Shown here: positions 1-64,000 of the stretch, piece after piece | Layout of the letters: every line of letters begins with the position of its first letter | Position numbering within the stretch: the stretch's first letter is position 1 | From: Nocardia ninae NBRC 108245 | Lineage (GTDB): Bacteria; Actinomycetota; Actinomycetes; Mycobacteriales; Mycobacteriaceae | NCBI RefSeq assembly: GCF_007990755.1 | Contig: NZ_BJXA01000002.1 | Location: 186,001-250,000, forward strand | DNA: 64,000 bases | Direction of reading: 5' to 3' | Notes under the pieces: generated by a model | Told to the model about the DNA's origin: nothing | Database searches by the model: none | Seen by the model: only the letters and a program-made list of their open reading frames with translations | Made by a program: the position numbers and the translations under genes

Positions 1-1
1 A

Positions 2-166
2 ACCGTCTGCGTCGGCGCAGGCCTGTGCGCACTCACCGCCCCCGCCGTCTTCGACCAAGGTGACGACGACGGCCTCGTCGAAGTGCTCGACCCCGCCGCC
101 GACGACCCCGCGGTCCGCGAGGCGGTCGACCTCTGCCCATCCGGTGCTCTAGCGTTGACGGAGTAG
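2..166 (+). CDS. Ferredoxin, P450-partner type (5'-truncated by window edge)
   Basis: The window opens inside a frame that reads 54 residues to a TAG at 164-166. It begins with a Cys-x5-Cys element (CVGAGLC), continues with an AP-x-VFDQ stretch, and ends with a CPSGAL element. This spacing is typical of the small single-cluster ferredoxins that feed electrons to actinobacterial cytochromes P450. Such proteins are about 60-70 residues, so only a few N-terminal residues should be missing. The redox partner would lie to the left, outside the window. The cluster type, 3Fe-4S or 4Fe-4S, cannot be settled because the N-terminal cysteine spacing is only partly visible. Confidence 0.8.
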   Translation, partial: TVCVGAGLCALTAPAVFDQGDDDGLVEVLDPAADDPAVREAVDLCPSGALALTE

Positions 167-225
167 TCCCTCCGGCGGATGTGCTGACCCTCGGTCTGGG
201 GGCTTGCGAGCGCGGCATCCGCTGG

Positions 226-258
226 CAATATTGAAAAGTATGATTTTCAAATATTGCG
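226..258. promoter_or_regulatory. AT-rich inverted repeat, putative operator
   Basis: GCAATATTGAAAA (226-238) faces TTTTCAAATATTGC (245-258) across a six-base spacer. The arms are complementary apart from one inserted base. It is an AT-rich dyad in very GC-rich DNA, 25 bases upstream of the lipase start and 60 bases after the ferredoxin stop. It resembles a repressor operator, for example of a TetR protein. No matching regulator is adjacent, so the binding protein is unknown. Confidence 0.5.
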
Positions 259-283
259 GGTGTTCGGTTAGGGCGGGGGCTCG

Positions 284-1414
284 ATGATCCGCACGGTGAT
301 TCGGTGGCTGCTCGCTGTCGGAATCGCGTCGTGTGGGCTGTCTGTCGCTGGACCCGTGGCGCACGGCGAGTCAGGGGATTTGGTTGCGACGCAACGTTTT
401 CCGGCCGATTGGGGCGATGGGTACATCGTCACGTATCGCACCGAAGGCTCCGATGGTCGTCCGGCGCTCGCTCGTGGCCTGCTGATGGTGCCGTCGGGGC
501 CCGCGCCCGCAGGTGGCTGGCCGATGATCTCCTTCGATCACGGGGCGGGCGGGCTCGGCCCGGCCTGTGGCGCCTCGGCCTCGGCCACCATGCCGGTGGA
601 TGTGCCGTACTTCCGCAGGCTCAATTCCCTTGGCTACGCGGTTGTCTCCACCGACTACCTGGGGTTGAGCCCGGTCGCCGAGCAGGTGCACCCGTATCTG
701 CACGCGCGCACCGAGGCCACCGCCACCATCGATATCGTCCGTGCCGCAAGAGAATTCACCGACTCCGTCGGGAAGAGCTGGGCGGTGTTCGGAGTGTCGC
801 AGGGTGGTCACGCGGCGCTGGCCACCGCCCGCCTGGCCTCGACGTACGCGCCCGAACTCGACTTCCGCGGCGCCGCGGCATTGGCGCCCGGATCTCAGCT
901 CGAGTACCTCTTTCCGCTTGCCGGACCGCACATTCCGCGTTCGCCGCTGCTGGACAACTCGATAGCGGGCGCGTCGGTGCTGCTCATCGCCTTCCTGGCC
1001 GGAATGTGGGCCACCGACCCGACTTTCGATCTGACCCCCTACCTGACACCCGCCGGTGCCCAGGTGCTGAGCGAACTGAGAACCGCATGCCAGGACCGGT
1101 GGCCGACGATCATCGGTGGGCACGGACTCGGCGAGCTGCTGGCGCGTCCGCTGTTCGAGGAGCCCGCTCGCCGCGCGATCGCCGACTACGTCGCGATACC
1201 GGCCGACGGATACCGGCAGCCGATCTTCCTCGGGCACGGCACTCGTGATGTCGCGGTGCCGCCACTGCTGACCCAGGCCTTGGCGAACGAATTCGCCCTG
1301 GCCGGAACGGAATACGAGTACCGCACCTTCGACACCGATCATGAGGGGATCATGGGCCCCGGATTCGACGCCGGGGTGGAATTCTTGCAGCGGATACTCC
1401 CGGCCGGACGGTAG
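284..1414 (+). CDS. Secreted lipase / alpha-beta hydrolase (LIP family)
   Basis: A 376-residue protein with an N-terminal signal peptide: Arg residues, a hydrophobic core near residues 8-24, then an AHG-type cleavage region. The nucleophile elbow is GVSQGG with Ser172. A later Asp in HGTRDVAVP and the His in FDTDHEG complete a plausible catalytic triad. Length and motifs match the actinobacterial secretory lipase (LIP) family, which hydrolyses acylglycerols or other esters outside the cell. The start ATG follows a G-rich stretch and sits downstream of the palindrome at 226-258. It is convergent with the histidine kinase gene, with only 14 bases between them. The natural substrate is unknown. 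Confidence 0.85.
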   Translation: MIRTVIRWLLAVGIASCGLSVAGPVAHGESGDLVATQRFPADWGDGYIVTYRTEGSDGRPALARGLLMVPSGPAPAGGWPMISFDHGAGGLGPACGASASATMPVDVPYFRRLNSLGYAVVSTDYLGLSPVAEQVHPYLHARTEATATIDIVRAAREFTDSVGKSWAVFGVSQGGHAALATARLASTYAPELDFRGAAALAPGSQLEYLFPLAGPHIPRSPLLDNSIAGASVLLIAFLAGMWATDPTFDLTPYLTPAGAQVLSELRTACQDRWPTIIGGHGLGELLARPLFEEPARRAIADYVAIPADGYRQPIFLGHGTRDVAVPPLLTQALANEFALAGTEYEYRTFDTDHEGIMGPGFDAGVEFLQRILPAGR

Positions 1415-1428
1415 CGACCGGTACGGCG

Positions 1429-3901
<2,473 letters not shown>

Positions 3902-3953
3902 TCCTCCAGGTTACGGAGCAGCCGGGCGCGGGGCGACGGAGTTGGACCCTGTT

Positions 3954-3973
3954 CTGAGGACCTAAGTCCCTTG
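3954..3973. promoter_or_regulatory. DosR-like binding box between devR and nitroreductase
   Basis: The core AGGACCTAAGTCCC at 3957-3970 matches 12 of 14 positions of the mycobacterial DosR core GGGACTWWAGTCCC. It lies 53 bases upstream of devR (minus strand) and about 190 bases upstream of the divergent nitroreductase. Autoregulation of the two-component operon is the natural reading. A weaker GGGCC-N5-CCCC look-alike sits around 4088-4101 and is not claimed. Confidence 0.65.
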
Positions 3974-4159
3974 ACGCATCGAGGTCGGTCGAAGTCGAGA
4001 TTCGTGACCTCATTCTCGGCGCCGCCGTAGATCGCGACATCGAGGGCCCGCGCGCCGGGCGATCGGCGTCGGAAGTCCTACGGGCAAGGGCCGTCTTCCC
4101 CTTACCCGGGCCGATACGCCGGTGCGACGGTGGGTCGACAGGAGACGGAGGCACGCGAC

Positions 4160-4972
4160 ATGGATTACGGATTGCCCGACAGCACCACCCTCGAGACCGC
4201 ATTGGCGCTCGCGGCGCGAGCGCCGTCGGTCGCCGACACCCAGCCGTGGCGCTGGCAGATCGGCAGTCGCTCCATCCATCTCTACCTCGATCCGGCATGG
4301 GCGGCCGATCCCGATCAGCGCGGGCCGGTGCTGAGTTGTGGTGCGTCCCTGCATCATTTGCGCGTCGCACTCGCGGCACTCGGCTGGTCCGCGGTGGTCC
4401 GTCGACTGCCGAACCCCGCCCAGCCCAACCACCTGGCGTCGGTGCGGCTGCTACGTCATCGCCCGACGCCGGTGGAAATCGCACTGAGCGCGGCTATTTC
4501 ACGCAGGCGCACCGACGACCGGCACTTCACCTCCCTACCGATCCCACCCGGCTGTCTAGGCTTGGTAACCGAACGCGCCACCGCCCTGGGGGCACTAGTG
4601 CGCCGAGCCGCCGATCCGGCCCGCGAACAGGTGACCGAGCCGAGCGACCGAACACCGAACCCTGATTTCGCCGAGTTGCTTGTCATCGGAACACCCGCCG
4701 ACGACCGAACCTCCCGGCTGCGTGCCGGCGAGGCCCTGAGCGCAGTCCTGCTGACCGCCACCAACATCGGTCTCGCCACCTCTCTGCTCACCCACCCCCT
4801 CGAAACCCCGGAACTGCGCCGCACCGTCCGCACCGGCGTGCTCGACGGCACCGCCCACCCCCAGGCCGTAGTCCGCATCGGCTGGGCACCGACCGGCACC
4901 GGATCGCCGGAGCCGACTCGCGAGGACGCGCGAAGCTGGGTGTGCCGCAGCAGTCACGCGGGTCCCTGCTGA
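4160..4972 (+). CDS. Acg-type nitroreductase-fold protein (DosR regulon family)
   Basis: About 270 residues from the ATG at 4160, chosen because GGAGACGGAG lies at ideal spacing just upstream. An in-frame upstream start at 4130 would only add a short non-conserved tail. The N-terminal ALAARAPSVADTQPWRW motif and the HHLRVALAALGW stretch are hallmarks of the Acg subfamily (Mycobacterium Rv2032, Rv3127, Rv3131). These are nitroreductase-fold proteins that bind FMN but lack ordinary nitroreductase activity and may sequester flavin during dormancy. It is divergent from devR across the DosR-like box and followed, with a 31-base overlap at most, by the SulP gene. A paralogue lies at 8935-9924. Confidence 0.85.
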   Translation: MDYGLPDSTTLETALALAARAPSVADTQPWRWQIGSRSIHLYLDPAWAADPDQRGPVLSCGASLHHLRVALAALGWSAVVRRLPNPAQPNHLASVRLLRHRPTPVEIALSAAISRRRTDDRHFTSLPIPPGCLGLVTERATALGALVRRAADPAREQVTEPSDRTPNPDFAELLVIGTPADDRTSRLRAGEALSAVLLTATNIGLATSLLTHPLETPELRRTVRTGVLDGTAHPQAVVRIGWAPTGTGSPEPTREDARSWVCRSSHAGPC

Positions 4973-5067
4973 ATGTGCTGGAAGCAGTACGGCGTCGGCG
5001 TGCGCGCGATTCCACGCTGGAGTATCACGGCCCGCAGCCGCCGGTACCGTGCCCGACAGGTCCGGCG

Positions 5068-6882
5068 ATGGCAGCCACCGTCACGCTCGTGGGCGTCCGG
5101 GTGCCGACGCGACACAGCGTGCAGGACCTCCCGCACTTGGCCCCCGCATCGTTCTGGGGAGGGCACAATGCTGAGACAGTGTTGGCACGTTTTCTGCCGG
5201 GTCTCCGGCAATTCGATGGCTACCAGCGGGCGTGGCTCAGGTCCGACGTGGTCGCTGGTATCACCGTGGCCGCGTATCTCGTTCCGCAGGTGATGGCGTA
5301 CGCGACTGTCGCGGGGTTGCCGCCGGTGGTCGGGTTGTGGGCGGTGCTCGGGCCGCTGGCCGTGTATACGCTGCTGGCTACTTCGCGGCAGCTGTCGGTG
5401 GGGCCCGAGTCGACGACCGCGTTGCTCACCGCAGTTGCGCTGGCTCCGCTGGCCCTCGGCGATCCCGAGCGGTATGCCGCGCTGGCGGCGGTGCTGGCAT
5501 TGCTGGTCGGCGGGGTGTGTCTGCTCGCCGCGGTCGCGCGGTTGGGGGTGCTGGCGGATCTGCTGTCCAGGCCGGTGCTGATCGGATATCTGGCGGGTAC
5601 TGCGGGGATGATGATCGCCGGTCAGCTCGGGCGCGTCAGCGGGGTGCCGGTGAGTGGGGAATCCATTATCGCGCAGCTGCGTTCGTTCGTAACCCAGCTG
5701 GACCAGTGGCACTGGCCGACCAGCGTGCTCGCGGCGGCGGTGTTGAGCGGGCTGTTGGTCCTGGCCTGGCGTGCGCCGCGGGTGCCGGGCCCGCTGCTGG
5801 CGGTGCTGCTCGCCACCGGGGTAGTTGCGGTGTTCTCGTTGCAGCGCTATGGCATTCGGGTCGTCGGGACGATCCCTGCGGGCATTCCGGTACCGGGCCT
5901 GTCCGCGGTCGCGATGGCCGATGTGGCGGCGCTTATTCTGCCGGCTGTCGGCATTGCGGTAGTCGGCTTCTCCGACAATGCGCTCACCGCAAGGGCTTTC
6001 GCCGCACGTAACGGCTATCGCGTCGAGGCGAACACCGAACTTGCCGCGCTCGGCGCGACCAATGTGGCGGCCGGGGTGCTGCACGGGTTCCCGGTGAGTT
6101 GCAGCGGCAGCCGGACCACGATCGCGGATGCGATGGGCGCGCGCACGCAGCTGTATTCCGTTGTCGCGCTGGGCAGTGTGCTCGCGGTGCTGCTCGGTGC
6201 GCGCGACGTCCTCGCGGCGTTCCCGTCGGCGGCGTTGGGAGCCTTGGTCATCTACGCGGCGTTGCGGCTGATCGATGTGGCCGAGTTCCGGCGGATCGCC
6301 CGATTCCGGCGCAGCGAGCTGGTTCTCGCGCTGGGCACCGTCGCGGCCGTGCTGGCCCTCGGCGTGCTCTACGGCGTGCTGGTGGCGATCGCGCTGTCGA
6401 CGTTCGACCTGCTGCGTCGCATCGCCCGCGCGCACGATGCCGTCCTCGGCTTCGTGCCGGGATTGGCGGGCATGCACGACATCGACGACTACCCCGGCGC
6501 GAAACCCGTTCCGGGACTGGTGATCTACCGCTACGACGCCCCCCTGTGCTTCGCCAACGCCGAGGACCTGCACCGCGGGGCGCTCGCGGCGGTCGATTGG
6601 TCGGCCGAGCACGGCGGCGAGCCGGTGCGCTGGTTCGTGCTCAACGTCGAAGCCAACGTGGAGGTCGACCTCACCGCCCTCGACGCCGTCGAACAGCTCC
6701 GAGCCGACCTGGCCGCGCGGGACATCGTCTTCGCGATGGCCAGGGTGAAGCGGGATCTGCGCGACGACCTGGACGCCTTCGGGTTGACCGCCGCGATCGG
6801 GGAACACCACCTCTATCCGACCCTGCCCACCGCGGTGGCCGCCTACGAGGCGGACCGCGAGAAGAGGTCGCCCGATAGGTGA
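5068..6882 (+). CDS. SulP-family anion transporter with C-terminal STAS domain
   Basis: A SulP (SLC26) permease. The first conserved block LPGLRQFDGYQRAW leads into a hydrophobic core of about 10-14 membrane segments, including ITVAAYLVPQVMAYA and the VSCSGSRTTIADA loop, followed by a cytoplasmic STAS domain with an FANAED element. Substrates in the family are sulfate, bicarbonate or dicarboxylates, and the exact anion is unclear. The start is uncertain: a GTG at 4942 would overlap the nitroreductase, while the ATG at 5068 and GTGs near 5179 are alternatives with weak ribosome sites. It follows the nitroreductase closely, and the universal stress gene follows 66 bases later, so all three may form one DevR-controlled operon. 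Confidence 0.85.
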   Translation: MAATVTLVGVRVPTRHSVQDLPHLAPASFWGGHNAETVLARFLPGLRQFDGYQRAWLRSDVVAGITVAAYLVPQVMAYATVAGLPPVVGLWAVLGPLAVYTLLATSRQLSVGPESTTALLTAVALAPLALGDPERYAALAAVLALLVGGVCLLAAVARLGVLADLLSRPVLIGYLAGTAGMMIAGQLGRVSGVPVSGESIIAQLRSFVTQLDQWHWPTSVLAAAVLSGLLVLAWRAPRVPGPLLAVLLATGVVAVFSLQRYGIRVVGTIPAGIPVPGLSAVAMADVAALILPAVGIAVVGFSDNALTARAFAARNGYRVEANTELAALGATNVAAGVLHGFPVSCSGSRTTIADAMGARTQLYSVVALGSVLAVLLGARDVLAAFPSAALGALVIYAALRLIDVAEFRRIARFRRSELVLALGTVAAVLALGVLYGVLVAIALSTFDLLRRIARAHDAVLGFVPGLAGMHDIDDYPGAKPVPGLVIYRYDAPLCFANAEDLHRGALAAVDWSAEHGGEPVRWFVLNVEANVEVDLTALDAVEQLRADLAARDIVFAMARVKRDLRDDLDAFGLTAAIGEHHLYPTLPTAVAAYEADREKRSPDR

Positions 6883-6948
6883 CCTTGTTCTCCGCCGGTG
6901 ACAGCGCGATGCTCGAAGTCGATGGCGGACCCTCCGAAAGGACAGACC

Positions 6949-7848
6949 ATGGCAGCCGAAAGTCCCTCGAACGCAACGCAAGAACCGACGATCCTGGTCG
7001 CCGTCGACGGGTCCGCGAGCTCGTATCAGGCCGCGGCGTGGGCGGCGGTCGAAGCCGTGCTGCACAACTGCCGGCTGCACCTGCTCACCTCGATGGCGAT
7101 CCAGCCCGGCTTCGGGCCCGGTCTGGGGTTGGGGGAGACGGATCTGGACTGGTTGCGTGTCGACGGGGAGCGAATCCTCACCGAGGCCGGCAGAGTGGCC
7201 CGCACGGCGGCGCCGGGCGCGGCGCCGCGTATCACCAGTGAGGTGTCGTTCGAGCTGGTCATCCCGATGTTGATCGAGCGTTCGGCGCAGGCGCGGATGC
7301 TGGTGGTCGGCAGCCGGGGGATCGGTGCGTTCCAGCGTGGGCTGCTGGGTTCGGTCAGCACCGCCACCACTCACCATGCGCATTGCCCGGTCGCGGTCAT
7401 CCACGGGAATGCGGCGATCGATGCCGTGTCGGCGTCCCAGCCGGTGCTGGTGGGTGTCGATGGCACCGACAACAGCGTGCCCGCGGTGGAGCTGGCGTTC
7501 GAGGAGGCGTCGCGGCGTAAGGTCGGGCTGACCGCGTTGCATGCCTGGAGTGACACCAGTGGTTTCGATCTGCCGGTCGCGGGCTGGGATGCCGCGCAAC
7601 AATCCGCGGAGGCTGTGCTCGCGGAGAGCCTCGCGGGCTACGCCGACCGTTATCCCGATGTCGCCGTGCGCCGAATCGTGGTGGCCGACAGGCCTGTTCG
7701 ATCCTTGCTCGAGGAATCGTCGAACGCCCAGCTGGTTGTCGTCGGCAGCCACGGACGCGGCGGATTCGCCAGCATGGTCCTGGGCTCGACCAGCAACGCA
7801 CTGCTGCACTCGGTCGAGGCGCCGATGATCGTCGTGCGCGAACGCTGA
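6949..7848 (+). CDS. Tandem universal stress protein (UspA x2)
   Basis: 299 residues with two UspA domains. Each carries the ATP-binding G-2x-G-9x-G-(S/T) signature, seen as GSRGIGAFQRGLLGSVS in the first and GSHGRGGFASMVLGSTS in the second. This is the architecture of mycobacterial Rv2623 and Rv1996, ATP-binding stress proteins in the DosR regulon that slow growth. The start at 6949 is chosen because a GAAAGGA ribosome site precedes it, whereas the longer in-frame start at 6898 has none. It is the third gene after the DosR-like box and is followed by a clear terminator hairpin. Confidence 0.92.
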   Translation: MAAESPSNATQEPTILVAVDGSASSYQAAAWAAVEAVLHNCRLHLLTSMAIQPGFGPGLGLGETDLDWLRVDGERILTEAGRVARTAAPGAAPRITSEVSFELVIPMLIERSAQARMLVVGSRGIGAFQRGLLGSVSTATTHHAHCPVAVIHGNAAIDAVSASQPVLVGVDGTDNSVPAVELAFEEASRRKVGLTALHAWSDTSGFDLPVAGWDAAQQSAEAVLAESLAGYADRYPDVAVRRIVVADRPVRSLLEESSNAQLVVVGSHGRGGFASMVLGSTSNALLHSVEAPMIVVRER

Positions 7849-7860
7849 CCGCACCGCCGG

Positions 7861-7894
7861 GCGCGGGGTCGAGAGCATTCGGCCCCGCGCTTTT
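7861..7894 (+). terminator. Intrinsic terminator after universal stress gene
   Basis: GCGCGGGG (7861-7868) pairs exactly with CCCCGCGC (7883-7890), extended by an inner CGA/TCG pairing, and is followed by TTTT. It starts 12 bases after the stop of the stress protein and closes the 4.1-7.8 kb operon. Confidence 0.8.
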
Positions 7895-7926
7895 GCTGTT
7901 CTGTCGGAGCCTTGACAGTTCTCTTC

Positions 7927-7961
7927 GGTAAGTGGAGACTTACGGTTCGTAGAGACTTACC
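7927..7961. promoter_or_regulatory. Repeated TAAGT/ACTTA operator of the ArsR-family gene
   Basis: TAAGT-GGAG-ACTTA (7929-7942) is a perfect inverted repeat. A second ACTTACC copy at 7955-7961 repeats the GACTTAC of the first with a 17-base offset. The array sits immediately before the ArsR-type gene, where such repressors normally autoregulate. Direct evidence is only the repeat structure and its position. Confidence 0.6.
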
Positions 7962-7996
7962 AAGCAGGAGATGAATGGGGTGCGCTCGCCGATCGG

Positions 7997-8269
7997 ATGC
8001 GGCGCACGATTTTGGAGCGCCTGGCCGAGAAGCCACAGGCGGTCGGTGAGCTCGCGCGGGCGTTGCCGATCAGCCGCCCTGCGGTTTCCCAGCATTTGAA
8101 GGTGCTCAAAGATGCGGGGCTGGTGCTGGATCGGGCCGTCGGTACGCGCCGGATCTACCAGTTGAATCCGGACGGGATGGGCGCGCTGCGTGCGCAACTC
8201 GACCGGTTCTGGAGTCGAGCCCTCGCGACATATCAACAGGTAGTCGAAGAAGATCAGGAGAAGTCATGA
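7997..8269 (+). CDS. ArsR-family winged-helix repressor
   Basis: 90 residues from the first in-frame ATG. It is a compact winged helix with ILERLAEKPQAVGELARALP, then the recognition helix SRPAVSQHLKVLKDAGLV, of the metal-independent ArsR branch that pairs with AHSA1/SRPBCC genes. The reading frame continues upstream as DEWGALADRM, matching the usual N-terminus of the family. However, no ATG, GTG or TTG opens that extension, while the well-placed ATG at 7971 (after AGCAGGAG) is in another frame. Either the protein is slightly short or one base is lost near 7973. The stop overlaps the next start by four bases, so the pair is translationally coupled. Confidence 0.82.
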   Translation: MRRTILERLAEKPQAVGELARALPISRPAVSQHLKVLKDAGLVLDRAVGTRRIYQLNPDGMGALRAQLDRFWSRALATYQQVVEEDQEKS

Positions 8270-8754
8270 CCCAGACCGAAGTCGAACCGGTGCAGTTGCA
8301 GATCGTCGTCAACGCACCGTTGGAGCGTGCGTTCGCGCTGTTCACAGAGCGCTTCGACGCGATAAAGCCGCGCGAGCACAATCTGCTGGCGGTCCCGATC
8401 GCCGAGACGGTGTTCGAGCCGCACGTCGGCGGGCACATCTATGACCGGGGCGAGGACGGCAGCGTATGCCGGTGGGCGCGGGTGCTGGCCTACGAGCCGC
8501 CGAATCGGGTGGTGTTCAGCTGGGATATCAACGGGCGCTGGGAAATCGAGACCGACCCGGACAAGACCAGCGAGGTGGAGGTCCGGTTCACCGCCGAGGG
8601 TGCGGACCGTACCCGCGTCGAGCTCGAACACCGGCATATCGATCGCCACGGTGACGGGTCGGCGGCCGTGCGGGCCGGTGCCGGCGGTGACGGTGGCTGG
8701 CCGCACTATTTGCAGCAATACGTCGAGGTTGTCGATCGGGCGGCTCGAGGCTGA
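8266..8754 (+). CDS. SRPBCC / AHSA1-domain protein
   Basis: 162 residues forming one SRPBCC (START-like, Aha1-type) domain. It opens with VQLQIVVNAPLERAFALFTERFDA and contains GGHIYDRGEDGS and WARVLAYEPPNRVVFSWDI, typical of the actinobacterial ATPase-activator-like family. These proteins have a hydrophobic ligand cavity, and most have no known substrate. ATG 8266 overlaps the end of the ArsR gene (ATGA), a very common pairing in which the repressor controls the SRPBCC protein. It ends in a region with a long hairpin shared with the opposite-strand nitroreductase. Confidence 0.88.
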   Translation: MTQTEVEPVQLQIVVNAPLERAFALFTERFDAIKPREHNLLAVPIAETVFEPHVGGHIYDRGEDGSVCRWARVLAYEPPNRVVFSWDINGRWEIETDPDKTSEVEVRFTAEGADRTRVELEHRHIDRHGDGSAAVRAGAGGDGGWPHYLQQYVEVVDRAARG

Positions 8755-8884
8755 CCGGCTACGCCGTGTGCTGACCACTCGCGCCGGTATGCGCATGCAC
8801 TGATCGGTGGAGCGGGCCGCGGCTGGGCGGCTTGCCGCGGCCCGCTCGATCAGCGTGCCTGTCCGCGATCCGTCCGGTCAGGGT

Positions 8885-8912
8885 CCTTGGTCCCGTGGCC
8901 ACCGGACCAAGG
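8885..8912. terminator. Bidirectional hairpin between convergent genes
   Basis: CCTTGGTCCCGTGG (8885-8898) is followed directly by CCACCGGACCAAGG (8899-8912), which is complementary except at one position. The hairpin lies between the convergent SRPBCC gene (ending 8754) and the nitroreductase (ending 8935), so a two-way terminator is likely. No T-run is present. Confidence 0.6.
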
Positions 8913-8934
8913 TCTTCGGAAGCGGGATGCACGT

Positions 8935-9924
8935 TCATCCACGTCGCGTGGTGAACACGTCGGTCAGTGGGCGCCGCGGCGTCGGGGGCGGTTCGTGGTC
9001 ATCCGGTGCCGTGCCGATGCGAATGACGACCTGCGACAGCCCGTCACGGGCAGTGAGGCCTGAGAGCAGTCGGCGGCCGGCGGGAACCTCGGTGACGTGG
9101 GTGAGGGCGCAGGTGTGCAGCCCGGCGGCCGTGCACTCGAGCAGCACCACCGACAACGCTTCGCCCGTGTGCAGCCACTGCATGGCTGAGTCGCCGGTCG
9201 AGCTGAGCACGACCAATCGTGCACGGTCCTCGATCTCGGCGCGGCGCATCGAATGCGGCACCGGCGGAAACGCCCGCCCGACCCCCACCCGGGCGAACTC
9301 GGCATCGGAGACCATGGACGGCGGTGGGATGCCCTCCGGCATCTCGTGATGCCCGGTCCACCACTGCAATTCGGCCTGGTACTGCATGTCGTAGCGGCGT
9401 AACGCGGCCGACTGTGCCGACGCGGTCGTCAGCCGTGCTCGCGCGCTCTCGTCGAGCACGTCGAGCTCGATCTCGTGCGGCGACACCAGCTTTCGCAAGG
9501 AGTGCACGATGTCGTCCCAGCGTTGCGGCGCGAGCATCGGCAGCCGATCGGTGTACCGGCGGTCGATCGCCTCGGTGCGGACGCGGATCCCGTCGGGCGG
9601 GTCGGGCCACGGCCGGAACTCGATGGTCGCCAGGTGCTGCGGCTGAGCGGGGTCGGGCAGGCGCACCGTGTCGGTGTGCCAGTGGTAGGCGGCGAAGGCG
9701 CTGCGCAGATGGTGTAGCCCCGCGCCGCAGCTGATCAGCTGCTGGCGCCCGCGGGGATCGGTGGCCAGTAGTTGGCGGTCGGTGTCGATGTAGAGGCGCA
9801 GGCGGGTTCCGTCGAACACCCAGCGCCACGGCTGCGTGTTGTGCACCGACGGCGCGCGACAAGCCAGCCGCATCGCCGCCAGCATGGTCGGGTGGTCCGG
9901 CACCTCGGGATCTCTGTCGGTCAT
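8935..9924 (-). CDS. Acg-type nitroreductase-fold protein, second paralogue
   Basis: 329 residues, close to the length of mycobacterial Acg. It has LACRAPSVHNTQPWRWVF near the N-terminus, then a SCGAGLHHLRSAFAA stretch, and a C-terminal GEALSVVLLECTAAGL block shared with the shorter paralogue at 4160-4972. Proteins of this family are strongly induced through DosR in mycobacteria and bind FMN in a closed pocket. Two DosR-like boxes lie in the divergent promoter shared with the desaturase, the nearest 59 bases upstream of this start. The two paralogues flanking the same 4-10 kb block suggest a local dormancy cluster. Confidence 0.88.
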   Translation of the reverse strand: MTDRDPEVPDHPTMLAAMRLACRAPSVHNTQPWRWVFDGTRLRLYIDTDRQLLATDPRGRQQLISCGAGLHHLRSAFAAYHWHTDTVRLPDPAQPQHLATIEFRPWPDPPDGIRVRTEAIDRRYTDRLPMLAPQRWDDIVHSLRKLVSPHEIELDVLDESARARLTTASAQSAALRRYDMQYQAELQWWTGHHEMPEGIPPPSMVSDAEFARVGVGRAFPPVPHSMRRAEIEDRARLVVLSSTGDSAMQWLHTGEALSVVLLECTAAGLHTCALTHVTEVPAGRRLLSGLTARDGLSQVVIRIGTAPDDHEPPPTPRRPLTDVFTTRRG

Positions 9925-9982
9925 ATCGCGAGTTTCGTCCGGGTCCCGGTGCCGCCGATATGGCCTTTGCGCAGCTGATCCG

Positions 9983-9996
9983 GGGACCTCCGGCCC
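9983..9996. promoter_or_regulatory. DosR-like box 1 upstream of acg-like gene
   Basis: GGGACCTCCGGCCC matches the DosR core GGGACTWWAGTCCC at 10 of 14 positions, with both outer half-sites intact. It is centred about 65 bases upstream of the nitroreductase start on the minus strand. GGGAC-x5-GCCC variants are common among mycobacterial DosR sites. Confidence 0.5.
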
Positions 9997-10054
9997 CAGT
10001 TCCGGCGGGTGCGGCCGGCGAGGTCCTTACGAGGCAATCGGACCCTATGGCCTC

Positions 10055-10068
10055 GGGACCTTCGGCCC
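10055..10068. promoter_or_regulatory. DosR-like box 2 upstream of desaturase
   Basis: GGGACCTTCGGCCC matches 11 of 14 DosR core positions. It lies about 100 bases upstream of the desaturase start and 72 bases from box 1. Both boxes could serve the divergent pair. Confidence 0.55.
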
Positions 10069-10169
10069 TGCCCGCCCACGGCGCGCGGTGGTGACATGGG
10101 AGCCGCCGGAAGCCAATCGAGTCGAGGGTATTCCGCCGCATTCATCGAAGCGAAGGGTAGGGAACACTG

Positions 10170-11129
10170 TTGCCGCGCGATCTGACACAACGCGAAATCC
10201 TGACCGACCTCGAACCGATGGCCGAGGACTGTGTGCACCGGCACCTGTCGATGACCAAGGACTGGCAGCCGCACGACTACGTGCCGTGGGACGAAGGCCG
10301 CAATTTCGCGGAGTTGGGCGGGATCGATTGGGAGGCCGGGCAATCGCGGCTCAGCGAGGTCGCCAAGGCCGCGATGGTGACGAACCTGCTCACCGAGGAC
10401 AACCTGCCCTCCTATCACCGCGAGATCGCCGAGAACTTCTCCCGCGACGGCGCCTGGGGCACCTGGGTCGGCCGCTGGACCGCGGAGGAGATGCGGCACA
10501 GCACAGTGATCCGGGACTACCTGGTGGTGACCCGCGGCGTCGACCCGGTCGCGCTCGAGCAGGCCCGGATGATCCACATGACCAGCGGTTTCGCCTCCGG
10601 CGCCACCGCGGCCGACGTCGCCAGCGGCGCGGGCTTCCTGCATTCCGTTGCCTACGTGAGCTTTCAGGAGCTGGCCACCCGCGTCACCCACCGCAACACC
10701 AGCCGGGTCTGCCAAGACCCGGTCGCCGACCGGATGTTGCAGCGCATCGCCGCCGACGAGAACCTGCACATGATCTTCTACCGCACCATCTGCGGCGCGG
10801 CCCTCGACCTGGTCCCGGACCAGGCGATCGAGGCCATCGACGCGATCGTCCGGAACTTCCAGATGCCCGGCGCGGGCATGCCGAACTTCCGGCGCAATGG
10901 CGTGCTGATGGCCAAGCACGGCGTCTACGACCTGCGCCAGCACCTCGAGGACGTGCTCTCGCCGGTGCTCCGGCAATGGAACATCTTCGGCCGCAGCGAC
11001 TTCACCGCCCGCGGCGAGCAGATCCGCGAGCGCCTCGCCACCTACCTCGACGACCTGGCGACGGTGAAAATCCCGAAATTCGAAGAGCAGCGCGACCGTT
11101 CGCTCGCCCGCGAGCGCGCGCGAGCCTGA
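10170..11129 (+). CDS. Acyl-ACP desaturase, DesA type (di-iron)
   Basis: 319 residues closely following mycobacterial DesA1/DesA2: LSMTKDWQPHDYVPWDEGRNF, then EDNLPSYHREIAENF. Di-iron ligands appear in the EExxH-type motif of RWTAEEMRHSTVIRDYL and the second DENLHMIFYR motif. It should introduce a double bond into acyl chains bound to acyl carrier protein, feeding mycolic or membrane fatty acid synthesis. The start is a TTG behind GGGTAGGGA, and no better upstream codon is visible. It is divergent from the Acg-like gene, with two DosR-like boxes between them. This suggests oxygen-responsive expression, which makes sense for an O2-dependent enzyme. Confidence 0.9.
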   Translation: MPRDLTQREILTDLEPMAEDCVHRHLSMTKDWQPHDYVPWDEGRNFAELGGIDWEAGQSRLSEVAKAAMVTNLLTEDNLPSYHREIAENFSRDGAWGTWVGRWTAEEMRHSTVIRDYLVVTRGVDPVALEQARMIHMTSGFASGATAADVASGAGFLHSVAYVSFQELATRVTHRNTSRVCQDPVADRMLQRIAADENLHMIFYRTICGAALDLVPDQAIEAIDAIVRNFQMPGAGMPNFRRNGVLMAKHGVYDLRQHLEDVLSPVLRQWNIFGRSDFTARGEQIRERLATYLDDLATVKIPKFEEQRDRSLARERARA

Positions 11130-11237
11130 GTCGGCGGAACGGCCAGCCGGTCGGCGGTAATCGGCAGGCTGTCGGCAGTGCATTCCGGACCTTTGGGGGA
11201 GGTGGTGGGGTCGAGGTCGTGCGTAGCGTAAATCGGC

Positions 11238-12983
11238 GTGGATATGGCCTTTTCGAGAAAGCGCGTTCGTAGGATTTGGCTGCTCGCGGGCGTTTCCGCG
11301 TTGGTTCTGGGTGGGTGCGCGGTGTCGGCGGCGGACAGTTTTGTCGCGGATATTCGGGCCGACAGTAATCGGGACGGCGTTGTCGACGGCAACGATGTCG
11401 GCGGTCGGATCGAGAAGGGCAAGTGGACAGCGGAGTACGGCGCTGTGCTGTTGCCGAATATCGGGGACGTGGCGCGGCGGTGCCCGTCGAGTAGCAGCCA
11501 AGTTTCCGACGATGAGCTCGCGGGCTGTCATGATGCGGCCGATGATGTGGCGCGTGCACCTGATTATCTGGCGCCGATGGTGACCATGCCTTTCGGGCGG
11601 GCCGCCGAGGGGGCGACCGGGCGGGTGGCGGCGGTGGGGATCGGGGCCGAGAAGATCCGGATATTCGTGAAACGCGCCGACGCGTGGGTAATGCTGGGGC
11701 CGGGCGCGGCGCTGACCGAATCCGAACTCCGGCATGGCGCGACTCTCGGGATCGATTCGCGGGATGTCGTGCGTGATCGGACGGTGTGGGATGGGTCTGT
11801 GACCGTTCGTTTTACGGTCCAGCGCGGTAATCGGACGGTCACCGATGAGGTCGCCCTTCGCGTGGCGCCGGTTGTCCTTCATCATCACAACCAGAGCGTG
11901 GAGACACTGCTGGTGTCCGAGAGCGGTGACGACGAAAGCCATGCCCGGTTCGTAGGCGAATTGGCTTCGGCGGCGCGCGCCAGTGGGTTGAACGCGCCGC
12001 TGGTCCGGCTGAATACCACCGACACCTGGGGCCAGGACTTCCTGGAGTTCGGCTATGTGTCGATGCCCGGCCGGGGCGGCAAGAGTATTTCGATGCGCAT
12101 CGCGATCCGTTCCCCGCAACCCGAACGGGAAGGCGGCCGTGCGGTCTTCGACCTCAGGGGTCCGGGTGTGGGAGCGATTCAACTCGGCGGAGTCGGTAGC
12201 GACCACGTGGACGGGTTCGGAAATGTCGAGACGATACCGCCGCACACGCACGCGGGACGCGAGTTTCCGGCAGGTCGGGTAATCATCGGCACCGGAAACG
12301 TGGACAACCCGGCCGCGACAAGTGTGGAATTGCAAAAGTTCTTCAACGCCCAGCAGATTCAGCCGCCGGTGATACTGGACGCCTCATGGCTGATCGTCGG
12401 GCACGTCGACGAATTCGTTCAGTTCTTGCCGACGGCTTCCGGTCGCGGGTGGCGGCCCGCGGTCACCGATCCCCGGCGCGGTCTTCAGGTCCTGCGTGAT
12501 CAGCAACGAGCCGGGCACGGCAGCGCGCCGGCGTTCTCCCGCCCTGGCGTCTCCGATCGGACCATCGACGACATCCTGGCGGACCAGAAATTCGTCGCCG
12601 ACAACGAACGCGCGGCGCAGAAGATCGAAGCGAACGTCGCGCGGCTGCACCAGGAGTCCGGGCTGAAACCCGAGGAGTTCGTGCGCATTCCAGGTCTTTA
12701 CAAAGGCGGCGACATACCAGAAGCACCGGACGCGCTGACGAGCTTCTACCCGGGCGCGGTCAATGGCGTGCTGATGAACGCGACGAACTACATCTCGGCG
12801 CGGCAGTGGGGCCCGATCGTCGACGGACGGGACGTGTTCGAAGCCGCGGTGACCGAGGCGTACCGGTCGGCCGGAGTTTCGGTGCACTACATCGACGAGT
12901 GGGAGGCGCTGCACCTGGGTGGCGGCGAGATCCACTGCGGGACGAACGTCATGCGGCAGCTCGGTAGTCCGTCGACTAGGTGA
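11238..12983 (+). CDS. Secreted/lipoprotein protein-arginine deiminase (PAD_C family)
   Basis: 581 residues. An N-terminal Arg/Lys-rich stretch and hydrophobic segment end in a lipobox-like LGGC near residue 27, so the protein is probably a lipoprotein or exported. An acidic DSNRDGVVDGND loop near residue 43 looks like a calcium site. The C-terminal half is a guanidino-modifying propeller of the eukaryotic-type PAD family. All four catalytic residues are recognisable: Asp267 in WGQDFLEFGY, His389 and Asp391 in GHVDEFVQFLP, and Cys567 in GGGEIHCGTNV. It should hydrolyse peptidyl-arginine to citrulline, calcium-dependently, outside the cell. Start GTG 11238 or ATG 11244; neither has a strong ribosome site. 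No partner gene is adjacent. Confidence 0.87.
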   Translation: MDMAFSRKRVRRIWLLAGVSALVLGGCAVSAADSFVADIRADSNRDGVVDGNDVGGRIEKGKWTAEYGAVLLPNIGDVARRCPSSSSQVSDDELAGCHDAADDVARAPDYLAPMVTMPFGRAAEGATGRVAAVGIGAEKIRIFVKRADAWVMLGPGAALTESELRHGATLGIDSRDVVRDRTVWDGSVTVRFTVQRGNRTVTDEVALRVAPVVLHHHNQSVETLLVSESGDDESHARFVGELASAARASGLNAPLVRLNTTDTWGQDFLEFGYVSMPGRGGKSISMRIAIRSPQPEREGGRAVFDLRGPGVGAIQLGGVGSDHVDGFGNVETIPPHTHAGREFPAGRVIIGTGNVDNPAATSVELQKFFNAQQIQPPVILDASWLIVGHVDEFVQFLPTASGRGWRPAVTDPRRGLQVLRDQQRAGHGSAPAFSRPGVSDRTIDDILADQKFVADNERAAQKIEANVARLHQESGLKPEEFVRIPGLYKGGDIPEAPDALTSFYPGAVNGVLMNATNYISARQWGPIVDGRDVFEAAVTEAYRSAGVSVHYIDEWEALHLGGGEIHCGTNVMRQLGSPSTR

Positions 12984-13346
12984 AAACTACCGACGCGAAC
13001 AGTGCGCTGCCCCCGTGACGATGAGTGCATGGCAAGACGACAGTACGTACCCATCCCGACCGGCCACCCGTCATGAGCCCGCAGGCCCCAGCCGATCGGC
13101 CGGAAAGAACAGCTTGTCGGGGGATACGCCCGATTACACACTGCCACTTAGCATTAGAGCCCGGCGATCAGCCGCACGGACTGCCCTCCGTTGTCGCTGT
13201 CGGGTGGCACGGCCGATCACCGCAGAGGTCCGCCGGTCTCGGTTATCGCTCGCCAGGCACCAATCCCTCGAACCTGGCCCGAGACCGGCGGACCGATTCC
13301 CGCCCCGCCACCGCACCGCGCATGCCGCACCACCCCTGGAGACGTA
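12984..13346. other. Intergenic stretch without a convincing gene
   Basis: 363 bases between the deiminase and a small membrane protein gene. A 108-codon open frame from ATG 13021 ends in a TAA overlapping the next ATG. Its translation is Arg-rich and repetitive, without a ribosome site or typical codon use, so I do not call it. No terminator or clear promoter was seen. Confidence 0.5.
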
Positions 13347-13862
13347 ATGCTCACCGCAGACCGGGAACTCGTGCCGTTCCGTACCTCGGCGATACTGCCG
13401 ATCGTGTTCTTCCTCCCGCCGCTCGTCAGCTTCGCGGTCGCGCCGGGAGCCGTCTGGGCCGAGTATCCGGGCATCCTGTTCCATCTCGCGATTCTCGTGC
13501 TCATCGCGCGGATGGACGCCCCGGAATGGGCCAGGGCAGCGGGTTACGGCTGGATCGTCATCGATGTGGTCACCGGTGTTCTGGTGATCAACGAGGTACC
13601 CGAGGACATCACGTGGCCGATCCGGCTGGGCGGGCACGTTCTCGCCGGCGTGTGGATGATCGCGGCGTCGCTGCTCGCCGAATCGAAGGCGGTGCGGATT
13701 GCCGGGGTGATCGTCGGCAGCTGGCTCGCGCTGTACAGCTTCGGCAGCCACTACCTGCCCCGGCCGTTCCTGTATCCCGCCAGCATCCTCACGGTCGTCT
13801 GGCTGGGGCTACTTGCCGCGTATTACCGGCCCGTTCGACGGGCCGAACCTACCGCTCGGTGA
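13347..13862 (+). CDS. Small integral membrane protein, unknown function
   Basis: 171 residues from ATG 13347. It has about five hydrophobic segments (roughly residues 12-32, 40-58, 65-85, 95-115 and 120-165) with short charged loops. I do not recognise a named family; comparable four-to-five-helix proteins occur in actinobacteria as uncharacterised membrane proteins. A longer in-frame start at 13191 has a non-conserved, Pro/Arg-rich leader and is rejected. Its last 14 bases overlap the end of the convergent TetR gene. Confidence 0.7.
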   Translation: MLTADRELVPFRTSAILPIVFFLPPLVSFAVAPGAVWAEYPGILFHLAILVLIARMDAPEWARAAGYGWIVIDVVTGVLVINEVPEDITWPIRLGGHVLAGVWMIAASLLAESKAVRIAGVIVGSWLALYSFGSHYLPRPFLYPASILTVVWLGLLAAYYRPVRRAEPTAR

Positions 13863-14490
13863 AGTGCGCCAGCGTGTTGACGACTCGCTCCGCGATATCG
13901 GCCGGCCACGGAAAAGAGGGTGCGGCGGCCTGCTGGTGGGCGAGCCCGTGCAGGCCGAGCCAGAGCGCGACGGCGTCCGCGGTGGGGTCGTCGCTGGTGG
14001 CGTCGCCAGCGCTGACACAGTCCGCGAGGCCATCGGCGAGCAGTTGCATGCTCGTCTGACCGAGGGTGGCCACGTCGGCCGCGGTCACCGAGGACTCGTC
14101 CAGATCGGGCACCCACAGTCCGCCGAACATGGTGCGGTAGCGCCCCGGACGGTCACGCGCGAAATCCAGATAGCCGTAACAGACGGCCAGCAATCGCTCG
14201 CGCGGCGTCTTGCCCGCCGCATCCCTGGCGGTGCGCAATCGCTCGTCCAGCTCGGCGAAGGCGTTCTGCACCACGGCCAGCATGATGGCCGGCTGGTCGG
14301 GGAAGTGGCGGTAGATCGAAGGGGCCGCGATCCCGGCGCGGCGCGCGACCGATCGCAAGGTGATTGCGCTTTCCTCGCCGGTTTCGTCGAGCAGTGCGAC
14401 CGCGGCCGTCACGATCTCGTCGCGCAATCGAGCGCCCTCGCCGCGGGGGTTGCGTGTGCGGACAGGGGTCGCGACCTCGTTCTTTCCCAT
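13849..14490 (-). CDS. TetR-family transcriptional regulator
   Basis: 213 residues. The N-terminal HTH shows ITLRSVARRAGIAAPSIYRHFPDQPAIMLAV, the classic TetR helix-turn-helix with its YRHF end. The C-terminal ligand domain has the YLDFARDRPGRYRTMFGG element typical of the WHG-type subgroup. It is divergent from a zinc-free medium-chain reductase across 96 bases that contain two copies of a 27-base repeat. It most likely represses that reductase and the membrane protein behind it, and itself. Confidence 0.9.
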   Translation of the reverse strand: MGKNEVATPVRTRNPRGEGARLRDEIVTAAVALLDETGEESAITLRSVARRAGIAAPSIYRHFPDQPAIMLAVVQNAFAELDERLRTARDAAGKTPRERLLAVCYGYLDFARDRPGRYRTMFGGLWVPDLDESSVTAADVATLGQTSMQLLADGLADCVSAGDATSDDPTADAVALWLGLHGLAHQQAAAPSFPWPADIAERVVNTLAHFTER

Positions 14491-14498
14491 GCCGTCAG

Positions 14499-14570
14499 CT
14501 TACATCACAAAACTTACAGCTGTTATCTCTTGCGCAATGTCGACTTACAGCCGTAGCCTTACATCTGTTA
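14499..14570. promoter_or_regulatory. Duplicated operator between tetR and reductase genes
   Basis: Two 27-base units at 14499-14525 and 14544-14570 agree at 20 positions. Each begins with CTTACA, repeats CTTACA 14 bases later, and ends in CTGTTA. The two copies are offset by 45 bases. TTACAGCTGTTA (14514-14525) is itself near-palindromic. The arrangement fits two repressor dimers covering the divergent promoters. Confidence 0.65.
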
Positions 14571-14586
14571 GCTCAACCGATCCGGA

Positions 14587-15654
14587 ATGGACCATCTCAT
14601 GGAAAACAGCACCGTCACCACCACCGTCACCGTGGTCGTCCTGCCGGGCAAGGTCGAGCCCGACGGCTTGCAGGTCACCCGTCGCGGCCTCGCCGCACCC
14701 GGCGCCGGTCAGGTCGTGCTCGGCATGGAGGCGACGGGCGTCTCGTTCGCCGAGCAGCAGATGCGCCGCGGCAAGTACTTCGACCAGCCGCCGTTCCCCT
14801 TCGTGCCCGGCTACGACGTGGTCGGCACCGTCACCGCGACCGGCCCCGGCGTGGACGCGGCGCTGATCGGACGCCGGTTCGCCGCGGTCACCAAGGTCGG
14901 TGCCTGGGCCAGCGCCCTGCTCGTCGATGCCGCGGATCTGGTGGCGGTGCCGGACGGCGTGACCCCGGCCGCCGCCGAGACCGTGGTGGTCAACGGCCTC
15001 ACGGCGTGGCAGCTGCTGCACCGTTCGGCCGAGGTGCGTTCCGGCGCAACGATTGTTGTGCTAGGCGCCAACGGTGGTGTCGGCTCCACGCTCGTGCAAC
15101 TGGCCCGCCATGCCGGGATCACGGTGATCGGCACGGCTGCGCCACGGCATCACCCGGCCCTGCTCGAGCAGGGCGTGCGTCCGGTCGACTACCGCGACCC
15201 CGAAATGTACCGCCGGATAAGGGAACTCGCGCCCGACGGCGTCGACGCGGTGTTCGACCACGTCGGCGGTGCGGGGGTGGTCGAGTCGTGGCGGCTGCTG
15301 CGCCGCGGCGGAACGCTGGTCTCCTACGGCACCGCGTCGACGAAAGACGTGGACGGCAATTCGCAGCTGCCGGTGCTGAAGCTGTTCCCGCGGTTGCTGA
15401 TGTGGAACCTGCTGCCCAACGGTAAGAGCGCGCGCTTCTACAACCTGTGGGCGGGCCAGCGCCGCCGCGACGCCTTCCGTAGCCGGCTGCGCGAAGACCT
15501 CACCCAGGTGCTGCGGCTGCTCGCCGACGGCGTGCTGACCCCGCAGATCGCCGCGGAATTCCCACTCTCCGAAGCAAGTTCGGCCTTGGCGCTGGCGGAG
15601 TCACGCACCGTCGCGGGCAAGGTCGTCATCGTGCCGGATACCCGCCACTCCTGA
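14587..15654 (+). CDS. Medium-chain dehydrogenase/reductase, quinone-oxidoreductase like
   Basis: 355 residues. The N-terminal GroES-like domain includes GVSFAEQQMRRGKYFDQPPFPFVPGYDVVG, and the Rossmann domain has VLGANGGVGSTLVQLARHAG. The zinc-ligand cysteines and histidine of alcohol dehydrogenases are absent, pointing to the zinc-independent NADPH:quinone/enoyl reductase branch. The substrate is unknown. ATG 14587 is used, and ATG 14599 is an alternative. The divergent TetR regulator and duplicated operator indicate inducible expression, perhaps by an electrophile or xenobiotic. The following membrane protein gene, 54 bases downstream, probably belongs to the same unit. Confidence 0.87.
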   Translation: MDHLMENSTVTTTVTVVVLPGKVEPDGLQVTRRGLAAPGAGQVVLGMEATGVSFAEQQMRRGKYFDQPPFPFVPGYDVVGTVTATGPGVDAALIGRRFAAVTKVGAWASALLVDAADLVAVPDGVTPAAAETVVVNGLTAWQLLHRSAEVRSGATIVVLGANGGVGSTLVQLARHAGITVIGTAAPRHHPALLEQGVRPVDYRDPEMYRRIRELAPDGVDAVFDHVGGAGVVESWRLLRRGGTLVSYGTASTKDVDGNSQLPVLKLFPRLLMWNLLPNGKSARFYNLWAGQRRRDAFRSRLREDLTQVLRLLADGVLTPQIAAEFPLSEASSALALAESRTVAGKVVIVPDTRHS

Positions 15655-15708
15655 ATCCCACCTCTCCACTTCGTGCGTACCCGCACCGACACCTCGAAGG
15701 CTTCAGCC

Positions 15709-16308
15709 ATGACCACCTATGTCGCCACCTCGATCCCCGCCATCCCCGCCGTCACCCGCAGCGGTGACGTCGACAACCGAGCCACCTACATCAGCTTCGG
15801 ACTCGCCTACGTCCTGGGCCACGGTGCCGCCGCGCTCTCCCGCGGCGACAGCCCGCTGGTCGCCCTGCCCGGGTGGTTGCCGATGACGCTGCTGGGTCTC
15901 GGTTTCCTGATCGGCACCGTGTGCGCCACCCGCGCCGCCCTGCACGCCCAGCGCGGCGCCGACAAGGCCGAGGTGCTCGGCGGAAAACTCCTCGGCCTGT
16001 CCTGGGGTGTGGGTTTCGGGGCGCTGATCCTGGCCATCACCGGCCTCTCGTCCACACTGGCCGTGCCCGAACTGCAAACCTTCCTCTGGCCCGCCGGCTC
16101 CGGGCTTGTCGTCGGCCTGCTCTACCTGGGCGAAGGCGCCGCGCGCCGCAACGTGCTGCACTACGGTCTCGGCGGTTGGCTCGCGCTGAGCTCCACCGCC
16201 GCACTGTTTTTCAGCGTCCCCGGCTTCTTCGGGATCCTCGCGGTCGCCGGTGGCGGCGGCTACGCGGTGGCCACCGTCCTCGAGTTCCGCCGCCGCGGCC
16301 TCCGCTGA
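15709..16308 (+). CDS. Integral membrane protein, unknown function
   Basis: 199 residues from ATG 15709 with five or six hydrophobic segments (about residues 27-45, 55-77, 95-113, 125-142 and 150-190) and no recognisable catalytic motif. The alternative GTG at 15673 would add twelve polar residues. It follows the TetR-controlled reductase with a short gap, so co-transcription is likely. A 9-bp hairpin closes the unit. Function unknown. Confidence 0.72.
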   Translation: MTTYVATSIPAIPAVTRSGDVDNRATYISFGLAYVLGHGAAALSRGDSPLVALPGWLPMTLLGLGFLIGTVCATRAALHAQRGADKAEVLGGKLLGLSWGVGFGALILAITGLSSTLAVPELQTFLWPAGSGLVVGLLYLGEGAARRNVLHYGLGGWLALSSTAALFFSVPGFFGILAVAGGGGYAVATVLEFRRRGLR

Positions 16309-16320
16309 CCGCCACACGCC

Positions 16321-16345
16321 AACCCCCGGCACCTGTCCGGGGGTT
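16321..16345. terminator. Hairpin terminator between convergent units
   Basis: AACCCCCGG (16321-16329) pairs perfectly with CCGGGGGTT (16337-16345) around a seven-base loop. It lies 12 bases after a plus-strand stop and 19 bases before the minus-strand reductase stop at 16365. It marks the left border of the 16.4-37.5 kb cluster. Confidence 0.8.
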
Positions 16346-16364
16346 GAGCCATGTAGTCAGCCGA

Positions 16365-17285
16365 TCAGGCGGGAGCCGACCCCTCGCTCAGCCGAGCCAA
16401 GTCGGCGACCAGCCGCTCGGTCAGCGGCATCGCCACCGAGTGCTGCTCGGCGATGCGCAACAGCGCCCCACCGATCGCATCGAGCTCGAGCGGCCGTCCG
16501 GCCTCGGCATCGCGTTGCATCGACGACTTGGCTTCCGGCGGAAAGGCGTCGTAGAACCGCAGGGCCGCATCGACATCGGCGGGCACGCCGGCCGCGCGAC
16601 TGAGTGCGGCAATCTCCGCGACCAGGTCGACCAGCTCCGCGCGATGCACGGTCCGCATCTCGCCGACGGGACACTTGTGATGCGTGGTCATCAGGGCGAA
16701 CGGCGCGAGGAAGAACAGCTTTCCCCACAGCATGGCGGCTTCGTCGTCGCGTGTCGTCGCGCGCACACCAGCGCCGTCGAGCACCGCGACCAGCTCGTCG
16801 AGCCGCTCGGATGACGTGGTCGCACTCGCCAGATCGATCTCGACGAACGGGCTGCCGTGCTCGACGATCCCCTGCGCGACCCGCGTCGACGCCACCCGAA
16901 TCACGCCGGGCACCACCAATTCCGGGCGATACCGCCCGCGCAGCGCCGCCGGATGCTCGATCCCGTTGAGCAGCGGCACCACCAGGCCGTCGCCGAGCGC
17001 GGCGGGGGACACCCGGTCGAGGGCCGCGCCGAGGACGTTCTGTTTGACCGTCACCAGGCACACGTCGACCGGCTCACGTAACTCGGTGTCCGCCTCGGCC
17101 TGCACGGTGAAATCACCGAACATCCCACTGCGCACCTGCATTCCGTGCTCCCGTACGGCACGCACGGTCGCCTCGCCGCCGAGGAACGTCACCTGATGCC
17201 CGGCCCGGGCCAGCAACGCACCCACCAGCCCGCCGACTCCGCCCGGGCCCAGTACTGCCACACGCCACGGTCGCCCTGTATTCAT
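16365..17285 (-). CDS. Ketopantoate-reductase-like (ApbA/PanE) NADP oxidoreductase
   Basis: 306 residues. The N-terminal Rossmann motif VLGPGGVGGLVGALLARAG is followed by a C-terminal helical domain with the catalytic Lys in LWGKLFFLAPF and the KSSMQRDAEAGRPLELD substrate loop of ApbA/PanE reductases. Family members reduce 2-ketopantoate to pantoate or related 2-oxo acids with NADPH. Its start overlaps the stop of the upstream glutamate-synthase-like gene by four bases (ATGA), so the three minus-strand genes here form one coupled operon. A specialised reduction in the cluster pathway is more likely than housekeeping pantothenate synthesis, but this is inference. Confidence 0.85.
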   Translation of the reverse strand: MNTGRPWRVAVLGPGGVGGLVGALLARAGHQVTFLGGEATVRAVREHGMQVRSGMFGDFTVQAEADTELREPVDVCLVTVKQNVLGAALDRVSPAALGDGLVVPLLNGIEHPAALRGRYRPELVVPGVIRVASTRVAQGIVEHGSPFVEIDLASATTSSERLDELVAVLDGAGVRATTRDDEAAMLWGKLFFLAPFALMTTHHKCPVGEMRTVHRAELVDLVAEIAALSRAAGVPADVDAALRFYDAFPPEAKSSMQRDAEAGRPLELDAIGGALLRIAEQHSVAMPLTERLVADLARLSEGSAPA

Positions 17286-18553
17286 CGCGTCCTTTCATTG
17301 GTAGCGGGGAACCAGATGTCCTCGGCGGCCAGATCCGCGATCCGGTACTTGCCGAGCGCGCTGATCAGGAGTCGCAGCTCCAGCTCGAACGCGACCAACA
17401 GGTTCGTCAGTCCATGATCGGCATTCTCGTCGGCGGCCACCAGCGCCGCCCGGCCGAGTCCGACGGCGGAGGCGCCGAGGGCCAGGCACTTCACGACTCT
17501 GGTTCCCTCCCAGCACCTTCCGGACACCAGCAGGCTGTTGCCGTGCCGGTCGCGGTCGGCGACCCTGCGTAAGCATTCGGCCAAGGGCAGGCCGACGTGC
17601 TCGAGGAATCCGTGCGGCGCCCAGCCGGTGCCCGCCTCCGCGCCGTCGACGGTCACCGCATCGGCGCCCGCCGCCCAGGCGACCTCGGCCGCGTCGCCCA
17701 CATCCCGGGCCGGCGGCAGTTTCACCCAGATACGACAGCGCGGATAGTTGTTGCGCATCAACCGAATCTGCTGGCGCAGGATCTCCGGGGTGAAGGTGCC
17801 GGGGGTGGCTGAGCGCAGCATCGGTGCCGCCGCGCCGTCGTAGATATCGAGAATGTCGTACTGCGCCGACAAGTGTGCGGCCCGATCCGGCGGGAGCAGG
17901 GTCATGCCGCCGAGACCAGGTTTGGCCCCTTGGCCCACCTTCAATTCGAAGGCCAGGCGACCACTGGTCAGCAGCTGCTCGCTCGCCGGATCGCTGTACA
18001 CCAGATTCCACACCTCGGCGTCGGCGTCCTCGGTACTCTGCTGGACGATCACCCCGCCGGTGTCCTCGGCGGCCATCTTGGTGTATTCGGTGAGCCGACG
18101 CAGCAGCGAGCTCTGTTCCTCGTCCGCGACCCGCCCGTAGCCGGACACCGGCACGATGTTCTCGCCGATCACCATCGGCACGCCCGCGGCACCGGCTTGC
18201 CCGGCCACCGCGACACCGAGATCGCCGTCGGCCACGGCGGTGGACCCGAACGCCGAAACATACACCGGCAGAGTCGATCGCAGACCGCCGATGGTGGTGG
18301 TCAGATCGACGTCACCGGCCAGCGGCTCCCGGCCCAGATCGAACATCATCTCCGCGCGCAGCGGCACGAACACGGGCGGGACCAGCCGCGCGTGGTCGAT
18401 CGCGTCCATGGAGTCCGGTGCGGCTGCCGGTTGCCCCTGCCCGAACAGGGTCGAGCCGTACTGCGCGTTGTCGGGGAACACCGAACCCGCCGCCGTCCGC
18501 GCTCGCGCCCGCACCTCGCGCTCGGGGAATCCGGGAGCCGACAACACACTCAT
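17282..18553 (-). CDS. FMN-binding glutamate-synthase-family protein (stand-alone GltB core)
   Basis: 423 residues from ATG 18553. It corresponds to the FMN-binding synthase domain of glutamate synthase: ELKVGQGAKPGLGGM, IWVKLPPARDVGDAAEVAWAAG, VDGAEAGTGWAPHGFLEHVGLP and the glycine-rich ALGASAVGLGRAALVA barrel end are all visible. There is no glutaminase domain and no GXGXG domain, so it resembles MgsC-type or archaeal single-domain forms. These use external ammonia or glutamine-derived nitrogen to aminate 2-oxo acids. It is coupled by ATGA overlaps on both sides, to the AsnRS-like gene upstream and the PanE-like gene downstream. A reductive amination or imine reduction step in the cluster is plausible. 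Confidence 0.82.
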   Translation of the reverse strand: MSVLSAPGFPEREVRARARTAAGSVFPDNAQYGSTLFGQGQPAAAPDSMDAIDHARLVPPVFVPLRAEMMFDLGREPLAGDVDLTTTIGGLRSTLPVYVSAFGSTAVADGDLGVAVAGQAGAAGVPMVIGENIVPVSGYGRVADEEQSSLLRRLTEYTKMAAEDTGGVIVQQSTEDADAEVWNLVYSDPASEQLLTSGRLAFELKVGQGAKPGLGGMTLLPPDRAAHLSAQYDILDIYDGAAAPMLRSATPGTFTPEILRQQIRLMRNNYPRCRIWVKLPPARDVGDAAEVAWAAGADAVTVDGAEAGTGWAPHGFLEHVGLPLAECLRRVADRDRHGNSLLVSGRCWEGTRVVKCLALGASAVGLGRAALVAADENADHGLTNLLVAFELELRLLISALGKYRIADLAAEDIWFPATNERTR

Positions 18554-19551
18554 GGCCGGAGCTCCCCCGGAATCTTGGGGTAGGCGCTGGCCTGCCAGAC
18601 CGCGTCCAAGCCGCCGAGGAACCGGGTGAACCGTTCGACGCCGAGGCCGAAACCCGCACTGGGCGAAAGGCCGTCGCGGGCCAGGGTGAGGTACCACTCG
18701 TATTTGGCCGGATTCTCACCGGTTTCCCGCATGCGGGTCAGCAGGGTGCGGTAGTCCGATTCGCGGGCGCTGCCGCTCATCATCTCGCCGAAGCCGCCGG
18801 GGAAGATCAGGTCGAAGTTGCGCAGCGTGCCCGGCTCGTCGGGGTTCTCGCTGTCGTAGAAGCCGCGCGAACCCTTCGGGTAGTCGGTGATGAAGAACGG
18901 GCGGGTGGCGGCCGCGGAGATGATTTCCTCACCCTGCCAGTCGATCTCGGTGTGTTCGCGCTGGTCGTGCCCGAGGTCGCGCAGCTGCGCCACCGTCGCC
19001 GAGTGCCGCTGGCGGTCATAGGGCCCCGCGAGCACCTGCTTCAACTGTTCGAGATCGCGGTCCAGGACTTCCAGCTCGCGCTGGGCATTGGTCAGCACGT
19101 GCTCCACGGCGTATTTCGTCAGCCGCTCGGCCACGTCCATGGCGTCTTCGCGCGAGCCGTTCGCGATCTCGACATCGAGCTGATGGAACTCCGCGAGGTG
19201 CCGATGCGTCACCGCGGTCTCCAGCGGCTCGAGCCGCACGTTGGGCGCCACGTGGAAGATTTTGTCGAAGGCGAGCAGCGAGGCCTGCTTGTAGAGGATG
19301 CCGCTGGTCATCAGCTTGTAGCGGTGACCGTAGTAGTCGATGTCGACCTGTTTCGCGCCACGCGCCCCGGGGTCGGTCACCGGACCGATGATGGGCGGCA
19401 GCAGCTCGGTGAATCCCTCTGCGGTCAGAAATTCGCGCGCGGCGGACAGGAATCGGGCCTGCACCGTCAACGCCGCGACGGTTCGTTTCGACGTGAGATG
19501 CGCGCGCGGTAGTGGGGGCGCGGATACCGTCGGTTCAGTCACTTCAGGCAA
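18550..19551 (-). CDS. AsnRS-derived class II synthetase without anticodon domain
   Basis: 333 residues, clearly shorter than asparaginyl- or aspartyl-tRNA synthetase. It starts straight in the catalytic core with no OB-fold anticodon-binding domain. Class II motif 2 appears around THRHLAEFHQLDVEI, preceded by VRLEP, and motif 3 as GFGLGVERFTRFLGGL with its catalytic Arg. This is the architecture of the archaeal AsnRS-related asparagine synthetase (AS-AR), which amidates aspartate by an acyl-adenylate. In this cluster it could amidate or ligate 3-methylaspartate. The start is uncertain: TTG 19551 or GTG 19542, neither with a strong ribosome site. First gene of the minus-strand operon. Confidence 0.85.
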   Translation of the reverse strand: MPEVTEPTVSAPPLPRAHLTSKRTVAALTVQARFLSAAREFLTAEGFTELLPPIIGPVTDPGARGAKQVDIDYYGHRYKLMTSGILYKQASLLAFDKIFHVAPNVRLEPLETAVTHRHLAEFHQLDVEIANGSREDAMDVAERLTKYAVEHVLTNAQRELEVLDRDLEQLKQVLAGPYDRQRHSATVAQLRDLGHDQREHTEIDWQGEEIISAAATRPFFITDYPKGSRGFYDSENPDEPGTLRNFDLIFPGGFGEMMSGSARESDYRTLLTRMRETGENPAKYEWYLTLARDGLSPSAGFGLGVERFTRFLGGLDAVWQASAYPKIPGELRP

Positions 19552-19761
19552 AGTTCGATCCGTTCAATAGTCGTGCGAGGGTGGTCGAATTCCGTGGCGC
19601 GGATATTCGCCATCGGAGATATCTGGACAAGCCGATTGTGGTGCCCGATATTCGACGATTCCTCGTATGCAATTGGTCTACTATCGACTAACGTATCTAT
19701 CCACGTTAACTGTTCTCGCGTGATCGACGCGAATACGCGGTAACTGGTGGGAAACTATTGC

Positions 19762-19791
19762 TTGACGGCCTTCGTCGAACCCCCCTAACCT
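19762..19791 (+). promoter_or_regulatory. Promoter with embedded ACCCCCC motif
   Basis: TTGACG (19762-19767), an 18-base spacer, then TAACCT (19786-19791). The element ACCCCCCTAACC (19779-19790) overlaps the spacer and -10 region. The same element, with one change, recurs at 35522 in the other divergent promoter of the cluster. A regulator bound here would directly control the promoter. Confidence 0.5.
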
Positions 19792-19855
19792 GTCGAACTG
19801 TCCTGCTAACGCACTGGTAGCGGCCCTATTCTCCCTCGTTCCGGCGACGTCGTCC

Positions 19856-19873
19856 ACCCCCCGAATGGGGGGT
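19856..19873. promoter_or_regulatory. ACCCCCC-GAAT-GGGGGGT dyad
   Basis: A perfect inverted repeat with 7-base arms (19856-19862 and 19867-19873) around GAAT. It is a probable operator for a cluster-specific dimeric regulator. Similar G6 runs occur near the right divergent promoter. Confidence 0.55.
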
Positions 19874-19904
19874 ATTCCGGTTGTGAAGATCGTTTAGCAG
19901 CTCT

Positions 19905-19934
19905 GTTCGAGGCCCCCTATAGGGGTTGCCGAAC
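19905..19934. promoter_or_regulatory. Nested dyad GTTCG...CCCCTATAGGGG...CGAAC
   Basis: The 12-base palindrome CCCCTATAGGGG (19914-19925) is flanked symmetrically by GTTCG (19905-19909) and CGAAC (19930-19934). All arms share one centre of symmetry, so 22 of 30 bases are in pairs. It lies 40 bases upstream of the -35 of the proximal promoter. Confidence 0.55.
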
Positions 19935-19973
19935 AATGGTGTTAACGGCGCGGTGTAGGCAGCTTATACCCCT

Positions 19974-20002
19974 TTGACAGCGGCGGGAAGTCGATGTAAC
20001 TT
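19974..20002 (+). promoter_or_regulatory. Proximal promoter of the monooxygenase operon
   Basis: A consensus TTGACA (19974-19979), a 17-base spacer and TAACTT (19997-20002). Transcription would start about 80 bases before GTG 20091 and read the seven-gene plus-strand operon. Confidence 0.6.
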
Positions 20003-20090
20003 TGCCTTAACAGGGCAGGGGGAGTTGGACGGGGTGCGACTTTCCATTGATGCTGAGAATCTTCTACTGTCTCCGTCGCGATAACTGGAA

Positions 20091-21215
20091 GTGAATCCCG
20101 CTAAAATGAACTACGACCGTACGAACTTCGCTCCGCTGTCTCATTCCCGAGTCGAGCCCGGCGAGCTGAGGTTCCACTGGTGCGCGCCGCTGGACAGTGG
20201 TCAGCAGAAGGCCACCGAGAAGTATCGCGTCGGCGAACTCGACTTCGACGGAATGGTGGACTTCTGCCAGGAGGCCGACGCGCTCGGCGTTGACTCCTTG
20301 CTGATGGGCATCGCCGACTACATGCCCGACCCGCTGCCGATGATCGGCGCGCTGGTCCGGGAGACCGAGAACGTCACCTTCATCCTGGCCTACCGGCCCG
20401 GCCTGTTGTCGCCGACCTTGTTCACCCAGGTCGTCAACACGATCTCTTGGATGTCCGACGGGCGCATCGCGTTGAACTTGGTCGCAGGCATCTCGCCCGC
20501 GGAGCAGGCGGGCTACGGCGATTTCGTCGCCCACGACGGCCGGTACGCCCGCACCCAGGAATTCCTCGATATCTGCCACCGGTTCTGGGGCGGTGAGAAG
20601 CCGCTGTCCTACGAGGGCGACCACTACGTCATCAAAGAGGCCGCGCTCGGCCTGGGCTACCAGGGTGGCGGCCGGCCCGAGATCTACCTGAGCGGCGCGT
20701 CGGAGATCGCACAGGAGACCGCCGCGATGTACGGCGACTGCTGGCTGCGCTACGGCGATACGCCCGAGGGCATGGGCGCCGCGGCGCGACCGGTCCTCGA
20801 CAAGGGCACCCGCGTCGGCACCCGAATGCACGTGCTGGCCAGGGAAACTCGCGCGCAGGCGCTCGCCGATCTCGCCGCCATGCAGGAGAACCCCGACGAG
20901 AAGCATCGCGAATGGGTCGCGCAGGTGGTCGCCGCGTCCGACTCCGAAGCCGTGAAAACCTCGTTCCGCCTTGCCGAACAGGCCGCCGACGACTGGCTGT
21001 CGCCGATGATCTACTCCGGTTTCGTGCCGTACCGCGGCGGGCCCGCGCTGTGCGTGGTCGGCAGCTACCAGGAGGTGGCCGACTACCTCTATCAGTACAA
21101 GGCGGCCGGGATCAGCGAGTTCATCTTCTCCGGTTGGCCGACCCGCGACGAGATGCGCATCTTCTACACCCATGTCCTGCCCCTCATCCGTGAACGCGAG
21201 AGACGGCTGGGATGA
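20091..21215 (+). CDS. LLM-class flavin-dependent monooxygenase (SsuD-like)
   Basis: 374 residues of the bacterial luciferase-like fold. GELDFDGMVDFCQEADALGVDSLL, the FILAYRPGLLSPTLFTQ strand, ISWMSDGRIALNLVAG and YLSGASEIAQETAA are typical of the alkanesulfonate monooxygenase group, which uses FMNH2 and O2. In biosynthetic clusters such enzymes perform N-oxygenation, oxidative C-S cleavage or Baeyer-Villiger steps, and the substrate here is unknown. No flavin reductase is nearby. The start may be GTG 20091 or ATG 20106. It is the first gene of a seven-gene operon. Its stop overlaps the MFS gene start by four bases. Confidence 0.87.
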   Translation: MNPAKMNYDRTNFAPLSHSRVEPGELRFHWCAPLDSGQQKATEKYRVGELDFDGMVDFCQEADALGVDSLLMGIADYMPDPLPMIGALVRETENVTFILAYRPGLLSPTLFTQVVNTISWMSDGRIALNLVAGISPAEQAGYGDFVAHDGRYARTQEFLDICHRFWGGEKPLSYEGDHYVIKEAALGLGYQGGGRPEIYLSGASEIAQETAAMYGDCWLRYGDTPEGMGAAARPVLDKGTRVGTRMHVLARETRAQALADLAAMQENPDEKHREWVAQVVAASDSEAVKTSFRLAEQAADDWLSPMIYSGFVPYRGGPALCVVGSYQEVADYLYQYKAAGISEFIFSGWPTRDEMRIFYTHVLPLIRERERRLG

Positions 21216-22543
21216 AGCAGCGGGCGGTGGCTCGGCGCCGGGGGAAGGAAGTCAGCGAAGCCGACGGGGTGGATAAGCCCAGCGGGAAGGTGGTCGGCGG
21301 GACCGACGGGCTGAACAAGCTCAGCGTGCTGTTCGCCACCGGTGTTCTGCTCGGACTGGTCGCTGAACAAGTGGTGCTGTTCGCGGTGCCGCTGTTGATC
21401 TTTCACGACACCAAGCAGGTCTCCACCCTCGGCTTCGCGTTCGCGCTGGAGTGGCTGCCCGCCCTCATCGCCTACCCGTTCGCAGGCATGCTCGCCGACC
21501 GAGACGGCGGTGCCAGGCTGTTCACCCGCGTGGCGACGATGCGCGCGCTGATCCTGGTCGCCGTCGTGCTGGTCTGCCTCGTCCGGCCCGGCTGGCTGGT
21601 GCCCGCCCTGATGACCGGTGGCGCGTGCCTTTCGGTGTGTGTCGCGCCCATCCGGATGTCGATCGAGCGGATGGTGCCGCAGCTGGCCCGCGACTCCCAG
21701 ATCGCCACGGTGCAGTCCCTGGTGCAGAACATGGAGCTGCTCGCCATGGCGCTCGGGCCCGCGCTCGCGATCGTGGGCGCCGCCGTGCTCGGCAAGCTGC
21801 CGCTGCTGCTGGTCGCCGCGGCCGCGTTCGGCATCAGCGCGTTGACCTGGCTGCCGTTGCCGCGGCCGAAGGTGCGGGCCGCCGTCGGCTGGGTGGCCCG
21901 GGAAGTGTTGGCGGAGTTGGCCACCGGATGGCGACTCATGGTGCAGATCCGCCCGGTCCTGCTGCTCGGCATCCTCAACTTCACCATCAACCTGGTGGTC
22001 GGCGTGCTGATCGTCTCGAACGCAGCCCTGGTCACCGACGTTTTCAAAGCACCCGACTCGGCCTACGGTCTGCTGAACGCGGCCGTCGGGGTCACCGGGC
22101 TGCTGAACCTCTTGCTGATGCCCGCGCTGCTCCGTCGCGTCGGTGTCGGGCCCATCGGGGTGACGGGATTCTGGCTGATGTGCGCCGCGTTCCTGATAGC
22201 CGCTCTCGCACCGTCCTATTGGGTCTACGCCCCGGCCTTTGTCGCGATGCTCGTCGGCGACGCGCTCTACAACATCTACAACCGCACCCAGCGGGTGAAG
22301 GTGATCCCGATCGAGCATCTCGGCAAGGTCATGGGGCCGTTCTATCTGCTCAACCTGTTGTCCTATCCGATCGCGGGCCTGCTGATCGGTGGTCTGGGCG
22401 CCACCATCGGCCCGCAACGGCTCGCGCTGTGGCTGGGCATCATGCTCTGCCTGATCGGCGCGGTTCTCCTGCCGTTGACGATGGCCAGTTTCCGAAAAGC
22501 CTTGCTGGCCCGCGAGAACGCTAACGTTGAGGTCGTGACATGA
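21212..22543 (+). CDS. MFS transporter, probable product exporter
   Basis: 443 residues with about 12 hydrophobic segments after a 30-residue basic leader. The loop between helices 2 and 3 reads GMLADRDGGARL, a variant of the MFS motif A. The second half has its counterpart MLVGDALYNIYNRTQRVKVIP. It resembles actinobacterial efflux permeases of the macrolide/enterobactin exporter group. It is coupled by ATGA to the monooxygenase before it and to the B12-binding gene after it, so it very likely exports the product of this cluster or confers self-protection. Confidence 0.87.
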   Translation: MKQRAVARRRGKEVSEADGVDKPSGKVVGGTDGLNKLSVLFATGVLLGLVAEQVVLFAVPLLIFHDTKQVSTLGFAFALEWLPALIAYPFAGMLADRDGGARLFTRVATMRALILVAVVLVCLVRPGWLVPALMTGGACLSVCVAPIRMSIERMVPQLARDSQIATVQSLVQNMELLAMALGPALAIVGAAVLGKLPLLLVAAAAFGISALTWLPLPRPKVRAAVGWVAREVLAELATGWRLMVQIRPVLLLGILNFTINLVVGVLIVSNAALVTDVFKAPDSAYGLLNAAVGVTGLLNLLLMPALLRRVGVGPIGVTGFWLMCAAFLIAALAPSYWVYAPAFVAMLVGDALYNIYNRTQRVKVIPIEHLGKVMGPFYLLNLLSYPIAGLLIGGLGATIGPQRLALWLGIMLCLIGAVLLPLTMASFRKALLARENANVEVVT

Positions 22544-23028
22544 ACGTTCGTTTCCGGTGCGTGCTGAGCACCGTGGAGTCCGATTCCCATCTCTGGAATC
22601 TGGTGTACCTGCAGAAGCTGCTCGAGGAGAACGGCGCCTCGGTGCACAACCTCGGGCCGTGTACGCCGGTCGAGAGCGTGGCCGACGCCATCCGCGCGGA
22701 CCGGCCCGACCTGCTGGTCGTGTCCAGCGTCAACGGCCACGGTTTCCACGGCGCGCAGGTGCTGCTGTCCGGTCTGCGCGAGCGCGGACTCGAGGTGCCG
22801 TGCGCCATCGGCGGCAAACTGACCACCGCGGTCTCCGACGACGACCGGGTCCGCCGCGAACTGCTCGACCTGGGCTACACCGACGTGTTCCTCGGCGACG
22901 ACGCCATCGCGCGCTTCCGCGGTTTCCTGCGTTTCGGTCTCGCCCAAGGGTTTTCGGCCTGGCGCGCGGACCCCGCGCTGATCACGCCGTGGGACAGCGC
23001 GAACTCCGTGACCCGAAAGGTGTCCTGA
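22540..23028 (+). CDS. Cobalamin-binding small subunit of glutamate mutase
   Basis: 162 residues forming one B12-binding Rossmann-like domain. The ligand motif appears as ESDSHLWN with axial His17. The usual DxHxxG is DxHxxN here. It is followed by VVSSVNGHG and AIGGKLTT, the positions of the SxL and GG elements. It resembles GlmS/MutS of coenzyme-B12 glutamate mutase, which together with the large subunit (25752-26999) converts glutamate to 3-methylaspartate. ATGA overlap with the MFS gene, and its TGA overlaps the ATG of the ATP-grasp gene. The Gly-to-Asn change next to the cobalamin tail is notable, and its effect is unknown. Confidence 0.87.
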   Translation: MNVRFRCVLSTVESDSHLWNLVYLQKLLEENGASVHNLGPCTPVESVADAIRADRPDLLVVSSVNGHGFHGAQVLLSGLRERGLEVPCAIGGKLTTAVSDDDRVRRELLDLGYTDVFLGDDAIARFRGFLRFGLAQGFSAWRADPALITPWDSANSVTRKVS

Positions 23029-24266
23029 TGCATATCGTCATCGTCAATCGGTGGCCACGTTTCTTCGACGGGACCCGCTGGGACAACGAGCTCACCCGCT
23101 ACGAGGAGTTCATCGACCACGACGCCAACCAGGTGAGCTACGTGGTGGACGGTCCAGGGGCCGAGGGCGTGCTCGCCGACCCGGCGAAGATCGCCTGCCA
23201 GGTGCGCGTCGAGGACGTCAACGACGTGGCGGCCCTCGGCGCGGCGGTACTGGAGATCACCGAGCGGGTCGGGCCGGTGGACGAGCTGATCGCCCTGTCG
23301 GAGTTCACCCTGGAGATCGCGGCCAAGGTCCGCGAGGACCTCGGCATTCCCGGACCGACCCGCACGGAGGTCGCCGTCTACCGCGACAAGGTTCGGATGA
23401 AGCAGGTGTTGGACGAGTCGGGAATTCGGGTGCCGCGCTTCGATTCCTGTGTGAGCGCCGAGCAGGTGCGCGCGTTCGCGGCGTCCTGCGGCTATCCGCT
23501 GATCCTCAAGCCGGTCGCGGCGGCCGCCAGCATCGGGGTGCGCCGGGTGGACAACGCCGCGGAGCTGGACGCCGCACTGGCGACTCTCGATCTCGGCGAC
23601 TACGAGATCGAGGAATTCATCGCGGGGCAGATCTACCACGTGGACGGTTTCGTCGACGACGACTCCCGCATCACGTTCCAGGCGACCTCTCGCTACATCA
23701 ACGACTGTCTGTCCTTCACGCACGGCGCGCCACTCGGCTCGGTGTTGATGAGCCCGTCGCCACGGCGGACGCTGATCGAGGAGTTCTCGCAGCAGATCGT
23801 CACCGCTCTCGGCTTGCGCCGCTTGCCCTTCCACCTCGAGGTGTTCATCACCCCGGCCGGCGATCCGGTATTCCTCGAAATCGGCGGCCGAGTGGGTGGT
23901 GCCGAGGTCCCGCACCTGATCTACCGGGTCTTCGGCGTCAACCTGTACGAGATGTTCCTGCGGGTGCTGTCCGGCGGGCCGGTCCCGCCGGTGCCGGACC
24001 TCATCGACTCCTCCGGCGGTTGGCTGATCATGCCCAAGTCCGCCGAGCAGGCCGAACGGGTGCTGCGGGTCGCCTCCATGCGCGACCAGGTGCCGATCGT
24101 CTGGCGCGAGCTGCTGCCCGAACCCGGGCAGGTGCTGGCGCCCGGCGGCGCGTACGACGCGCTGCATCGCGGGCGCTTCATTCTGCTGCACGAGGATGAG
24201 CACGTCGTCGAGGCCGGCATCCGAAAGATCATCGAGAACTTCGACTTCGAGGCGGAATCGCTGTGA
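23028..24266 (+). CDS. ATP-grasp carboxylate-amine ligase 1
   Basis: 412 residues. The N-terminal Rossmann-like part has IALSEFTLEIAAKVREDLGIPGPT, followed by the ATP-grasp fold: DKVRMKQVLDESGIRVP, YPLILKPVAAAASIGV (nucleotide Lys), EEFIAGQIYHVDGFV, and the metal-binding FHLEVFITPAGDPVFLEIGGRVGG. It belongs with L-amino-acid ligases and biotin-carboxylase-like enzymes that join a carboxylate, via an acylphosphate, to an amine. A second ATP-grasp enzyme closes the operon. With no peptide synthetase in sight, these two are the best candidates for assembling the backbone. TGATG overlap with the gene before it, ATGA-type overlap after it. Confidence 0.9.
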   Translation: MHIVIVNRWPRFFDGTRWDNELTRYEEFIDHDANQVSYVVDGPGAEGVLADPAKIACQVRVEDVNDVAALGAAVLEITERVGPVDELIALSEFTLEIAAKVREDLGIPGPTRTEVAVYRDKVRMKQVLDESGIRVPRFDSCVSAEQVRAFAASCGYPLILKPVAAAASIGVRRVDNAAELDAALATLDLGDYEIEEFIAGQIYHVDGFVDDDSRITFQATSRYINDCLSFTHGAPLGSVLMSPSPRRTLIEEFSQQIVTALGLRRLPFHLEVFITPAGDPVFLEIGGRVGGAEVPHLIYRVFGVNLYEMFLRVLSGGPVPPVPDLIDSSGGWLIMPKSAEQAERVLRVASMRDQVPIVWRELLPEPGQVLAPGGAYDALHRGRFILLHEDEHVVEAGIRKIIENFDFEAESL

Positions 24267-25750
24267 ACAGTGCACATGATGCCAACGACGACCGGGCGCG
24301 CTACGAGCAGCTGATCGGCTTCCTCACCGAGGAAGAACGACTAGGGGTGGCGGCCGTCGGCGACAAGCTGATCGAAGCCGCGGGCGGTCGCCAGAAACTC
24401 GCCGACTACAAGGTCATGGTGGCCTACGGCGGCGGCAAGGACAGCACCTACGTCGTCGCTTTCGTGCGTGCTGTGCAATTACGGCTGCAACTCGCGCACG
24501 GCAGCACCTTCCTGATGCGGGTCGCGAACATGCGGCACGCCGGTGTGGTCGGCGCGGTGATGGAGAACATCGATCGGGTGTATTCGGCGCTGGGCCTGCT
24601 GGACGACGAGCGAGCCGAGCTGCTCACCATCGACCACACCGAGATTCGCCGTTTCCGGGTCGATCTGCCGCTGCCGGAGAAGCTGGTGGCGATCAACCGG
24701 CTCGACGTGCTGATGAACGGGCACCGCTCCGCCGGCGACGGCCGCCCCACTTTCTGCAACAGCTGCAATCTTGCGGTCGCTGACTTCTACGGGCGCGCCG
24801 CCTGGTGGCGCGGCGGCGTCGACGCGATCATGACCGGCGACTCCCGCCGGGAACAGGCCCTCTACGCCGCGTGGATTCTGCGGCTGGCCAAGGGCATCGG
24901 CATCGACGTGCAGCGCAAGGGCATGACCTTCCAGGATCTGCTCGCCGCGCTGCGCGGCGTCGGCGACGCCTACTTCCGCGAGTTGTTCGGCGACGACCGG
25001 CACGAGCCCGCCGAACGCGAGGTCGCGGTGGGGGACCGGTCGGTGCAGCCCACCTTCGTCTCCATCTACGACCTGGTCAGCTACCGGGTGCACGACCACT
25101 GGGATCTGATCGTCGACTTCCTCGGCTTCCGCTTCGACGACCTGGCGTTCAGCTTCACCGAATCCGACTGCGCCAATCCGACACTGATGGCACATTTGCG
25201 CGGACTGCGCGTCGAGTACGTGGAGGGGCGCAGCTATGCGGCGGGCATCACCGAGTACCTGGAGTTCGCCGAGACGATGATGCGCAGGAAGGAAATGCCG
25301 GACCGGCTCATCGATCTCGCCCTGGCCCGCTACGACTCGCCGGACAAGATCGCCGAACGGCGTGCGGTGGCAAGTGCGTACGCCGAGAACGCCTTCGGGC
25401 TGAACGAGGACGCGTTGGTCGCGATGGTGTTCTCGCCGTTCACCGACAAGGGCGCGCGGCTGCCTGCCTTCATCGAACGCTGCCACCCCGAGTGGCGCGA
25501 CGACATCCCGGCCTTGCACGCCGCGCTGCTCGCCGAGGAGGGCAGCGACCACGCCGCTGCCTGGCTGGCGGAGGTGTCCGGGCTGTCCATCACACACCTG
25601 CGCACGCTCTATCGCAGCTCACTGGTCGACTTCGCGGCCGGGGACACCGTGATGGCCAGGGTGCGCGCCGGTGACCCGCACAAATCTCAGGTGCACACCG
25701 TCGACGCGCAGTCGGGACTACCCACGCTCGAACTGATCTCGGGTCGGTGA
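24263..25750 (+). CDS. PP-loop ATP pyrophosphatase with CxxC (AANH superfamily)
   Basis: 495 residues. The PP-loop VMVAYGGGKDSTYVV (residues 51-65) marks an adenine-nucleotide alpha-hydrolase that adenylates its substrate. A Cys pair, C165 and C168 in FCNSCN, sits where many family members bind zinc or an Fe-S cluster. The fold family includes tRNA thiolases, sugar amidotransferases and the enzyme proposed to install thioamides in closthioamide. The long C-terminal half (about 230-495) is helical and I do not recognise it. In the operon it stands between an ATP-grasp ligase and the mutase large subunit. It may activate a carboxylate for amide or thioamide formation. Substrate unknown. Confidence 0.78.
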   Translation: MNSAHDANDDRARYEQLIGFLTEEERLGVAAVGDKLIEAAGGRQKLADYKVMVAYGGGKDSTYVVAFVRAVQLRLQLAHGSTFLMRVANMRHAGVVGAVMENIDRVYSALGLLDDERAELLTIDHTEIRRFRVDLPLPEKLVAINRLDVLMNGHRSAGDGRPTFCNSCNLAVADFYGRAAWWRGGVDAIMTGDSRREQALYAAWILRLAKGIGIDVQRKGMTFQDLLAALRGVGDAYFRELFGDDRHEPAEREVAVGDRSVQPTFVSIYDLVSYRVHDHWDLIVDFLGFRFDDLAFSFTESDCANPTLMAHLRGLRVEYVEGRSYAAGITEYLEFAETMMRRKEMPDRLIDLALARYDSPDKIAERRAVASAYAENAFGLNEDALVAMVFSPFTDKGARLPAFIERCHPEWRDDIPALHAALLAEEGSDHAAAWLAEVSGLSITHLRTLYRSSLVDFAAGDTVMARVRAGDPHKSQVHTVDAQSGLPTLELISGR

Positions 25751-25751
25751 C

Positions 25752-26999
25752 GTGGCAGGGTTTTTCGACAGTTTTGTGGCGGACCGAGCCGATGCGGGGC
25801 AGTTGGTCGTCCAGCCCCGCATGGGTTTCGGCAGCCTCGCGGCGATGCGGGCCGGTCTCGCGCGCGTTGCGCACCTGGATTTTCCGGTGATCGGCACCAT
25901 CACGCTCGACAGTTACACCCGCGTCGGCGATTACCGGACGCCGCTGGAACGCCTTGCGGTTGGTGAGGAGTTGAACGGTTACCCGCTGGTCTCCCATTCG
26001 GTCGAGGACACGAAGAAGGTGCTCGCCGGTTTGTACGGGCCGACGTTTCCGGTACAGGCGCGCCACGGCACCGCCCTGCCGTTGCGCGTCTTCCAGCGAT
26101 TGGTCGAGGTCGGGCTGGACGCGACCGAAGGCGGTCCGGTCTCGTACTGTCTGCCCTACAGCAGGTTGCCGCTGCGCGACGCGGTCGATGCCTGGTCGGA
26201 GAGCACGCGGTTTCTCGCGGGCGAGACCGAGTTCGGGCACATCGAGAGTTTCGGCGGGTGCATGCTCGGCCAGCTCTGCCCGCCGTCCCTGCTGGTGGCG
26301 CTGGCTGTGCTGGAAGGGTGCTTCTTCCGCCAGCACGGGCTGCGCTACATGTCGCTCAGTTACGCGCAAGGCACCCTGGCCGAACAGGATCGCGGCGCGC
26401 TGCGTGCCTTACGGACCCTCGCCGCGGCATACCTCGGCGACGTGACCTGGCACGTCGTGTTCTACACGTACATGGGACTTTTCCCGAGGACCGCCGACGG
26501 CGCGACGCGGCTCATCCGCGACAGCGCCCGCCTGGCCATGGCGACCGGCTGCGAACGAATGATCGTGAAAACGGTGTCCGAGGCCTGGCAGATTCCCTCC
26601 GTCGCCGAAAACGTTGCGGCGCTGCGCATCGCGGCGGAGGAGGCCGCCGGGCCGCTCGACCCGGCGGCCCCGGCCGAGACGGAGTACTTCACCGAGGTGC
26701 ACGACGAGGCGCGCATCCTCATCGACACGGTGCTCGACCTCGATGCCGACGTAGGGAAGGCGTTGCTGAAGGCCTTCGCCACCGGCCTGCTCGACGTGCC
26801 CTTCTGCCTGCACGCCGACAACCTCGGCGCCACCACCTGCGTCATCGACGAGCAGGGTGCGCTGCGCTGGGGGTCGTTGGGCCGGCTTCCGTTGCCCGCC
26901 ACCGCCGGTCGCGACGATCTCGCCCGGCTCGGCTCCGACCAGCTCTACGGGATGCTCGACCACGTCGCGAACAGCTATGACAGCAGGCTGGTCCCGTGA
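25752..26999 (+). CDS. Glutamate mutase (methylaspartate mutase) large subunit
   Basis: 415 residues of the TIM-barrel epsilon subunit. From memory of the Clostridium enzyme, the three substrate arginines (R66, R100, R149) correspond to R23 in QPRMGFGS, R57 in DSYTR and R104 in QARHGT. E171, Y177 and Y181 correspond to E126, Y132 and Y136 in EGGPVSYCLPYS. Spacings between the last four match exactly. The full arginine claw indicates glutamate as substrate, giving 3-methylaspartate with the B12 subunit at 22540. The N-terminus is about 43 residues shorter than in Clostridium. The GTG start lies one base after the previous stop. The mutase halves are split by two other genes, unlike the usual adjacent layout. 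Confidence 0.87.
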   Translation: MAGFFDSFVADRADAGQLVVQPRMGFGSLAAMRAGLARVAHLDFPVIGTITLDSYTRVGDYRTPLERLAVGEELNGYPLVSHSVEDTKKVLAGLYGPTFPVQARHGTALPLRVFQRLVEVGLDATEGGPVSYCLPYSRLPLRDAVDAWSESTRFLAGETEFGHIESFGGCMLGQLCPPSLLVALAVLEGCFFRQHGLRYMSLSYAQGTLAEQDRGALRALRTLAAAYLGDVTWHVVFYTYMGLFPRTADGATRLIRDSARLAMATGCERMIVKTVSEAWQIPSVAENVAALRIAAEEAAGPLDPAAPAETEYFTEVHDEARILIDTVLDLDADVGKALLKAFATGLLDVPFCLHADNLGATTCVIDEQGALRWGSLGRLPLPATAGRDDLARLGSDQLYGMLDHVANSYDSRLVP

Positions 27000-27019
27000 C
27001 TACCCCGAGGGGATCTTCG

Positions 27020-28261
27020 ATGTCCGAAGCCGATTCGCCCACCGTCGTCCTGGTGGACGCGTTCTCCACCGGAGCGCTGCTGGCCCGCCAGGCACGGCAG
27101 CACTACCGGCTGGTCCACGTCCGGTCCCGCGCCAACCTGTCCGCGACCTTCGCCGCGAGCCTGCCCGCCGAGTTGTTCGACGAGGACCTCTCCTACGCCG
27201 ACCAGGCCGACGACGTGCTGCACCGACTGGCCGAACTGGCACCGGTCGCGGTGATCGCGGCCAGCGAGTTCGGCGTCGAGGTGGCGGATGAGATCGCGGC
27301 GAAACTGGCGTTGCGCGGCAACGATCCGGCGCTGTCGTATGTCCGGCGCGACAAGTTCCACATGGTGGAAGCCGTGGCCGCCGCAGGGCTGCGCACCGCA
27401 CGGCAGCGGCGCGGCGCCGACGCGGCGGCGCTACTGGACTGGCGGCGCAAGGCCGGCCTCGGCCGCACCGTGGTGAAGCCGCTCGACAGCGCCGGCTCCG
27501 ACGACGTGTTCATCAGCGACTCCGAAGCCGAAATCCGCGCCGCCGTCCACGCCATCATCGGCAAGACCAATCTCATGCTGCGCACCAATGCCGCTGTGCT
27601 GGCACAGGAATACCTCCTCGGCGACGAGTACATCGTCAACTCGGTCAGCCGCGACGGCAGGCACTGGTTCACCGACGCATGGATCAGCCAGAAGGTGACC
27701 GTGCGCGACAACCGCAGGATCTACGACTACGAAGACCTCTTGTCGCCGACCGACCCCCGCTGCACCGAGATCCTCGACTACGTCTCGGGCGTCCTCGACG
27801 CCCTGGGCATCGCGAACGGCCCTGCCCACACCGAACTCATCTACACCGCCGCGGGCCCGGTGCTCCTGGAAACCGGCGCCCGCATCTCCGGCCTGGCCAA
27901 CCCACCCGCCCTCGACCGCTGCACCGGGGTGAACCAGGTGGGCCTGACGATGGACTGCTACCTCGGTGAAGGCCGAGCCTTGGCCGCTCAACCCCCGGTC
28001 TACACCCGTCACGAACACGCCCGCTGCGTCAATCTCATTGCCCACCGCGAACTCCCACTCCCCGCCCAGCTCCTCCGCACCGAACTCGAACAACTCCCGG
28101 CCATCGAAAGCATCCGCTTCCGCATCGCCGACCAAGCCACCACCAGACCCACGGTCGACCTGAACTCCTCCCCGGGCGTGGTCTTCCTCGTCCACCAGGA
28201 TCCCGCCGAGATAGACCGCTCCTACCTGAAACTCCGCCAGCTCGAACACGACCTGCTGTAG
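27020..28261 (+). CDS. ATP-grasp L-amino-acid ligase-like protein 2
   Basis: 413 residues from ATG 27020, chosen because GAGGGG lies at good spacing; a GTG at 26996 overlapping the previous stop is the alternative. The order is an N-terminal Rossmann-like domain, RRDKFHMVEAVAAAGL, the nucleotide Lys in GRTVVKPLDSAGSDDV, VLAQEYLLGDEYIVNSV, and the metal site ANGPAHTELIYTAAGPVLLETGARISG. This is the signature of BacD/DdaF-type ligases that make dipeptides or amides. It differs clearly from the ATP-grasp at 23028, so the two probably form two different bonds. It is the last gene of the plus-strand operon and convergent with the acyl-CoA synthetase, 31 bases away. Confidence 0.9.
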   Translation: MSEADSPTVVLVDAFSTGALLARQARQHYRLVHVRSRANLSATFAASLPAELFDEDLSYADQADDVLHRLAELAPVAVIAASEFGVEVADEIAAKLALRGNDPALSYVRRDKFHMVEAVAAAGLRTARQRRGADAAALLDWRRKAGLGRTVVKPLDSAGSDDVFISDSEAEIRAAVHAIIGKTNLMLRTNAAVLAQEYLLGDEYIVNSVSRDGRHWFTDAWISQKVTVRDNRRIYDYEDLLSPTDPRCTEILDYVSGVLDALGIANGPAHTELIYTAAGPVLLETGARISGLANPPALDRCTGVNQVGLTMDCYLGEGRALAAQPPVYTRHEHARCVNLIAHRELPLPAQLLRTELEQLPAIESIRFRIADQATTRPTVDLNSSPGVVFLVHQDPAEIDRSYLKLRQLEHDLL

Positions 28262-28292
28262 TCACCGGTCGCACCGCCGATCCCGAAGCGGC

Positions 28293-30407
28293 TCAGGTGA
28301 TTACGTGCGGGCCGCCGAGTGGGGACGGGAGTGGTGTCTCGCCGGTGTGGGGGCCGGTGAGGAGTTGTTTGATGATCTTGCCGGTTTCGCCGCGGGGGAG
28401 GGAGGCGAGGAAGGTGACGTCGCGGGGGACGGAGAAGCGGCTGAGGCGGTGGCGGATGTAGGACCGGATCATGTCCGAATCCAGGCCCGAGTCTTCGCGT
28501 TTCACGACGAAGGCGGCGAGGCGCTGGCCGAATTCCTGGTCGGGGACGCCGACCACGGCGACCTCGCTGACCTGGGGGAGGTGGGCGAGGGCCTCCTCGA
28601 CGGGGCGGGGGAAGACGTTCTCGCCGCCGGAGATGATCATCTCGTCGTCGCGGCCCGCGATGAACAGTCGCCCGGCGACGTCGAGATAGCCGAGGTCGCC
28701 GGTGTCCAGCATGCCGTCGGACTCGGCCGGCGGCGCCGAACTCACGTAACCGTCGAACAGCATGTGATTGCCGACGTAGATGTTTCCGGTGACGCCGATC
28801 GGGACCGGGCGCCGATCGGGGCCGAGCACCGCGACTCTGGTGCCCAGCGGCGGCTTGCCCGCGGTGGTCGGCGCGGTCCGCAGGTCGTCGGGCGTGGCGA
28901 TGGTGGCCCAGGAGACTTCGGTGGAACCGTAGACGTTGTACAGGATTTCGCCGTAGACATCCATGAAGCGCAGCACCGTCGCACCGGCCAGCGGGGCACC
29001 GCAGCTGACGACCGCGCGCAGGCTCGACGTGTCGTAGCGGGCCCGCACGGCGGGCGGCAGATCGAGGATGCGGTTCACCATCGTCGGCACGACGATCATG
29101 CTGGCGACGCGATGTTCGGCGACGAGCCGCAGACATTCCTCGGCGTCGAATCGCTCCGGCAGCACCACCGTCGCGCGCAGTGGCGTACTGATCTGGAGTC
29201 CGGCCAGCCCCCAGGTGTGGAAGAGCGGCGCGGGGATGAGCATCGGCTGTTCCATGGGCAGCGGAATCCGCGACAGCAGCGCGGCGATGGTGCCGAAGCC
29301 CTTGGGTTCGGGGCGGCGCGCGCCCTTCGGCGTGCCGCTGGTGCCGGAGGTCAGCACGATCAACCGGCCCGGCCGGGTCGGGCGATGAAAATCCCATTCG
29401 CCCTGCGCGATCAGATCCTCGATGGTGGTCCGGTGCGGCACCGGCGGGTGGCCGTCGATGTTGAAGCGCGGCAGGTCGGTGTGCAGGTAGCAGACCAGCT
29501 GCTCGAGGTCGCCGTCGACGAACAGCGCGGCGATCCGGTGCCGCTGGACGATGTCCTCGATCTGCCGGCCGGACAGCCCGACATTCAACAGCGCCACGTC
29601 GACGCCGAGTTTGCCTGCGGCGACCATGCATTCGACCATGCCGGCATGGTTGCGCGAGAGCAGCCCGACCGTGTCGCCGAAGCCGAGGTCGAGCCGAGCC
29701 ATTGCACCGGCGAGTGCGCTTGTCCGAGCGTGCATCTCGGCGAAGGTGCGGGTGCCCGATCCGTCGATCAGGGCGATCCGATCCGGATCGTAGGCCGCGG
29801 CCGCCGCGTAGCCACCGGCCAGGTTGAAGCCCCATTTCGCCAGGGAGCGAGCCTGTTTCACGCCGATCGCGAGGTTCGTGGTGCGCCCGACGCCGACTGT
29901 GACCATCTGTTTGGCCACGCTCACCTGCCTGCGCAGTGGGGCATTCTCGGCATTGATCACCGTCGAGGTCCGTGCGCCACGGATGACATCGACCGCCCGC
30001 CGCAGCCCGTTTTTCACCCACGCCACCACGGCCGCGTTGGACTGCTCGGCGATGTGTGGATGCCACCGGCCCGGCGCGAACACGGTGACGACGACCTTGG
30101 TGCGCTCTTGGTCACCCTGCAGCTTCACCGACACGAAACTGCCGGTCCCCGGGCACTGCAACTCGAAACTCTCGTACCAGCGCCACACGGTCAGCCGCAG
30201 CTCATGCGTGCGGATGCCGGACTCGGCGGTGCCGATGCGCACCTGCGCGATCCGGCTGTCCGGTCCGGTCTCCACCAGCTCGCAGGCGCCGATGCCCGCG
30301 AACAACCGGGGGTAGGTCTGCGGTTCGAGCAGCAGATCCCACAGCGCTTTACGGGCGACCGCGAAGTCGGCGCTCACATCGATGACGTCGGTTACCAACT
30401 CACGCAC
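28293..30407 (-). CDS. Acyl-CoA synthetase with N-terminal SRPBCC domain (fusion)
   Basis: About 704 residues from GTG 30407; longer in-frame starts up to 30605 give an unconserved leader. Residues 1-140 form an SRPBCC/polyketide-cyclase-like domain (VTDVIDVSADFAVARKALWDLLLEPQ...). The remainder is a FadD12/FadD2-like adenylating enzyme with the P-loop LTSGTSGTPKGARRPE, the NVYGSTEVSW motif, DTGDLGYLD and the C-terminal lysine in GETGKIIK. It should activate a carboxylic acid as adenylate and CoA thioester. The N-terminal START-like cavity may present the acyl substrate. It follows the decarboxylase with a 281-base gap, so cluster membership is less certain than for its neighbours. Confidence 0.82.
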   Translation of the reverse strand: MRELVTDVIDVSADFAVARKALWDLLLEPQTYPRLFAGIGACELVETGPDSRIAQVRIGTAESGIRTHELRLTVWRWYESFELQCPGTGSFVSVKLQGDQERTKVVVTVFAPGRWHPHIAEQSNAAVVAWVKNGLRRAVDVIRGARTSTVINAENAPLRRQVSVAKQMVTVGVGRTTNLAIGVKQARSLAKWGFNLAGGYAAAAAYDPDRIALIDGSGTRTFAEMHARTSALAGAMARLDLGFGDTVGLLSRNHAGMVECMVAAGKLGVDVALLNVGLSGRQIEDIVQRHRIAALFVDGDLEQLVCYLHTDLPRFNIDGHPPVPHRTTIEDLIAQGEWDFHRPTRPGRLIVLTSGTSGTPKGARRPEPKGFGTIAALLSRIPLPMEQPMLIPAPLFHTWGLAGLQISTPLRATVVLPERFDAEECLRLVAEHRVASMIVVPTMVNRILDLPPAVRARYDTSSLRAVVSCGAPLAGATVLRFMDVYGEILYNVYGSTEVSWATIATPDDLRTAPTTAGKPPLGTRVAVLGPDRRPVPIGVTGNIYVGNHMLFDGYVSSAPPAESDGMLDTGDLGYLDVAGRLFIAGRDDEMIISGGENVFPRPVEEALAHLPQVSEVAVVGVPDQEFGQRLAAFVVKREDSGLDSDMIRSYIRHRLSRFSVPRDVTFLASLPRGETGKIIKQLLTGPHTGETPLPSPLGGPHVIT

Positions 30408-30688
30408 TTCTCGTCGGCCGGTTCGAACAACTCGGGGCCGGCGGGTGCCCCTCGATTCGCCGGTCACCCGTGCGGCCGATGCGTCAGCGAACCGGCAACC
30501 TGCAATCGACCCCAGTATGGGTCGCGATGACGATGTTGCCCACCATTTACCGCTACATTGTGCGCCGCACCCATCCGGAGTCGACCTTGATGTGAACTCG
30601 CCCAATGCGCAACGGTTCCCGGCCGGTGCGTCGGTCGACCTGGATCATCGTGCGCACGTGGTGACCGGTCACCGGTACTCGCCGAGAA

Positions 30689-32086
30689 TCACGCCGCGGC
30701 GACCTTGACGATCACCTCCAACAGGTCGTTCAACGTCTGCCGATCGGTCGTCGGCGACATGAGCGCGGCGCGCAAATAGGGTCGGCCACCCAGCGCGAAA
30801 GACGAGAGATAGAACCGGCCGTCCTGGATCAGCCGGGACCGCAACTCGAGCTGCCGGTCGCCCCACGGCTCATATCGGAAGCAGAGGATATTGCTCTGCG
30901 GCTGGTACGGCGCGGTGAAATCGGGTCGTTCTTGAATGAGCTCCCACAAGTCGGTGGCGAGGCCGTATTGCCGCTCGACATAAGAGCGCAAGGAAGCTTC
31001 ACCGCGATAGGCGAGCGTCAGCAAGATCTTGAGACCGAGTGGCGCCTTGGAGGTTTCGAAGGTGTACTGCCCGGGGTCCACGTCTTCGGCCTCGGGCCGG
31101 TAGAGATAACTCGCGTCTTGCTTGAACATGGTGTCGAGATAACGCTTTTCGCGGAACAGCACCCCGGTGCACAGCGCCGAGGTACGCAGCATCTTGTGCC
31201 CGTCCCACACCGTGGAGTCCGCGCGCTCGATGCCGGCCAGTAGGCCGCGATGGCGCGGCGAGATCAGCGCGGCGGCGCCGTGTGCGCCGTCGACGTGGAA
31301 CCACAGGCCGTTGGCCGCGCAGAACTGCGCGACATCGGCGATCGGGTCGTACAGGCCCGTCCCGGTGGCGCAGCCGTTGGCCACCACGGCGACCGGACGC
31401 TTACCCTGCGCGCGCACCTCGGCGAGCGCGGGCTCGAGCTCCGCCGGATCGATGCGGCCCAGCGCGTCGGTGCGCAGCGGATAGACGCCGCGTTCGCCCA
31501 GCCCCATGACGGCGGCTGCCTTGCGCACGGAGTAGTGACTGGTCGCCGGGGCGAGAATGACGAGGTCGCCCGGGTTTCCGTCTCGCCACGCGGTGGCGTC
31601 GGCATGCGAACGGGCGGCGAGCAGAGCAGTCAGATTGCCCAGCGTGCCGCCGTTGGTGATCGCCCCGAGCCCGGTCGCGCCCCAGCCGACGTTGTCCAGC
31701 ATCCACCGGCACACCGCCCGGTCCACCGCCGCGGCGGCGGGGGCGAGCTCGTACACCAGGGGAATATTGTTGGTCATCGCCTGGAGGAGATCGGCGACCA
31801 CACCGGGGGTATCCGACGGCGCGATCTGATGCGCCATGTACCCGGGGTGATGATGGCTGGCCGAGATGTCGCTGTAGGTGGTGACGAACGACAGCAACTC
31901 GGGCAGCGTCATCCCCCCTTCTTCGATCCACCGGCGCAGCTCCAGCCGCTTGGCGACCGTATCGATATCGGCCGAGGAAACGACCTCGCCCGCTCCGGTC
32001 CTGGCCGTTTCGATATGGGCGGCAAGGGTTTCGAGGACCGCCGTCCCGACTTCTCGCACATCGTCGACCAAATCGACATGAGACAT
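30689..32086 (-). CDS. PLP-dependent group II amino acid decarboxylase
   Basis: 465 residues of the group II decarboxylase family: ASHHHPGYMAHQIAP, ITNGGTLGNLTALLAAR, the PLP-binding HVDGAHG, and the Schiff-base Lys in VWDGHKML. Relatives decarboxylate glutamate, aspartate, 2,4-diaminobutyrate, tyrosine or histidine. With a glutamate mutase in the same cluster, 3-methylaspartate is an attractive substrate. Alpha-decarboxylation would give 3-aminoisobutyrate, the logic known from vicenistatin starter-unit synthesis. The ATG lies behind AGAGGATC, the same ribosome site as the glutamine-synthetase-like gene. It lies 61 bases downstream of the AsnB gene in one minus-strand operon. Confidence 0.88.
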   Translation of the reverse strand: MSHVDLVDDVREVGTAVLETLAAHIETARTGAGEVVSSADIDTVAKRLELRRWIEEGGMTLPELLSFVTTYSDISASHHHPGYMAHQIAPSDTPGVVADLLQAMTNNIPLVYELAPAAAAVDRAVCRWMLDNVGWGATGLGAITNGGTLGNLTALLAARSHADATAWRDGNPGDLVILAPATSHYSVRKAAAVMGLGERGVYPLRTDALGRIDPAELEPALAEVRAQGKRPVAVVANGCATGTGLYDPIADVAQFCAANGLWFHVDGAHGAAALISPRHRGLLAGIERADSTVWDGHKMLRTSALCTGVLFREKRYLDTMFKQDASYLYRPEAEDVDPGQYTFETSKAPLGLKILLTLAYRGEASLRSYVERQYGLATDLWELIQERPDFTAPYQPQSNILCFRYEPWGDRQLELRSRLIQDGRFYLSSFALGGRPYLRAALMSPTTDRQTLNDLLEVIVKVAAA

Positions 32087-32147
32087 GTTGGATCCTCTCT
32101 GGACTAACTCGGGAAGCTCGCCTGGCCCACGTCGGCGAGCGCATCGA

Positions 32148-34145
32148 TCAGCGCGCGGCCGTACCCACCGGGTCGTGGTCGCCGTCGATGTTGCGCATCA
32201 TGATTCGGTCGATATCGACCTCGGGTACCTGGAAGTCGTGGATCAGGAACTCCTCCATCAGCAGCACGCTGAGCAGGTGCACGTACGCGTCACCGAAGGG
32301 ATAAGGCACGCGCGGTGTCTCGGCCTTCGTCACCCGTTCCACGAGCCGGTCCACTGCGGCGGGCACCAGGAAACCGACCCGGCGGATGGCGGACGGTGTC
32401 AAGATCGCCGCCACCCAGTCGTCACCGTCCGGCAGCAGCGCCTCGGCACCGGGCAGCCGCATGCCGAACTTCGGTCGATCGACGATCTCGGGCGGCAGGC
32501 GGTCGGCATACGCCTCGCGCAGAATGTGCTTCTCCCGCACTCCGTTCAGCTTCCACTCGACCGGTAGGGCGGCCGCGTACTCGACCACGTGGGAGTCCAT
32601 GAAGGGGTATCTGCCTTCGACGCCGAAACCCGTTCCGGCCCGGTCGCCCAGGCAGGTCATCCCATAGCCGATCAGGAAGGTGTGCATGTCGACGAGCATC
32701 GATCGGTCGACGGCGGATCGCTGCTCGAAGTCCGGGAAGTCGGCGCGGAACCGGCGAAGCAGCACCGCGTGATCGTCCTCGACGCCACCCGCCGCATCGA
32801 TGAGCTCGTCGACGGGCTCGGATTCGAAGCGACGCAGATGTGGCCCGAGCGTGAAATCGCGGTTCGATCGGTCCGTGTAGAACCGGATGATCGCGTCGGC
32901 ACTCTTGCCGTCGCTGTACAGCACGTCGTTCAGTGCGGGCGCCAGTTCGGCGGCCGCACCGGCGAAGGACCCTCGGCCGAGACAGGCTTCGATGATCCGC
33001 GCCTCTTTGGCGATGTCGTAACCGGCGAAGAGCTCGTCGGAGCCTTCGCCGCCGAGAATCACCCGCACACCGGCCAACCCGACTTGCTCGGCCAGCACGC
33101 CATAGGCCACCGGAGCCGTGAAATGCAGCGGCTGTTCACACTGCCGGACGACATGCGGGAATCGCTCGCGGACCTGTGCCCGCGACACCGGAATCCGTGT
33201 GTGCTTGCTACCCAACCGGTCCACCATGGCCCGCTGGTACGGCCACTCGTTCACGGGGCTGTCCGCGGCATCGATGGAGAATGTCGTGAGCGGCTCGTCG
33301 ATCAGCTCGTTCATCACGGAGGAGACGACTGCCGAATCGATGCCGCCGCTGATATAGGTGCCCAGTGAGTAGTCCGTGCGCAGGCGCAGTCGGATGGACT
33401 CTCGAATGACCTCCCGCAGTCCGATCTTCGCTTCCTCGAACGACTTCGGCGGTGCGACGGTGCTCTGTCGTGCGATGCCGTGGTAATACTTCGACAGCTC
33501 GGCCTGCCCGTCGCGGACGGTCAGTATGTGCCCCGGTGGGATCGCGTCGATGCCGGTGAAGCACGTCTCGCCGGGGACCGGGCTCCAGTACCGCATGGCG
33601 CGCCGCACCTTGTCCGGGGCGAGCTCGCGAGGCACCCGGGGGAATGCGAACAGTCCTTTGATCTCGGACGCGAAATAGAAGGTGCCGTCCTGCTCCGTGT
33701 AGAACATCGGGCGCTCGCCGAAGCGGTCGCGGCCGAGGATCAGCACGTCCTCCCACTTGTCGTAGAAGACGAAACCGAACTGGCCGTTCATGCGCGACAG
33801 CGCATCCAGTCCCCAGTATGCGAGAGAATGCAGTAGCACCTCGGTATCGGAGTTCGTCTTGAAACGCACTCCGTGGCTTTCCAGTTCGCTGCGCAGCTCG
33901 ATGTAGTTGAACACCTCGCCGTTGAAGCCGGCGATGTAGCGATTATCCGGCGTCACCATGGGCTGCTGGCCGAGCCTCGGGTCGATCACCGAGAGCCGGA
34001 CCGTGCCGAGGGTGAAGGAGGAACTGTCGTACAGGCCCACTTCGTCCGGGCCGCGATGGGCGATCGCCCGAATGCCCCGCCGTACCAGATCCAGTCGCTG
34101 GTCTTTGCGTAATCCGCTGTCAATGAATCCGACCACACCACACAC
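32148..34145 (-). CDS. Asparagine synthetase B-like glutamine amidotransferase
   Basis: 665 residues when started at GTG 34145, which places the catalytic Cys directly after the initiator (MCGVVGF) as required for class II glutaminases. AGGAG precedes it at good spacing; longer frames are wrong. The glutaminase domain has RLSVIDP, FNGEVFNY and SDTEVLL. The synthetase domain has the PP-loop YISGGIDSAVV near residue 265. It uses glutamine nitrogen to amidate an adenylated carboxylate. Stand-alone AsnB paralogues in clusters often amidate the final product. It is 43 bases downstream of the glutamine-synthetase-like gene. It is the second amidating enzyme of the cluster besides the AsnRS-like protein. 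Confidence 0.9.
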   Translation of the reverse strand: MCGVVGFIDSGLRKDQRLDLVRRGIRAIAHRGPDEVGLYDSSSFTLGTVRLSVIDPRLGQQPMVTPDNRYIAGFNGEVFNYIELRSELESHGVRFKTNSDTEVLLHSLAYWGLDALSRMNGQFGFVFYDKWEDVLILGRDRFGERPMFYTEQDGTFYFASEIKGLFAFPRVPRELAPDKVRRAMRYWSPVPGETCFTGIDAIPPGHILTVRDGQAELSKYYHGIARQSTVAPPKSFEEAKIGLREVIRESIRLRLRTDYSLGTYISGGIDSAVVSSVMNELIDEPLTTFSIDAADSPVNEWPYQRAMVDRLGSKHTRIPVSRAQVRERFPHVVRQCEQPLHFTAPVAYGVLAEQVGLAGVRVILGGEGSDELFAGYDIAKEARIIEACLGRGSFAGAAAELAPALNDVLYSDGKSADAIIRFYTDRSNRDFTLGPHLRRFESEPVDELIDAAGGVEDDHAVLLRRFRADFPDFEQRSAVDRSMLVDMHTFLIGYGMTCLGDRAGTGFGVEGRYPFMDSHVVEYAAALPVEWKLNGVREKHILREAYADRLPPEIVDRPKFGMRLPGAEALLPDGDDWVAAILTPSAIRRVGFLVPAAVDRLVERVTKAETPRVPYPFGDAYVHLLSVLLMEEFLIHDFQVPEVDIDRIMMRNIDGDHDPVGTAAR

Positions 34146-34188
34146 GGGTCTATCTCCTATTTCCTCGAGACTTACGGAGCATCGCCGA

Positions 34189-35493
34189 CTACACCGAATC
34201 CAGATACCGGGCGCGCTCCCAATCGGTGACTTCTCGCTGCCCCGCCGCCGCCTCGCTGCGCGCCACTCGGCACAGGTTCTGCACCGTCGACGCGCCGAGT
34301 GCGCGCCGGGCGAACTCGCTCTCGCCGAACAGGTTCGCGGCCGCCCAGATGTTCGTCGGCAGGGGAGGATACTCCTGCGAGACATAGGAATTCGCGGCAG
34401 GCGGTGGTGGTTTCAGGTCTTCGGTGACGCCGGCCAAGCCCGCGGTGAGCTGGGCGGCGGCCAGCAGGTAAGGGTTGGCATCGGCGGCGGCGATGCGCGT
34501 CTCCACCCGGGTGCCACCGGCGTCGCGGACCAGGACGCGCACCGCGGCGCACCTGTTGTCCAAACCCCAGGAAAGGTTCGTCGGCGCGAACGAATGGTCG
34601 GCGACGCGTTTGTAGCCATTGGGCGTGGGGACGGACACGAGCTGTAGCTCGGCGGCGTACTTCAGGAGCCCGGCCACATAATTGTGACCGATGCTGCTCA
34701 GCGTGCCCGCGTCCCAGAACGCATTGTCTTTCTCCTTGCGCCACATGCTCTGATGGATGTGCAGGCCGCTGCCGGAGAGGTCACCGAACGGCTTCGCCAT
34801 GAAGGTCGCCCGGAATCCGTGCCGGGGTGCCAGTTGCTTCACGGCATAGCGAAAGAAGAGCAGTCCGTCCGCCGCGGTGAGCGGGTCGGACGGGGTGAGG
34901 TTGATCTCGACCTGACCCGGCGCGTACTCGGCCCCGCACGCCTCGACCTCGACATCGGCGCTGAGCAGCGTCTGGCAGACATCGTCGAGAAACGGCTCCA
35001 GGTAATGATTGTCGTGCAAACTGTAGACCGGATTGCGGTCGCCCCTGGGGCGCAGCGTCTCCGCGTCGAGTGCGTAGAACTCGCTCTCCATTGCGATGTA
35101 GGGCGAGAGACCGGCCTGCACCAACTCGGCTGCCGCACGGCGAAGTACGTCGCGCGGCGCTACTGTGGCGAGCTTGCCGGACCCGTCGACGACGTCACAG
35201 AAGACCAGGGCGGTCCGCTGCTTCCATGGCACGAGTCGCAGCGTTGCCACATCGGGGCGCAGGAAGATATCGGGATAACCATTGGACCAGCTGTATTCAT
35301 CGGTCTCGATGACCTCCATCTGGTAATCCCAGGCCAATACCGCCGAGGACAAACCGACCCCACCCGAAAGCCCACTCGACAAAAACGTTTCGACCGGGAT
35401 TCTCTTCCCGCGGATAGCGCCTGTCATATCCGGCGTGGCGAGCTCGACCATCGTGATCGAATGCTCTTTCAGAAATTGCTCTACCGCTTCCAT
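34189..35493 (-). CDS. Glutamine-synthetase-fold ligase (gamma-glutamyl-amide type)
   Basis: 434 residues from ATG 35493, with AGAGGATC upstream; in-frame extension to 35613 is unconserved. Active-site strands of the glutamine synthetase fold are present: MESEFYALD, CGAEYAPGQVEINLTPS, SGLHIHQSMW, DNRCAAVRVLV and RVETRIAAADANPYLLAAA. It is shorter than housekeeping GlnA and lacks the adenylylation-loop tyrosine pattern. It resembles GlnA3/PuuA/GMAS-like enzymes that couple glutamate to amines other than ammonia. In the cluster it could ligate glutamate or 3-methylaspartate to an amine made by the decarboxylase. It heads the AsnB-decarboxylase operon, possibly after a small gene at 35553-35864. 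Confidence 0.87.
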   Translation of the reverse strand: MEAVEQFLKEHSITMVELATPDMTGAIRGKRIPVETFLSSGLSGGVGLSSAVLAWDYQMEVIETDEYSWSNGYPDIFLRPDVATLRLVPWKQRTALVFCDVVDGSGKLATVAPRDVLRRAAAELVQAGLSPYIAMESEFYALDAETLRPRGDRNPVYSLHDNHYLEPFLDDVCQTLLSADVEVEACGAEYAPGQVEINLTPSDPLTAADGLLFFRYAVKQLAPRHGFRATFMAKPFGDLSGSGLHIHQSMWRKEKDNAFWDAGTLSSIGHNYVAGLLKYAAELQLVSVPTPNGYKRVADHSFAPTNLSWGLDNRCAAVRVLVRDAGGTRVETRIAAADANPYLLAAAQLTAGLAGVTEDLKPPPPAANSYVSQEYPPLPTNIWAAANLFGESEFARRALGASTVQNLCRVARSEAAAGQREVTDWERARYLDSV

Positions 35494-35505
35494 ATCGATC
35501 CTCTC

Positions 35506-35533
35506 ACCCCCCGGCGGCGCGACCCCCCTGACC
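35506..35533. promoter_or_regulatory. Paired ACCCCCC elements upstream of GS-like gene
   Basis: ACCCCCC at 35506-35512 and ACCCCCCTGACC at 35522-35533. The second differs by one base from ACCCCCCTAACC at 19779-19790 in the left divergent promoter. They lie 13-40 bases before the GS-like start. Likely sites of a shared regulator. Confidence 0.5.
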
Positions 35534-35552
35534 ACTTCACAAACGTGTGGAC

Positions 35553-35864
35553 TCAGGTGACCTCGGTGATCGGATCTGCCGGGGACCCCGGCACCTCCCC
35601 GGGGGACACGCAAAGCACGCGGCGAGCAGCACCCCGTCGCACTGGCTGACCCGGAACCAGCTTAGCGCGCAACGTATCCCGACGACAGCGCTTCCACATC
35701 TCGCGCGACTCCCGCGGGTGCGCGACCCGTTCCAGCGTCAGGTTTCGACCGGCATCGTCGCGCATCGGCTCAGTCTGGCAGAGCCACTCGAGATCCGGCA
35801 TGCCCCGGATGGGGGGTTGAAATCCGGACGGCAACCCCTGATCTTGGAGAAAACGAGATAGCAT
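35553..35864 (-). CDS. Small hypothetical protein ahead of the GS-like gene
   Basis: 103 residues from ATG 35864, supported by an excellent GAGGGAG ribosome site six bases upstream; GTG 35885 is an alternative. The sequence has hydrophobic/aromatic segments (LEWLCQTEP, REMWKRCRR) and is rich in Arg and Pro toward the C-terminus. No family is recognised. Third-codon G+C is somewhat lower than in neighbours. It lies 59 bases upstream of the GS-like gene on the same strand and covers the region where the P450 promoter should be. It could be a small accessory protein, a leader or a spurious frame. Confidence 0.4.
   Translation of the reverse strand: MLSRFLQDQGLPSGFQPPIRGMPDLEWLCQTEPMRDDAGRNLTLERVAHPRESREMWKRCRRDTLRAKLVPGQPVRRGAARRVLCVSPGEVPGSPADPITEVT
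35803..35818. promoter_or_regulatory. CCCC-GGAT-GGGGGGTT element in right divergent region
   Basis: CCCC GGAT GGGG forms a short dyad, and the GGGGGGT half-site is identical to that of the dyad at 19856-19873. In both places it is followed by a CCGG a few bases on. It lies about 100 bases upstream of the P450 start. It also falls inside the small minus-strand frame 35553-35864, so it may be coincidental. Confidence 0.35.
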
Positions 35865-35918
35865 CCAGATCTCCCTCAAAGTCACCCATTTCGTGTGGGA
35901 ATATGGGAAGCGAAAACC

Positions 35919-37388
35919 GTGACCGAAGTTTCAACCCGTGTCGGCACCGTCGCCGACCCGATGCGCGCGCCCGGGCCCACCGGCTTGGACGCGTTCCGGG
36001 CAATGGCGCAAATCCGCAACGATCCCTGCCTGGCCTTCCAGAGCCTCGTCGAGCAGTACGGCGATGTCGTCCGAATAGACATCTCGGGCGGGCAATTCTT
36101 TATCGTCAACGATCCCGAGCTCGTCGAAACAGTCTTCGTCGGACGTCAGAGCAACTACGTCAAAACCCTCAATGCCAAAGTGGCGGCAATGGCATTGGGC
36201 AATGGGCTGCTGACCAATGAGGGTGACTCCTGGACCCGCCAGCGCCGGATCATGCAACCGCTGTTCGCCCGTCGTCAGCTGGATCGTTTCGCCGAGTACA
36301 TGATCACCGCGGCGGAGCGTTCGTTGCAGCGCTGGGAAACCCGTCCCGATGGGGATCAGCTCGACGTCTCCGTGGCCATGAACGCCTTGACGCTCGACGT
36401 GACCGCACCCGCGCTCTTCGGCAGCGACCTGTCCGAGGACGCCGCGCACGTGCACGAGGCGCTCGTCGAAATCCTGCGCTGTGTCGGCAAAGCCATGACC
36501 TCGTTGCTCACCTGGTTGCCCGCCCGGCTGCCGGGCGTGACGCCCGATATGGCGCTGCGGTTGCAGGCCCCGCGCTGGCGCAAGCTGGACGCGGCGGTCG
36601 CTGTGCTCGACAACGTCGTCGCCCGGCTCATCCGGGAACGACAGGCGAACCCGCAGGACGACCGGCACGATCTGCTCGGTCTGCTGCTCGACGCGCGCGA
36701 CGAGAAGGGTGCGGCGGCGATGAGCCCGCGCCAGGTCCGCGACGAGCTGGTGACCTTCTTGCTGGTCGGGCACGACACCACGGCCTACTCGCTGGCCTGG
36801 ACCTTGATGCTGCTGTCCAACAATCCCGAGGCGCGCGAACGGCTCATCGCCGAGGTCGACACCGTGCTCGGCGACCGCCGCCCCACCCCGGCCGACCTCG
36901 ACCAGTTGCCGTGGACCTCGGCCGTCATCGAAGAGGCGATGCGCCTGTATCCGCCGTCCTGGCTGATCGAACGGCAAGCCGCCGCCGACGATGTGCTCGG
37001 CGGCTACGCCATCCCCGCCGGGGCGACCGTGTACGTGGCGTCCTACCTGCTGCACCACGACCCGAAATCCTGGCCCAACCCGGAAGGTTTCGACCCGCGC
37101 CGGTTCCTGCCGGAGAACAAGCAGTTCGTCTATCCCGCCACCGGTACCGGGAGCCCGCAACCCCGTTCCCGCTATGCGTATCTGCCCTTCGGTGCGGGCC
37201 ACCGCCAATGCATCGGACTGGGTTTCGCGCGCATTCAAGCCAAACTCATCCTCGCCATGCTCACCCAGAGCTACACCTTCGACCTCGCAGCAGGGGCGCG
37301 GATCGTCCCCGAGCACACGCTGACCTTGCGGCCGCGCGACGGACTTCCCATGGTTTTGCGGCGTAGAACCCGCACAGAGACGGTGTAG
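35919..37388 (+). CDS. Cytochrome P450 monooxygenase
   Basis: 489 residues from GTG 35919, which has GGGAAG eight bases upstream; GTG 35895 is longer by eight residues. It shows the I-helix LLVGHDTTAYSLAW, the K-helix EEAMRLYPP, and the heme loop FGAGHRQCIGLGFA with Cys431. The 490-residue length and sequence resemble CYP102-head or fatty-acid-type P450s more than small macrolide hydroxylases. It hydroxylates an unknown substrate, presumably a cluster intermediate. It is divergent from the GS-like operon and monocistronic, ended by a 16-bp hairpin. No ferredoxin is adjacent. Confidence 0.92.
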   Translation: MTEVSTRVGTVADPMRAPGPTGLDAFRAMAQIRNDPCLAFQSLVEQYGDVVRIDISGGQFFIVNDPELVETVFVGRQSNYVKTLNAKVAAMALGNGLLTNEGDSWTRQRRIMQPLFARRQLDRFAEYMITAAERSLQRWETRPDGDQLDVSVAMNALTLDVTAPALFGSDLSEDAAHVHEALVEILRCVGKAMTSLLTWLPARLPGVTPDMALRLQAPRWRKLDAAVAVLDNVVARLIRERQANPQDDRHDLLGLLLDARDEKGAAAMSPRQVRDELVTFLLVGHDTTAYSLAWTLMLLSNNPEARERLIAEVDTVLGDRRPTPADLDQLPWTSAVIEEAMRLYPPSWLIERQAAADDVLGGYAIPAGATVYVASYLLHHDPKSWPNPEGFDPRRFLPENKQFVYPATGTGSPQPRSRYAYLPFGAGHRQCIGLGFARIQAKLILAMLTQSYTFDLAAGARIVPEHTLTLRPRDGLPMVLRRRTRTETV

Positions 37389-37437
37389 GCCGATCATCGC
37401 GCTTGCCCCCTCGCTGGCGCGTCGACGGTGCGAACCG

Positions 37438-37474
37438 GTAGTGCGCTACCTCAGCTATTGAGGTAGCGCACTAC
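37438..37474 (+). terminator. Strong hairpin terminator after the P450
   Basis: GTAGTGCGCTACCTCA (37438-37453) is perfectly complementary to TGAGGTAGCGCACTAC (37459-37474) with a five-base loop. It starts 50 bases after the P450 stop and marks the right border of the cluster. No T-run follows. Confidence 0.85.
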
Positions 37475-37478
37475 TCAT

Positions 37479-37847
37479 ATGCGCGCTTGCAAAACGGAGG
37501 ATGCTCAGAGCTGCCGCGAAATCTCGCATGGCGGTGCTGTGGGGTTACGCCGCCCTACCGAACTCGGTGCGCGAGCGTCGGCCCGTCTGGTGGGTCACGC
37601 CGTGATCACGGCGCTCGCGCTGGCAGTGCTGCTCAACGGTGTGTCACGGGTGTTCGTCGTGACTCCGCGCAACGACGGGCTCTGTGTCGCACCGGTCTCG
37701 ATCATCATCGGGGTGTTGGTGCTGTGGACTCTGATAGTGCAGCGCCGCAACCGGTTACGCGCCGAGTTGCCCGAGTCCGCGCCGCTCCGGTCAACTGCCT
37801 GCCGCACCTCCAGGCGCGATCCGCTGCGAGTTCCGCCTCGCCGGTGA
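37479..37847 (+). CDS. Possible small two-helix membrane protein
   Basis: Up to 122 residues from ATG 37479; GTG 37536 is a plausible shorter start. Two hydrophobic helices, HAVITALALAVLLNGVS and VSIIIGVLVLWTLIV, are separated by a short loop and followed by a basic tail, so an inner-membrane hairpin is possible. The ends are poorly conserved-looking and there is no good ribosome site. The rest of the 630-base gap between P450 and bicupin shows only the terminator before it and the hairpin at the bicupin start. Confidence 0.4.
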   Translation: MRACKTEDAQSCREISHGGAVGLRRPTELGARASARLVGHAVITALALAVLLNGVSRVFVVTPRNDGLCVAPVSIIIGVLVLWTLIVQRRNRLRAELPESAPLRSTACRTSRRDPLRVPPRR

Positions 37848-37972
37848 TTCCCCCTCCTCGACCTGCTGAGCCGAGCGGGGCATCCGTCGCCCCGTAGTCC
37901 CATTCGGCAGCAACGAGTTTGGCTTGCTACGATCCGGACCGGACAGAATCTGACGAGGGGCTTTACAACCGT

Positions 37973-38018
37973 TGGTGCGGTAACCCGGGCCCCGGATTCT
38001 GTAGGTTGGTCCGCACCA
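37973..38018 (+). promoter_or_regulatory. Hairpin abutting the bicupin start codon
   Basis: TGGTGCGG (37973-37980) pairs with CCGCACCA (38011-38018), whose last base touches GTG 38019. The loop includes GGGCCCCGG. If transcribed, it could hide the ribosome site; as DNA it could be an operator. Which one is not decidable from sequence. Confidence 0.35.
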
Positions 38019-39089
38019 GTGACTTTCGACATTCCGAACATCGATGAAGTTCAATCGCTCGACCCGGGCATCGACACGCTGCCCGGACGCTGTGTCCCGT
38101 ACTATTTGGCCGCCGGTGAAGGTGCCCGATACGAACTCGGCGGGCAGCTGATCACGGTGATCGCCCGGCCGGAGGACACCGGCGGGCAGTTCGGTGCCGC
38201 ATATGTGTACGGCGGAAAGGGAATCGAGACACCGTTCATGTCGCACGCACAGGAGCATCGCTTCCTGTACGTCACCGATGGACTGCTACAGGTATGGCTG
38301 CCGGCGGAAACGCACGTCCTCGGTCCCGGAGCGTCGGTCGCCGTGCCGCCCGGGACGCCGTACGCCTACCGCCTGCTCGCGCACCGCACGCGGTTCCTGA
38401 GTTGGCTCACCGTGGGCGACGGGCATCGGTGGGCGCAAGCGATCGGCCGCGAGACCACCTCACACGTCTTCGACCTCACCGCGGACCGGCCGCCTTCGAC
38501 GGGGCGGCAGTCCGAACTCGCCGACCAATTCGGCGTCCGAATCCACGACCTGGAGAAACATCAGCTGCCACCGGTCACCGGTACATCGCTACCTGTCGGT
38601 GAATCACCGTATGTCCTGGACGTAGGGGAGGGTGACCGCTGGGCAGGCATGGGCCAGCTCAACACCTATCTGGCGCGGGCCGCCAACACCGGTGGCAACT
38701 ATTTCGCGATGCACACCATCGGCGGCAAGAGTCCCTACATCCCGCGCCACTTCCATCGCGCGCACACCGAGAACTTTCTCTGTATCGAGGGCCGAATCTT
38801 ATTGCACGCAAACGGAAAAGAGCTGCTGCTGACCAAAGGTGACTTCGTGCACGCACCCGCGGGAACCGTGCACAGCTTCGCCTTCGACACCCACCACACC
38901 CAAATGCTCGGTCTGCTGACCACCGGGGTATTCGAGAAGTTCTTCGAGTACATGAACGAACCGACCTCGGCCTACGTGCACACCGACGGCGCGGACATCC
39001 CATTTCCCGCAGCGGGTTTCGCGAGGGCGCGGGCGGAGCTGGATCTAGAGGTCGTCGGTCCGCCCCCGGTCCGTGGTTCGGTCCATTGA
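38019..39089 (+). CDS. Bicupin dioxygenase, quercetin 2,3-dioxygenase-like
   Basis: 356 residues with two cupin barrels. The second carries a full metal site: PRHFHRAHTENFLCIEGRI supplies H-x3-H and E, with a further His in FVHAPAGTVHSF. The first has HAQEHRFLYVTDG and VPPGTPYAYRL, a partly altered site. Such proteins (YxaG/QdoI, pirin-like) bind Fe, Mn, Ni or Cu and cleave flavonols or related enediols with O2, though many act on unknown substrates. It starts at GTG after a hairpin, stands outside the terminator-bounded cluster, and has no operon partner. Confidence 0.85.
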   Translation: MTFDIPNIDEVQSLDPGIDTLPGRCVPYYLAAGEGARYELGGQLITVIARPEDTGGQFGAAYVYGGKGIETPFMSHAQEHRFLYVTDGLLQVWLPAETHVLGPGASVAVPPGTPYAYRLLAHRTRFLSWLTVGDGHRWAQAIGRETTSHVFDLTADRPPSTGRQSELADQFGVRIHDLEKHQLPPVTGTSLPVGESPYVLDVGEGDRWAGMGQLNTYLARAANTGGNYFAMHTIGGKSPYIPRHFHRAHTENFLCIEGRILLHANGKELLLTKGDFVHAPAGTVHSFAFDTHHTQMLGLLTTGVFEKFFEYMNEPTSAYVHTDGADIPFPAAGFARARAELDLEVVGPPPVRGSVH

Positions 39090-39218
39090 TCCCGCCTGGG
39101 TCAGGCGCGCAGCCGGTGGAATGCGTATGCCGGTCGAGAATTGCGATCCGCCGCGCCGCGTAGCCGCCCGATGCCGATTCAGCGGAGGTCATCAGGCGAC
39201 CAGGAGTTAAATGGGGGT

Positions 39219-39983
39219 ATGCGTACTGGTGCCGGGTCGGACCACGACGACTACCTCGACGGGGTCGAGCGAGTGGTGGGCGCGGGCACGCCGCTCGGTA
39301 CCGGCGGCTTCCGGTTCTGGTTCGCCGACCGTCGCTGGGAATGGTCCGATGAGTTGGCGCGCATGCACGGCTACGCCCCCGGGGAGGTCGAGCCGACAAC
39401 GGAGTTGCTGTTGGCTCACAAGCACCCCGACGACCGGGATCGAGTAGAGGCCGTCCTGGTGACTTCCGTCGAGGACGACACGCCTTTTTCGAGCAGTCAT
39501 CGCATCATCGACACCGCCGGGGCGGTGCATCAGGTGATCGTGGTTTCGGAGCCGATGCACGATGAAGCAGGCCAGACCATCGGCACCGTCGGTTTCTATG
39601 TCGACATCACCGAGACGCTGACCGAACACCATGATGCGGCCGGAGACGGCGCGGCGGACATCGCATCGGACGGCCACGGCGACGGTCATGCGACGAACAA
39701 CCGCGCGGTCGCGTCCGACGTCATGCTGCCGGAACTGCTCACCGCCCGCGCTGCGATCGAGCAGGCCAAGGGCGTGCTGATGGTGGTCTATCGGATCAAC
39801 GCCGAACAAGCCTTCCGAGTGCTGCGGTGGCGCTCCCAGGAGACCAACACCAAGCTGCGGGTACTCGCCGAACAGCTGATCACCGGCCTGGACCGCGTCC
39901 CGGCCGCCGAGGCGTCCATGCGTTCCCGCATCGATCACCTGTTACTGACCGCCCACAAGACTCGCCGCTCCGAAACCGCGTGA
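39219..39983 (+). CDS. PAS-ANTAR RNA-binding antiterminator regulator
   Basis: 254 residues from ATG 39219. A PAS domain at about 25-130 (FWFADRRWEWSDELARMHGYAPGEVEP, HKHPDDRDRVEAV, VGFYVDITE) is followed by an acidic/Gly linker and a C-terminal ANTAR domain (about 170-225; ARAAIEQAKGVLMVVYRINAEQAFRVLRWRSQ). ANTAR domains bind paired RNA hexaloops and prevent termination. The PAS part should sense a small ligand or redox state. Actinobacteria carry many such proteins linked to stress and PAS/GAF sensing. No obvious target leader is adjacent. Confidence 0.9.
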   Translation: MRTGAGSDHDDYLDGVERVVGAGTPLGTGGFRFWFADRRWEWSDELARMHGYAPGEVEPTTELLLAHKHPDDRDRVEAVLVTSVEDDTPFSSSHRIIDTAGAVHQVIVVSEPMHDEAGQTIGTVGFYVDITETLTEHHDAAGDGAADIASDGHGDGHATNNRAVASDVMLPELLTARAAIEQAKGVLMVVYRINAEQAFRVLRWRSQETNTKLRVLAEQLITGLDRVPAAEASMRSRIDHLLLTAHKTRRSETA

Positions 39984-40265
39984 ACCCGGTGGCACCGTAG
40001 CCGGGTAGCTTCGGCCGCGTTCGCGATCCGTCCCGGGCGCAACGTGCGGGCCGCTCGTTCGAGTCGAGTCCGTTCCCGGAGATCGCGCGCCGCTGCGTAG
40101 GCGGGGAAACAGCCACGGGTGTGTCCCGGAATCGACCGGGTATGTGCGGAATTGGGGAACCACGCCGAGCGCACGCGACGCGTGCCGCCGTCGACGCCCC
40201 TCGACAGCGCACCGCGGCGGCCTCGACCGCTGTCGGTGGCACCGACCACAGATAGGAAAAGGATT

Positions 40266-41093
40266 ATGACAACTCCCGCTCCGCTACCCGAAGATCGTGC
40301 CGGCGCACCACTGCGCGCGGTGGTGACCGGCTCCGACTCCGGCATCGGTGCGGCGATCGCGGTCGCACTGGCCGGCGGCGGCGTCGATGTCGGCATCACA
40401 TACCACTCCGACGCGCAAGGCGCCGAACGCACCGCGGCGGAGGTGCGCGAACTCGGCGCCACCGCGGCGGTCCGGCGGCTCGACCTGGGTGATCTGCCGA
40501 CTGCGGCTGCGGTAATCGACGAACTGGCCGAGGAGTTGGGCGGCATCGATGTGCTGGTGAACTGCGCGGGCACCGGCACCGCGCAACGCGCCATGGACAT
40601 GGATTTCGACACCTGGCGCCACGTGCTCTCGGTCGATCTCGACGGTGCGTTTCTCTGTTCGCAGCGCGCCGCCCGCCGGATGATCGAGGCGGGCCGGGGC
40701 GGCCGGATCATCAACATCACCAGCGTGCACGAGCACGCGCCCCGCGTCGGTGCGGCGCCCTATTGCGCCGCCAAGGCGGGCCTCGGCGCACTGACCAAGG
40801 TGCTCGCCCTGGAACTCGCCGAACACGACATCACCGTGAATTCGGTTGCCCCCGGCGAGATCTCCACGCCGATGACCGGCCAGGAGGACGTCGACCCGCG
40901 CACCGAATCGCGGCCGGGCATCCCACTGAGCCGCCCCGGCCACGCGAAGGAAGTAGCCGCCGTGGTGGCCTTCCTCGCGACGCCCGCAGCCGGGTATGTC
41001 ACCGGCGCATCGTATGTGGTCGACGGCGGACTGCTGCTGATGGGACCGCAGGCGGGCACCATCCTGACCGACGAGAAGTGGCGGTCGCCGTAA
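40266..41093 (+). CDS. Short-chain dehydrogenase/reductase (classical SDR)
   Basis: 275 residues from ATG 40266, preceded by AGGAAAAGGA. The cofactor motif is TGSDSGIGAAIAVALAGGG, followed by NCAG, and the catalytic Ser-Tyr-Lys is in INITSVHEH...PYCAAKAGL. The C-terminal VTGASYVVDGGLLL closes the Rossmann fold. It belongs to the glucose-1-dehydrogenase / 3-oxoacyl reductase-like SDRs, and the substrate is unknown. The neighbours are stress-type genes (KGG protein, STAS protein). The 283 bases before it show no gene. Confidence 0.9.
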   Translation: MTTPAPLPEDRAGAPLRAVVTGSDSGIGAAIAVALAGGGVDVGITYHSDAQGAERTAAEVRELGATAAVRRLDLGDLPTAAAVIDELAEELGGIDVLVNCAGTGTAQRAMDMDFDTWRHVLSVDLDGAFLCSQRAARRMIEAGRGGRIINITSVHEHAPRVGAAPYCAAKAGLGALTKVLALELAEHDITVNSVAPGEISTPMTGQEDVDPRTESRPGIPLSRPGHAKEVAAVVAFLATPAAGYVTGASYVVDGGLLLMGPQAGTILTDEKWRSP

Positions 41094-41136
41094 ACCGAGC
41101 CGGCACAGCGACCGTCAGCCGAGACGAGGAGGACCC

Positions 41137-41352
41137 ATGACTCGACAGGTAGGTGACTACCGGCCGAGACGGATGCGTGAGCACCGCCACAGCGACCGGG
41201 CCGCCGGATCGAATCAGTGTGTCATTCGCAGTGGTCAGCAGGGTCGGTCAGCTGTCACCGGCGAGCCGTACGGCGTTGCGTACCAAGATCTTTCGACAGA
41301 ATTTCGCCGTAGCGATGTTTCAGCAACGCGACGCCGGGCACCCGACAGATGA
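41137..41352 (+). CDS. Short open frame with strong ribosome site, doubtful
   Basis: 71 codons from ATG 41137 with GAGGAGG five bases upstream, 44 bases after the SDR stop. The translation is Arg/Ser-rich with no hydrophobic core or recognised motif. It may be a decayed gene or a leader peptide of the KGG gene that follows 43 bases later. Confidence 0.3.
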   Translation: MTRQVGDYRPRRMREHRHSDRAAGSNQCVIRSGQQGRSAVTGEPYGVAYQDLSTEFRRSDVSATRRRAPDR

Positions 41353-41395
41353 GCCCACCCTGAGGCTCGAACGTCGATCGGAAAGGAGAAACGCA

Positions 41396-41596
41396 ATGGC
41401 AGACTCCAACAACCCGGGACAGTTCGGCAACCGGGCAGATACCGAGCAGCAGGCCAGCAAGGGCGGCCAGGCCAGCACCGGTAGCTTCGGCGACAAGAAC
41501 AGCGCCGATCCTTCGGCCGCCGGTAGGAAGGGTGCCGAGGCGCAGCCGACCGAGGCCAAGGCCAAGGGCGGCCAGCACAGCGGCGCGAACCGCTGA
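41396..41596 (+). CDS. KGG-repeat stress-induced protein (Con-10/GsiB-like)
   Basis: 66 residues, strongly hydrophilic and Gly/Ala/Lys/Gln-rich, with SKGGQASTGSFGDKNSADP and AKGGQHSGANR. These are the KGG motifs of the general stress family typified by fungal Con-10 and enterobacterial YmdF/YciG. Such small disordered hydrophilins accumulate in desiccation or stationary phase. GAAAGGAG sits seven bases before the ATG. A 15-bp hairpin terminator follows 31 bases after the stop. Confidence 0.85.
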   Translation: MADSNNPGQFGNRADTEQQASKGGQASTGSFGDKNSADPSAAGRKGAEAQPTEAKAKGGQHSGANR

Positions 41597-41627
41597 TCGG
41601 CCCACAGCCCCTGTGCTGATAAGCCAG

Positions 41628-41660
41628 CAGCCCCTGCTGAGCACTGCTCAGCAGGGGCTG
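41628..41660. terminator. Hairpin terminator between KGG and STAS genes
   Basis: CAGCCCCTGCTGAGC (41628-41642) pairs perfectly with GCTCAGCAGGGGCTG (41646-41660) around ACT. The convergent genes end at 41596 and 41715, so it can serve both strands. Confidence 0.85.
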
Positions 41661-41714
41661 GCTGCTGTCATGGGTACGGGCTCGCTCGGGGTGCAGCGCA
41701 CCCGGGCGGGCAGG

Positions 41715-42131
41715 TCAGGCGGGTGGCAGTCGTCGTTCGGCGGCCGCCTCGATCGAAGGGTAAGCGGGGAACAGCAGGAACGCACCGGTCACGTCGAGTG
41801 CCCGCTGCACGGCAGGATGGTGAAACACCAGCCGCAGGTCGAGGCCGCGGGGCGCGGCGCGATGCTTGATCTCGACCAGTACGCACGCGACGCTGAGCGA
41901 GAGGAACTCGACATCCCGCAGATCGACGATCACGCAACCTTCGTCGAGCGAACCCAGCGCCCTGGTAATTCGCTGGCGCAGCACGGGTATGTGGGACGCA
42001 TCCAGATCTCCGTGCGCGGTGACAACAGCGGTATCGGACTTTCTGGCGCGGCGCGGATTCGCGGTACTGGTCAGAAGCGGCATCTCGTCGGCTACTGCGG
42101 CGGCTGTCGGCTCGGCGATGGTTTCTGTCAT
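41715..42131 (-). CDS. STAS-domain anti-sigma factor antagonist
   Basis: 138 residues from ATG 42131. A single STAS domain: VVTAHGDLDASHIPVLRQRI, VIVDLRDVEFLSLSVACVL, and a C-terminal helix region ALDVTGAFLLFPAYPS. It resembles the actinobacterial anti-anti-sigma factors of the RsbV/RsfB type. The phospho-acceptor segment reads FLSLSVA instead of the usual LDSAG, so which serine is phosphorylated is unclear. The partner anti-sigma kinase is not in the window. It would modulate a stress sigma factor by partner switching. Confidence 0.8.
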   Translation of the reverse strand: MTETIAEPTAAAVADEMPLLTSTANPRRARKSDTAVVTAHGDLDASHIPVLRQRITRALGSLDEGCVIVDLRDVEFLSLSVACVLVEIKHRAAPRGLDLRLVFHHPAVQRALDVTGAFLLFPAYPSIEAAAERRLPPA

Positions 42132-42391
42132 CACTAACCCCTTGCGTCCGAGGCTTGCACTAACGACTCGTCCCGACTGCGGGCGTACGCGTGGGCAGGT
42201 GATGAACGAACACACCGCCGCACGGCAGGCGACCCGCGCATGGGACGCTACGGCTGGCTGTTCAACCTCTTCCGGTCTACCACGACTGCTCGACGCTGTC
42301 TACCGCCCGGGACGTTCCGAAACGTCGCTCATGCGCGGCCGCTATCAGGAAGGCAGCGGACCGGGTGTATTTCTCGCACCCCGGCGTCCGA

Positions 42392-43135
42392 TCAGAACGC
42401 CGGGGTGACTGCGGCAGCGACCTTGGGCGCGTCCAGTTCGTAGATGGCGTAGGCGGCGCGCAGGACCGGCTGGGCGACATTGCGCACCCGGATACCGCCC
42501 GGTGTGGTCCCGCGTTCGGAGCCCGCGTGCGCGTGGCCGTGCAGTGCGAGATCGGCGCCGTTGTTGTCGATCGCTTCGCCGAGCAGATACGAACCGAGGA
42601 ACGGATAGATCTCCCTCGGCTCGCCGTGCAGCGTGTCGCTGACGGGGGAGTAGTGGGTGAGCGCGACGGTGACGTCGGTGGACAGTCCGGCCAGGGCTTC
42701 GGCCAGCGAATCCGCGAGTGCGACAGTGTGACAGGAGAAGTCGCGCATCTGGCGCTCGCCGAAGATGCTCGCGCACTTGCCGGCGAAACCGCCACCGAAC
42801 CCCTTGGTCCCGGCGATGCCGAGCGTCCGGCCGGAGATGGTGAAGGTGATGGCGGTACCTTCGAGCACGGTGATGCCGTGGTCGACCAGCAGCTCGGTGA
42901 TGTCGTCCTCGACCTCGCTGTGATAGTCGTGGTTACCGAGCACCGCGACCACCGGCACGCCGAGGTCGGCGAACTCGGCCGCGACCACCTTCGCCTCGTC
43001 CACCGTCCCGTGACGCGTCAAATCCCCTGCGAGCAGCAGAATGTCGGCGTGCTCAGGCAGCTCGCGCAGCGTGGGCCGCCACAGCCCGTGTGAGTCGGCG
43101 CCGAGATGTACATCGCCTACGGCGGCTATTCGCAT
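42392..43135 (-). CDS. Calcineurin-like metallophosphoesterase
   Basis: 247 residues from ATG 43135, chosen over TTG 43144 because AGGGG is spaced nine bases from it. Dimetal motifs run in order: GDVHLG, LLAGDLTRHG, VLGNHDYHS, ALTHYSP and LHGHAHAG. It is a soluble phosphoesterase of the YkuE/Icc-like group with unknown substrate, for example cyclic nucleotides or nucleoside phosphates. It is the last gene of a minus-strand operon with the BON protein, a nucleotidyltransferase and a P-type ATPase. Confidence 0.88.
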   Translation of the reverse strand: MRIAAVGDVHLGADSHGLWRPTLRELPEHADILLLAGDLTRHGTVDEAKVVAAEFADLGVPVVAVLGNHDYHSEVEDDITELLVDHGITVLEGTAITFTISGRTLGIAGTKGFGGGFAGKCASIFGERQMRDFSCHTVALADSLAEALAGLSTDVTVALTHYSPVSDTLHGEPREIYPFLGSYLLGEAIDNNGADLALHGHAHAGSERGTTPGGIRVRNVAQPVLRAAYAIYELDAPKVAAAVTPAF

Positions 43136-43140
43136 GCGGC

Positions 43141-43410
43141 TCAACCCCTTTCGCTATCCGTCGAACCGAGCGCCTCGCTGTCGGCCGGCGCACCGGGACG
43201 GGTGACGTGCACGTCGTTGTGGATCCGCGCCTGCGGAAGCTGTTCGCGCACTATCGTTTCCAGCTGTTGCTTGCGTTCCTCGGTGCTCACCTCGCCGCCG
43301 AGAACCACCACGTCGCCGCGAATGGTCACCCCGATGCCCAGTTCCGCGGTGCGCGGATCCTCGGCCAGGGCTCGGCGCAGGTGCGCGACAAGGTATTGCG
43401 GCTGCTCCAT
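43141..43410 (-). CDS. Small BON-domain protein
   Basis: 89 residues forming one BON domain: LVAHLRRALAEDPRTAELGIGVTI, VVVLGGEVSTEERKQQLETIVREQLP, ARIHNDVHV. BON domains bind phospholipids or associate with membranes and occur in osmotic-stress proteins. No signal peptide is present, so it is cytoplasmic. ATG 43410 follows directly after the stop of the upstream gene at 43411, and its stop lies five bases from the next start: a tight operon. Confidence 0.85.
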   Translation of the reverse strand: MEQPQYLVAHLRRALAEDPRTAELGIGVTIRGDVVVLGGEVSTEERKQQLETIVREQLPQARIHNDVHVTRPGAPADSEALGSTDSERG

Positions 43411-43974
43411 CTATTTCACCTTTCCGGTGTCGGTGATACCGAGATCGTCGAGCAGTCCGAGAAACGCGCGCGCATAGGGTGATTCCTCGGTCTGGCGCCG
43501 CGCCTCCGCCCAGTCGACCTGTTCGCGCAGGTCACGCGCGATGTGCAGCAGCGGCGCGAAGTCGAGGCGGTGCGCGTCGAAGACCAGCAGCTTGTCCACC
43601 ATGAGATCGGTGCCGCTGACCACCGGCGCGGAGGTCGGCCCGATGCGCATCGGCGTTGCGCGGTCGAGCAATTCGTCGGTGACGTCCCGGTAATTGGGTC
43701 GGTAGATCACGTCGATCAGGACGTCGCCGTCGTACACCTTGCGCAGCCAGTCCTCGGGCGGATCGCAGACCCGCAACCCGGCCTCGGCCAGTGTGCGCAC
43801 CGCTTTCGCGCAGTCCTCGGGTTTGACGAAGATATCGACATCGTGCTGTGAGGCGGGCCCGCCGCGTGCGTACACCGCGCAACCGCCGGCCACGGCGAAC
43901 TTGATGTCCGCCTCGGCCAGCGCATTGACGGCACGGGTCAACGAATGCAGCAATTGATCGATCGTGGCGACCAT
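43411..43974 (-). CDS. Nucleotidyltransferase-fold protein (AbiEii/NTP-transferase like)
   Basis: 187 residues from ATG 43974. The nucleotidyltransferase signature is visible as FAVAGGCAVYARGG followed by HDVDIFVKPED, that is GG...DxD, with a further Asp in VLIDVIYRPN. The protein resembles single-domain NTases of the MJ1435/AbiEii-like superfamily, some of which are toxins or modify tRNA. No matching antitoxin gene is next to it. It is 28 bases downstream of the P-type ATPase gene and directly abuts the BON gene. Confidence 0.75.
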   Translation of the reverse strand: MVATIDQLLHSLTRAVNALAEADIKFAVAGGCAVYARGGPASQHDVDIFVKPEDCAKAVRTLAEAGLRVCDPPEDWLRKVYDGDVLIDVIYRPNYRDVTDELLDRATPMRIGPTSAPVVSGTDLMVDKLLVFDAHRLDFAPLLHIARDLREQVDWAEARRQTEESPYARAFLGLLDDLGITDTGKVK

Positions 43975-44002
43975 GATCGGGCAATACCCGGTTACCAGTC
44001 GA

Positions 44003-47000
44003 CTATTCGGCGGAATCGAGCGCGCGAGCTTCGCCGGACAACAGCCCTGGCAGCAGCGTCGCACCCGCGGTGGCCGCGACGGCCGACCCGGTCGCGATCG
44101 TCCAGCCGAACGGGCCCAACGGCCTGCAACCGAAGTAGGTGCACAACCCCGGTGTCATAACTACCGCACCGAGAACGCCCGCGCTCGCCGCGGTGGTCAG
44201 CCACACCAGAGGACTGCGATACCCGGAGACCAGTGTCTGCCCCAGCTGGGTGCCGATCAGCGCGACCAGCCCGATGGTCGCGGCCCGGCGTTCGGTGCCG
44301 GTGTAGCGGCCGACCGTCCACGCGACGGAGGCGCCGGTGGCCGTGGCGATGCCGCGGGTGGCGATGGTCCTGGTCAGGTCGTTGCCGAGCTCCGCGCGCG
44401 GAATCTCGCTGAGTTGCGCCGACCGCTCGCGCACCGCCGCGGCGCTGTCGGCCGGATCGATGCCGCGATCGTCCGGCGACAGCGCCAAGGCGAGCGCCGG
44501 GAACATATCGGTGAGCATGTTCACCAGGAGGAACTGACGGGTGCCGAGCGGGCCTCGGCCGCCGACCGCGGTGCCGAACAGAGTGAATGCGACCTCGCCC
44601 GCATTACCGCCGACCAGCACGCCGACGGCATCGGTGATCCGCCGCCACATGCCACGACCCTCGACCAGCGCGTGCAAGATCGCGATCGGATCCGGATCGG
44701 TCAGCACCAGGTCGGCGGCGTTGCGCGCGGCGGTGGATCCCTGTGCGGCCAAACCGATTCCGATGTCGGCGCTGCGGATCGCGGCGGCATCGTTGCCGCC
44801 GTCGCCGGTCATGCCGACGACGTGACCGTTACGCCGCAACGCGGTGACGATGCGCACCTTCTGCTCCGGATTCACCCGGGCGAACACCGTGCTGCGCTCG
44901 ATCAACTCCGCTTGCTCGCGGTCGTCGCAACGATCCAGATCGGCGCCGGTGACGACGGTATCGACGGCGATGCCCAGCTGGCGTGCCGCCGCGGCGGCGG
45001 TCACCGGATGGTCGCCGGTGATCATCCGGACACTGATCTCGTTGTCCTGCAAGGCGGTGATCAGCGGCAGCGTCTGCGGGCGCGGGGTGTCGGCGATGCC
45101 GAGGAAGCCGAGCAGCGTGAGTTCGCCGACCGCGCCCGCCACGTCGTCGGGCTCGGTGGTGAGATCGCGGCGGGCCACGGCCAGCACACGCAGGCCTTGT
45201 TCGGCCAGGTCACGCACGGTCGCCTCGGCGCGCTCACGCAATTCATCCGACAAGGCAATGGTGTCGCCGTTGCGCACCTTGGTGCAGCGCGGCAGCACGA
45301 TCTCGGGCGCGCCCTTGACGACCAACCGCAGCCTGCGCGCGGTGTTGCCCAGCGCGGCGGCGTACCCGCGATTCGAGTCGAAGGGGATCGCTTCGATCGG
45401 GTGCCAGCGTCCGTCGTCGAGGATCTCGGCGGCTTCGAGCACCGCGCGATCGGTGGCATGGGTGACCGGCCCCTCGTTCGGGTCGGGGCAGGCGCGCGCG
45501 GCCGCGCGCAACAGCCTGCGCGCCTCCTCGGCCTCGGCGTCGGGCTCCCATTGCTGGTGCAGGTCGGCGAGTTTGGTCAACCGCAGCCGACCTTCGGTGA
45601 GGGTGCCGGTCTTGTCGAAACACAGCGTGTCGACCCGGCCGAGCGCCTCGACCGTGCGGCTCGCCCGGACCAGCACGCCGTAGCGGGACAGCCGCCGCGT
45701 GGCCGCGAGTTGCGCGACCGTGGCGACCAGCGGTAGCCCCTCCGGTACCGCCGCGACCGCGACGGCTACCCCGTCGGCGATGGCGGCGCGCAACTCCCGG
45801 CCGCGCAGGCCGCCCAAGACGCTCACGATCGCTCCGCCGGTCAGCGTCAGCGGCAATGCGCGATCGGTCAGTTGGCGCAATTGTGCTTGCACACCGCCCT
45901 TTTCGGGTGGCACCGCACCGGCGGTGGCCCGCCCGACTTGGGTGTCGGCGCCGACCGCGACCACGACCGCCCGCCCGCGGCCGTTCACGACCGTGCTGCC
46001 CTCGTAGATCATGCAGGCGCGGTCACTGGGTCCGGCGCCGGGTGTGGCCGACAGCTGCTTCTCCACCGTGACCGATTCACCGGTCAGCCCGGATTCGTCG
46101 AGCTCGAGATCGTCGACATCGACCAGCCGCGCGTCGGCGGGCACCACCTCACCGGGGCGAACGGCGATGACGTCGCCGACCGCGAGCAAGCCGGCAGGCA
46201 AGGTTGTTTCGGCGGCGTCGGGCTTGTCCACGTCGGCCCGGTCGATGACCTGCGCGGTGAGGCTCTCCCGGTCCAGCAGTGTATGCAGGGCCGACTCGGC
46301 GCGCTGGCGCTGCCTGGCCGAGACCACCGCGTTCACGGTGAGCACCGAGGACAGCAGGATCGCATCGGACGGGGAGCCGAGAATGGCCGTCGCGGCGGCG
46401 CCGACGCCCAGGATCGGGGTCAACGGATCGGCCAGTTCGGTGCGCAGATGGCGCAGGAACGAGGTGGTGCGCGTCAAGCCGCCGAACCAGGTGTCCTGCT
46501 CGGACGGGTCCGACGTGGCTCGCTCCGTCGAGCCGGGCGGCTGCGGTAGTCGAGCGAGCACCTCCTCGGGTTGCAGTGCGTGCCAAGGCAACAGCACCGA
46601 GGGCGAGGGTGGCGCCGGTGCGCGCATCGTGCGGATCCCGGCCAGTGATCCGTTCAGCAGGCCCGCGAAATGGGCTGCGGCCATCGGTGATATCTGGGCT
46701 CGCCGGGACGGTGACACGGCGAGCAGCAATCCGCCGAGCGCGGCCGCCGAGAGCGCGAGGGACCGGCCTTGTGCGCTGACGTGACGGGCCGGTTCGATCG
46801 CCGCCAATACTCGTTCGACCTGGCTCAGCTCGCGGCACAGCGCGTCTGCGGTCCAGGGCGCCCGTTTGTGGTTATGGCCGGCGCCGAGCAGACCGATGGC
46901 CACATCGGACCAGGCGAGTGCCTTGTAGGCGTGGGCGCTCACTGTGGCGACCACGTGGCCGTCGCGCTGCAAGTCGTGCACGAGTTTGCTCAACGAGGTG

Positions 47001-48601
47001 GCGGGGGAGACGAATTCGTCGACACGGGAACGCAATTCACCGGCGTCGGCGCTCGCGGCGAGGGTGACGCGCAGGCCTGCCTTACGCGCCGTGGTCAGCA
47101 GCGAGTGGGCTCGCGGGTCGAGTTCACGGCCGATGAGGACCCGGCCCACCGTGCGGTCGCCGGCGCGCAGTTCACGCCGGGCCGGACGGATCGTGGCGCC
47201 CCGATCCGGATTTCCGCTGTCGGGGTGCACCAGTCGCAGCTCGTTCTTGCGCGCGGCGCCGTTCCGTTCGGACGTAGCGGGTTCGGCCGAGGAATCCGGG
47301 GGCGCCCAGAGCAGCCGCTGGGCCGCACTCCAGACGTCGGCGGTCGACCATTCGGCCTCGCTGGACTCGGCATCGAGCACTACCCGGCGCGACGTGAGCA
47401 AGGCTTCGCCGTCCACGACGAGGGCGGTGAGGCGGTCGAGTCGCCGCCACGCGGTGGGGTCCAGCGTCAGCACCCCCGCGCGGGCCAGCAGCGTGGTGAG
47501 GGTCGCGGCATAGGCCTCGCGGCAGGCGCGTGCGGCTTTGGGTGCTCCGAGCGCGAGCGCGTTGACGGCGTCGCCGGCATTGCCGAGGGTGGCAATCGCG
47601 GCGGCGCCCACCACCATTGCCGATCCCGTCTCGTCGGCGACTCGCTCCAGCGGGCCGGGCGGCAGTTCGGCGGGGCGGGTGTAGCGCGGCAGCGGCTGTG
47701 CGACGCCGGGGTTGTCGTGGTGCAGGAGCTGCGGTTCCCAACCGCGCCAGCTGACCCGGCGCGCGACGGCCTCGGTCAGCAGCATGGACCGTTGCGCCGC
47801 GTCGAGTAGCAGTGTGGGGATCCCGTCGGGCGCATTCTCGCCGAGCGCGGTGCCGAGAGCCGAGACGAGGGTCAGGGCGAGATCGGTGCGCGCTCGCCCC
47901 AGCCGTTGCTCCAGTTGGTCGCGCACCCGTGGTTGTGTCTCGGCGATCGAGGCGAGTGCTCGCGCCGCGCGCAGGGGCGGACGCAGTGGTGGCGCGACTC
48001 CGGCCAACGAGATCGCGATGGCGCACAGATCGCCTGCGACCTGAATTGCCGCCGCTATCACCGGTTCTCGGTCACCCGGGTAGTCGATTTCGCTGTCCCA
48101 GTCCTGCTCGTCGACGTCGGTATCGCGCTCGATCCGGTCCACCGTCGCGAGCAGTTCCGGCAGATCCGCCGCGCCGCGGGCCAGGGTGGCGACCACCCGT
48201 CCGGTCACCGCGTTCACCTGCCACCGGCGCACGCCGCCGAGGCTCTCCAGCCGCCGCTCCAGTGCGCGGGCGACGGTGGCGCTGCTGCTGCCCGCCAGGC
48301 CGCGGACCTCGATGGTCGCGCGCCTGCCGTGCATGGCGACGCGTCGCCGGGTGCGTTTCAGGTGCGGGTCGACCAAGGCCGCCACGTCGTCGCGTAACTG
48401 ACCCGGCTCGGGCACATCGAGGAGTTGCCCGGCCTCGGCCGCTTTACCGGCCACCGTCTCGATGGCCTGCAACGGTGCGGCGGCGAGTTGGGTGGCCGCG
48501 CCGATGGCCAGTAATCCGCCGCGGCGGACGGCTCCGGTCACCGCCGCCGCGGGCGCCTCGATCCACCAGGCAGGTCGTAGATGACGTGTCGATAGGCCCA
48601 T
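44003..48601 (-). CDS. Giant P-type cation ATPase, CtpH/CtpI type
   Basis: 1532 residues, the size of mycobacterial CtpH/CtpI. The N-terminal ~700 residues include an HMA-like ferredoxin fold (MHGRRATIEVRGLAGSS) and a degenerate regulatory half. The C-terminal ~800 residues are a complete P-type pump: SGLTGESVTVEK (actuator), AVPEGLPLVATVAQL (membrane helix 4, P2-like PEGL), CFDKTGTLTEG (phospho-Asp), KGAPEIVLPRC (nucleotide domain) and MTGDGGNDAAAIRSADIGIG (hinge). The PEGL motif argues for Ca2+/Mg2+-type rather than Cu/Zn transport. It heads a minus-strand operon with nucleotidyltransferase, BON and phosphoesterase genes. Confidence 0.92.
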   Translation of the reverse strand: MGLSTRHLRPAWWIEAPAAAVTGAVRRGGLLAIGAATQLAAAPLQAIETVAGKAAEAGQLLDVPEPGQLRDDVAALVDPHLKRTRRRVAMHGRRATIEVRGLAGSSSATVARALERRLESLGGVRRWQVNAVTGRVVATLARGAADLPELLATVDRIERDTDVDEQDWDSEIDYPGDREPVIAAAIQVAGDLCAIAISLAGVAPPLRPPLRAARALASIAETQPRVRDQLEQRLGRARTDLALTLVSALGTALGENAPDGIPTLLLDAAQRSMLLTEAVARRVSWRGWEPQLLHHDNPGVAQPLPRYTRPAELPPGPLERVADETGSAMVVGAAAIATLGNAGDAVNALALGAPKAARACREAYAATLTTLLARAGVLTLDPTAWRRLDRLTALVVDGEALLTSRRVVLDAESSEAEWSTADVWSAAQRLLWAPPDSSAEPATSERNGAARKNELRLVHPDSGNPDRGATIRPARRELRAGDRTVGRVLIGRELDPRAHSLLTTARKAGLRVTLAASADAGELRSRVDEFVSPATSLSKLVHDLQRDGHVVATVSAHAYKALAWSDVAIGLLGAGHNHKRAPWTADALCRELSQVERVLAAIEPARHVSAQGRSLALSAAALGGLLLAVSPSRRAQISPMAAAHFAGLLNGSLAGIRTMRAPAPPSPSVLLPWHALQPEEVLARLPQPPGSTERATSDPSEQDTWFGGLTRTTSFLRHLRTELADPLTPILGVGAAATAILGSPSDAILLSSVLTVNAVVSARQRQRAESALHTLLDRESLTAQVIDRADVDKPDAAETTLPAGLLAVGDVIAVRPGEVVPADARLVDVDDLELDESGLTGESVTVEKQLSATPGAGPSDRACMIYEGSTVVNGRGRAVVVAVGADTQVGRATAGAVPPEKGGVQAQLRQLTDRALPLTLTGGAIVSVLGGLRGRELRAAIADGVAVAVAAVPEGLPLVATVAQLAATRRLSRYGVLVRASRTVEALGRVDTLCFDKTGTLTEGRLRLTKLADLHQQWEPDAEAEEARRLLRAAARACPDPNEGPVTHATDRAVLEAAEILDDGRWHPIEAIPFDSNRGYAAALGNTARRLRLVVKGAPEIVLPRCTKVRNGDTIALSDELRERAEATVRDLAEQGLRVLAVARRDLTTEPDDVAGAVGELTLLGFLGIADTPRPQTLPLITALQDNEISVRMITGDHPVTAAAAARQLGIAVDTVVTGADLDRCDDREQAELIERSTVFARVNPEQKVRIVTALRRNGHVVGMTGDGGNDAAAIRSADIGIGLAAQGSTAARNAADLVLTDPDPIAILHALVEGRGMWRRITDAVGVLVGGNAGEVAFTLFGTAVGGRGPLGTRQFLLVNMLTDMFPALALALSPDDRGIDPADSAAAVRERSAQLSEIPRAELGNDLTRTIATRGIATATGASVAWTVGRYTGTERRAATIGLVALIGTQLGQTLVSGYRSPLVWLTTAASAGVLGAVVMTPGLCTYFGCRPLGPFGWTIATGSAVAATAGATLLPGLLSGEARALDSAE

Positions 48602-48733
48602 AACGGGCAGCTACCCCGCAGGTAGCCGGGTAAACAAGGTCGGAGTTGCGCTCGCGGAGAACAAGTTCGGTGGATGCACCGGCGCTCGCGTGCGGAACAG
48701 TTTCTCGGTCGGCATACGGGGTAACGCCGGGGC

Positions 48734-49498
48734 ATGACCTCATCGAGTGACGGCCGGACTGCCCGGCTGGGTTTGCCGGACACGATCACGGTCGCGCTGT
48801 TCGATCTGGACGGGGTCCTCACCGATACCGCGTCGGTGCACCGGCGGGCGTGGACCACGATCTTCGACGCATACCTCGAGCAGCGGTGTGGACCGGACTT
48901 CGTGCCGTTCTCCGAGGACGACTATCTGCGTTATGTCGATGGCCGCCCGCGCGCCGACGGCGTCCGCGAGTTCCTGCGGTCCCGGGATATCACCCTGCCG
49001 GAGGGCGATCCGGCGGACGAGCCGGGAGATGCGACGGTGCACGCGCTCGGCAATCGGAAGAACAGCGTGCTGCTTTCGCTGATCGAACACGAAGGCGTCA
49101 AGGTTTACCCCAGTTCGGTCGACTATGTGGCCGCGGTCCGGGAGGCCGGGCTGAAGGTAGCCGTGGTGACCGCATCCGCCAATGCCGTTGCGGTGCTGGA
49201 GGTCACGGGCATCGCCCGCTGCGTCGACGAGCGGGTCGACGGCAACGATGTCACCCGGCTCGGGCTGCGCGGTAAGCCCGCACCCGACGGATTCCTCGAA
49301 GCCGCCGCGCGGCTGAACGTAAAGCCCGAGCAGACAGCGGTTTTCGAGGACGCGGTCGCCGGGGTAGCGGCAGGGCACGCAGGCGGCTTCGGGTTCGTCG
49401 TCGGGGTCGACCGTGTCGGCGACGGCAGGCACGGGCCGGAATTGACGGCGGCGGGCGCCGATGTCGTCGTCAAGGATCTGGCGGAGCTGAAGGAGTAG
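48734..49498 (+). CDS. HAD-family beta-phosphoglucomutase-like phosphatase
   Basis: 254 residues of the HAD superfamily: the nucleophile motif VALFDLDGVLTDTASVH (D-x-D-G-V), the TASANAVAVLE Thr/Ser motif, a Lys in RGKPAPDGFLEAA, and the acidic VFEDAVAGVAAG. The C1-type cap matches beta-phosphoglucomutases, which turn beta-glucose-1-phosphate into glucose-6-phosphate. It stands three bases before a GH65 phosphorylase that releases beta-glucose-1-phosphate. The same pair occurs in mycobacteria (Rv3400-Rv3401). It is divergent from the P-type ATPase. Confidence 0.92.
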   Translation: MTSSSDGRTARLGLPDTITVALFDLDGVLTDTASVHRRAWTTIFDAYLEQRCGPDFVPFSEDDYLRYVDGRPRADGVREFLRSRDITLPEGDPADEPGDATVHALGNRKNSVLLSLIEHEGVKVYPSSVDYVAAVREAGLKVAVVTASANAVAVLEVTGIARCVDERVDGNDVTRLGLRGKPAPDGFLEAAARLNVKPEQTAVFEDAVAGVAAGHAGGFGFVVGVDRVGDGRHGPELTAAGADVVVKDLAELKE

Positions 49499-49501
49499 CG
49501 A

Positions 49502-51847
49502 ATGGCTGCGGACTGTCGCGGTTTCGAGGTTGAGCCATGGCAATTGCGGTGGTGCGGAATGGATGTGGATGCACTGCGGCGGACTGAATCGATCTTCGCG
49601 TTGTCGAACGGTCACCTCGGTTTGCGCGGCACGCTCGAGGAGGGGGAGCCGGTCGGCGAACCGGGCACCTACCTCAACGGGTTCTACGAGAAGCGCCAAC
49701 TGCCTTATGCCGAAGTGGGTTACGGATACCCGCAGCAGGGGCAGACCGTAGTGAACGTCACCGACGGAAAGATCATCCGGCTGCTCGTCGGCGACGAGCC
49801 GATGGACATGCGCTACGGCCATGCCCGGGAGCACGAGCGGGTACTGGATTTCCGCTCCGGAACACTGCGCCGCAGCACGGTATGGACCTCGCCCACCGGT
49901 CAATCGGTGCGGATCCGTTCGGAGCGCCTCGTCTCGTTCACCGAGCGGGCGCTGGCCGCTATCCGCTATGAGGTCGAGCCGCTCGACGAGGATCTGGATC
50001 TGGTGATCCAATCGGATCTGCTCGCCAACGAGCCGGTCGTGGCGCGCCAGGGTGATCCCCGCTTCGCGGCGGCCCTGGATCGCCCGCTGGTGGCCGACTT
50101 CGCGACCGCACGGGATTTCCACGCGGTACTCGCCCATCACACCAGGCACTCCGGGCTGCGGATGGCCGCGGGGATGGACCACGAGCTGGCGGTGAAGGCC
50201 ACGCCACGGTGTTCGGTGCACACCGAGGACGACCTGGCCCGGCTGACCATCGCGGTCGATGTCGCGCGGGGTGACACGGTATGCGTGACCAAGTATTTCG
50301 CCTACGGCTGGTCCAGCCAGCGTTCAACCCCCGCGCTGCGCGCCCAGGTCGAGGCGGCGTTGGCGGCGGGCCTGGAGACCGGCTGGGACGACCTGCTGGC
50401 CCGCCAGCGCGCCTACCTCGATGATTTCTGGGCGAGCGCGGATATCGAGATCGACGGCGATCCCGAAATGCAGCAGGCCGTCCGCTTCGCGCTGTTCCAT
50501 GTGTTGCAGGCCGGGGCCCGCGGCGAGACCCGCGCAATACCGGCGAAGGGGTTGACCGGCCCCGGCTATGACGGCCATTCATTCTGGGACACAGAGACTT
50601 TCGTGCTGCCCGTGCTCACTCATACGGTGCCTGCCGCGGCGGGCGACGCGCTGCGCTGGCGGCATTCGACGCTCGAGCTGGCGCGGCAGCGGGCCCGCGA
50701 ACTCGGTCAGTCCGGCGCGATGTTCCCGTGGCGATCGATCAATGGTGCGGAGGGCTCCGGCTATTGGCCGACCGGCACCGCGGCGGTGCACGTCAACGCC
50801 GATATCGCCGACGCGACCATCCGCTATCTGGCCGCGACCGGGGACGAGCAGTTCGAACGGGACTGCGGGGTAGAGCTTTTGGTGGAGACCGCCAGGTTGT
50901 GGGCGGTGCTCGGGCATCGGGATTCGGCCGGGAGCTTCCGGATCGACGGTGTCACCGGACCCGACGAATACTCCGCGCTGGCCGACAACAACATCTATAC
51001 GAATCTGATGGCGCAGAAGAACCTGCGCGGCGCGGTGGCCGCGTGCGCGCGGCAGCCCGAGGTGGCGCAGCGGCTCGGAGTCACCGAGAGCGAGATCGGC
51101 CGCTGGCGGGACTGCGCCGAGAAGGTGGCGATGCCGTACAACGACGAGCTCGAGGTGCACGAGCAGTCGGAGAATTTCACCCGCTACATGCGCTGGAATT
51201 TCGCGGATACCCCCGCCGAGCGGTACCCGCTGCTGCTGCACTATCCGTACTTCGATCTGAACCGTAAGCAGGTGGTCAAGCAGGCCGACCTGACCCTGGC
51301 GATGTACCTGTGCCCGGATGAGTTCACGCCGGAGCAGAAACTGCGGAACTTCGACTACTACGAGGCGCTGACAGTCCGCGACTCCTCGCTCTCGGCCTGC
51401 GCCCAGGCGATCATGGCGGCGGAAGTCGGTCACCTGTCGCTGGCCTTCGACTATTTCGTCGAATCCGCGCTGACCGATCTGCACGATCTGCACCACAATG
51501 TGGCGACCGGATTGCATATCGCCTCGCTGGCCGGCACCTGGAGTTGCTGCGTCGCGGGTTTCGGCGGCATGCGCGAATGCAATGGCGAAGTGCGTTTCGC
51601 CCCACGCCTCCCTGAAAACCTCGACCGCCTCGCCTTCCGAATCCTGTGGCGCGGCAGCCGAATATCGGTCGATATCACTCGCGACGCGGCAACCTACGCT
51701 CTGCTGTCCGGCGACCCCTTCACCTTCCGGCACCATGGCCAGCCGCACACGCTGGAGGGGACACCGCTGGAATTGGGTATACCGGACCTGCCGAATGTCT
51801 CGAAGCCCGAACCACCGGCCGGCCGGGCCCCATACCGCCGGGATTAA
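49502..51847 (+). CDS. Glycoside hydrolase family 65 disaccharide phosphorylase
   Basis: 781 residues in GH65 layout: an N-terminal beta-sandwich (SNGHLGLRGTLEEG, YLNGFYEKRQLPY), the (alpha/alpha)6 barrel with KGLTGPGYDGHSFWDTETF and the general-acid Glu in DGVTGPDEYSALADNN, and a C-terminal sheet. It phosphorolyses an alpha-glucoside such as trehalose, maltose or kojibiose into glucose and beta-glucose-1-phosphate. The upstream phosphoglucomutase converts the latter to glucose-6-phosphate, so together they recycle a storage disaccharide. Which disaccharide is not decidable from motifs alone. Confidence 0.92.
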   Translation: MAADCRGFEVEPWQLRWCGMDVDALRRTESIFALSNGHLGLRGTLEEGEPVGEPGTYLNGFYEKRQLPYAEVGYGYPQQGQTVVNVTDGKIIRLLVGDEPMDMRYGHAREHERVLDFRSGTLRRSTVWTSPTGQSVRIRSERLVSFTERALAAIRYEVEPLDEDLDLVIQSDLLANEPVVARQGDPRFAAALDRPLVADFATARDFHAVLAHHTRHSGLRMAAGMDHELAVKATPRCSVHTEDDLARLTIAVDVARGDTVCVTKYFAYGWSSQRSTPALRAQVEAALAAGLETGWDDLLARQRAYLDDFWASADIEIDGDPEMQQAVRFALFHVLQAGARGETRAIPAKGLTGPGYDGHSFWDTETFVLPVLTHTVPAAAGDALRWRHSTLELARQRARELGQSGAMFPWRSINGAEGSGYWPTGTAAVHVNADIADATIRYLAATGDEQFERDCGVELLVETARLWAVLGHRDSAGSFRIDGVTGPDEYSALADNNIYTNLMAQKNLRGAVAACARQPEVAQRLGVTESEIGRWRDCAEKVAMPYNDELEVHEQSENFTRYMRWNFADTPAERYPLLLHYPYFDLNRKQVVKQADLTLAMYLCPDEFTPEQKLRNFDYYEALTVRDSSLSACAQAIMAAEVGHLSLAFDYFVESALTDLHDLHHNVATGLHIASLAGTWSCCVAGFGGMRECNGEVRFAPRLPENLDRLAFRILWRGSRISVDITRDAATYALLSGDPFTFRHHGQPHTLEGTPLELGIPDLPNVSKPEPPAGRAPYRRD

Positions 51848-51859
51848 AGGTGGCTGATG

Positions 51860-52336
51860 TCAGAGTTCGTGTTCGGGGGCTCCCGGATTGCACTGTGCTG
51901 CGACGGTTTCCGGATAGCCGACGGCGGGGCGCCACGGCTCGAGGTTCCAGCTCGGCTTGTCCGGCATAGTGATTCGGGCCCAGTCCCAGTGGCAGAGGAA
52001 CTGATCGCGCATGCCGGGGGCGTCGGCATCACCGGCCCGGCGAAGGACTTCCTGCCAGGCGCGTTCCGCGGCCGGCGGGAAGGGGTCCTGGCGGCCGGCG
52101 AGGGTGGGGTAGATCATCAGCCGTGTGCTGTCGGCGCCGTCGGTCCAGACTACGTGGTCGATGAGCGGGTGATCGATGAACGGATCGAGGTTCGCCTCGC
52201 TGGATCCCGTCGAAATGGGTACAGCGGGCGGGGGTTCGGCGGAGGGTGCCGAGGTGGCTCCCGTCTGTCCGGCGGCAGTGGTGAGGGCCACCAGCATGGC
52301 TACGGTGCCTGTGGTGAGAATTGCGGATCTTCGCAT
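51860..52336 (-). CDS. Secreted protein with DUF2599-like domain
   Basis: 158 residues. It has a signal peptide (MRRSAILTTGTVAMLVALTTAAG), a short Pro/Ser/Ala spacer, and one globular domain with LIDHVVWTDGADSTRLMIYPT, AWQEVLRRAGDADAPGMRDQFLCHW and WNLEPWRPAVGYPETVAAQCNPG. Two cysteines could pair. This resembles DUF2599 exported proteins common in Nocardia and mycobacteria; the function is unknown. It follows the beta-lactamase gene 23 bases downstream on the same strand and may be co-expressed with it. Confidence 0.78.
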   Translation of the reverse strand: MRRSAILTTGTVAMLVALTTAAGQTGATSAPSAEPPPAVPISTGSSEANLDPFIDHPLIDHVVWTDGADSTRLMIYPTLAGRQDPFPPAAERAWQEVLRRAGDADAPGMRDQFLCHWDWARITMPDKPSWNLEPWRPAVGYPETVAAQCNPGAPEHEL

Positions 52337-52359
52337 CGGAGTGTGTCTTTCGCGTCGGG

Positions 52360-53289
52360 TCAGCCGTGGGCGGCCGGGTGTAGGGCCTCGGTGATTGCTT
52401 TGGCGGATTGCGCGACGAGGGGGTCGTCGGCGGGGGCGTGTTCCTCGGTGTTGATCGACAGTACGGTGATCACGATCGGTGAGTCACTGTTGGGCGGCCA
52501 GGTCACCGCGGCGTCGTTGGTGAGGCCGTAGTCGCCGCCGCCGGTCTTGTCTCCGGTCTTCCAGTCCTGCGGCAGTCCGGCGCGGATCCGGTTCAGGCCG
52601 GTGGTGCTGCGCAGTAGCCATTCGATCAGCTGCTCGCGCTCCGGCGTGGGCAGCGCGTCGCCGGACACCAGCGCGCGGTAGTCCGCGGCGAGTGCGGCGG
52701 GCGTGGTGGAGTTGTGCTCGGGGTTGGTGTCGCCGCTGTTGCTCAGTGGCTCCCAGTCGTCGAGGCTGGTGGTCGTATCGCCCAGCGTGCGAACGAATTT
52801 CGTGATGGAGGTGGGTCCGCCGAGCAGTTTCAGCAGCTCGTTGGTCGCGGTGTTGTCGCTCTTCTCGATGGCCGCGGCGGCCAGCTCACGCACCGTCATG
52901 CCGGTGCCGACGCGCGTCTCGGTCACCGGCGAGTACTTCACCAGATCGTCGGCGGTGAAATGGATGACGGTGTCGAAATAACCGTCGGCCAGTGGATGCT
53001 CGCGGAGCAGCGCGGCCACCGCCAGCGTCTTGAAGGTCGAGCCGATCGGAAACCGCTCGTTCTCGCGGTAACCCAGAAAGACGCCCGTCTTCGTATCGAC
53101 GGCGAAGGCGCCGACTCGGGCGTGGTGCGCGGATTCGAGATCCCGCACCTGAGCGGTCGCCCGCGCGGCGGTGGCGGCGTCGGGCACCCGGGTGGGTGCG
53201 GTCGTGGATTCCGGCACAGAGCACGCGCCGACCAGTGCGGCTGCCGTGATCGCGACGGTCAGAACACCGATTCTGGACTTGGCTGTCAT
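52360..53289 (-). CDS. Class A beta-lactamase (lipoprotein)
   Basis: 309 residues from ATG 53289 with a lipobox signal (LVGACS). All class A motifs are present: S70-x-x-K in GSTFKTLAV, SDN in KSDNTATNELL, the omega-loop Glu in DWEPLSNSG, and KTG in GDKTGGGDYG. It hydrolyses penicillins and cephalosporins in the periplasm or envelope. Closest in layout to the chromosomal FAR-1/AST-1 enzymes of Nocardia farcinica and N. asteroides. The divergent LysR gene is arranged like AmpR-regulated lactamases, so inducibility is likely. Spectrum cannot be read from sequence. Confidence 0.93.
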   Translation of the reverse strand: MTAKSRIGVLTVAITAAALVGACSVPESTTAPTRVPDAATAARATAQVRDLESAHHARVGAFAVDTKTGVFLGYRENERFPIGSTFKTLAVAALLREHPLADGYFDTVIHFTADDLVKYSPVTETRVGTGMTVRELAAAAIEKSDNTATNELLKLLGGPTSITKFVRTLGDTTTSLDDWEPLSNSGDTNPEHNSTTPAALAADYRALVSGDALPTPEREQLIEWLLRSTTGLNRIRAGLPQDWKTGDKTGGGDYGLTNDAAVTWPPNSDSPIVITVLSINTEEHAPADDPLVAQSAKAITEALHPAAHG

Positions 53290-53348
53290 GACTGCTCTCC
53301 TCTGCAATGGCTGATGAGCGGGGTGCGACGGAGCATGGCACTCGCGCA

Positions 53349-53369
53349 TTCATGCAGTCCAAGGCTGAA
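53349..53369. promoter_or_regulatory. Possible LysR-type binding site
   Basis: TTCA (53349-53352) and TGAA (53366-53369) form an interrupted dyad in the 118-base region between the divergent beta-lactamase and LysR genes. The position fits an AmpR-like site that represses the regulator and activates the lactamase. Confidence 0.35.
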
Positions 53370-53407
53370 AGGCGCGGATTGATGCCGAACTGGCATACTC
53401 GCTCGTC

Positions 53408-54295
53408 GTGGATATGGTCGAAGCCTGCCGAGCGTTCGTGGTGGTCGGCGAGTACGGCAGTTTCACCGACGGTGCCGCCGTGGCGCGTATCCCGCAGTCG
53501 GTGGCCAGCAGACGCGTCGCGGCCTTGGAGCGGCGTTTCGGCGCTCGACTGTTCAACCGGTCCACCCGCGCGGTCACCTTGACCTCGTTCGGCCGCGAGG
53601 TGCTGCCCTCGGCCAAGCGCCTGGTCGAACTCGCCGACACCCTGGACCACAACGCCGAACGCGCCAAACTGCGGCCCTTTCGGATGGCGGTGCCCACGAT
53701 CTGCAGCCCGCTGCAGCTGGCACGGTTGATCGCCGGCGGGCGGCACAACGGACTGAATCTGGACCTGCACGCGGCCGATCCCGGGGAGCGCGCGGAGTTG
53801 CTGCGCACGATGGAGGTGCGGGCGGCCTTGATGGCGATCCCGCCCGGGGAGGGCAGTTGGCGGGTGCCGCTGGGCCTGGCCGGCGGCGGCGCGCGGAAAA
53901 GCCGGGCACTGTATGTGGAGTCGTTGCGGCCGAGCCGCGCCGACCGGGACGCCCGCCGTCGCCGCATCTGGGTGCAACCCGAAGACGATGTACCGCACAT
54001 TCGTGACCCGCTCACCCGGCTCGGCGCCGCGGTGGGCTTGCAGCCCGCGCAGGTGCTGGTGGCGAACTCGTTCGCTGCGGCTGCGGCGGACGCGCTCGCC
54101 TCGACCGATCTGCTGCTCTGCTCCGCGAGTCAGGCCGGCGAACTCGGCCTGCATTGGCTGCCGATCGGTGAACTCGCCCAGCTGGCCCGGGGCTACCGGC
54201 TCGTCACCGGGCTGAGCGAGGACACGCAGCGAACCCAGTTGCTGCCCGCCGCCGACATCGGTCACTGCCTCGGCCAACCGGACGCCGATGGCTGA
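53408..54295 (+). CDS. LysR-family regulator, AmpR-like
   Basis: 295 residues. The N-terminal winged helix shows VEACRAFVVVGEYGSFTDGAAVARIPQSVASRRVAALERRFG, then RSTRAVTLTSFGREVLP, and a periplasmic-binding-protein-like effector domain follows. It is transcribed divergently from the class A beta-lactamase across 118 bases, the AmpR/AmpC-style arrangement, and probably senses cell-wall fragments or beta-lactam stress. The start is GTG 53408; ATG 53414 is nearby. The downstream serine hydrolase lies only 30 bases after its stop, so they may share a transcript. Confidence 0.9.
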   Translation: MDMVEACRAFVVVGEYGSFTDGAAVARIPQSVASRRVAALERRFGARLFNRSTRAVTLTSFGREVLPSAKRLVELADTLDHNAERAKLRPFRMAVPTICSPLQLARLIAGGRHNGLNLDLHAADPGERAELLRTMEVRAALMAIPPGEGSWRVPLGLAGGGARKSRALYVESLRPSRADRDARRRRIWVQPEDDVPHIRDPLTRLGAAVGLQPAQVLVANSFAAAAADALASTDLLLCSASQAGELGLHWLPIGELAQLARGYRLVTGLSEDTQRTQLLPAADIGHCLGQPDADG

Positions 54296-54325
54296 GGGTG
54301 TTGATCCAACAGGCAGGATGTCGAC

Positions 54326-55228
54326 GTGGGAGTGGCTGAGATTCTGCGGGCGGCGCGCGACGATTTGGACAGCGCGGGGTTACGCGGTTCCTTCTTGGTA
54401 CGCGACCTCGACACCGGCGACGAACTCGGTATGGACCCCGACACGGAGTACCCGTCCGCATCCTTGGTCAAAGTGCCGCTCGCGGTCGCCACGCTCGAAC
54501 GCGTCGCCCGCGGCGAACTCGATCCGACGACGCCGATCGTGGTGCAGCCGGGCCGCGTGACGGCGCCCGGCCCGGTCGGGATCACCAAATTCCGGCATCC
54601 CGCCACCATCGCGCTGGCAGACCTGCTGTACCTCACCCTGTCGATCAGCGACAACGCCGCCGCCGACGCACTGTTCGGGCTCACACCACCGGCGGCCGTG
54701 ACCGCCGAGCTGGATCGGCTCGGCATCGAGGGCATCTCCGTGCGTCACCTACTGCACGAACTCACCCGCACACCAACCGAAATGCTCGACCCCGCCCACG
54801 CCCACCTGGCCCACACCCTCGCGATCACCGCCACCACGGCCGGCCACGGACACCCGGTCCCGCAACTCGACATCAGCCGAGCCAACACCGGCTCAGCCCG
54901 CGCCTTCGTCGAACTGCTGCAGAAGATCTGGCGCCCCAGCAGCATCCGGCCCGAGGCCGCCGCGCAGGTCCGCCGACTCATGGGGGAGAACATGCTGCGT
55001 AACCGGCTGGCCCCCGACTTCAACTGCGACGCGTCCCGATGGTCGTCCAAGACCGGCACCTTGATCAACCTCCGTCACGAAATCGGCGTCGTCGAACACG
55101 CCGACGGCCAAACCTTCGCCGTCGCCGCCCTCACCGAATCCACCGTCTCCGCCGCCGCCCAACCCGCCGCGGAAGCGGTGATGGCCGGCGTCGCCAGGCT
55201 GCTGCGCGACGAACTGCGACGGATGTAG
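54326..55228 (+). CDS. Beta-lactamase-fold serine hydrolase, cytoplasmic
   Basis: 300 residues with the serine beta-lactamase/transpeptidase triad of motifs: PSASLVKVPL (S-x-x-K), SISDNAAADALFG (SDN) and SSKTGTLINLRHE (KTG). There is no signal peptide, and I see no ExxLN omega-loop glutamate. Poor beta-lactam turnover is therefore expected, and a carboxypeptidase or esterase role is possible. It follows the LysR gene directly, forming a unit opposite the true beta-lactamase. Membership of a beta-lactam response module is inferred from position only. Confidence 0.85.
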   Translation: MGVAEILRAARDDLDSAGLRGSFLVRDLDTGDELGMDPDTEYPSASLVKVPLAVATLERVARGELDPTTPIVVQPGRVTAPGPVGITKFRHPATIALADLLYLTLSISDNAAADALFGLTPPAAVTAELDRLGIEGISVRHLLHELTRTPTEMLDPAHAHLAHTLAITATTAGHGHPVPQLDISRANTGSARAFVELLQKIWRPSSIRPEAAAQVRRLMGENMLRNRLAPDFNCDASRWSSKTGTLINLRHEIGVVEHADGQTFAVAALTESTVSAAAQPAAEAVMAGVARLLRDELRRM

Positions 55229-55295
55229 CACTTCCGGACCGCCGGCAGTGGCGGTGGGAAGTGGGACGCCCGTGAGAGTTTCGTGCGATGCTCGG

Positions 55296-55928
55296 ATGAT
55301 GACGTGGTCGGTTCTCGGTGGTTTCGTTTTTGCGGTGGCACTCGCGGCGATGGTGCCCGGTCCCACTACCGCGCTGGTGATTCGGCGCAGCGCGCTGGGT
55401 GGCGCGCGGGCTGCGGTGCCGATCATCGGCGGCATGCAGGTCGGGCTGTATGCGTGGATCGCGGCCTCGGCGTTCGGGCTCTCCGCGCTGGTGGCGGCCA
55501 GTGATGTGGCGTATGTGGTGATTCGGGTGGTCGGTGCGGCGGTGCTGATCTATCTCGGTGTGCAGGCTTGGCGGGCGGCGCGGAACCCGTCCGGCGAGGC
55601 GCTGGTCGACGAGGATGCGGTGGGGGCGAAGCCCTGGCGGGCCGCGGGAATCGGCATGCTGACCAACCTGACCAACCCCAAGGTGGCGGTGTTCGCCTTC
55701 GCGTTCTATCCGCAATTCGTTGCGCCGGAGGCGAATATCCTCGCCACCACCCTGCTGCTCGGCCTGCTTCACCTCGTCATCGACGCCACCTGGTTCATCA
55801 CGGTCGCCCTCTTCGTCGGCCGCGCACGCGCGTTCTTCGCCGAAACTCGAGTGCGCCAATGGCTCGAGCGCATCACCGGCACCGTGCTGGTGGCGCTCGG
55901 CGTCCGCCTCGCCGTCAGCGAGGTCTAG
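55296..55928 (+). CDS. LysE/RhtB-family amino acid exporter
   Basis: 210 residues from ATG 55296 with five to six hydrophobic segments. The family signature VPGPTTALVIRRSALGGARAA lies after the first helix and NLTNPKVAVFAFAFYPQFV in the middle. LysE/RhtB proteins export lysine, arginine, homoserine, threonine or related compounds. It precedes the membrane phosphoesterase by 47 bases on the same strand, and no regulator is adjacent. Confidence 0.88.
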   Translation: MMTWSVLGGFVFAVALAAMVPGPTTALVIRRSALGGARAAVPIIGGMQVGLYAWIAASAFGLSALVAASDVAYVVIRVVGAAVLIYLGVQAWRAARNPSGEALVDEDAVGAKPWRAAGIGMLTNLTNPKVAVFAFAFYPQFVAPEANILATTLLLGLLHLVIDATWFITVALFVGRARAFFAETRVRQWLERITGTVLVALGVRLAVSEV

Positions 55929-55975
55929 CGGTCTCTCGGGTATGTGGGGGTGGGGGCTCCGCATAGAGTGATGCG

Positions 55976-57205
55976 GTGGCTGTTGCTGTGGGTGTCGTCG
56001 TCGTGCTGGGGGTTTTCGGCGGGCTGCACTGGTATCTGTGGCGGCGGCTCGTGCGAGATACGACGGTGCGCGGATCGATCGCGCGCCGGGTGGGCACCGG
56101 GGTGATCATTGCGGGGCCGGTGTTGCTGATCGGTGCGTTCGTGGCCGAATCGGCGGGAATCCCGTTCCTGCTCATCCAGATCATTGCCTGGCCCGGGTAC
56201 ATGTGGGGTGCGCTGTTCGTCTATCTCGTGTTGTGGCTGCTGGTGGGTGAACTGGTGCGGCCGTTGGTCCGGCGATGGATCACCCGCTCGGACAGTTCCG
56301 CGACCAAGGCACCGGAGGGTGTGCTGATTCCCGCGACCGGGGGAGCGGACACCGCACCCCGCGATGAGCCGGCAGCGCCGGTTTCGCGGCGGCTGTTCGT
56401 TTCTCGCGCGGTGGGCGGTGCGGCGGCGCTGGCGGCGGTGAGTACCGTCGGTTACGGCACGCACAGTGTGCTGTCCGGTCCGCAGGTGAAACGCCTGACG
56501 ATCCCGCTCGCGAATTTGCCGCGCGCCGCGCACGGCTTCCGGATCGCCGTGGTCAGCGATATCCACCTCGGGCCGATTCTCGGCCGCGGATTCGCGGAGC
56601 AGGTGGTCGAGACGATAAACGGCACCCAGCCGGATCTCATTGCCATCGTTGGTGATCTGGTCGACGGCAGTGTCGAACACCTGCGCTCGGCGGTGGAACC
56701 ACTGGCCAGGTTACGCGCGCGCCACGGCGCCTATTTCGTCACCGGGAACCACGAATACTTCTCCGGCGCGGAGCAGTGGATGGAGCACGTGCAGGAACTC
56801 GGGCTGCATCTGTTGGCGAACAGTCGCACCGAGCTGCCGTACTTCGATCTGGCCGGTGTCAACGACATTCAGGGCAAACGCATCGGGCAGGGCCCGGATT
56901 TCACTGCGGCACTGGGTAATCGCGATCTCGCGCGCACCGCGGTGCTGCTCGCGCATCAGCCGGTACAGATCCACGACGCCGTCGAGTTCGGCGTCGATCT
57001 GCAACTGTCCGGCCACACTCACGGCGGGCAGGTCTGGCCGGGTAATTTCCTTGTGGAGCTGGCCAATCCGACCGTTGCCGGACTGGAGCGCTACGGCGAC
57101 ACGCAGCTCTACGTCACCCGTGGGGCAGGCGCGTGGGGGCCGCCGGTCCGGGTGGGCGCACCCGCCGACATCACCGTCGTGGAGCTCGCCTCGAAACAGG
57201 CCTGA
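55976..57205 (+). CDS. Membrane-anchored metallophosphoesterase (YkuE/YaeI-like)
   Basis: 409 residues. Four N-terminal hydrophobic helices (about 1-105), a charged linker, a twin-Arg and hydrophobic stretch (SRRLFVSRAVGGAAALAAV, about 139-160), then a calcineurin-like domain with VVSDIHLGP, VGDLVDG, VTGNHEYF and SGHTHGGQVWPGN. It is a typical YkuE-type phosphoesterase acting at the outer face of the membrane, perhaps on UDP-sugar or lipid pyrophosphates. GTG start 55976. It is convergent with the FAD oxidoreductase, eight bases away. Confidence 0.88.
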   Translation: MAVAVGVVVVLGVFGGLHWYLWRRLVRDTTVRGSIARRVGTGVIIAGPVLLIGAFVAESAGIPFLLIQIIAWPGYMWGALFVYLVLWLLVGELVRPLVRRWITRSDSSATKAPEGVLIPATGGADTAPRDEPAAPVSRRLFVSRAVGGAAALAAVSTVGYGTHSVLSGPQVKRLTIPLANLPRAAHGFRIAVVSDIHLGPILGRGFAEQVVETINGTQPDLIAIVGDLVDGSVEHLRSAVEPLARLRARHGAYFVTGNHEYFSGAEQWMEHVQELGLHLLANSRTELPYFDLAGVNDIQGKRIGQGPDFTAALGNRDLARTAVLLAHQPVQIHDAVEFGVDLQLSGHTHGGQVWPGNFLVELANPTVAGLERYGDTQLYVTRGAGAWGPPVRVGAPADITVVELASKQA

Positions 57206-57218
57206 CCCCTGCGTCAGG
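57201..57218. terminator. Short hairpin at convergent gene ends
   Basis: CCTGAC (57201-57206) and GTCAGG (57213-57218) pair around CCCTGC. The hairpin overlaps both stop codons of the convergent genes. A weak but well-placed terminator candidate. Confidence 0.4.
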
Positions 57219-58827
57219 AGTCGAGCAGATACTGAGCGACGATGTAACCGGAGTTGCCCGAAACCCCCGCACCGGGCCAGGTTCCGGCACCGAGCACATA
57301 CAGATTAGGCACGAAGGTGCGATGCCCCGGCGCCGCCGCGATGGGCCGCAGCGCAAAGCTCTGCGCGAGGTCCTGCGCACCGCCGTACGGATCGCCGGGG
57401 CCGCTGTTGGGGTTGAACGCGGCCAGGGTGGCGGGAGTGATGATCGCCCGGGTAAGGATCGTTGCGGTCAGGCCCGGGATGTGGCGTTCGACCACCTCCA
57501 GCACCCGGTCGGCGTAGCGGTTCACCACCTCGTCGTTCCAGGTGCCGTCGGTGGCGATCAGCCCCGCCGCGTCACCGCGCGGACGCGTCGGCACATCGGT
57601 CACCTGGATCCGCAGCACGCTGGTACCGGCGGGCGCGCGCGTGGCGTCATGCGCGGTCGGCGAGTCGATGGTCATCGTCGGCCACGCGGGTAGCAGTCCG
57701 GCCCGCGCCTGCGCGACGTGCAACGACAGTCCGTCGAGGGAATCGGTGAGGAACGGTTGCCCGATACGCGCGAAACGCTTGTCCGCCCAGGGAATCGGTG
57801 CGGAGGTGGCGAGGTGCAGCTGGAAAAGCCCGGTGCCGTACCGGTAGCGCCGGGCCTGCGCCAGAATATGCTCGGGCACTTGCGTTTCCGCCAGCAGCCA
57901 CTCGTAGAGCTGGTCCGGGTTCACCGAGGCGACGACGCTGTTCCTGGCCCGATACGCGCTACCGTCGGACAATTGGACACCCACCGCGCGCCCGTCGGCC
58001 ACCCGGATCCGGGTGACGGTAGCGCCGGTCTGGATGACACCGCCGTGGTCGGTGACGATGCCGGCGAGCGCCTCGGCCAGTTTGCCGATGCCACCCTGCG
58101 GAATCGGCATGCCGCCGCCGGTGAAGCCGAGCGGGAAGATGGTGGTCCAGAACGCGCCGCCCGCATCGTCGGGCCCGTGGCTCACGTGCGCCGGCCATGA
58201 GCCGAAAAGGCTGCGCATGGCAGGAGATTCGATCTCCGACACGGCCGAGCGCGCACTGTCCAGCGCCAGTTCGGCCACCTCGGACCAGCCTTTACCGTCG
58301 CTCACCAACTGAGCGAGCGTGGCACGGGCCGCGTCGGAGGTCAGATCCTGACCCATCAGACCGAACGCCGCACCGGTCGACGGTCCCAGGGCGGAGATGA
58401 TCTCGGCGACCGCCGAACTGTCGCCCGGATGCAGCCGGTCGGCCTCCTCGGCCAGCGCCACCGGATCGCGCGGGAAAACCGCGGTGGTGCCGTCCTCGAG
58501 TGAAACCCCGGTCGGAAACTCCGGTTGCAGGATCTCCAGACCTTGCTTCTGCAGATCCGGGCCGAGGTCGCGCCACGCGGGACCACTCGTGAACAGGGGC
58601 ACCGCGGACGAGAACGGATCGTAGATCACCCCCGGCGCCAATTCGGCGCTGCGGACGAACCCACCGACCCGATCGTTGCGATCGATGACGAGGACCTCGT
58701 GTCCGGCTCGGCTCAGATAGGCCGCCGCGACCAGCGCGTTGTGGCCGCCGCCGACGAAGATGTGGTCGAAATTCTGCATGCCGTCAGTCGACCAGCCCGT
58801 CGTGGCGGCGTCGATAGCTCTTGTCAC
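57214..58827 (-). CDS. FAD-dependent phytoene-desaturase-like oxidoreductase
   Basis: 537 residues from GTG 58827, which overlaps the methyltransferase stop (GTGA) like the other operon joints. ATG 58779 is the alternative. The dinucleotide motif is FVGGGHNALVAAAYLSRAGHEVLV, followed by RNDRVGG, then GGMPIPQGGIGKLAEALA and a C-terminal FAD motif VPNLYVLGAGTWPGAGVSGNSGY. This is the CrtI-like group of NAD(P)/FAD oxidoreductases, which desaturate, isomerise or oxidise hydrophobic or aromatic substrates. In this operon it should modify a kynurenine- or anthranilate-derived intermediate. It is the last gene of the operon. Confidence 0.85.
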   Translation of the reverse strand: MTRAIDAATTGWSTDGMQNFDHIFVGGGHNALVAAAYLSRAGHEVLVIDRNDRVGGFVRSAELAPGVIYDPFSSAVPLFTSGPAWRDLGPDLQKQGLEILQPEFPTGVSLEDGTTAVFPRDPVALAEEADRLHPGDSSAVAEIISALGPSTGAAFGLMGQDLTSDAARATLAQLVSDGKGWSEVAELALDSARSAVSEIESPAMRSLFGSWPAHVSHGPDDAGGAFWTTIFPLGFTGGGMPIPQGGIGKLAEALAGIVTDHGGVIQTGATVTRIRVADGRAVGVQLSDGSAYRARNSVVASVNPDQLYEWLLAETQVPEHILAQARRYRYGTGLFQLHLATSAPIPWADKRFARIGQPFLTDSLDGLSLHVAQARAGLLPAWPTMTIDSPTAHDATRAPAGTSVLRIQVTDVPTRPRGDAAGLIATDGTWNDEVVNRYADRVLEVVERHIPGLTATILTRAIITPATLAAFNPNSGPGDPYGGAQDLAQSFALRPIAAAPGHRTFVPNLYVLGAGTWPGAGVSGNSGYIVAQYLLDS

Positions 58828-59873
58828 TGAACGGACCGGGACTTTCCGCTATCGGCGGCCGGCTTGGTCGCGGCCACGATCTCGAACGGCCCGGGCAGCA
58901 CCTCGACGTCGCGGAAACCGATCTCGCCGAGCATGCCGCGGTAGTCGGGCGCCTCGCGCAGCATGCTGGTGCAACTGTCGACGCCGATCAGGAAATAGGA
59001 CCAGAAGAATTGGCGGGCAAGCCGTTCGGCGTCGCGGAATTCCTCACAGATGAGCACCCGGCCGCCCGGTGGGAGCGCCTGATACGCCTTGGCCAAGAGG
59101 GCACGCGCCTGCGGTCGCTGCCAGTCGTGCAGTACGCGGACGAAGGACAGGATGTCGTATCCGGTGGGCAGCGGTTCGGCGAGGAAGTCGCCGCCGACGA
59201 ACCCGAGCCGATTGCCGCAGCCCGACTCCGCGCGCGTCCGGTCCACCAGGGTGCGCACCGCAGGCAGGTTGTAGACGTCTGCCCGCAGTGCCGGGTTGTC
59301 CCGCAGCAGGCGCGCGGCCAGCGTGCCGTCACCGCCGCCGACATCCAGCAAACGCGTTCCGCCACTCCACAACTCGGCGTGCATCCGAAATGTTTCGGCG
59401 ATGGGGCCGATCCCGGCGGCCATACTGTGTTCGAAACCCGCGACCTGCTCGGCGCTGTCGAGCGGCCAGGTGAAAGCCGTCGGCGGCATGCTGATCTCGC
59501 CACGGAGCACGTCGGGGAGTTTGCCGTACAGCGTGCGCCACGGGTAGCTGTCTCGGTCCCGTTCGAGCGAGTCCGGGCCGAGCACATCGGATACCGCCTC
59601 GCGCAGACCTTTGATCGCGTGATACTCGGTGTCGCGCAGTACATCCGACGAAATCCGCCTGACGAGGCCGAGGCATTCGAGACAGTCGAGCAGTTTGTAC
59701 AGGCGCACCGGCGCCAGCCCGAATCGGTCACCGAGTTCACCCAAGCGAGCAGGCCCGGCGTTCAGCGCATCGAGGATGCCCATTTCCCACGCGGTCCGCA
59801 CGACATCAATGGCCTTGTCGCCGTTGAACAGCAGACTCATCAACGCGCGGGGCGAGAAGGCGATCTCGTTCAT
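58824..59873 (-). CDS. SAM-dependent methyltransferase of the O-MT/SibL type
   Basis: 349 residues from ATG 59873. An N-terminal winged-helix dimerisation domain (TAWEMGILDALNAGPARLGELGDRFGLAPVRLYKLLDCLECLGLV) precedes the Rossmann methyltransferase domain with RLLDVGGGDGTLAARLLRDNP and FVRVLHDWQRPQA. This is the caffeate-OMT/DnrK-like fold that also includes the C-methyltransferases of 3-hydroxykynurenine in sibiromycin and actinomycin pathways. Coupled by ATGA to the kynureninase before it, it most likely methylates a kynurenine or anthranilate on C, N or O. The site is not predictable. Confidence 0.85.
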   Translation of the reverse strand: MNEIAFSPRALMSLLFNGDKAIDVVRTAWEMGILDALNAGPARLGELGDRFGLAPVRLYKLLDCLECLGLVRRISSDVLRDTEYHAIKGLREAVSDVLGPDSLERDRDSYPWRTLYGKLPDVLRGEISMPPTAFTWPLDSAEQVAGFEHSMAAGIGPIAETFRMHAELWSGGTRLLDVGGGDGTLAARLLRDNPALRADVYNLPAVRTLVDRTRAESGCGNRLGFVGGDFLAEPLPTGYDILSFVRVLHDWQRPQARALLAKAYQALPPGGRVLICEEFRDAERLARQFFWSYFLIGVDSCTSMLREAPDYRGMLGEIGFRDVEVLPGPFEIVAATKPAADSGKSRSVQ

Positions 59874-61000
59874 CCGCGCAAGGCCTTCCGTTCGGCGATG
59901 AGCGCATCCATGAAGGCGTCCACCTCGTCGACCGTGTTGTAGATATGCGGCGCCACCCGCAGCCCCTCGCGCCAGCTGCACACCATGCCGCGCTCGGCCA
60001 GCCGCTTCTTCACCGCCTCGTCACCGGGAAAGTGCAGGCAGACAACCCCGCCGCGCTGATCGGTCGGGTATGGCGTGCGCACCGGGATCCCCGCGTCCAC
60101 CGCGCGCGCCATGATGCGATCGGTACACCGCAGCGAATGCGAGCGGATCGCCGGCACGCCCACCTCCGCCAGCATATCGAGGCCGACCCGAGACATCATG
60201 GCGGTCAACGGAATCGGTGTACCACCGGCGAGCCGCCGCGCATCCGGAGCCCAGTCTTCGGCAGGCCGGAAAGTCAGCGGATCGCGACCGGCGAACCACC
60301 CGGTGGCCGCCGGACGCAGCGTCGGCAGCAAATCCTCCCGCGCGTAGAGAAATGCCGTGTGCACCCCGCACAGCCATTTGCCCGCACCGCCGAGGACGAA
60401 ATCGATCTCGAGCGCCCCCAGGTTCAGCGGAACCACCCCCACCGTCTGAAAGGCGTCCGCGATGACGAGCGCGCCCATCCGATGTGCTTGCGCGACAATG
60501 CGTTCGAGATCGAGAACAGCCCCCGTGGTGTAGCTGCCGTGCGCAACACAGACCAGCAGAGTCCGCTCGTCGATCGCCGACACGACCGTATCGGTGTCGA
60601 ACTCCACCACCACCCGTTCGGCGCCGTACCTGGCGAAGCCCTGCCACAGGAACGGCACGGTGGGGAATTCGCGGTCGGTGGTGACCACTCTGTTGCGTTC
60701 GCCGCGGAAGTCGAAACAGGTGGCGAGTCTGCCGAGCAGCGTGGTCAGGTTCGTGTCGCTGACCACCGTTCCTGTTGGTGCACCGAGGAATTCGGCCAAT
60801 GCGCGCAGATAGCCGTCCAGTTCGTCCAGCCAGCCGCCCCATACGTCGTCGCGCCACGTGCGCATCGTCTCCCAGTAGCGACCGAGCACCTGCTCCACGC
60901 CGCGCGGCAGCGCACCGGTCGAGTTGCTGTTCAGGTAGACGCAGCTCTCGAGCACCGGGAATTCGGCACGCAGCGAGGCGATCCGCGATGCCTCGTTCAT
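59870..61000 (-). CDS. Kynureninase-like PLP enzyme (class V fold)
   Basis: 376 residues. YLNSNSTGALPRGVEQVL, VVSDTNLTTLLGRLATCF, VCVAHGSYTTGAVLDLERI and the PLP region VIADAFQTVGVVPLNL are visible. The Schiff-base Lys is in LGGAGKWLCGVH, and the C-terminal part begins at GGTPIPLTAMM. Order and motifs follow bacterial kynureninase, which cleaves kynurenine or 3-hydroxykynurenine to anthranilate or 3-hydroxyanthranilate plus alanine. It is a little short for the family (about 400-415). ATGA overlaps join it to the TDO-like gene upstream and the methyltransferase downstream. Confidence 0.85.
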   Translation of the reverse strand: MNEASRIASLRAEFPVLESCVYLNSNSTGALPRGVEQVLGRYWETMRTWRDDVWGGWLDELDGYLRALAEFLGAPTGTVVSDTNLTTLLGRLATCFDFRGERNRVVTTDREFPTVPFLWQGFARYGAERVVVEFDTDTVVSAIDERTLLVCVAHGSYTTGAVLDLERIVAQAHRMGALVIADAFQTVGVVPLNLGALEIDFVLGGAGKWLCGVHTAFLYAREDLLPTLRPAATGWFAGRDPLTFRPAEDWAPDARRLAGGTPIPLTAMMSRVGLDMLAEVGVPAIRSHSLRCTDRIMARAVDAGIPVRTPYPTDQRGGVVCLHFPGDEAVKKRLAERGMVCSWREGLRVAPHIYNTVDEVDAFMDALIAERKALRG

Positions 61001-61800
61001 CGGGCCGTCGACCTCCGCGTCGCGCCCGGCGCGTAACCACCCTCGCGCCGCCAGCTTTCGGTCAGTTCACCCCTGACCTGCCACAGCGCGCGAAACAGTG
61101 GTTTGGTCATCCGGCCCGTCAGCACCCTGGTCGGCACGCCGTCCAGGGCATTCACCCCTTGTCCGACGCCGATCGTCCGGCGCACCAGCATGAAGTGGGA
61201 GACGAGCCACAGCTGGAAACGCTCATCGAAGTCGACCAGCAACTCGCAGAGGCGTTTGAGATCAGGCTGCGCGTCGGCGGTATACACCTGCGCGAGCTCG
61301 ACTTCCCGCCGATCAAGCAGCCGATCCAACACTGCCGCAACATGTTCGGCTGCGGTGAGCACCGCGTTATAGCCCGGCGACTCTTGGCCGCTGCCCTTAC
61401 CGAGGCTGCGCCGGATGATCTGATAGGTATCGGGCGTCATAGTCTCGAGCACCCGTATCTCCCGCGCAAGGCACTCGGCGATCCGGTTCGCCCGATCCAG
61501 CCGCGCGGCCGCCGCCCACAGCGCGTCCCGGTCCACCTCCTCGACGACCCCGGCGAGCTCATGTGACAACAGCTTGAGCCAGACCTCTTGGGCCTGGTGC
61601 ACGATCTGGAACATGAGCTCGTCGGAGTCGGTGAGCTCGTCGACCGCCGTCTGCAACGACAACAACTCGGGCGTGCGGAGATAGACCTCGTAGTCGGTGG
61701 TGCCGTCGCCGACCCAGGCCTTCAAGACCGTATTGAAGATCGGCTTCGACAGCGTTTCACGCAGCTGGTCCGCCGCGGTGTTTCCCTGCATCGTGGACAA
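60997..61800 (-). CDS. Tryptophan 2,3-dioxygenase superfamily heme protein
   Basis: 267 residues from TTG 61800, chosen because AGGAGG lies seven bases upstream; the longer TTG at 61842 has no such site. SDELMFQIVHQAQEVWLKLLSHEL is the conserved TDO helix with the distal-side His. Where classical TDO has the GFQS substrate loop, this protein reads GKGSGQESPGY, so it belongs to a divergent branch. TDO opens the indole ring of tryptophan to N-formylkynurenine; branch members can instead hydroxylate indoles. Genetic coupling to kynureninase supports the dioxygenase role. No formamidase is visible in the window. Confidence 0.82.
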   Translation of the reverse strand: MSTMQGNTAADQLRETLSKPIFNTVLKAWVGDGTTDYEVYLRTPELLSLQTAVDELTDSDELMFQIVHQAQEVWLKLLSHELAGVVEEVDRDALWAAAARLDRANRIAECLAREIRVLETMTPDTYQIIRRSLGKGSGQESPGYNAVLTAAEHVAAVLDRLLDRREVELAQVYTADAQPDLKRLCELLVDFDERFQLWLVSHFMLVRRTIGVGQGVNALDGVPTRVLTGRMTKPLFRALWQVRGELTESWRREGGYAPGATRRSTAR

Positions 61801-61947
61801 GGCGTTGCCTCCTGGCGACTCATCGCCGTTGGTTGTTCGCAACGGTTGTCACCCCAACGCCGGTAGCCGGCGACCGCCAACCGAATAGTCGGGGCCACCG
61901 TGGCACACCGGCGTCGGCGGAAGCATCGTTTCGGTCCGGCCAGCGGA

Positions 61948-62376
61948 TCAGCTGAGACCGAGCAGTTCGGGCCTACTGGCCCGGGTGCGCAAGCTCGCGG
62001 CCGGGTCGTCGACCAGCCGCCGCGTGCGCAGGTCGAGCAGCGCACTGACACTGCTGATCTCGGCGACGAGCGTCCCGTCCGGCTTGCGCAGGACATGCTC
62101 GACACGGTGCGTCTTGCCCGTGCCCCAGACGAACGCACACGACACCTCGACCTCGTCGTCGCCGCGCAGTTCGTGGTGATAACGCAGGGTGGTTTCGAGA
62201 TTGATCGGGCCGAGCCCGTCAGCAAGTAGCTTGTCGGGGGACAGCCCCGCCGCCTGCGCGCAGGCGAAGCGGGATTGATCCGCGTACTGCATGTAAACGG
62301 TGTGCGCGACATGGTGCTGGGTGTCGAGCTCGTAGCTGCGGACGGCGAATCGGATGGTGAACGGTTCGGTGGTCAT
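61948..62376 (-). CDS. Hotdog-fold acyl-CoA thioesterase
   Basis: 142 residues from ATG 62376, preceded by GAGGAGG. 4-hydroxybenzoyl-CoA thioesterase type: FAVRSYELDTQHHVAHTVYMQYADQSRFACAQAAG with the Asp in the usual helix start, then LRYHHELRGDDEVEVSCAF. It hydrolyses a CoA or carrier-bound aromatic or fatty acyl thioester. It stands between a FadD-type ligase and the TDO-like gene on one strand, so it may release or proofread acyl-CoA intermediates of this pathway. The 147 bases to the TDO-like gene hold no other frame. Confidence 0.87.
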   Translation of the reverse strand: MTTEPFTIRFAVRSYELDTQHHVAHTVYMQYADQSRFACAQAAGLSPDKLLADGLGPINLETTLRYHHELRGDDEVEVSCAFVWGTGKTHRVEHVLRKPDGTLVAEISSVSALLDLRTRRLVDDPAASLRTRASRPELLGLS

Positions 62377-62425
62377 GGTTGCCTCCTCGGCATTGCTTTG
62401 GATGGGGACTGGTGACCGCATGTGG

Positions 62426-64000
62426 TCAAGCGGCGTACATGGCGGCGATGAGGTCGGCCTGCTCGGCGTGCACGATCGGACGTTTGACCTTCCCGGTCGA
62501 CGTCAGCTCCCCGCTCTGGTCGGTCCACGGCGTCGGCAGCACCCGCCACGCCTTGACCTGCTGGAATGTGGCGAGCCGGGCATTGGCCGCCGCGACCGCC
62601 GACTGCACCTCCGCCAGCACCACCGGGTGCTCGGCCAGTTCGGCCGGGCCGCCCGCGAGACCGCGCGCCGCCGCCCACGCCTGGACGACTTCGCTTGCCA
62701 GGGTGAGCACGGCGACCAGATGCGGTCGCCGATCGCCGAAGACCAAGGCCTGACCGATGAGCGGGTGCTCCTTGAGCAGGTTCTCCACCGCGGCGGGCGC
62801 GATGTTCTTACCGTTGGTGGTGATGATGATTTCCTTCTTCCGGCCGACCAGCGACAGGAAGCCGTCGGAATCCAGCACGCCGAGGTCACCGGTGTGCAGC
62901 CAGCCGTCGCTGTCCACCAGTTCGGCTGTCTCCGTAGGTAATCCGAAGTAGCCCGGGGTACGCGCCGCGCCGCGGACCTGGATCTCGCCGTCGGGGGCGA
63001 GGCGCAACTCGATGCCCGGCAACGCGCGACCGACCGTCCCCAGTTTGAAGGCGACGGGGTTGTTGCCGGTGACCGCGCCGGTCATTTCCGTCATTCCGTA
63101 GACGTCGAGTATGAGCAGCCCGAGTCCCGCGAAGAAACGCGAAACCTCCACCGGCAGTGGGGCACCGGCGCTCATCGTGTACAGCACTCGGTCGAGTCCG
63201 AGCTGTGCACGCAGCCCCGCGAGCACCGAAGCGTCGGCCGCCGCGAACTTCTCGGCCGTTGCCGTGGTCGGCGACCGTCCGTACTGGCGACTCTCCACGT
63301 AGGCCCGCCCGGCCCGCATCGCCTCGGCGATGGTCGCGGTCTCGCCGTCCCGCGCGAGTCGCGCCTGGACGACGGCCATCATCTGTTCCCAATCCCGGGG
63401 TACGCCACGGAAGATGTGCGGGCGGGCCGCCCGCAACACGGCGGGCAACTGGGTGAGGTCGGCGCAGAAATGGGTGTGCGACCCGCGCACCACCGGCATG
63501 TACAGGTTGAACATCCGGGTGGACACGGCCGTGAACGGGATATGGGACACCTCGGTGCTGCGCGCCGCGGACGCGGCCGCCGACGAGACGGCCTCCTGGT
63601 AGAGCGCCATCCGATGGGTGATGATCACGCCCTTCGGATTACCGGTGGTCCCCGAGGTGTAGAGCAGGGTGAGCGTACTTTCGGGAGTCAGTGCCTGCCA
63701 ACGTTTGTCGATCGGTGCGGTCGCCAGCCGCTGCTGCCCGATGCGCAAAAGCTCAGTCCAGCTGAGGAATTGATCGCCGGGGGGACAGACCGCCGCGTCG
63801 ACCACGATCACCTTGCGCAGTTCCGGCAGGTCGGCCAGCACCGGCAGCCAGCGGTCGAGCTGTTCCTGACCATCGAGGACGGCGTACTTCGCGCCGCAAT
63901 CCCTTGCGACATAGGCGATCTGGTCGGCGGCGAGGCCATCGTGGACGGTGCTGGGGATCCCGCCCGCATGCACCGCACCGAGGTCGGCGAGGACGTGCTC
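62426..64000 (-). CDS. FadD15-like acyl-CoA ligase (N-terminus beyond window edge)
   Basis: At least 525 residues of an AMP-forming ligase are visible; the start lies beyond base 64000. Motifs: LLYTSGTTGNPKGVIITHR (P-loop), YGMTEMTGAV, HTGDLGVLDSDGFLSLVGRKKE and a C-terminal TSTGKVKRP with the catalytic lysine. The GKNIAPAAVEN and GDRRPHLVAVLTL segments are typical of FadD15/long-chain acyl-CoA synthetases. It activates a fatty or aromatic acid, and anthranilate is conceivable given the neighbouring kynureninase. It heads the visible part of the minus-strand operon, 49 bases before the thioesterase. Confidence 0.9.
   Translation of the reverse strand, partial: EHVLADLGAVHAGGIPSTVHDGLAADQIAYVARDCGAKYAVLDGQEQLDRWLPVLADLPELRKVIVVDAAVCPPGDQFLSWTELLRIGQQRLATAPIDKRWQALTPESTLTLLYTSGTTGNPKGVIITHRMALYQEAVSSAAASAARSTEVSHIPFTAVSTRMFNLYMPVVRGSHTHFCADLTQLPAVLRAARPHIFRGVPRDWEQMMAVVQARLARDGETATIAEAMRAGRAYVESRQYGRSPTTATAEKFAAADASVLAGLRAQLGLDRVLYTMSAGAPLPVEVSRFFAGLGLLILDVYGMTEMTGAVTGNNPVAFKLGTVGRALPGIELRLAPDGEIQVRGAARTPGYFGLPTETAELVDSDGWLHTGDLGVLDSDGFLSLVGRKKEIIITTNGKNIAPAAVENLLKEHPLIGQALVFGDRRPHLVAVLTLASEVVQAWAAARGLAGGPAELAEHPVVLAEVQSAVAAANARLATFQQVKAWRVLPTPWTDQSGELTSTGKVKRPIVHAEQADLIAAMYAA

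What the first reader, a model, noticed from the sequence alone, without database searches (positions are those of the whole stretch)
16365..37474. Ligase-rich biosynthetic cluster without NRPS or PKS
Seen: about 21 kb between hairpin terminators at 16321 and 37438. It holds six different ATP-dependent amide/C-N-forming enzymes (AsnRS-like, two ATP-grasp, PP-loop, AsnB, GS-like), a B12 glutamate mutase, a PLP decarboxylase, FMN glutamate-synthase-like and PanE-like enzymes, a flavin monooxygenase, a P450 and an MFS exporter. The seven-gene plus-strand operon and the three-gene minus-strand operon are joined almost throughout by ATGA or TGATG overlaps or 1-20 base gaps. No carrier protein or condensation domain is present. 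Inference: a small peptide-like or amide-rich metabolite assembled by free-standing ligases. I know no characterised cluster with this set.
Basis: partly seen in the sequence, partly recalled or inferred. Interest (0 to 1): 0.88.

Follow-up and report, generated by a model that had tools for sequence, protein, structure and literature searches.

The report
Carrier-free ligase cluster for modified peptide
A Nocardia genome carries a ten-gene set, shared with Streptomyces and (in part) Pseudomonas, that probably rebuilds glutamate into an unusual amino acid, alters its amide (perhaps to a sulfur-containing thioamide) and joins it into a small peptide without the usual assembly-line enzymes; the other half of the reported cluster is a separate neighbour.

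Summary
The genes are present as described, but the 21-kb "cluster" is two units. (1) A ten-gene core, 16365-28261: PanE-like, GltB-like, AsnA (minus); LLM, MFS, GlmS, ATP-grasp, PP-loop, GlmE, ATP-grasp (plus). It recurs in Nocardia, Streptomyces, Streptacidiphilus, Cellulomonas and Micromonospora, and without GltB/PanE in Pseudomonas and Burkholderiales. Of 77 PP-loop loci, AsnA and GlmS occur in all 41 with GlmE and in none of the 36 without it. (2) A separate block, PLP-AsnB-GS-P450 (30689-37388): in four sister genomes it lies 1.6-4.0 kb from the window's left-flank genes, without the core.

The PP-loop protein has no Pfam family or solved relative. It is nearest TtcA among five PP-loop families tested and keeps TtcA's CxxC plus a third invariant Cys, the motif of Fe-S sulfur-inserting enzymes such as the thioamide synthetase CtaC. 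Best reading: glutamate to 3-methylaspartate (mutase), to its amide (AsnA), amide altered by the PP-loop enzyme (thioamide favoured, nitrile the main rival), then ligation by two ATP-grasps. The chemistry is inferred. No characterised match turned up in ten open-licence paper searches.

The parts
16320..16346 (.). hairpin (10-bp perfect stem) at the left edge of the core; coincides with the left end of the segment missing from sister PLP loci
   Evidence: sequence; alignments end at 16308-16320
16365..17285 (-). PanE/ApbA-like ketoacid (or imine) reductase
   Evidence: PF02558/PF08546; TIGR00745 191 v cut-off 141, equivalog models below cut-off
17282..18553 (-). stand-alone FMN protein with the GltB synthase / FMN_dh domain
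   Evidence: PF01645, PF01070; nearest solved: glutamate synthase large chain, E 7e-10; start at ATG 18553 chosen from overlap
18550..19551 (-). AsnA: archaeal-type asparagine synthetase (class II aaRS-like catalytic core)
   Evidence: PF00152; NF005052 431 v cut-off 368; relatives 1x54 (AsnRS, best) and 3p8t (archaeal AsnA). TTG start uncertain
20091..21215 (+). FMNH2-dependent luciferase-like monooxygenase (SsuD/SfnG/MsuD-like)
   Evidence: PF00296; PDB 7jv3 E 6e-41; below the curated cut-offs of SsuD and SfnG
21212..22543 (+). MFS exporter
   Evidence: PF07690
22540..23028 (+). GlmS: cobalamin-binding subunit of a glutamate-mutase-type enzyme, DxHxWN motif
   Evidence: PF02310; glutamate mutase sigma subunit E 5e-5, methionine synthase slightly better at 3e-5; motif in 40 of 40 sequences printed
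23028..24266 (+). ATP-grasp ligase 1 (L-amino-acid-ligase-like)
   Evidence: PF13535; 4wd3 L-amino acid ligase E 4e-20
24263..25750 (+). PPl: TtcA-type PP-loop protein without a Pfam family; GGGKDS, C165-x2-C168, C303
   Evidence: no family; 45-row alignment; hhalign v TtcA
25752..26999 (+). GlmE: catalytic subunit of a glutamate (methylaspartate) mutase-type enzyme
   Evidence: PF06368 E 5e-79; TIGR01503 156 v cut-off 390, not met; alignment to solved glutamate mutase
26996..28261 (+). ATP-grasp ligase 2 (PRK07206 / L-amino-acid-ligase-like)
   Evidence: NF005543 348 v cut-off 302; 30vh L-amino acid ligase E 7e-62
28293..30407 (-). AMP-binding (acyl-CoA-ligase-like) protein; NOT part of the conserved core
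   Evidence: PF00501/PF13193; at 33% identity or more in 1 of 41 core loci, L017; start uncertain
30689..32086 (-). PLP decarboxylase of the separate neighbouring block
   Evidence: PF00282; block order in L124-L128
32148..34145 (-). AsnB-type asparagine synthetase of the neighbouring block
   Evidence: PF00733/PF13537; TIGR01536 396 v 267
34189..35493 (-). glutamine-synthetase-like ligase of the neighbouring block
   Evidence: PF00120; below the curated cut-offs of GGputSyn and GlnA
35895..37388 (+). cytochrome P450 of the neighbouring block
   Evidence: PF00067; syntenic in L124-L128
37438..37474 (.). hairpin (16-bp stem) after the P450
   Evidence: sequence

Best explanation
The core (16365-28261) is a self-contained, apparently mobile cluster for a small exported peptide made without carrier proteins. 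Proposed order: (1) GlmS/GlmE isomerise L-glutamate to 3-methylaspartate; (2) AsnA amidates its side-chain carboxylate; (3) the PP-loop enzyme PPl adenylates that amide carbonyl and, with a three-Cys Fe-S cluster like TtcA/TtuA/CtaC, swaps O for S to give a thioamide (or, less likely, a nitrile or amidine); (4) the GltB-like and PanE-like enzymes adjust the oxidation state of the amino- or keto-acid part in actinobacteria (a PanB hydroxymethyltransferase gene occurs in 10 of 11 Pseudomonas versions); (5) the two L-amino-acid-ligase-like ATP-grasps join it to one or two other amino acids; (6) the FMNH2-dependent SsuD-like monooxygenase oxidises the product, perhaps at sulfur; (7) the MFS protein exports it. 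Shown by sequence: gene families, operon structure, linkage of AsnA-GlmS-PPl-GlmE, conservation of the core without the right half, PPl's nearest tested family and its three invariant cysteines. Inferred: substrates, order, thioamide outcome and peptide nature. The right half (30689-37388) is a separate block; the core lies inside its locus here.
For: Linkage: grouping 77 PPl loci by GlmE, AsnA and GlmS are in 41 of 41 with it and 0 of 36 without (flanks up to 10 kb). Gene order LLM-MFS-GlmS-ATPg1-PPl-GlmE-ATPg2 is kept from Nocardia to Pseudomonas. PPl against PP-loop families in six 10-sequence draws each: TtcA prob 66-80, ArgG 11-18, TilS 9-18, QueC 2-5; CysH 10, only 4 sequences. Against pooled TtcA+TilS (49 sequences) prob 90, with C165/C168 aligned to TtcA's CxxC; ten column-shuffled controls at most 1.3; non-PP-loop profiles 0.2-0.4, AsnB 0.6. 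C165, C168, C303 invariant in 45 of 45 rows: window, L008 and 43 of the 77 loci. Precedent: CtaC, a PP-loop enzyme with the TtcA/TtuA cluster motif, is a thioamide synthetase; changing D77 or S78 abolished and C154, C157 or C284 lowered its activity, an order like D60, S61, C165, C168, C303 here (PMC6772006). In L086 and L092 (2 of 77) a Cys/Met PLP enzyme directly follows PPl, echoing YcfA/YcfC of 6-thioguanine (PMC6225789, passages). 7 of 9 listed solved relatives of LLM are organosulfur monooxygenases. Window and L042 (Pseudomonas) AsnA each pass a different curated asparagine synthetase A model. GlmE aligns to glutamate mutase keeping R100, R149, E171, Y177, Y181, K326 and E330 (roles recalled). 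Right half separate.
Against: No sulfur-mobilising gene in the core itself. The TtcA match is moderate (prob 78) and covers residues 48-138 only unless TilS is pooled; the TtcA set came from other phyla than the other sets; TilS scored 32.5, 18.5 and 9.4 in other set-ups. The third Cys could not be aligned; PPl's Cys spacings (105, 135) differ from CtaC's (77, 127). The Cys set could bind zinc. CtaC acted only on carrier-bound substrate and no carrier is present here. Nine non-core PPl loci carry a nitrilase-family gene, which would fit a nitrile better. GlmE misses the curated equivalog cut-off and has Tyr at His291; GlmS has DxHxWN rather than DxHxxG; so the mutase substrate may differ. Roles of GltB-like, PanE-like and PanB are unassigned. 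Of 36 non-core PPl loci 12 show no amide-forming partner in the flank, and 9 have only a protein called glutaminase-like by eye (no Pfam hit). L048's AsnA is just under its cut-off (303.6 v 309).
Confidence: 0.45

Rival explanations
1. Same pathway, but PPl dehydrates the side-chain amide made by AsnA to a nitrile, giving a peptide with a cyano amino acid.
For: PP-loop-type enzymes (QueC/ToyM; ArtA, argininosuccinate-synthetase-like; PesC, asparagine-synthetase-like) make nitriles through activated amides (PMC13060819: abstract, introduction, passages and part 1 of 3 of the references). PPl is paired with AsnA in 41 of 41 core loci and with an AsnB homologue in 15 of the other 36. A nitrilase-family gene lies near PPl in 9 of those 36, possibly self-protection.
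Against: PPl is closer to TtcA than to ArgG (ArtA's class) or QueC at equal depth. As far as I recall, a TtcA-type three-Cys set is not needed for that chemistry. No nitrilase hit in the 41 core loci.
Confidence: 0.25
2. PPl exchanges the amide oxygen for nitrogen (amidine) or makes a ring (lactam or cyclic amidine), giving an amidine-bearing peptide.
For: Amidation and cyclisation are ordinary PP-loop chemistry (recalled: GuaA, NadE, beta-lactam synthetase); amide-forming partners near many PPl genes.
Against: TtcA-type Cys set.
Confidence: 0.15
3. One reading: one 21-kb cluster in which core and the PLP-AsnB-GS-P450 block act in one pathway.
For: PPl, PLP and GS occur in the same 6 of 59 genus genomes; adjacent in the window and in L017 and about 9 kb apart, in another order, in N. 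colli.
Against: In G008, G021, G040, G047 and G058 they lie about 1 Mb apart or on different contigs. Of 27 genomes searched, 7 (all Nocardia) have the PLP gene at 88% or more; the other 20, with three Nocardia core carriers (L023, L024, L047) and the Streptomyces and Pseudomonas carriers among them, have hits of at most 35% or none. The co-occurring genomes may be one clade, which was not tested.
Confidence: 0.12
4. Primary metabolism: the methylaspartate route of glutamate breakdown, or an asparagine or pantothenate pathway.
For: Family names (mutase, AsnA, PanE) come from such pathways.
Against: Patchy: PPl in 6 of 59 genus genomes and 2 of 396 phylum genomes, one of them the window's own. 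Ligases, an exporter and PPl do not belong to those routes as I know them.
Confidence: 0.03

Closest known systems
Closthioamide cluster (CtaC thioamide synthetase with ATP-grasp CtaD), PMC6772006
   Same: Peptide made outside classical NRPS with a TtcA/TtuA-motif PP-loop enzyme plus an ATP-grasp; same order of PP-loop Asp-Ser and three Cys
   Different: CtaC acts on carrier-bound substrate and the cluster has carrier proteins; no mutase, AsnA or LLM is named in the two of three parts I read. Spacings differ (77 and 127 v 105 and 135) and CtaC itself was not compared by sequence
TtcA / TtuA Fe-S tRNA thiolases
   Same: PP-loop, aligned CxxC, a third invariant Cys; TtcA has the best profile score of five families tested
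   Different: PPl is 495 aa with a long C-terminal half, lies in biosynthetic operons, and matches no curated family
YcfA/YcfC of 6-thioguanine (PMC6225789, passages)
   Same: PP-loop enzyme with a PLP C-S-type enzyme, as in L086 and L092
   Different: Nucleobase substrate; no such PLP gene in the window's core
L-amino-acid ligase (bacilysin/dapdiamide-type) dipeptide clusters
   Same: Free-standing ATP-grasp ligases and exporter, no NRPS
   Different: Curated BacD and DdaF cut-offs not met; those clusters, as recalled, lack a mutase-AsnA-PP-loop cassette
Glutamate-mutase clusters: beta-amino-acid macrolactams, MeAsp lipopeptides, nikkomycin
   Same: GlmS/GlmE for a 3-methylaspartate-derived unit (search listing; details recalled)
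   Different: PKS/NRPS-based as recalled; papers not opened, so absence of PPl or AsnA there is not shown

Membership tests
TtcA/TtuA-type Fe-S sulfur-inserting PP-loop (AANH) enzymes | PP-loop SGGxDS-type motif | tested here: met
   GGGKDS invariant in 45 rows
TtcA/TtuA-type Fe-S sulfur-inserting PP-loop (AANH) enzymes | CxxC plus a third Cys | tested here: met
   C165, C168, C303 in 45 of 45; CxxC aligned to TtcA; third Cys not alignable
TtcA/TtuA-type Fe-S sulfur-inserting PP-loop (AANH) enzymes | profile-level homology | tested here: inconclusive
   best of five families, prob 66-80; no curated family match
TtcA/TtuA-type Fe-S sulfur-inserting PP-loop (AANH) enzymes | bound Fe-S cluster and sulfur insertion | not testable with these tools
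   needs biochemistry
CtaC-type thioamide synthetase | carrier-protein-bound substrate | tested here: not met
   no carrier domain found among the core proteins
Glutamate (methylaspartate) mutase | both subunits and conserved substrate-site residues of GlmE | tested here: met
   His291 replaced by Tyr; residue roles recalled
Glutamate (methylaspartate) mutase | curated equivalog cut-off for the E subunit | tested here: not met
   TIGR01503 156 v 390; so a relative, not filed as the catabolic enzyme
Glutamate (methylaspartate) mutase | DxHxxG cobalamin motif of GlmS | tested here: not met
   DxHxWN in 40 of 40 sequences printed: D and H kept, G replaced by N
Archaeal-type asparagine synthetase (AsnA) | curated family cut-off | tested here: met
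   window NF005052 431 v 368; L042 NF005054 313.8 v 309, L046 309.1, L048 303.6
Alkanesulfonate monooxygenase (SsuD) | curated cut-off | tested here: not met
   TIGR03565 166 v 518; SsuD-like at most
NRPS/PKS cluster | carrier, condensation or ketosynthase domains | tested here: not met
   none in Pfam scans
L-amino-acid ligases | ATP-grasp fold with ligase activity | tested here: inconclusive
   nearest solved relatives are L-amino acid ligases; BacD and DdaF curated cut-offs not met; activity not tested

The most novel reading that the evidence does not exclude
PPl founds a family of carrier-free Fe-S thioamide synthetases that act on a free amino-acid amide (here 3-methylasparagine); the 77 loci found, mostly actinobacteria and pseudomonads but also a myxobacterium, Tengunoibacter and Desulfoluna, would then be a largely unseen class of thioamide (or S-oxidised) small peptides, many assembled by stand-alone ligases.
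Probability: 0.33. Interest if true: 0.82.

Novelty: new variant of a known kind. Interest (0 to 1): 0.62.

Why it matters
It defines a portable four-gene cassette (AsnA-GlmS-PPl-GlmE) that recurs across actinobacteria and proteobacteria with an uncharacterised PP-loop family as its signature. If PPl makes a thioamide or nitrile on a free amino acid, that would extend a reaction known (in what I read) on carrier-bound, nucleotide or peptide substrates, give a search handle for clusters that NRPS/PKS-based mining is likely to miss, and name one enzyme to assay. It also warns that two clusters side by side in one genome can look like one.

Tried and rejected
Nitropeptin, suggested by the S. xanthochromogenes locus L091 (recalled lead): one paper in the listing, not opened; dropped. 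Paper searches: held no paper; one search listed macrolactam, lipopeptide and nikkomycin work; searches listed no title or abstract start that names this gene set. PMC2922099 was read in passages only: PP-loop asparagine synthetases near MetRS-like genes, no mutase. All ten searches cover open-licence PMC only. Viral contigs: no PPl; plasmids: PPl in 1 record; phages: no near DNA match; Rfam: none in 12000-42000. The CysH set had 2 sequences and 4: too thin. PanB/PanE as a self-resistance copy of the pantothenate pathway was considered; L042's PanB passes the curated PanB model, so this is not excluded. The 33% identity floor leaves out AsnB homologues of about 30% seen. groups loci by GlmE, so its absence from the 36 is by definition.


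Full report
What is in the window. The finding's genes are real and mostly correctly named. The minus operon is AsnA, GltB-like, PanE-like (19551 to 16365); the plus operon is LLM, MFS, GlmS, ATP-grasp 1, PPl, GlmE, ATP-grasp 2 (20091 to 28261). GlmS (22540-23028) was hidden in my first gene calling under an overlapping frame. Both hairpins exist.

Two units, not one. The window's genome is closest to Nocardia suismassiliense among the named genomes found (L017, PPl 99%). PPl occurs in 6 of 59 genus genomes, the window's own included. In the other five the ten core genes lie together, away from PLP-AsnB-GS-P450 (the fetched stretches L009 and L013 end inside AsnA and after LLM, and L019 and L022, which lie on contigs of the same lengths, show the rest). 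In four of the five (L124-L127) the TetR-ADH-15673 genes that lie left of the core in the window sit near a second P450 and PLP-AsnB-GS-P450; L128 showed the block without those left-hand genes in the 18 kb fetched. blastn aligns window 13857-16308 and 30688-37363 to L124-L127 and nothing between 16321 and 30687. So the core plus the AMP-ligase occupies a place inside that locus; the direction and age of the move are not shown. In N. colli the blocks are about 9 kb apart in another order. A PLP orthologue of at least 88% is in 7 of 27 genomes searched, all Nocardia; the other 20 have hits of at most 35% or none; L031 was not held.

The core is a conserved unit. A scan of named genomes with a five-row PPl alignment gave 77 loci. 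With GlmE also present: 41. In those 41: AsnA 41, GlmS 41, LLM 32, ATPg1 32, MFS 31, ATPg2 31, GltB 25, PanE 17, and PLP, AsnB, GS and AMP-ligase 1 each (identity floor 33%; flanks up to 10 kb, some contigs cut). In the 36 without GlmE: AsnA, GlmS and GltB 0; PanE 2; LLM and MFS 1. Distances of eight core genes over 30 loci correlate at 0.73-0.98, as expected of a set inherited together, though shared descent alone also gives this. Of 11 Pseudomonas core loci, 10 carry PanB (the eleventh, L039, is cut short), as does L048; 12 of 41 carry a GntR/aminotransferase regulator; 9 of 41, all actinobacterial, a flavin reductase. The smallest versions, AsnA-GlmS-PPl-GlmE, are in Methylobacter, Salinisphaera and Pseudogulbenkiania, two of them on contigs under 8 kb. 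A complete Methylobacter plasmid has these four, an EamA exporter and a regulator in a row, with panB 5 kb on.

PPl. It has no Pfam or NCBIfam family and no significant solved relative. Against profiles built here it scores best with TtcA. With TtcA and TilS pooled, the alignment runs from the PP-loop through CxxC to the GDSxxEQ motif, which pairs with GHHxDD. Three cysteine columns are invariant in 45 of 45 rows; the next cysteine column has 26 of 45. CtaC of closthioamide has the TtcA/TtuA cluster motif and lost activity without its Fe-S cluster, in air, or with D77 or S78 changed; changes at C154, C157 or C284 lowered activity although iron was still bound (PMC6772006, parts 1 and 2 of 3 read). 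PPl has D60, S61, C165, C168, C303 in the same order; the two sequences were not compared. TtuA's cluster is held by three cysteines (PMC6225789, passages).

Why an amide. The window and L042 AsnA proteins pass two different curated asparagine synthetase A models. The mutase product, by family, is 3-methylaspartate, although GlmE misses the curated equivalog cut-off. Among the 36 other PPl loci, 15 have an AsnB homologue of 28-35%, 9 a protein I take by eye for a glutaminase-type amidotransferase (no Pfam hit), and 12 neither. So PPl usually, not always, sits with an amide-forming step. Thioamide and nitrile are both open: ATP-dependent nitrile synthetases are known (PMC13060819: abstract, introduction, passages and part 1 of 3 of the references).

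Ligation and export. ATP-grasp 2 is closest to an L-amino acid ligase (7e-62), ATP-grasp 1 to another (4e-20). LLM is closest to alkanesulfonate, dimethylsulfone and methanesulfonate monooxygenases (7 of 9 listed) but misses their curated cut-offs. These fit a small, possibly sulfur-bearing, exported peptide; none is proof.

Prior knowledge. In ten searches of the open-licence library I saw no characterised cluster with this set; most hits were seen as listings only. Subscription papers and characterised-cluster databases were not searched, so a published match cannot be excluded.

Noticed in passing
window 11238-12983 (+): A 581-aa protein with the protein-arginine deiminase domain PF03068 (E 1e-105), which I recall as uncommon in bacteria.
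   Followed up: no
L051, L053, L055, L074: PPl beside lysine/ornithine N-monooxygenase-like genes and a MetRS-like protein (one of each confirmed by Pfam): possible N-N or hydroxylamine chemistry sharing the PP-loop enzyme. L065 has the MetRS-like gene alone.
   Followed up: partly
L059, L061, L067, L072, L083: PPl in another recurrent set with an HMGL-like aldolase (Pfam for L083 only), an AMP-ligase family and an AsnB homologue, found also in Desulfoluna and Pseudoalteromonas.
   Followed up: partly
L054, L056, L075, L077, L080, L081, L089, L090, L093: PPl near a CN_hydrolase (nitrilase-family) gene, each with an ATP-grasp hit of 26-30%; a WelO5-like oxygenase family is in three of them and in related loci such as L057, the one scanned.
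   Followed up: partly
L243 (Methylobacter sp. YRD-M1 plasmid NZ_CP091425.1): Minimal AsnA-GlmS-PPl-GlmE-EamA set on a 349-kb plasmid, near a transposase and a group II intron gene: a possible route for spread.
   Followed up: partly
L058 (Streptomyces lincolnensis L4): PPl with LLM, MFS and both ATP-grasps but no mutase or AsnA hit, beside a protein that looks by eye like an NRPS adenylation domain: the ligase half can pair with another building block.
   Followed up: no
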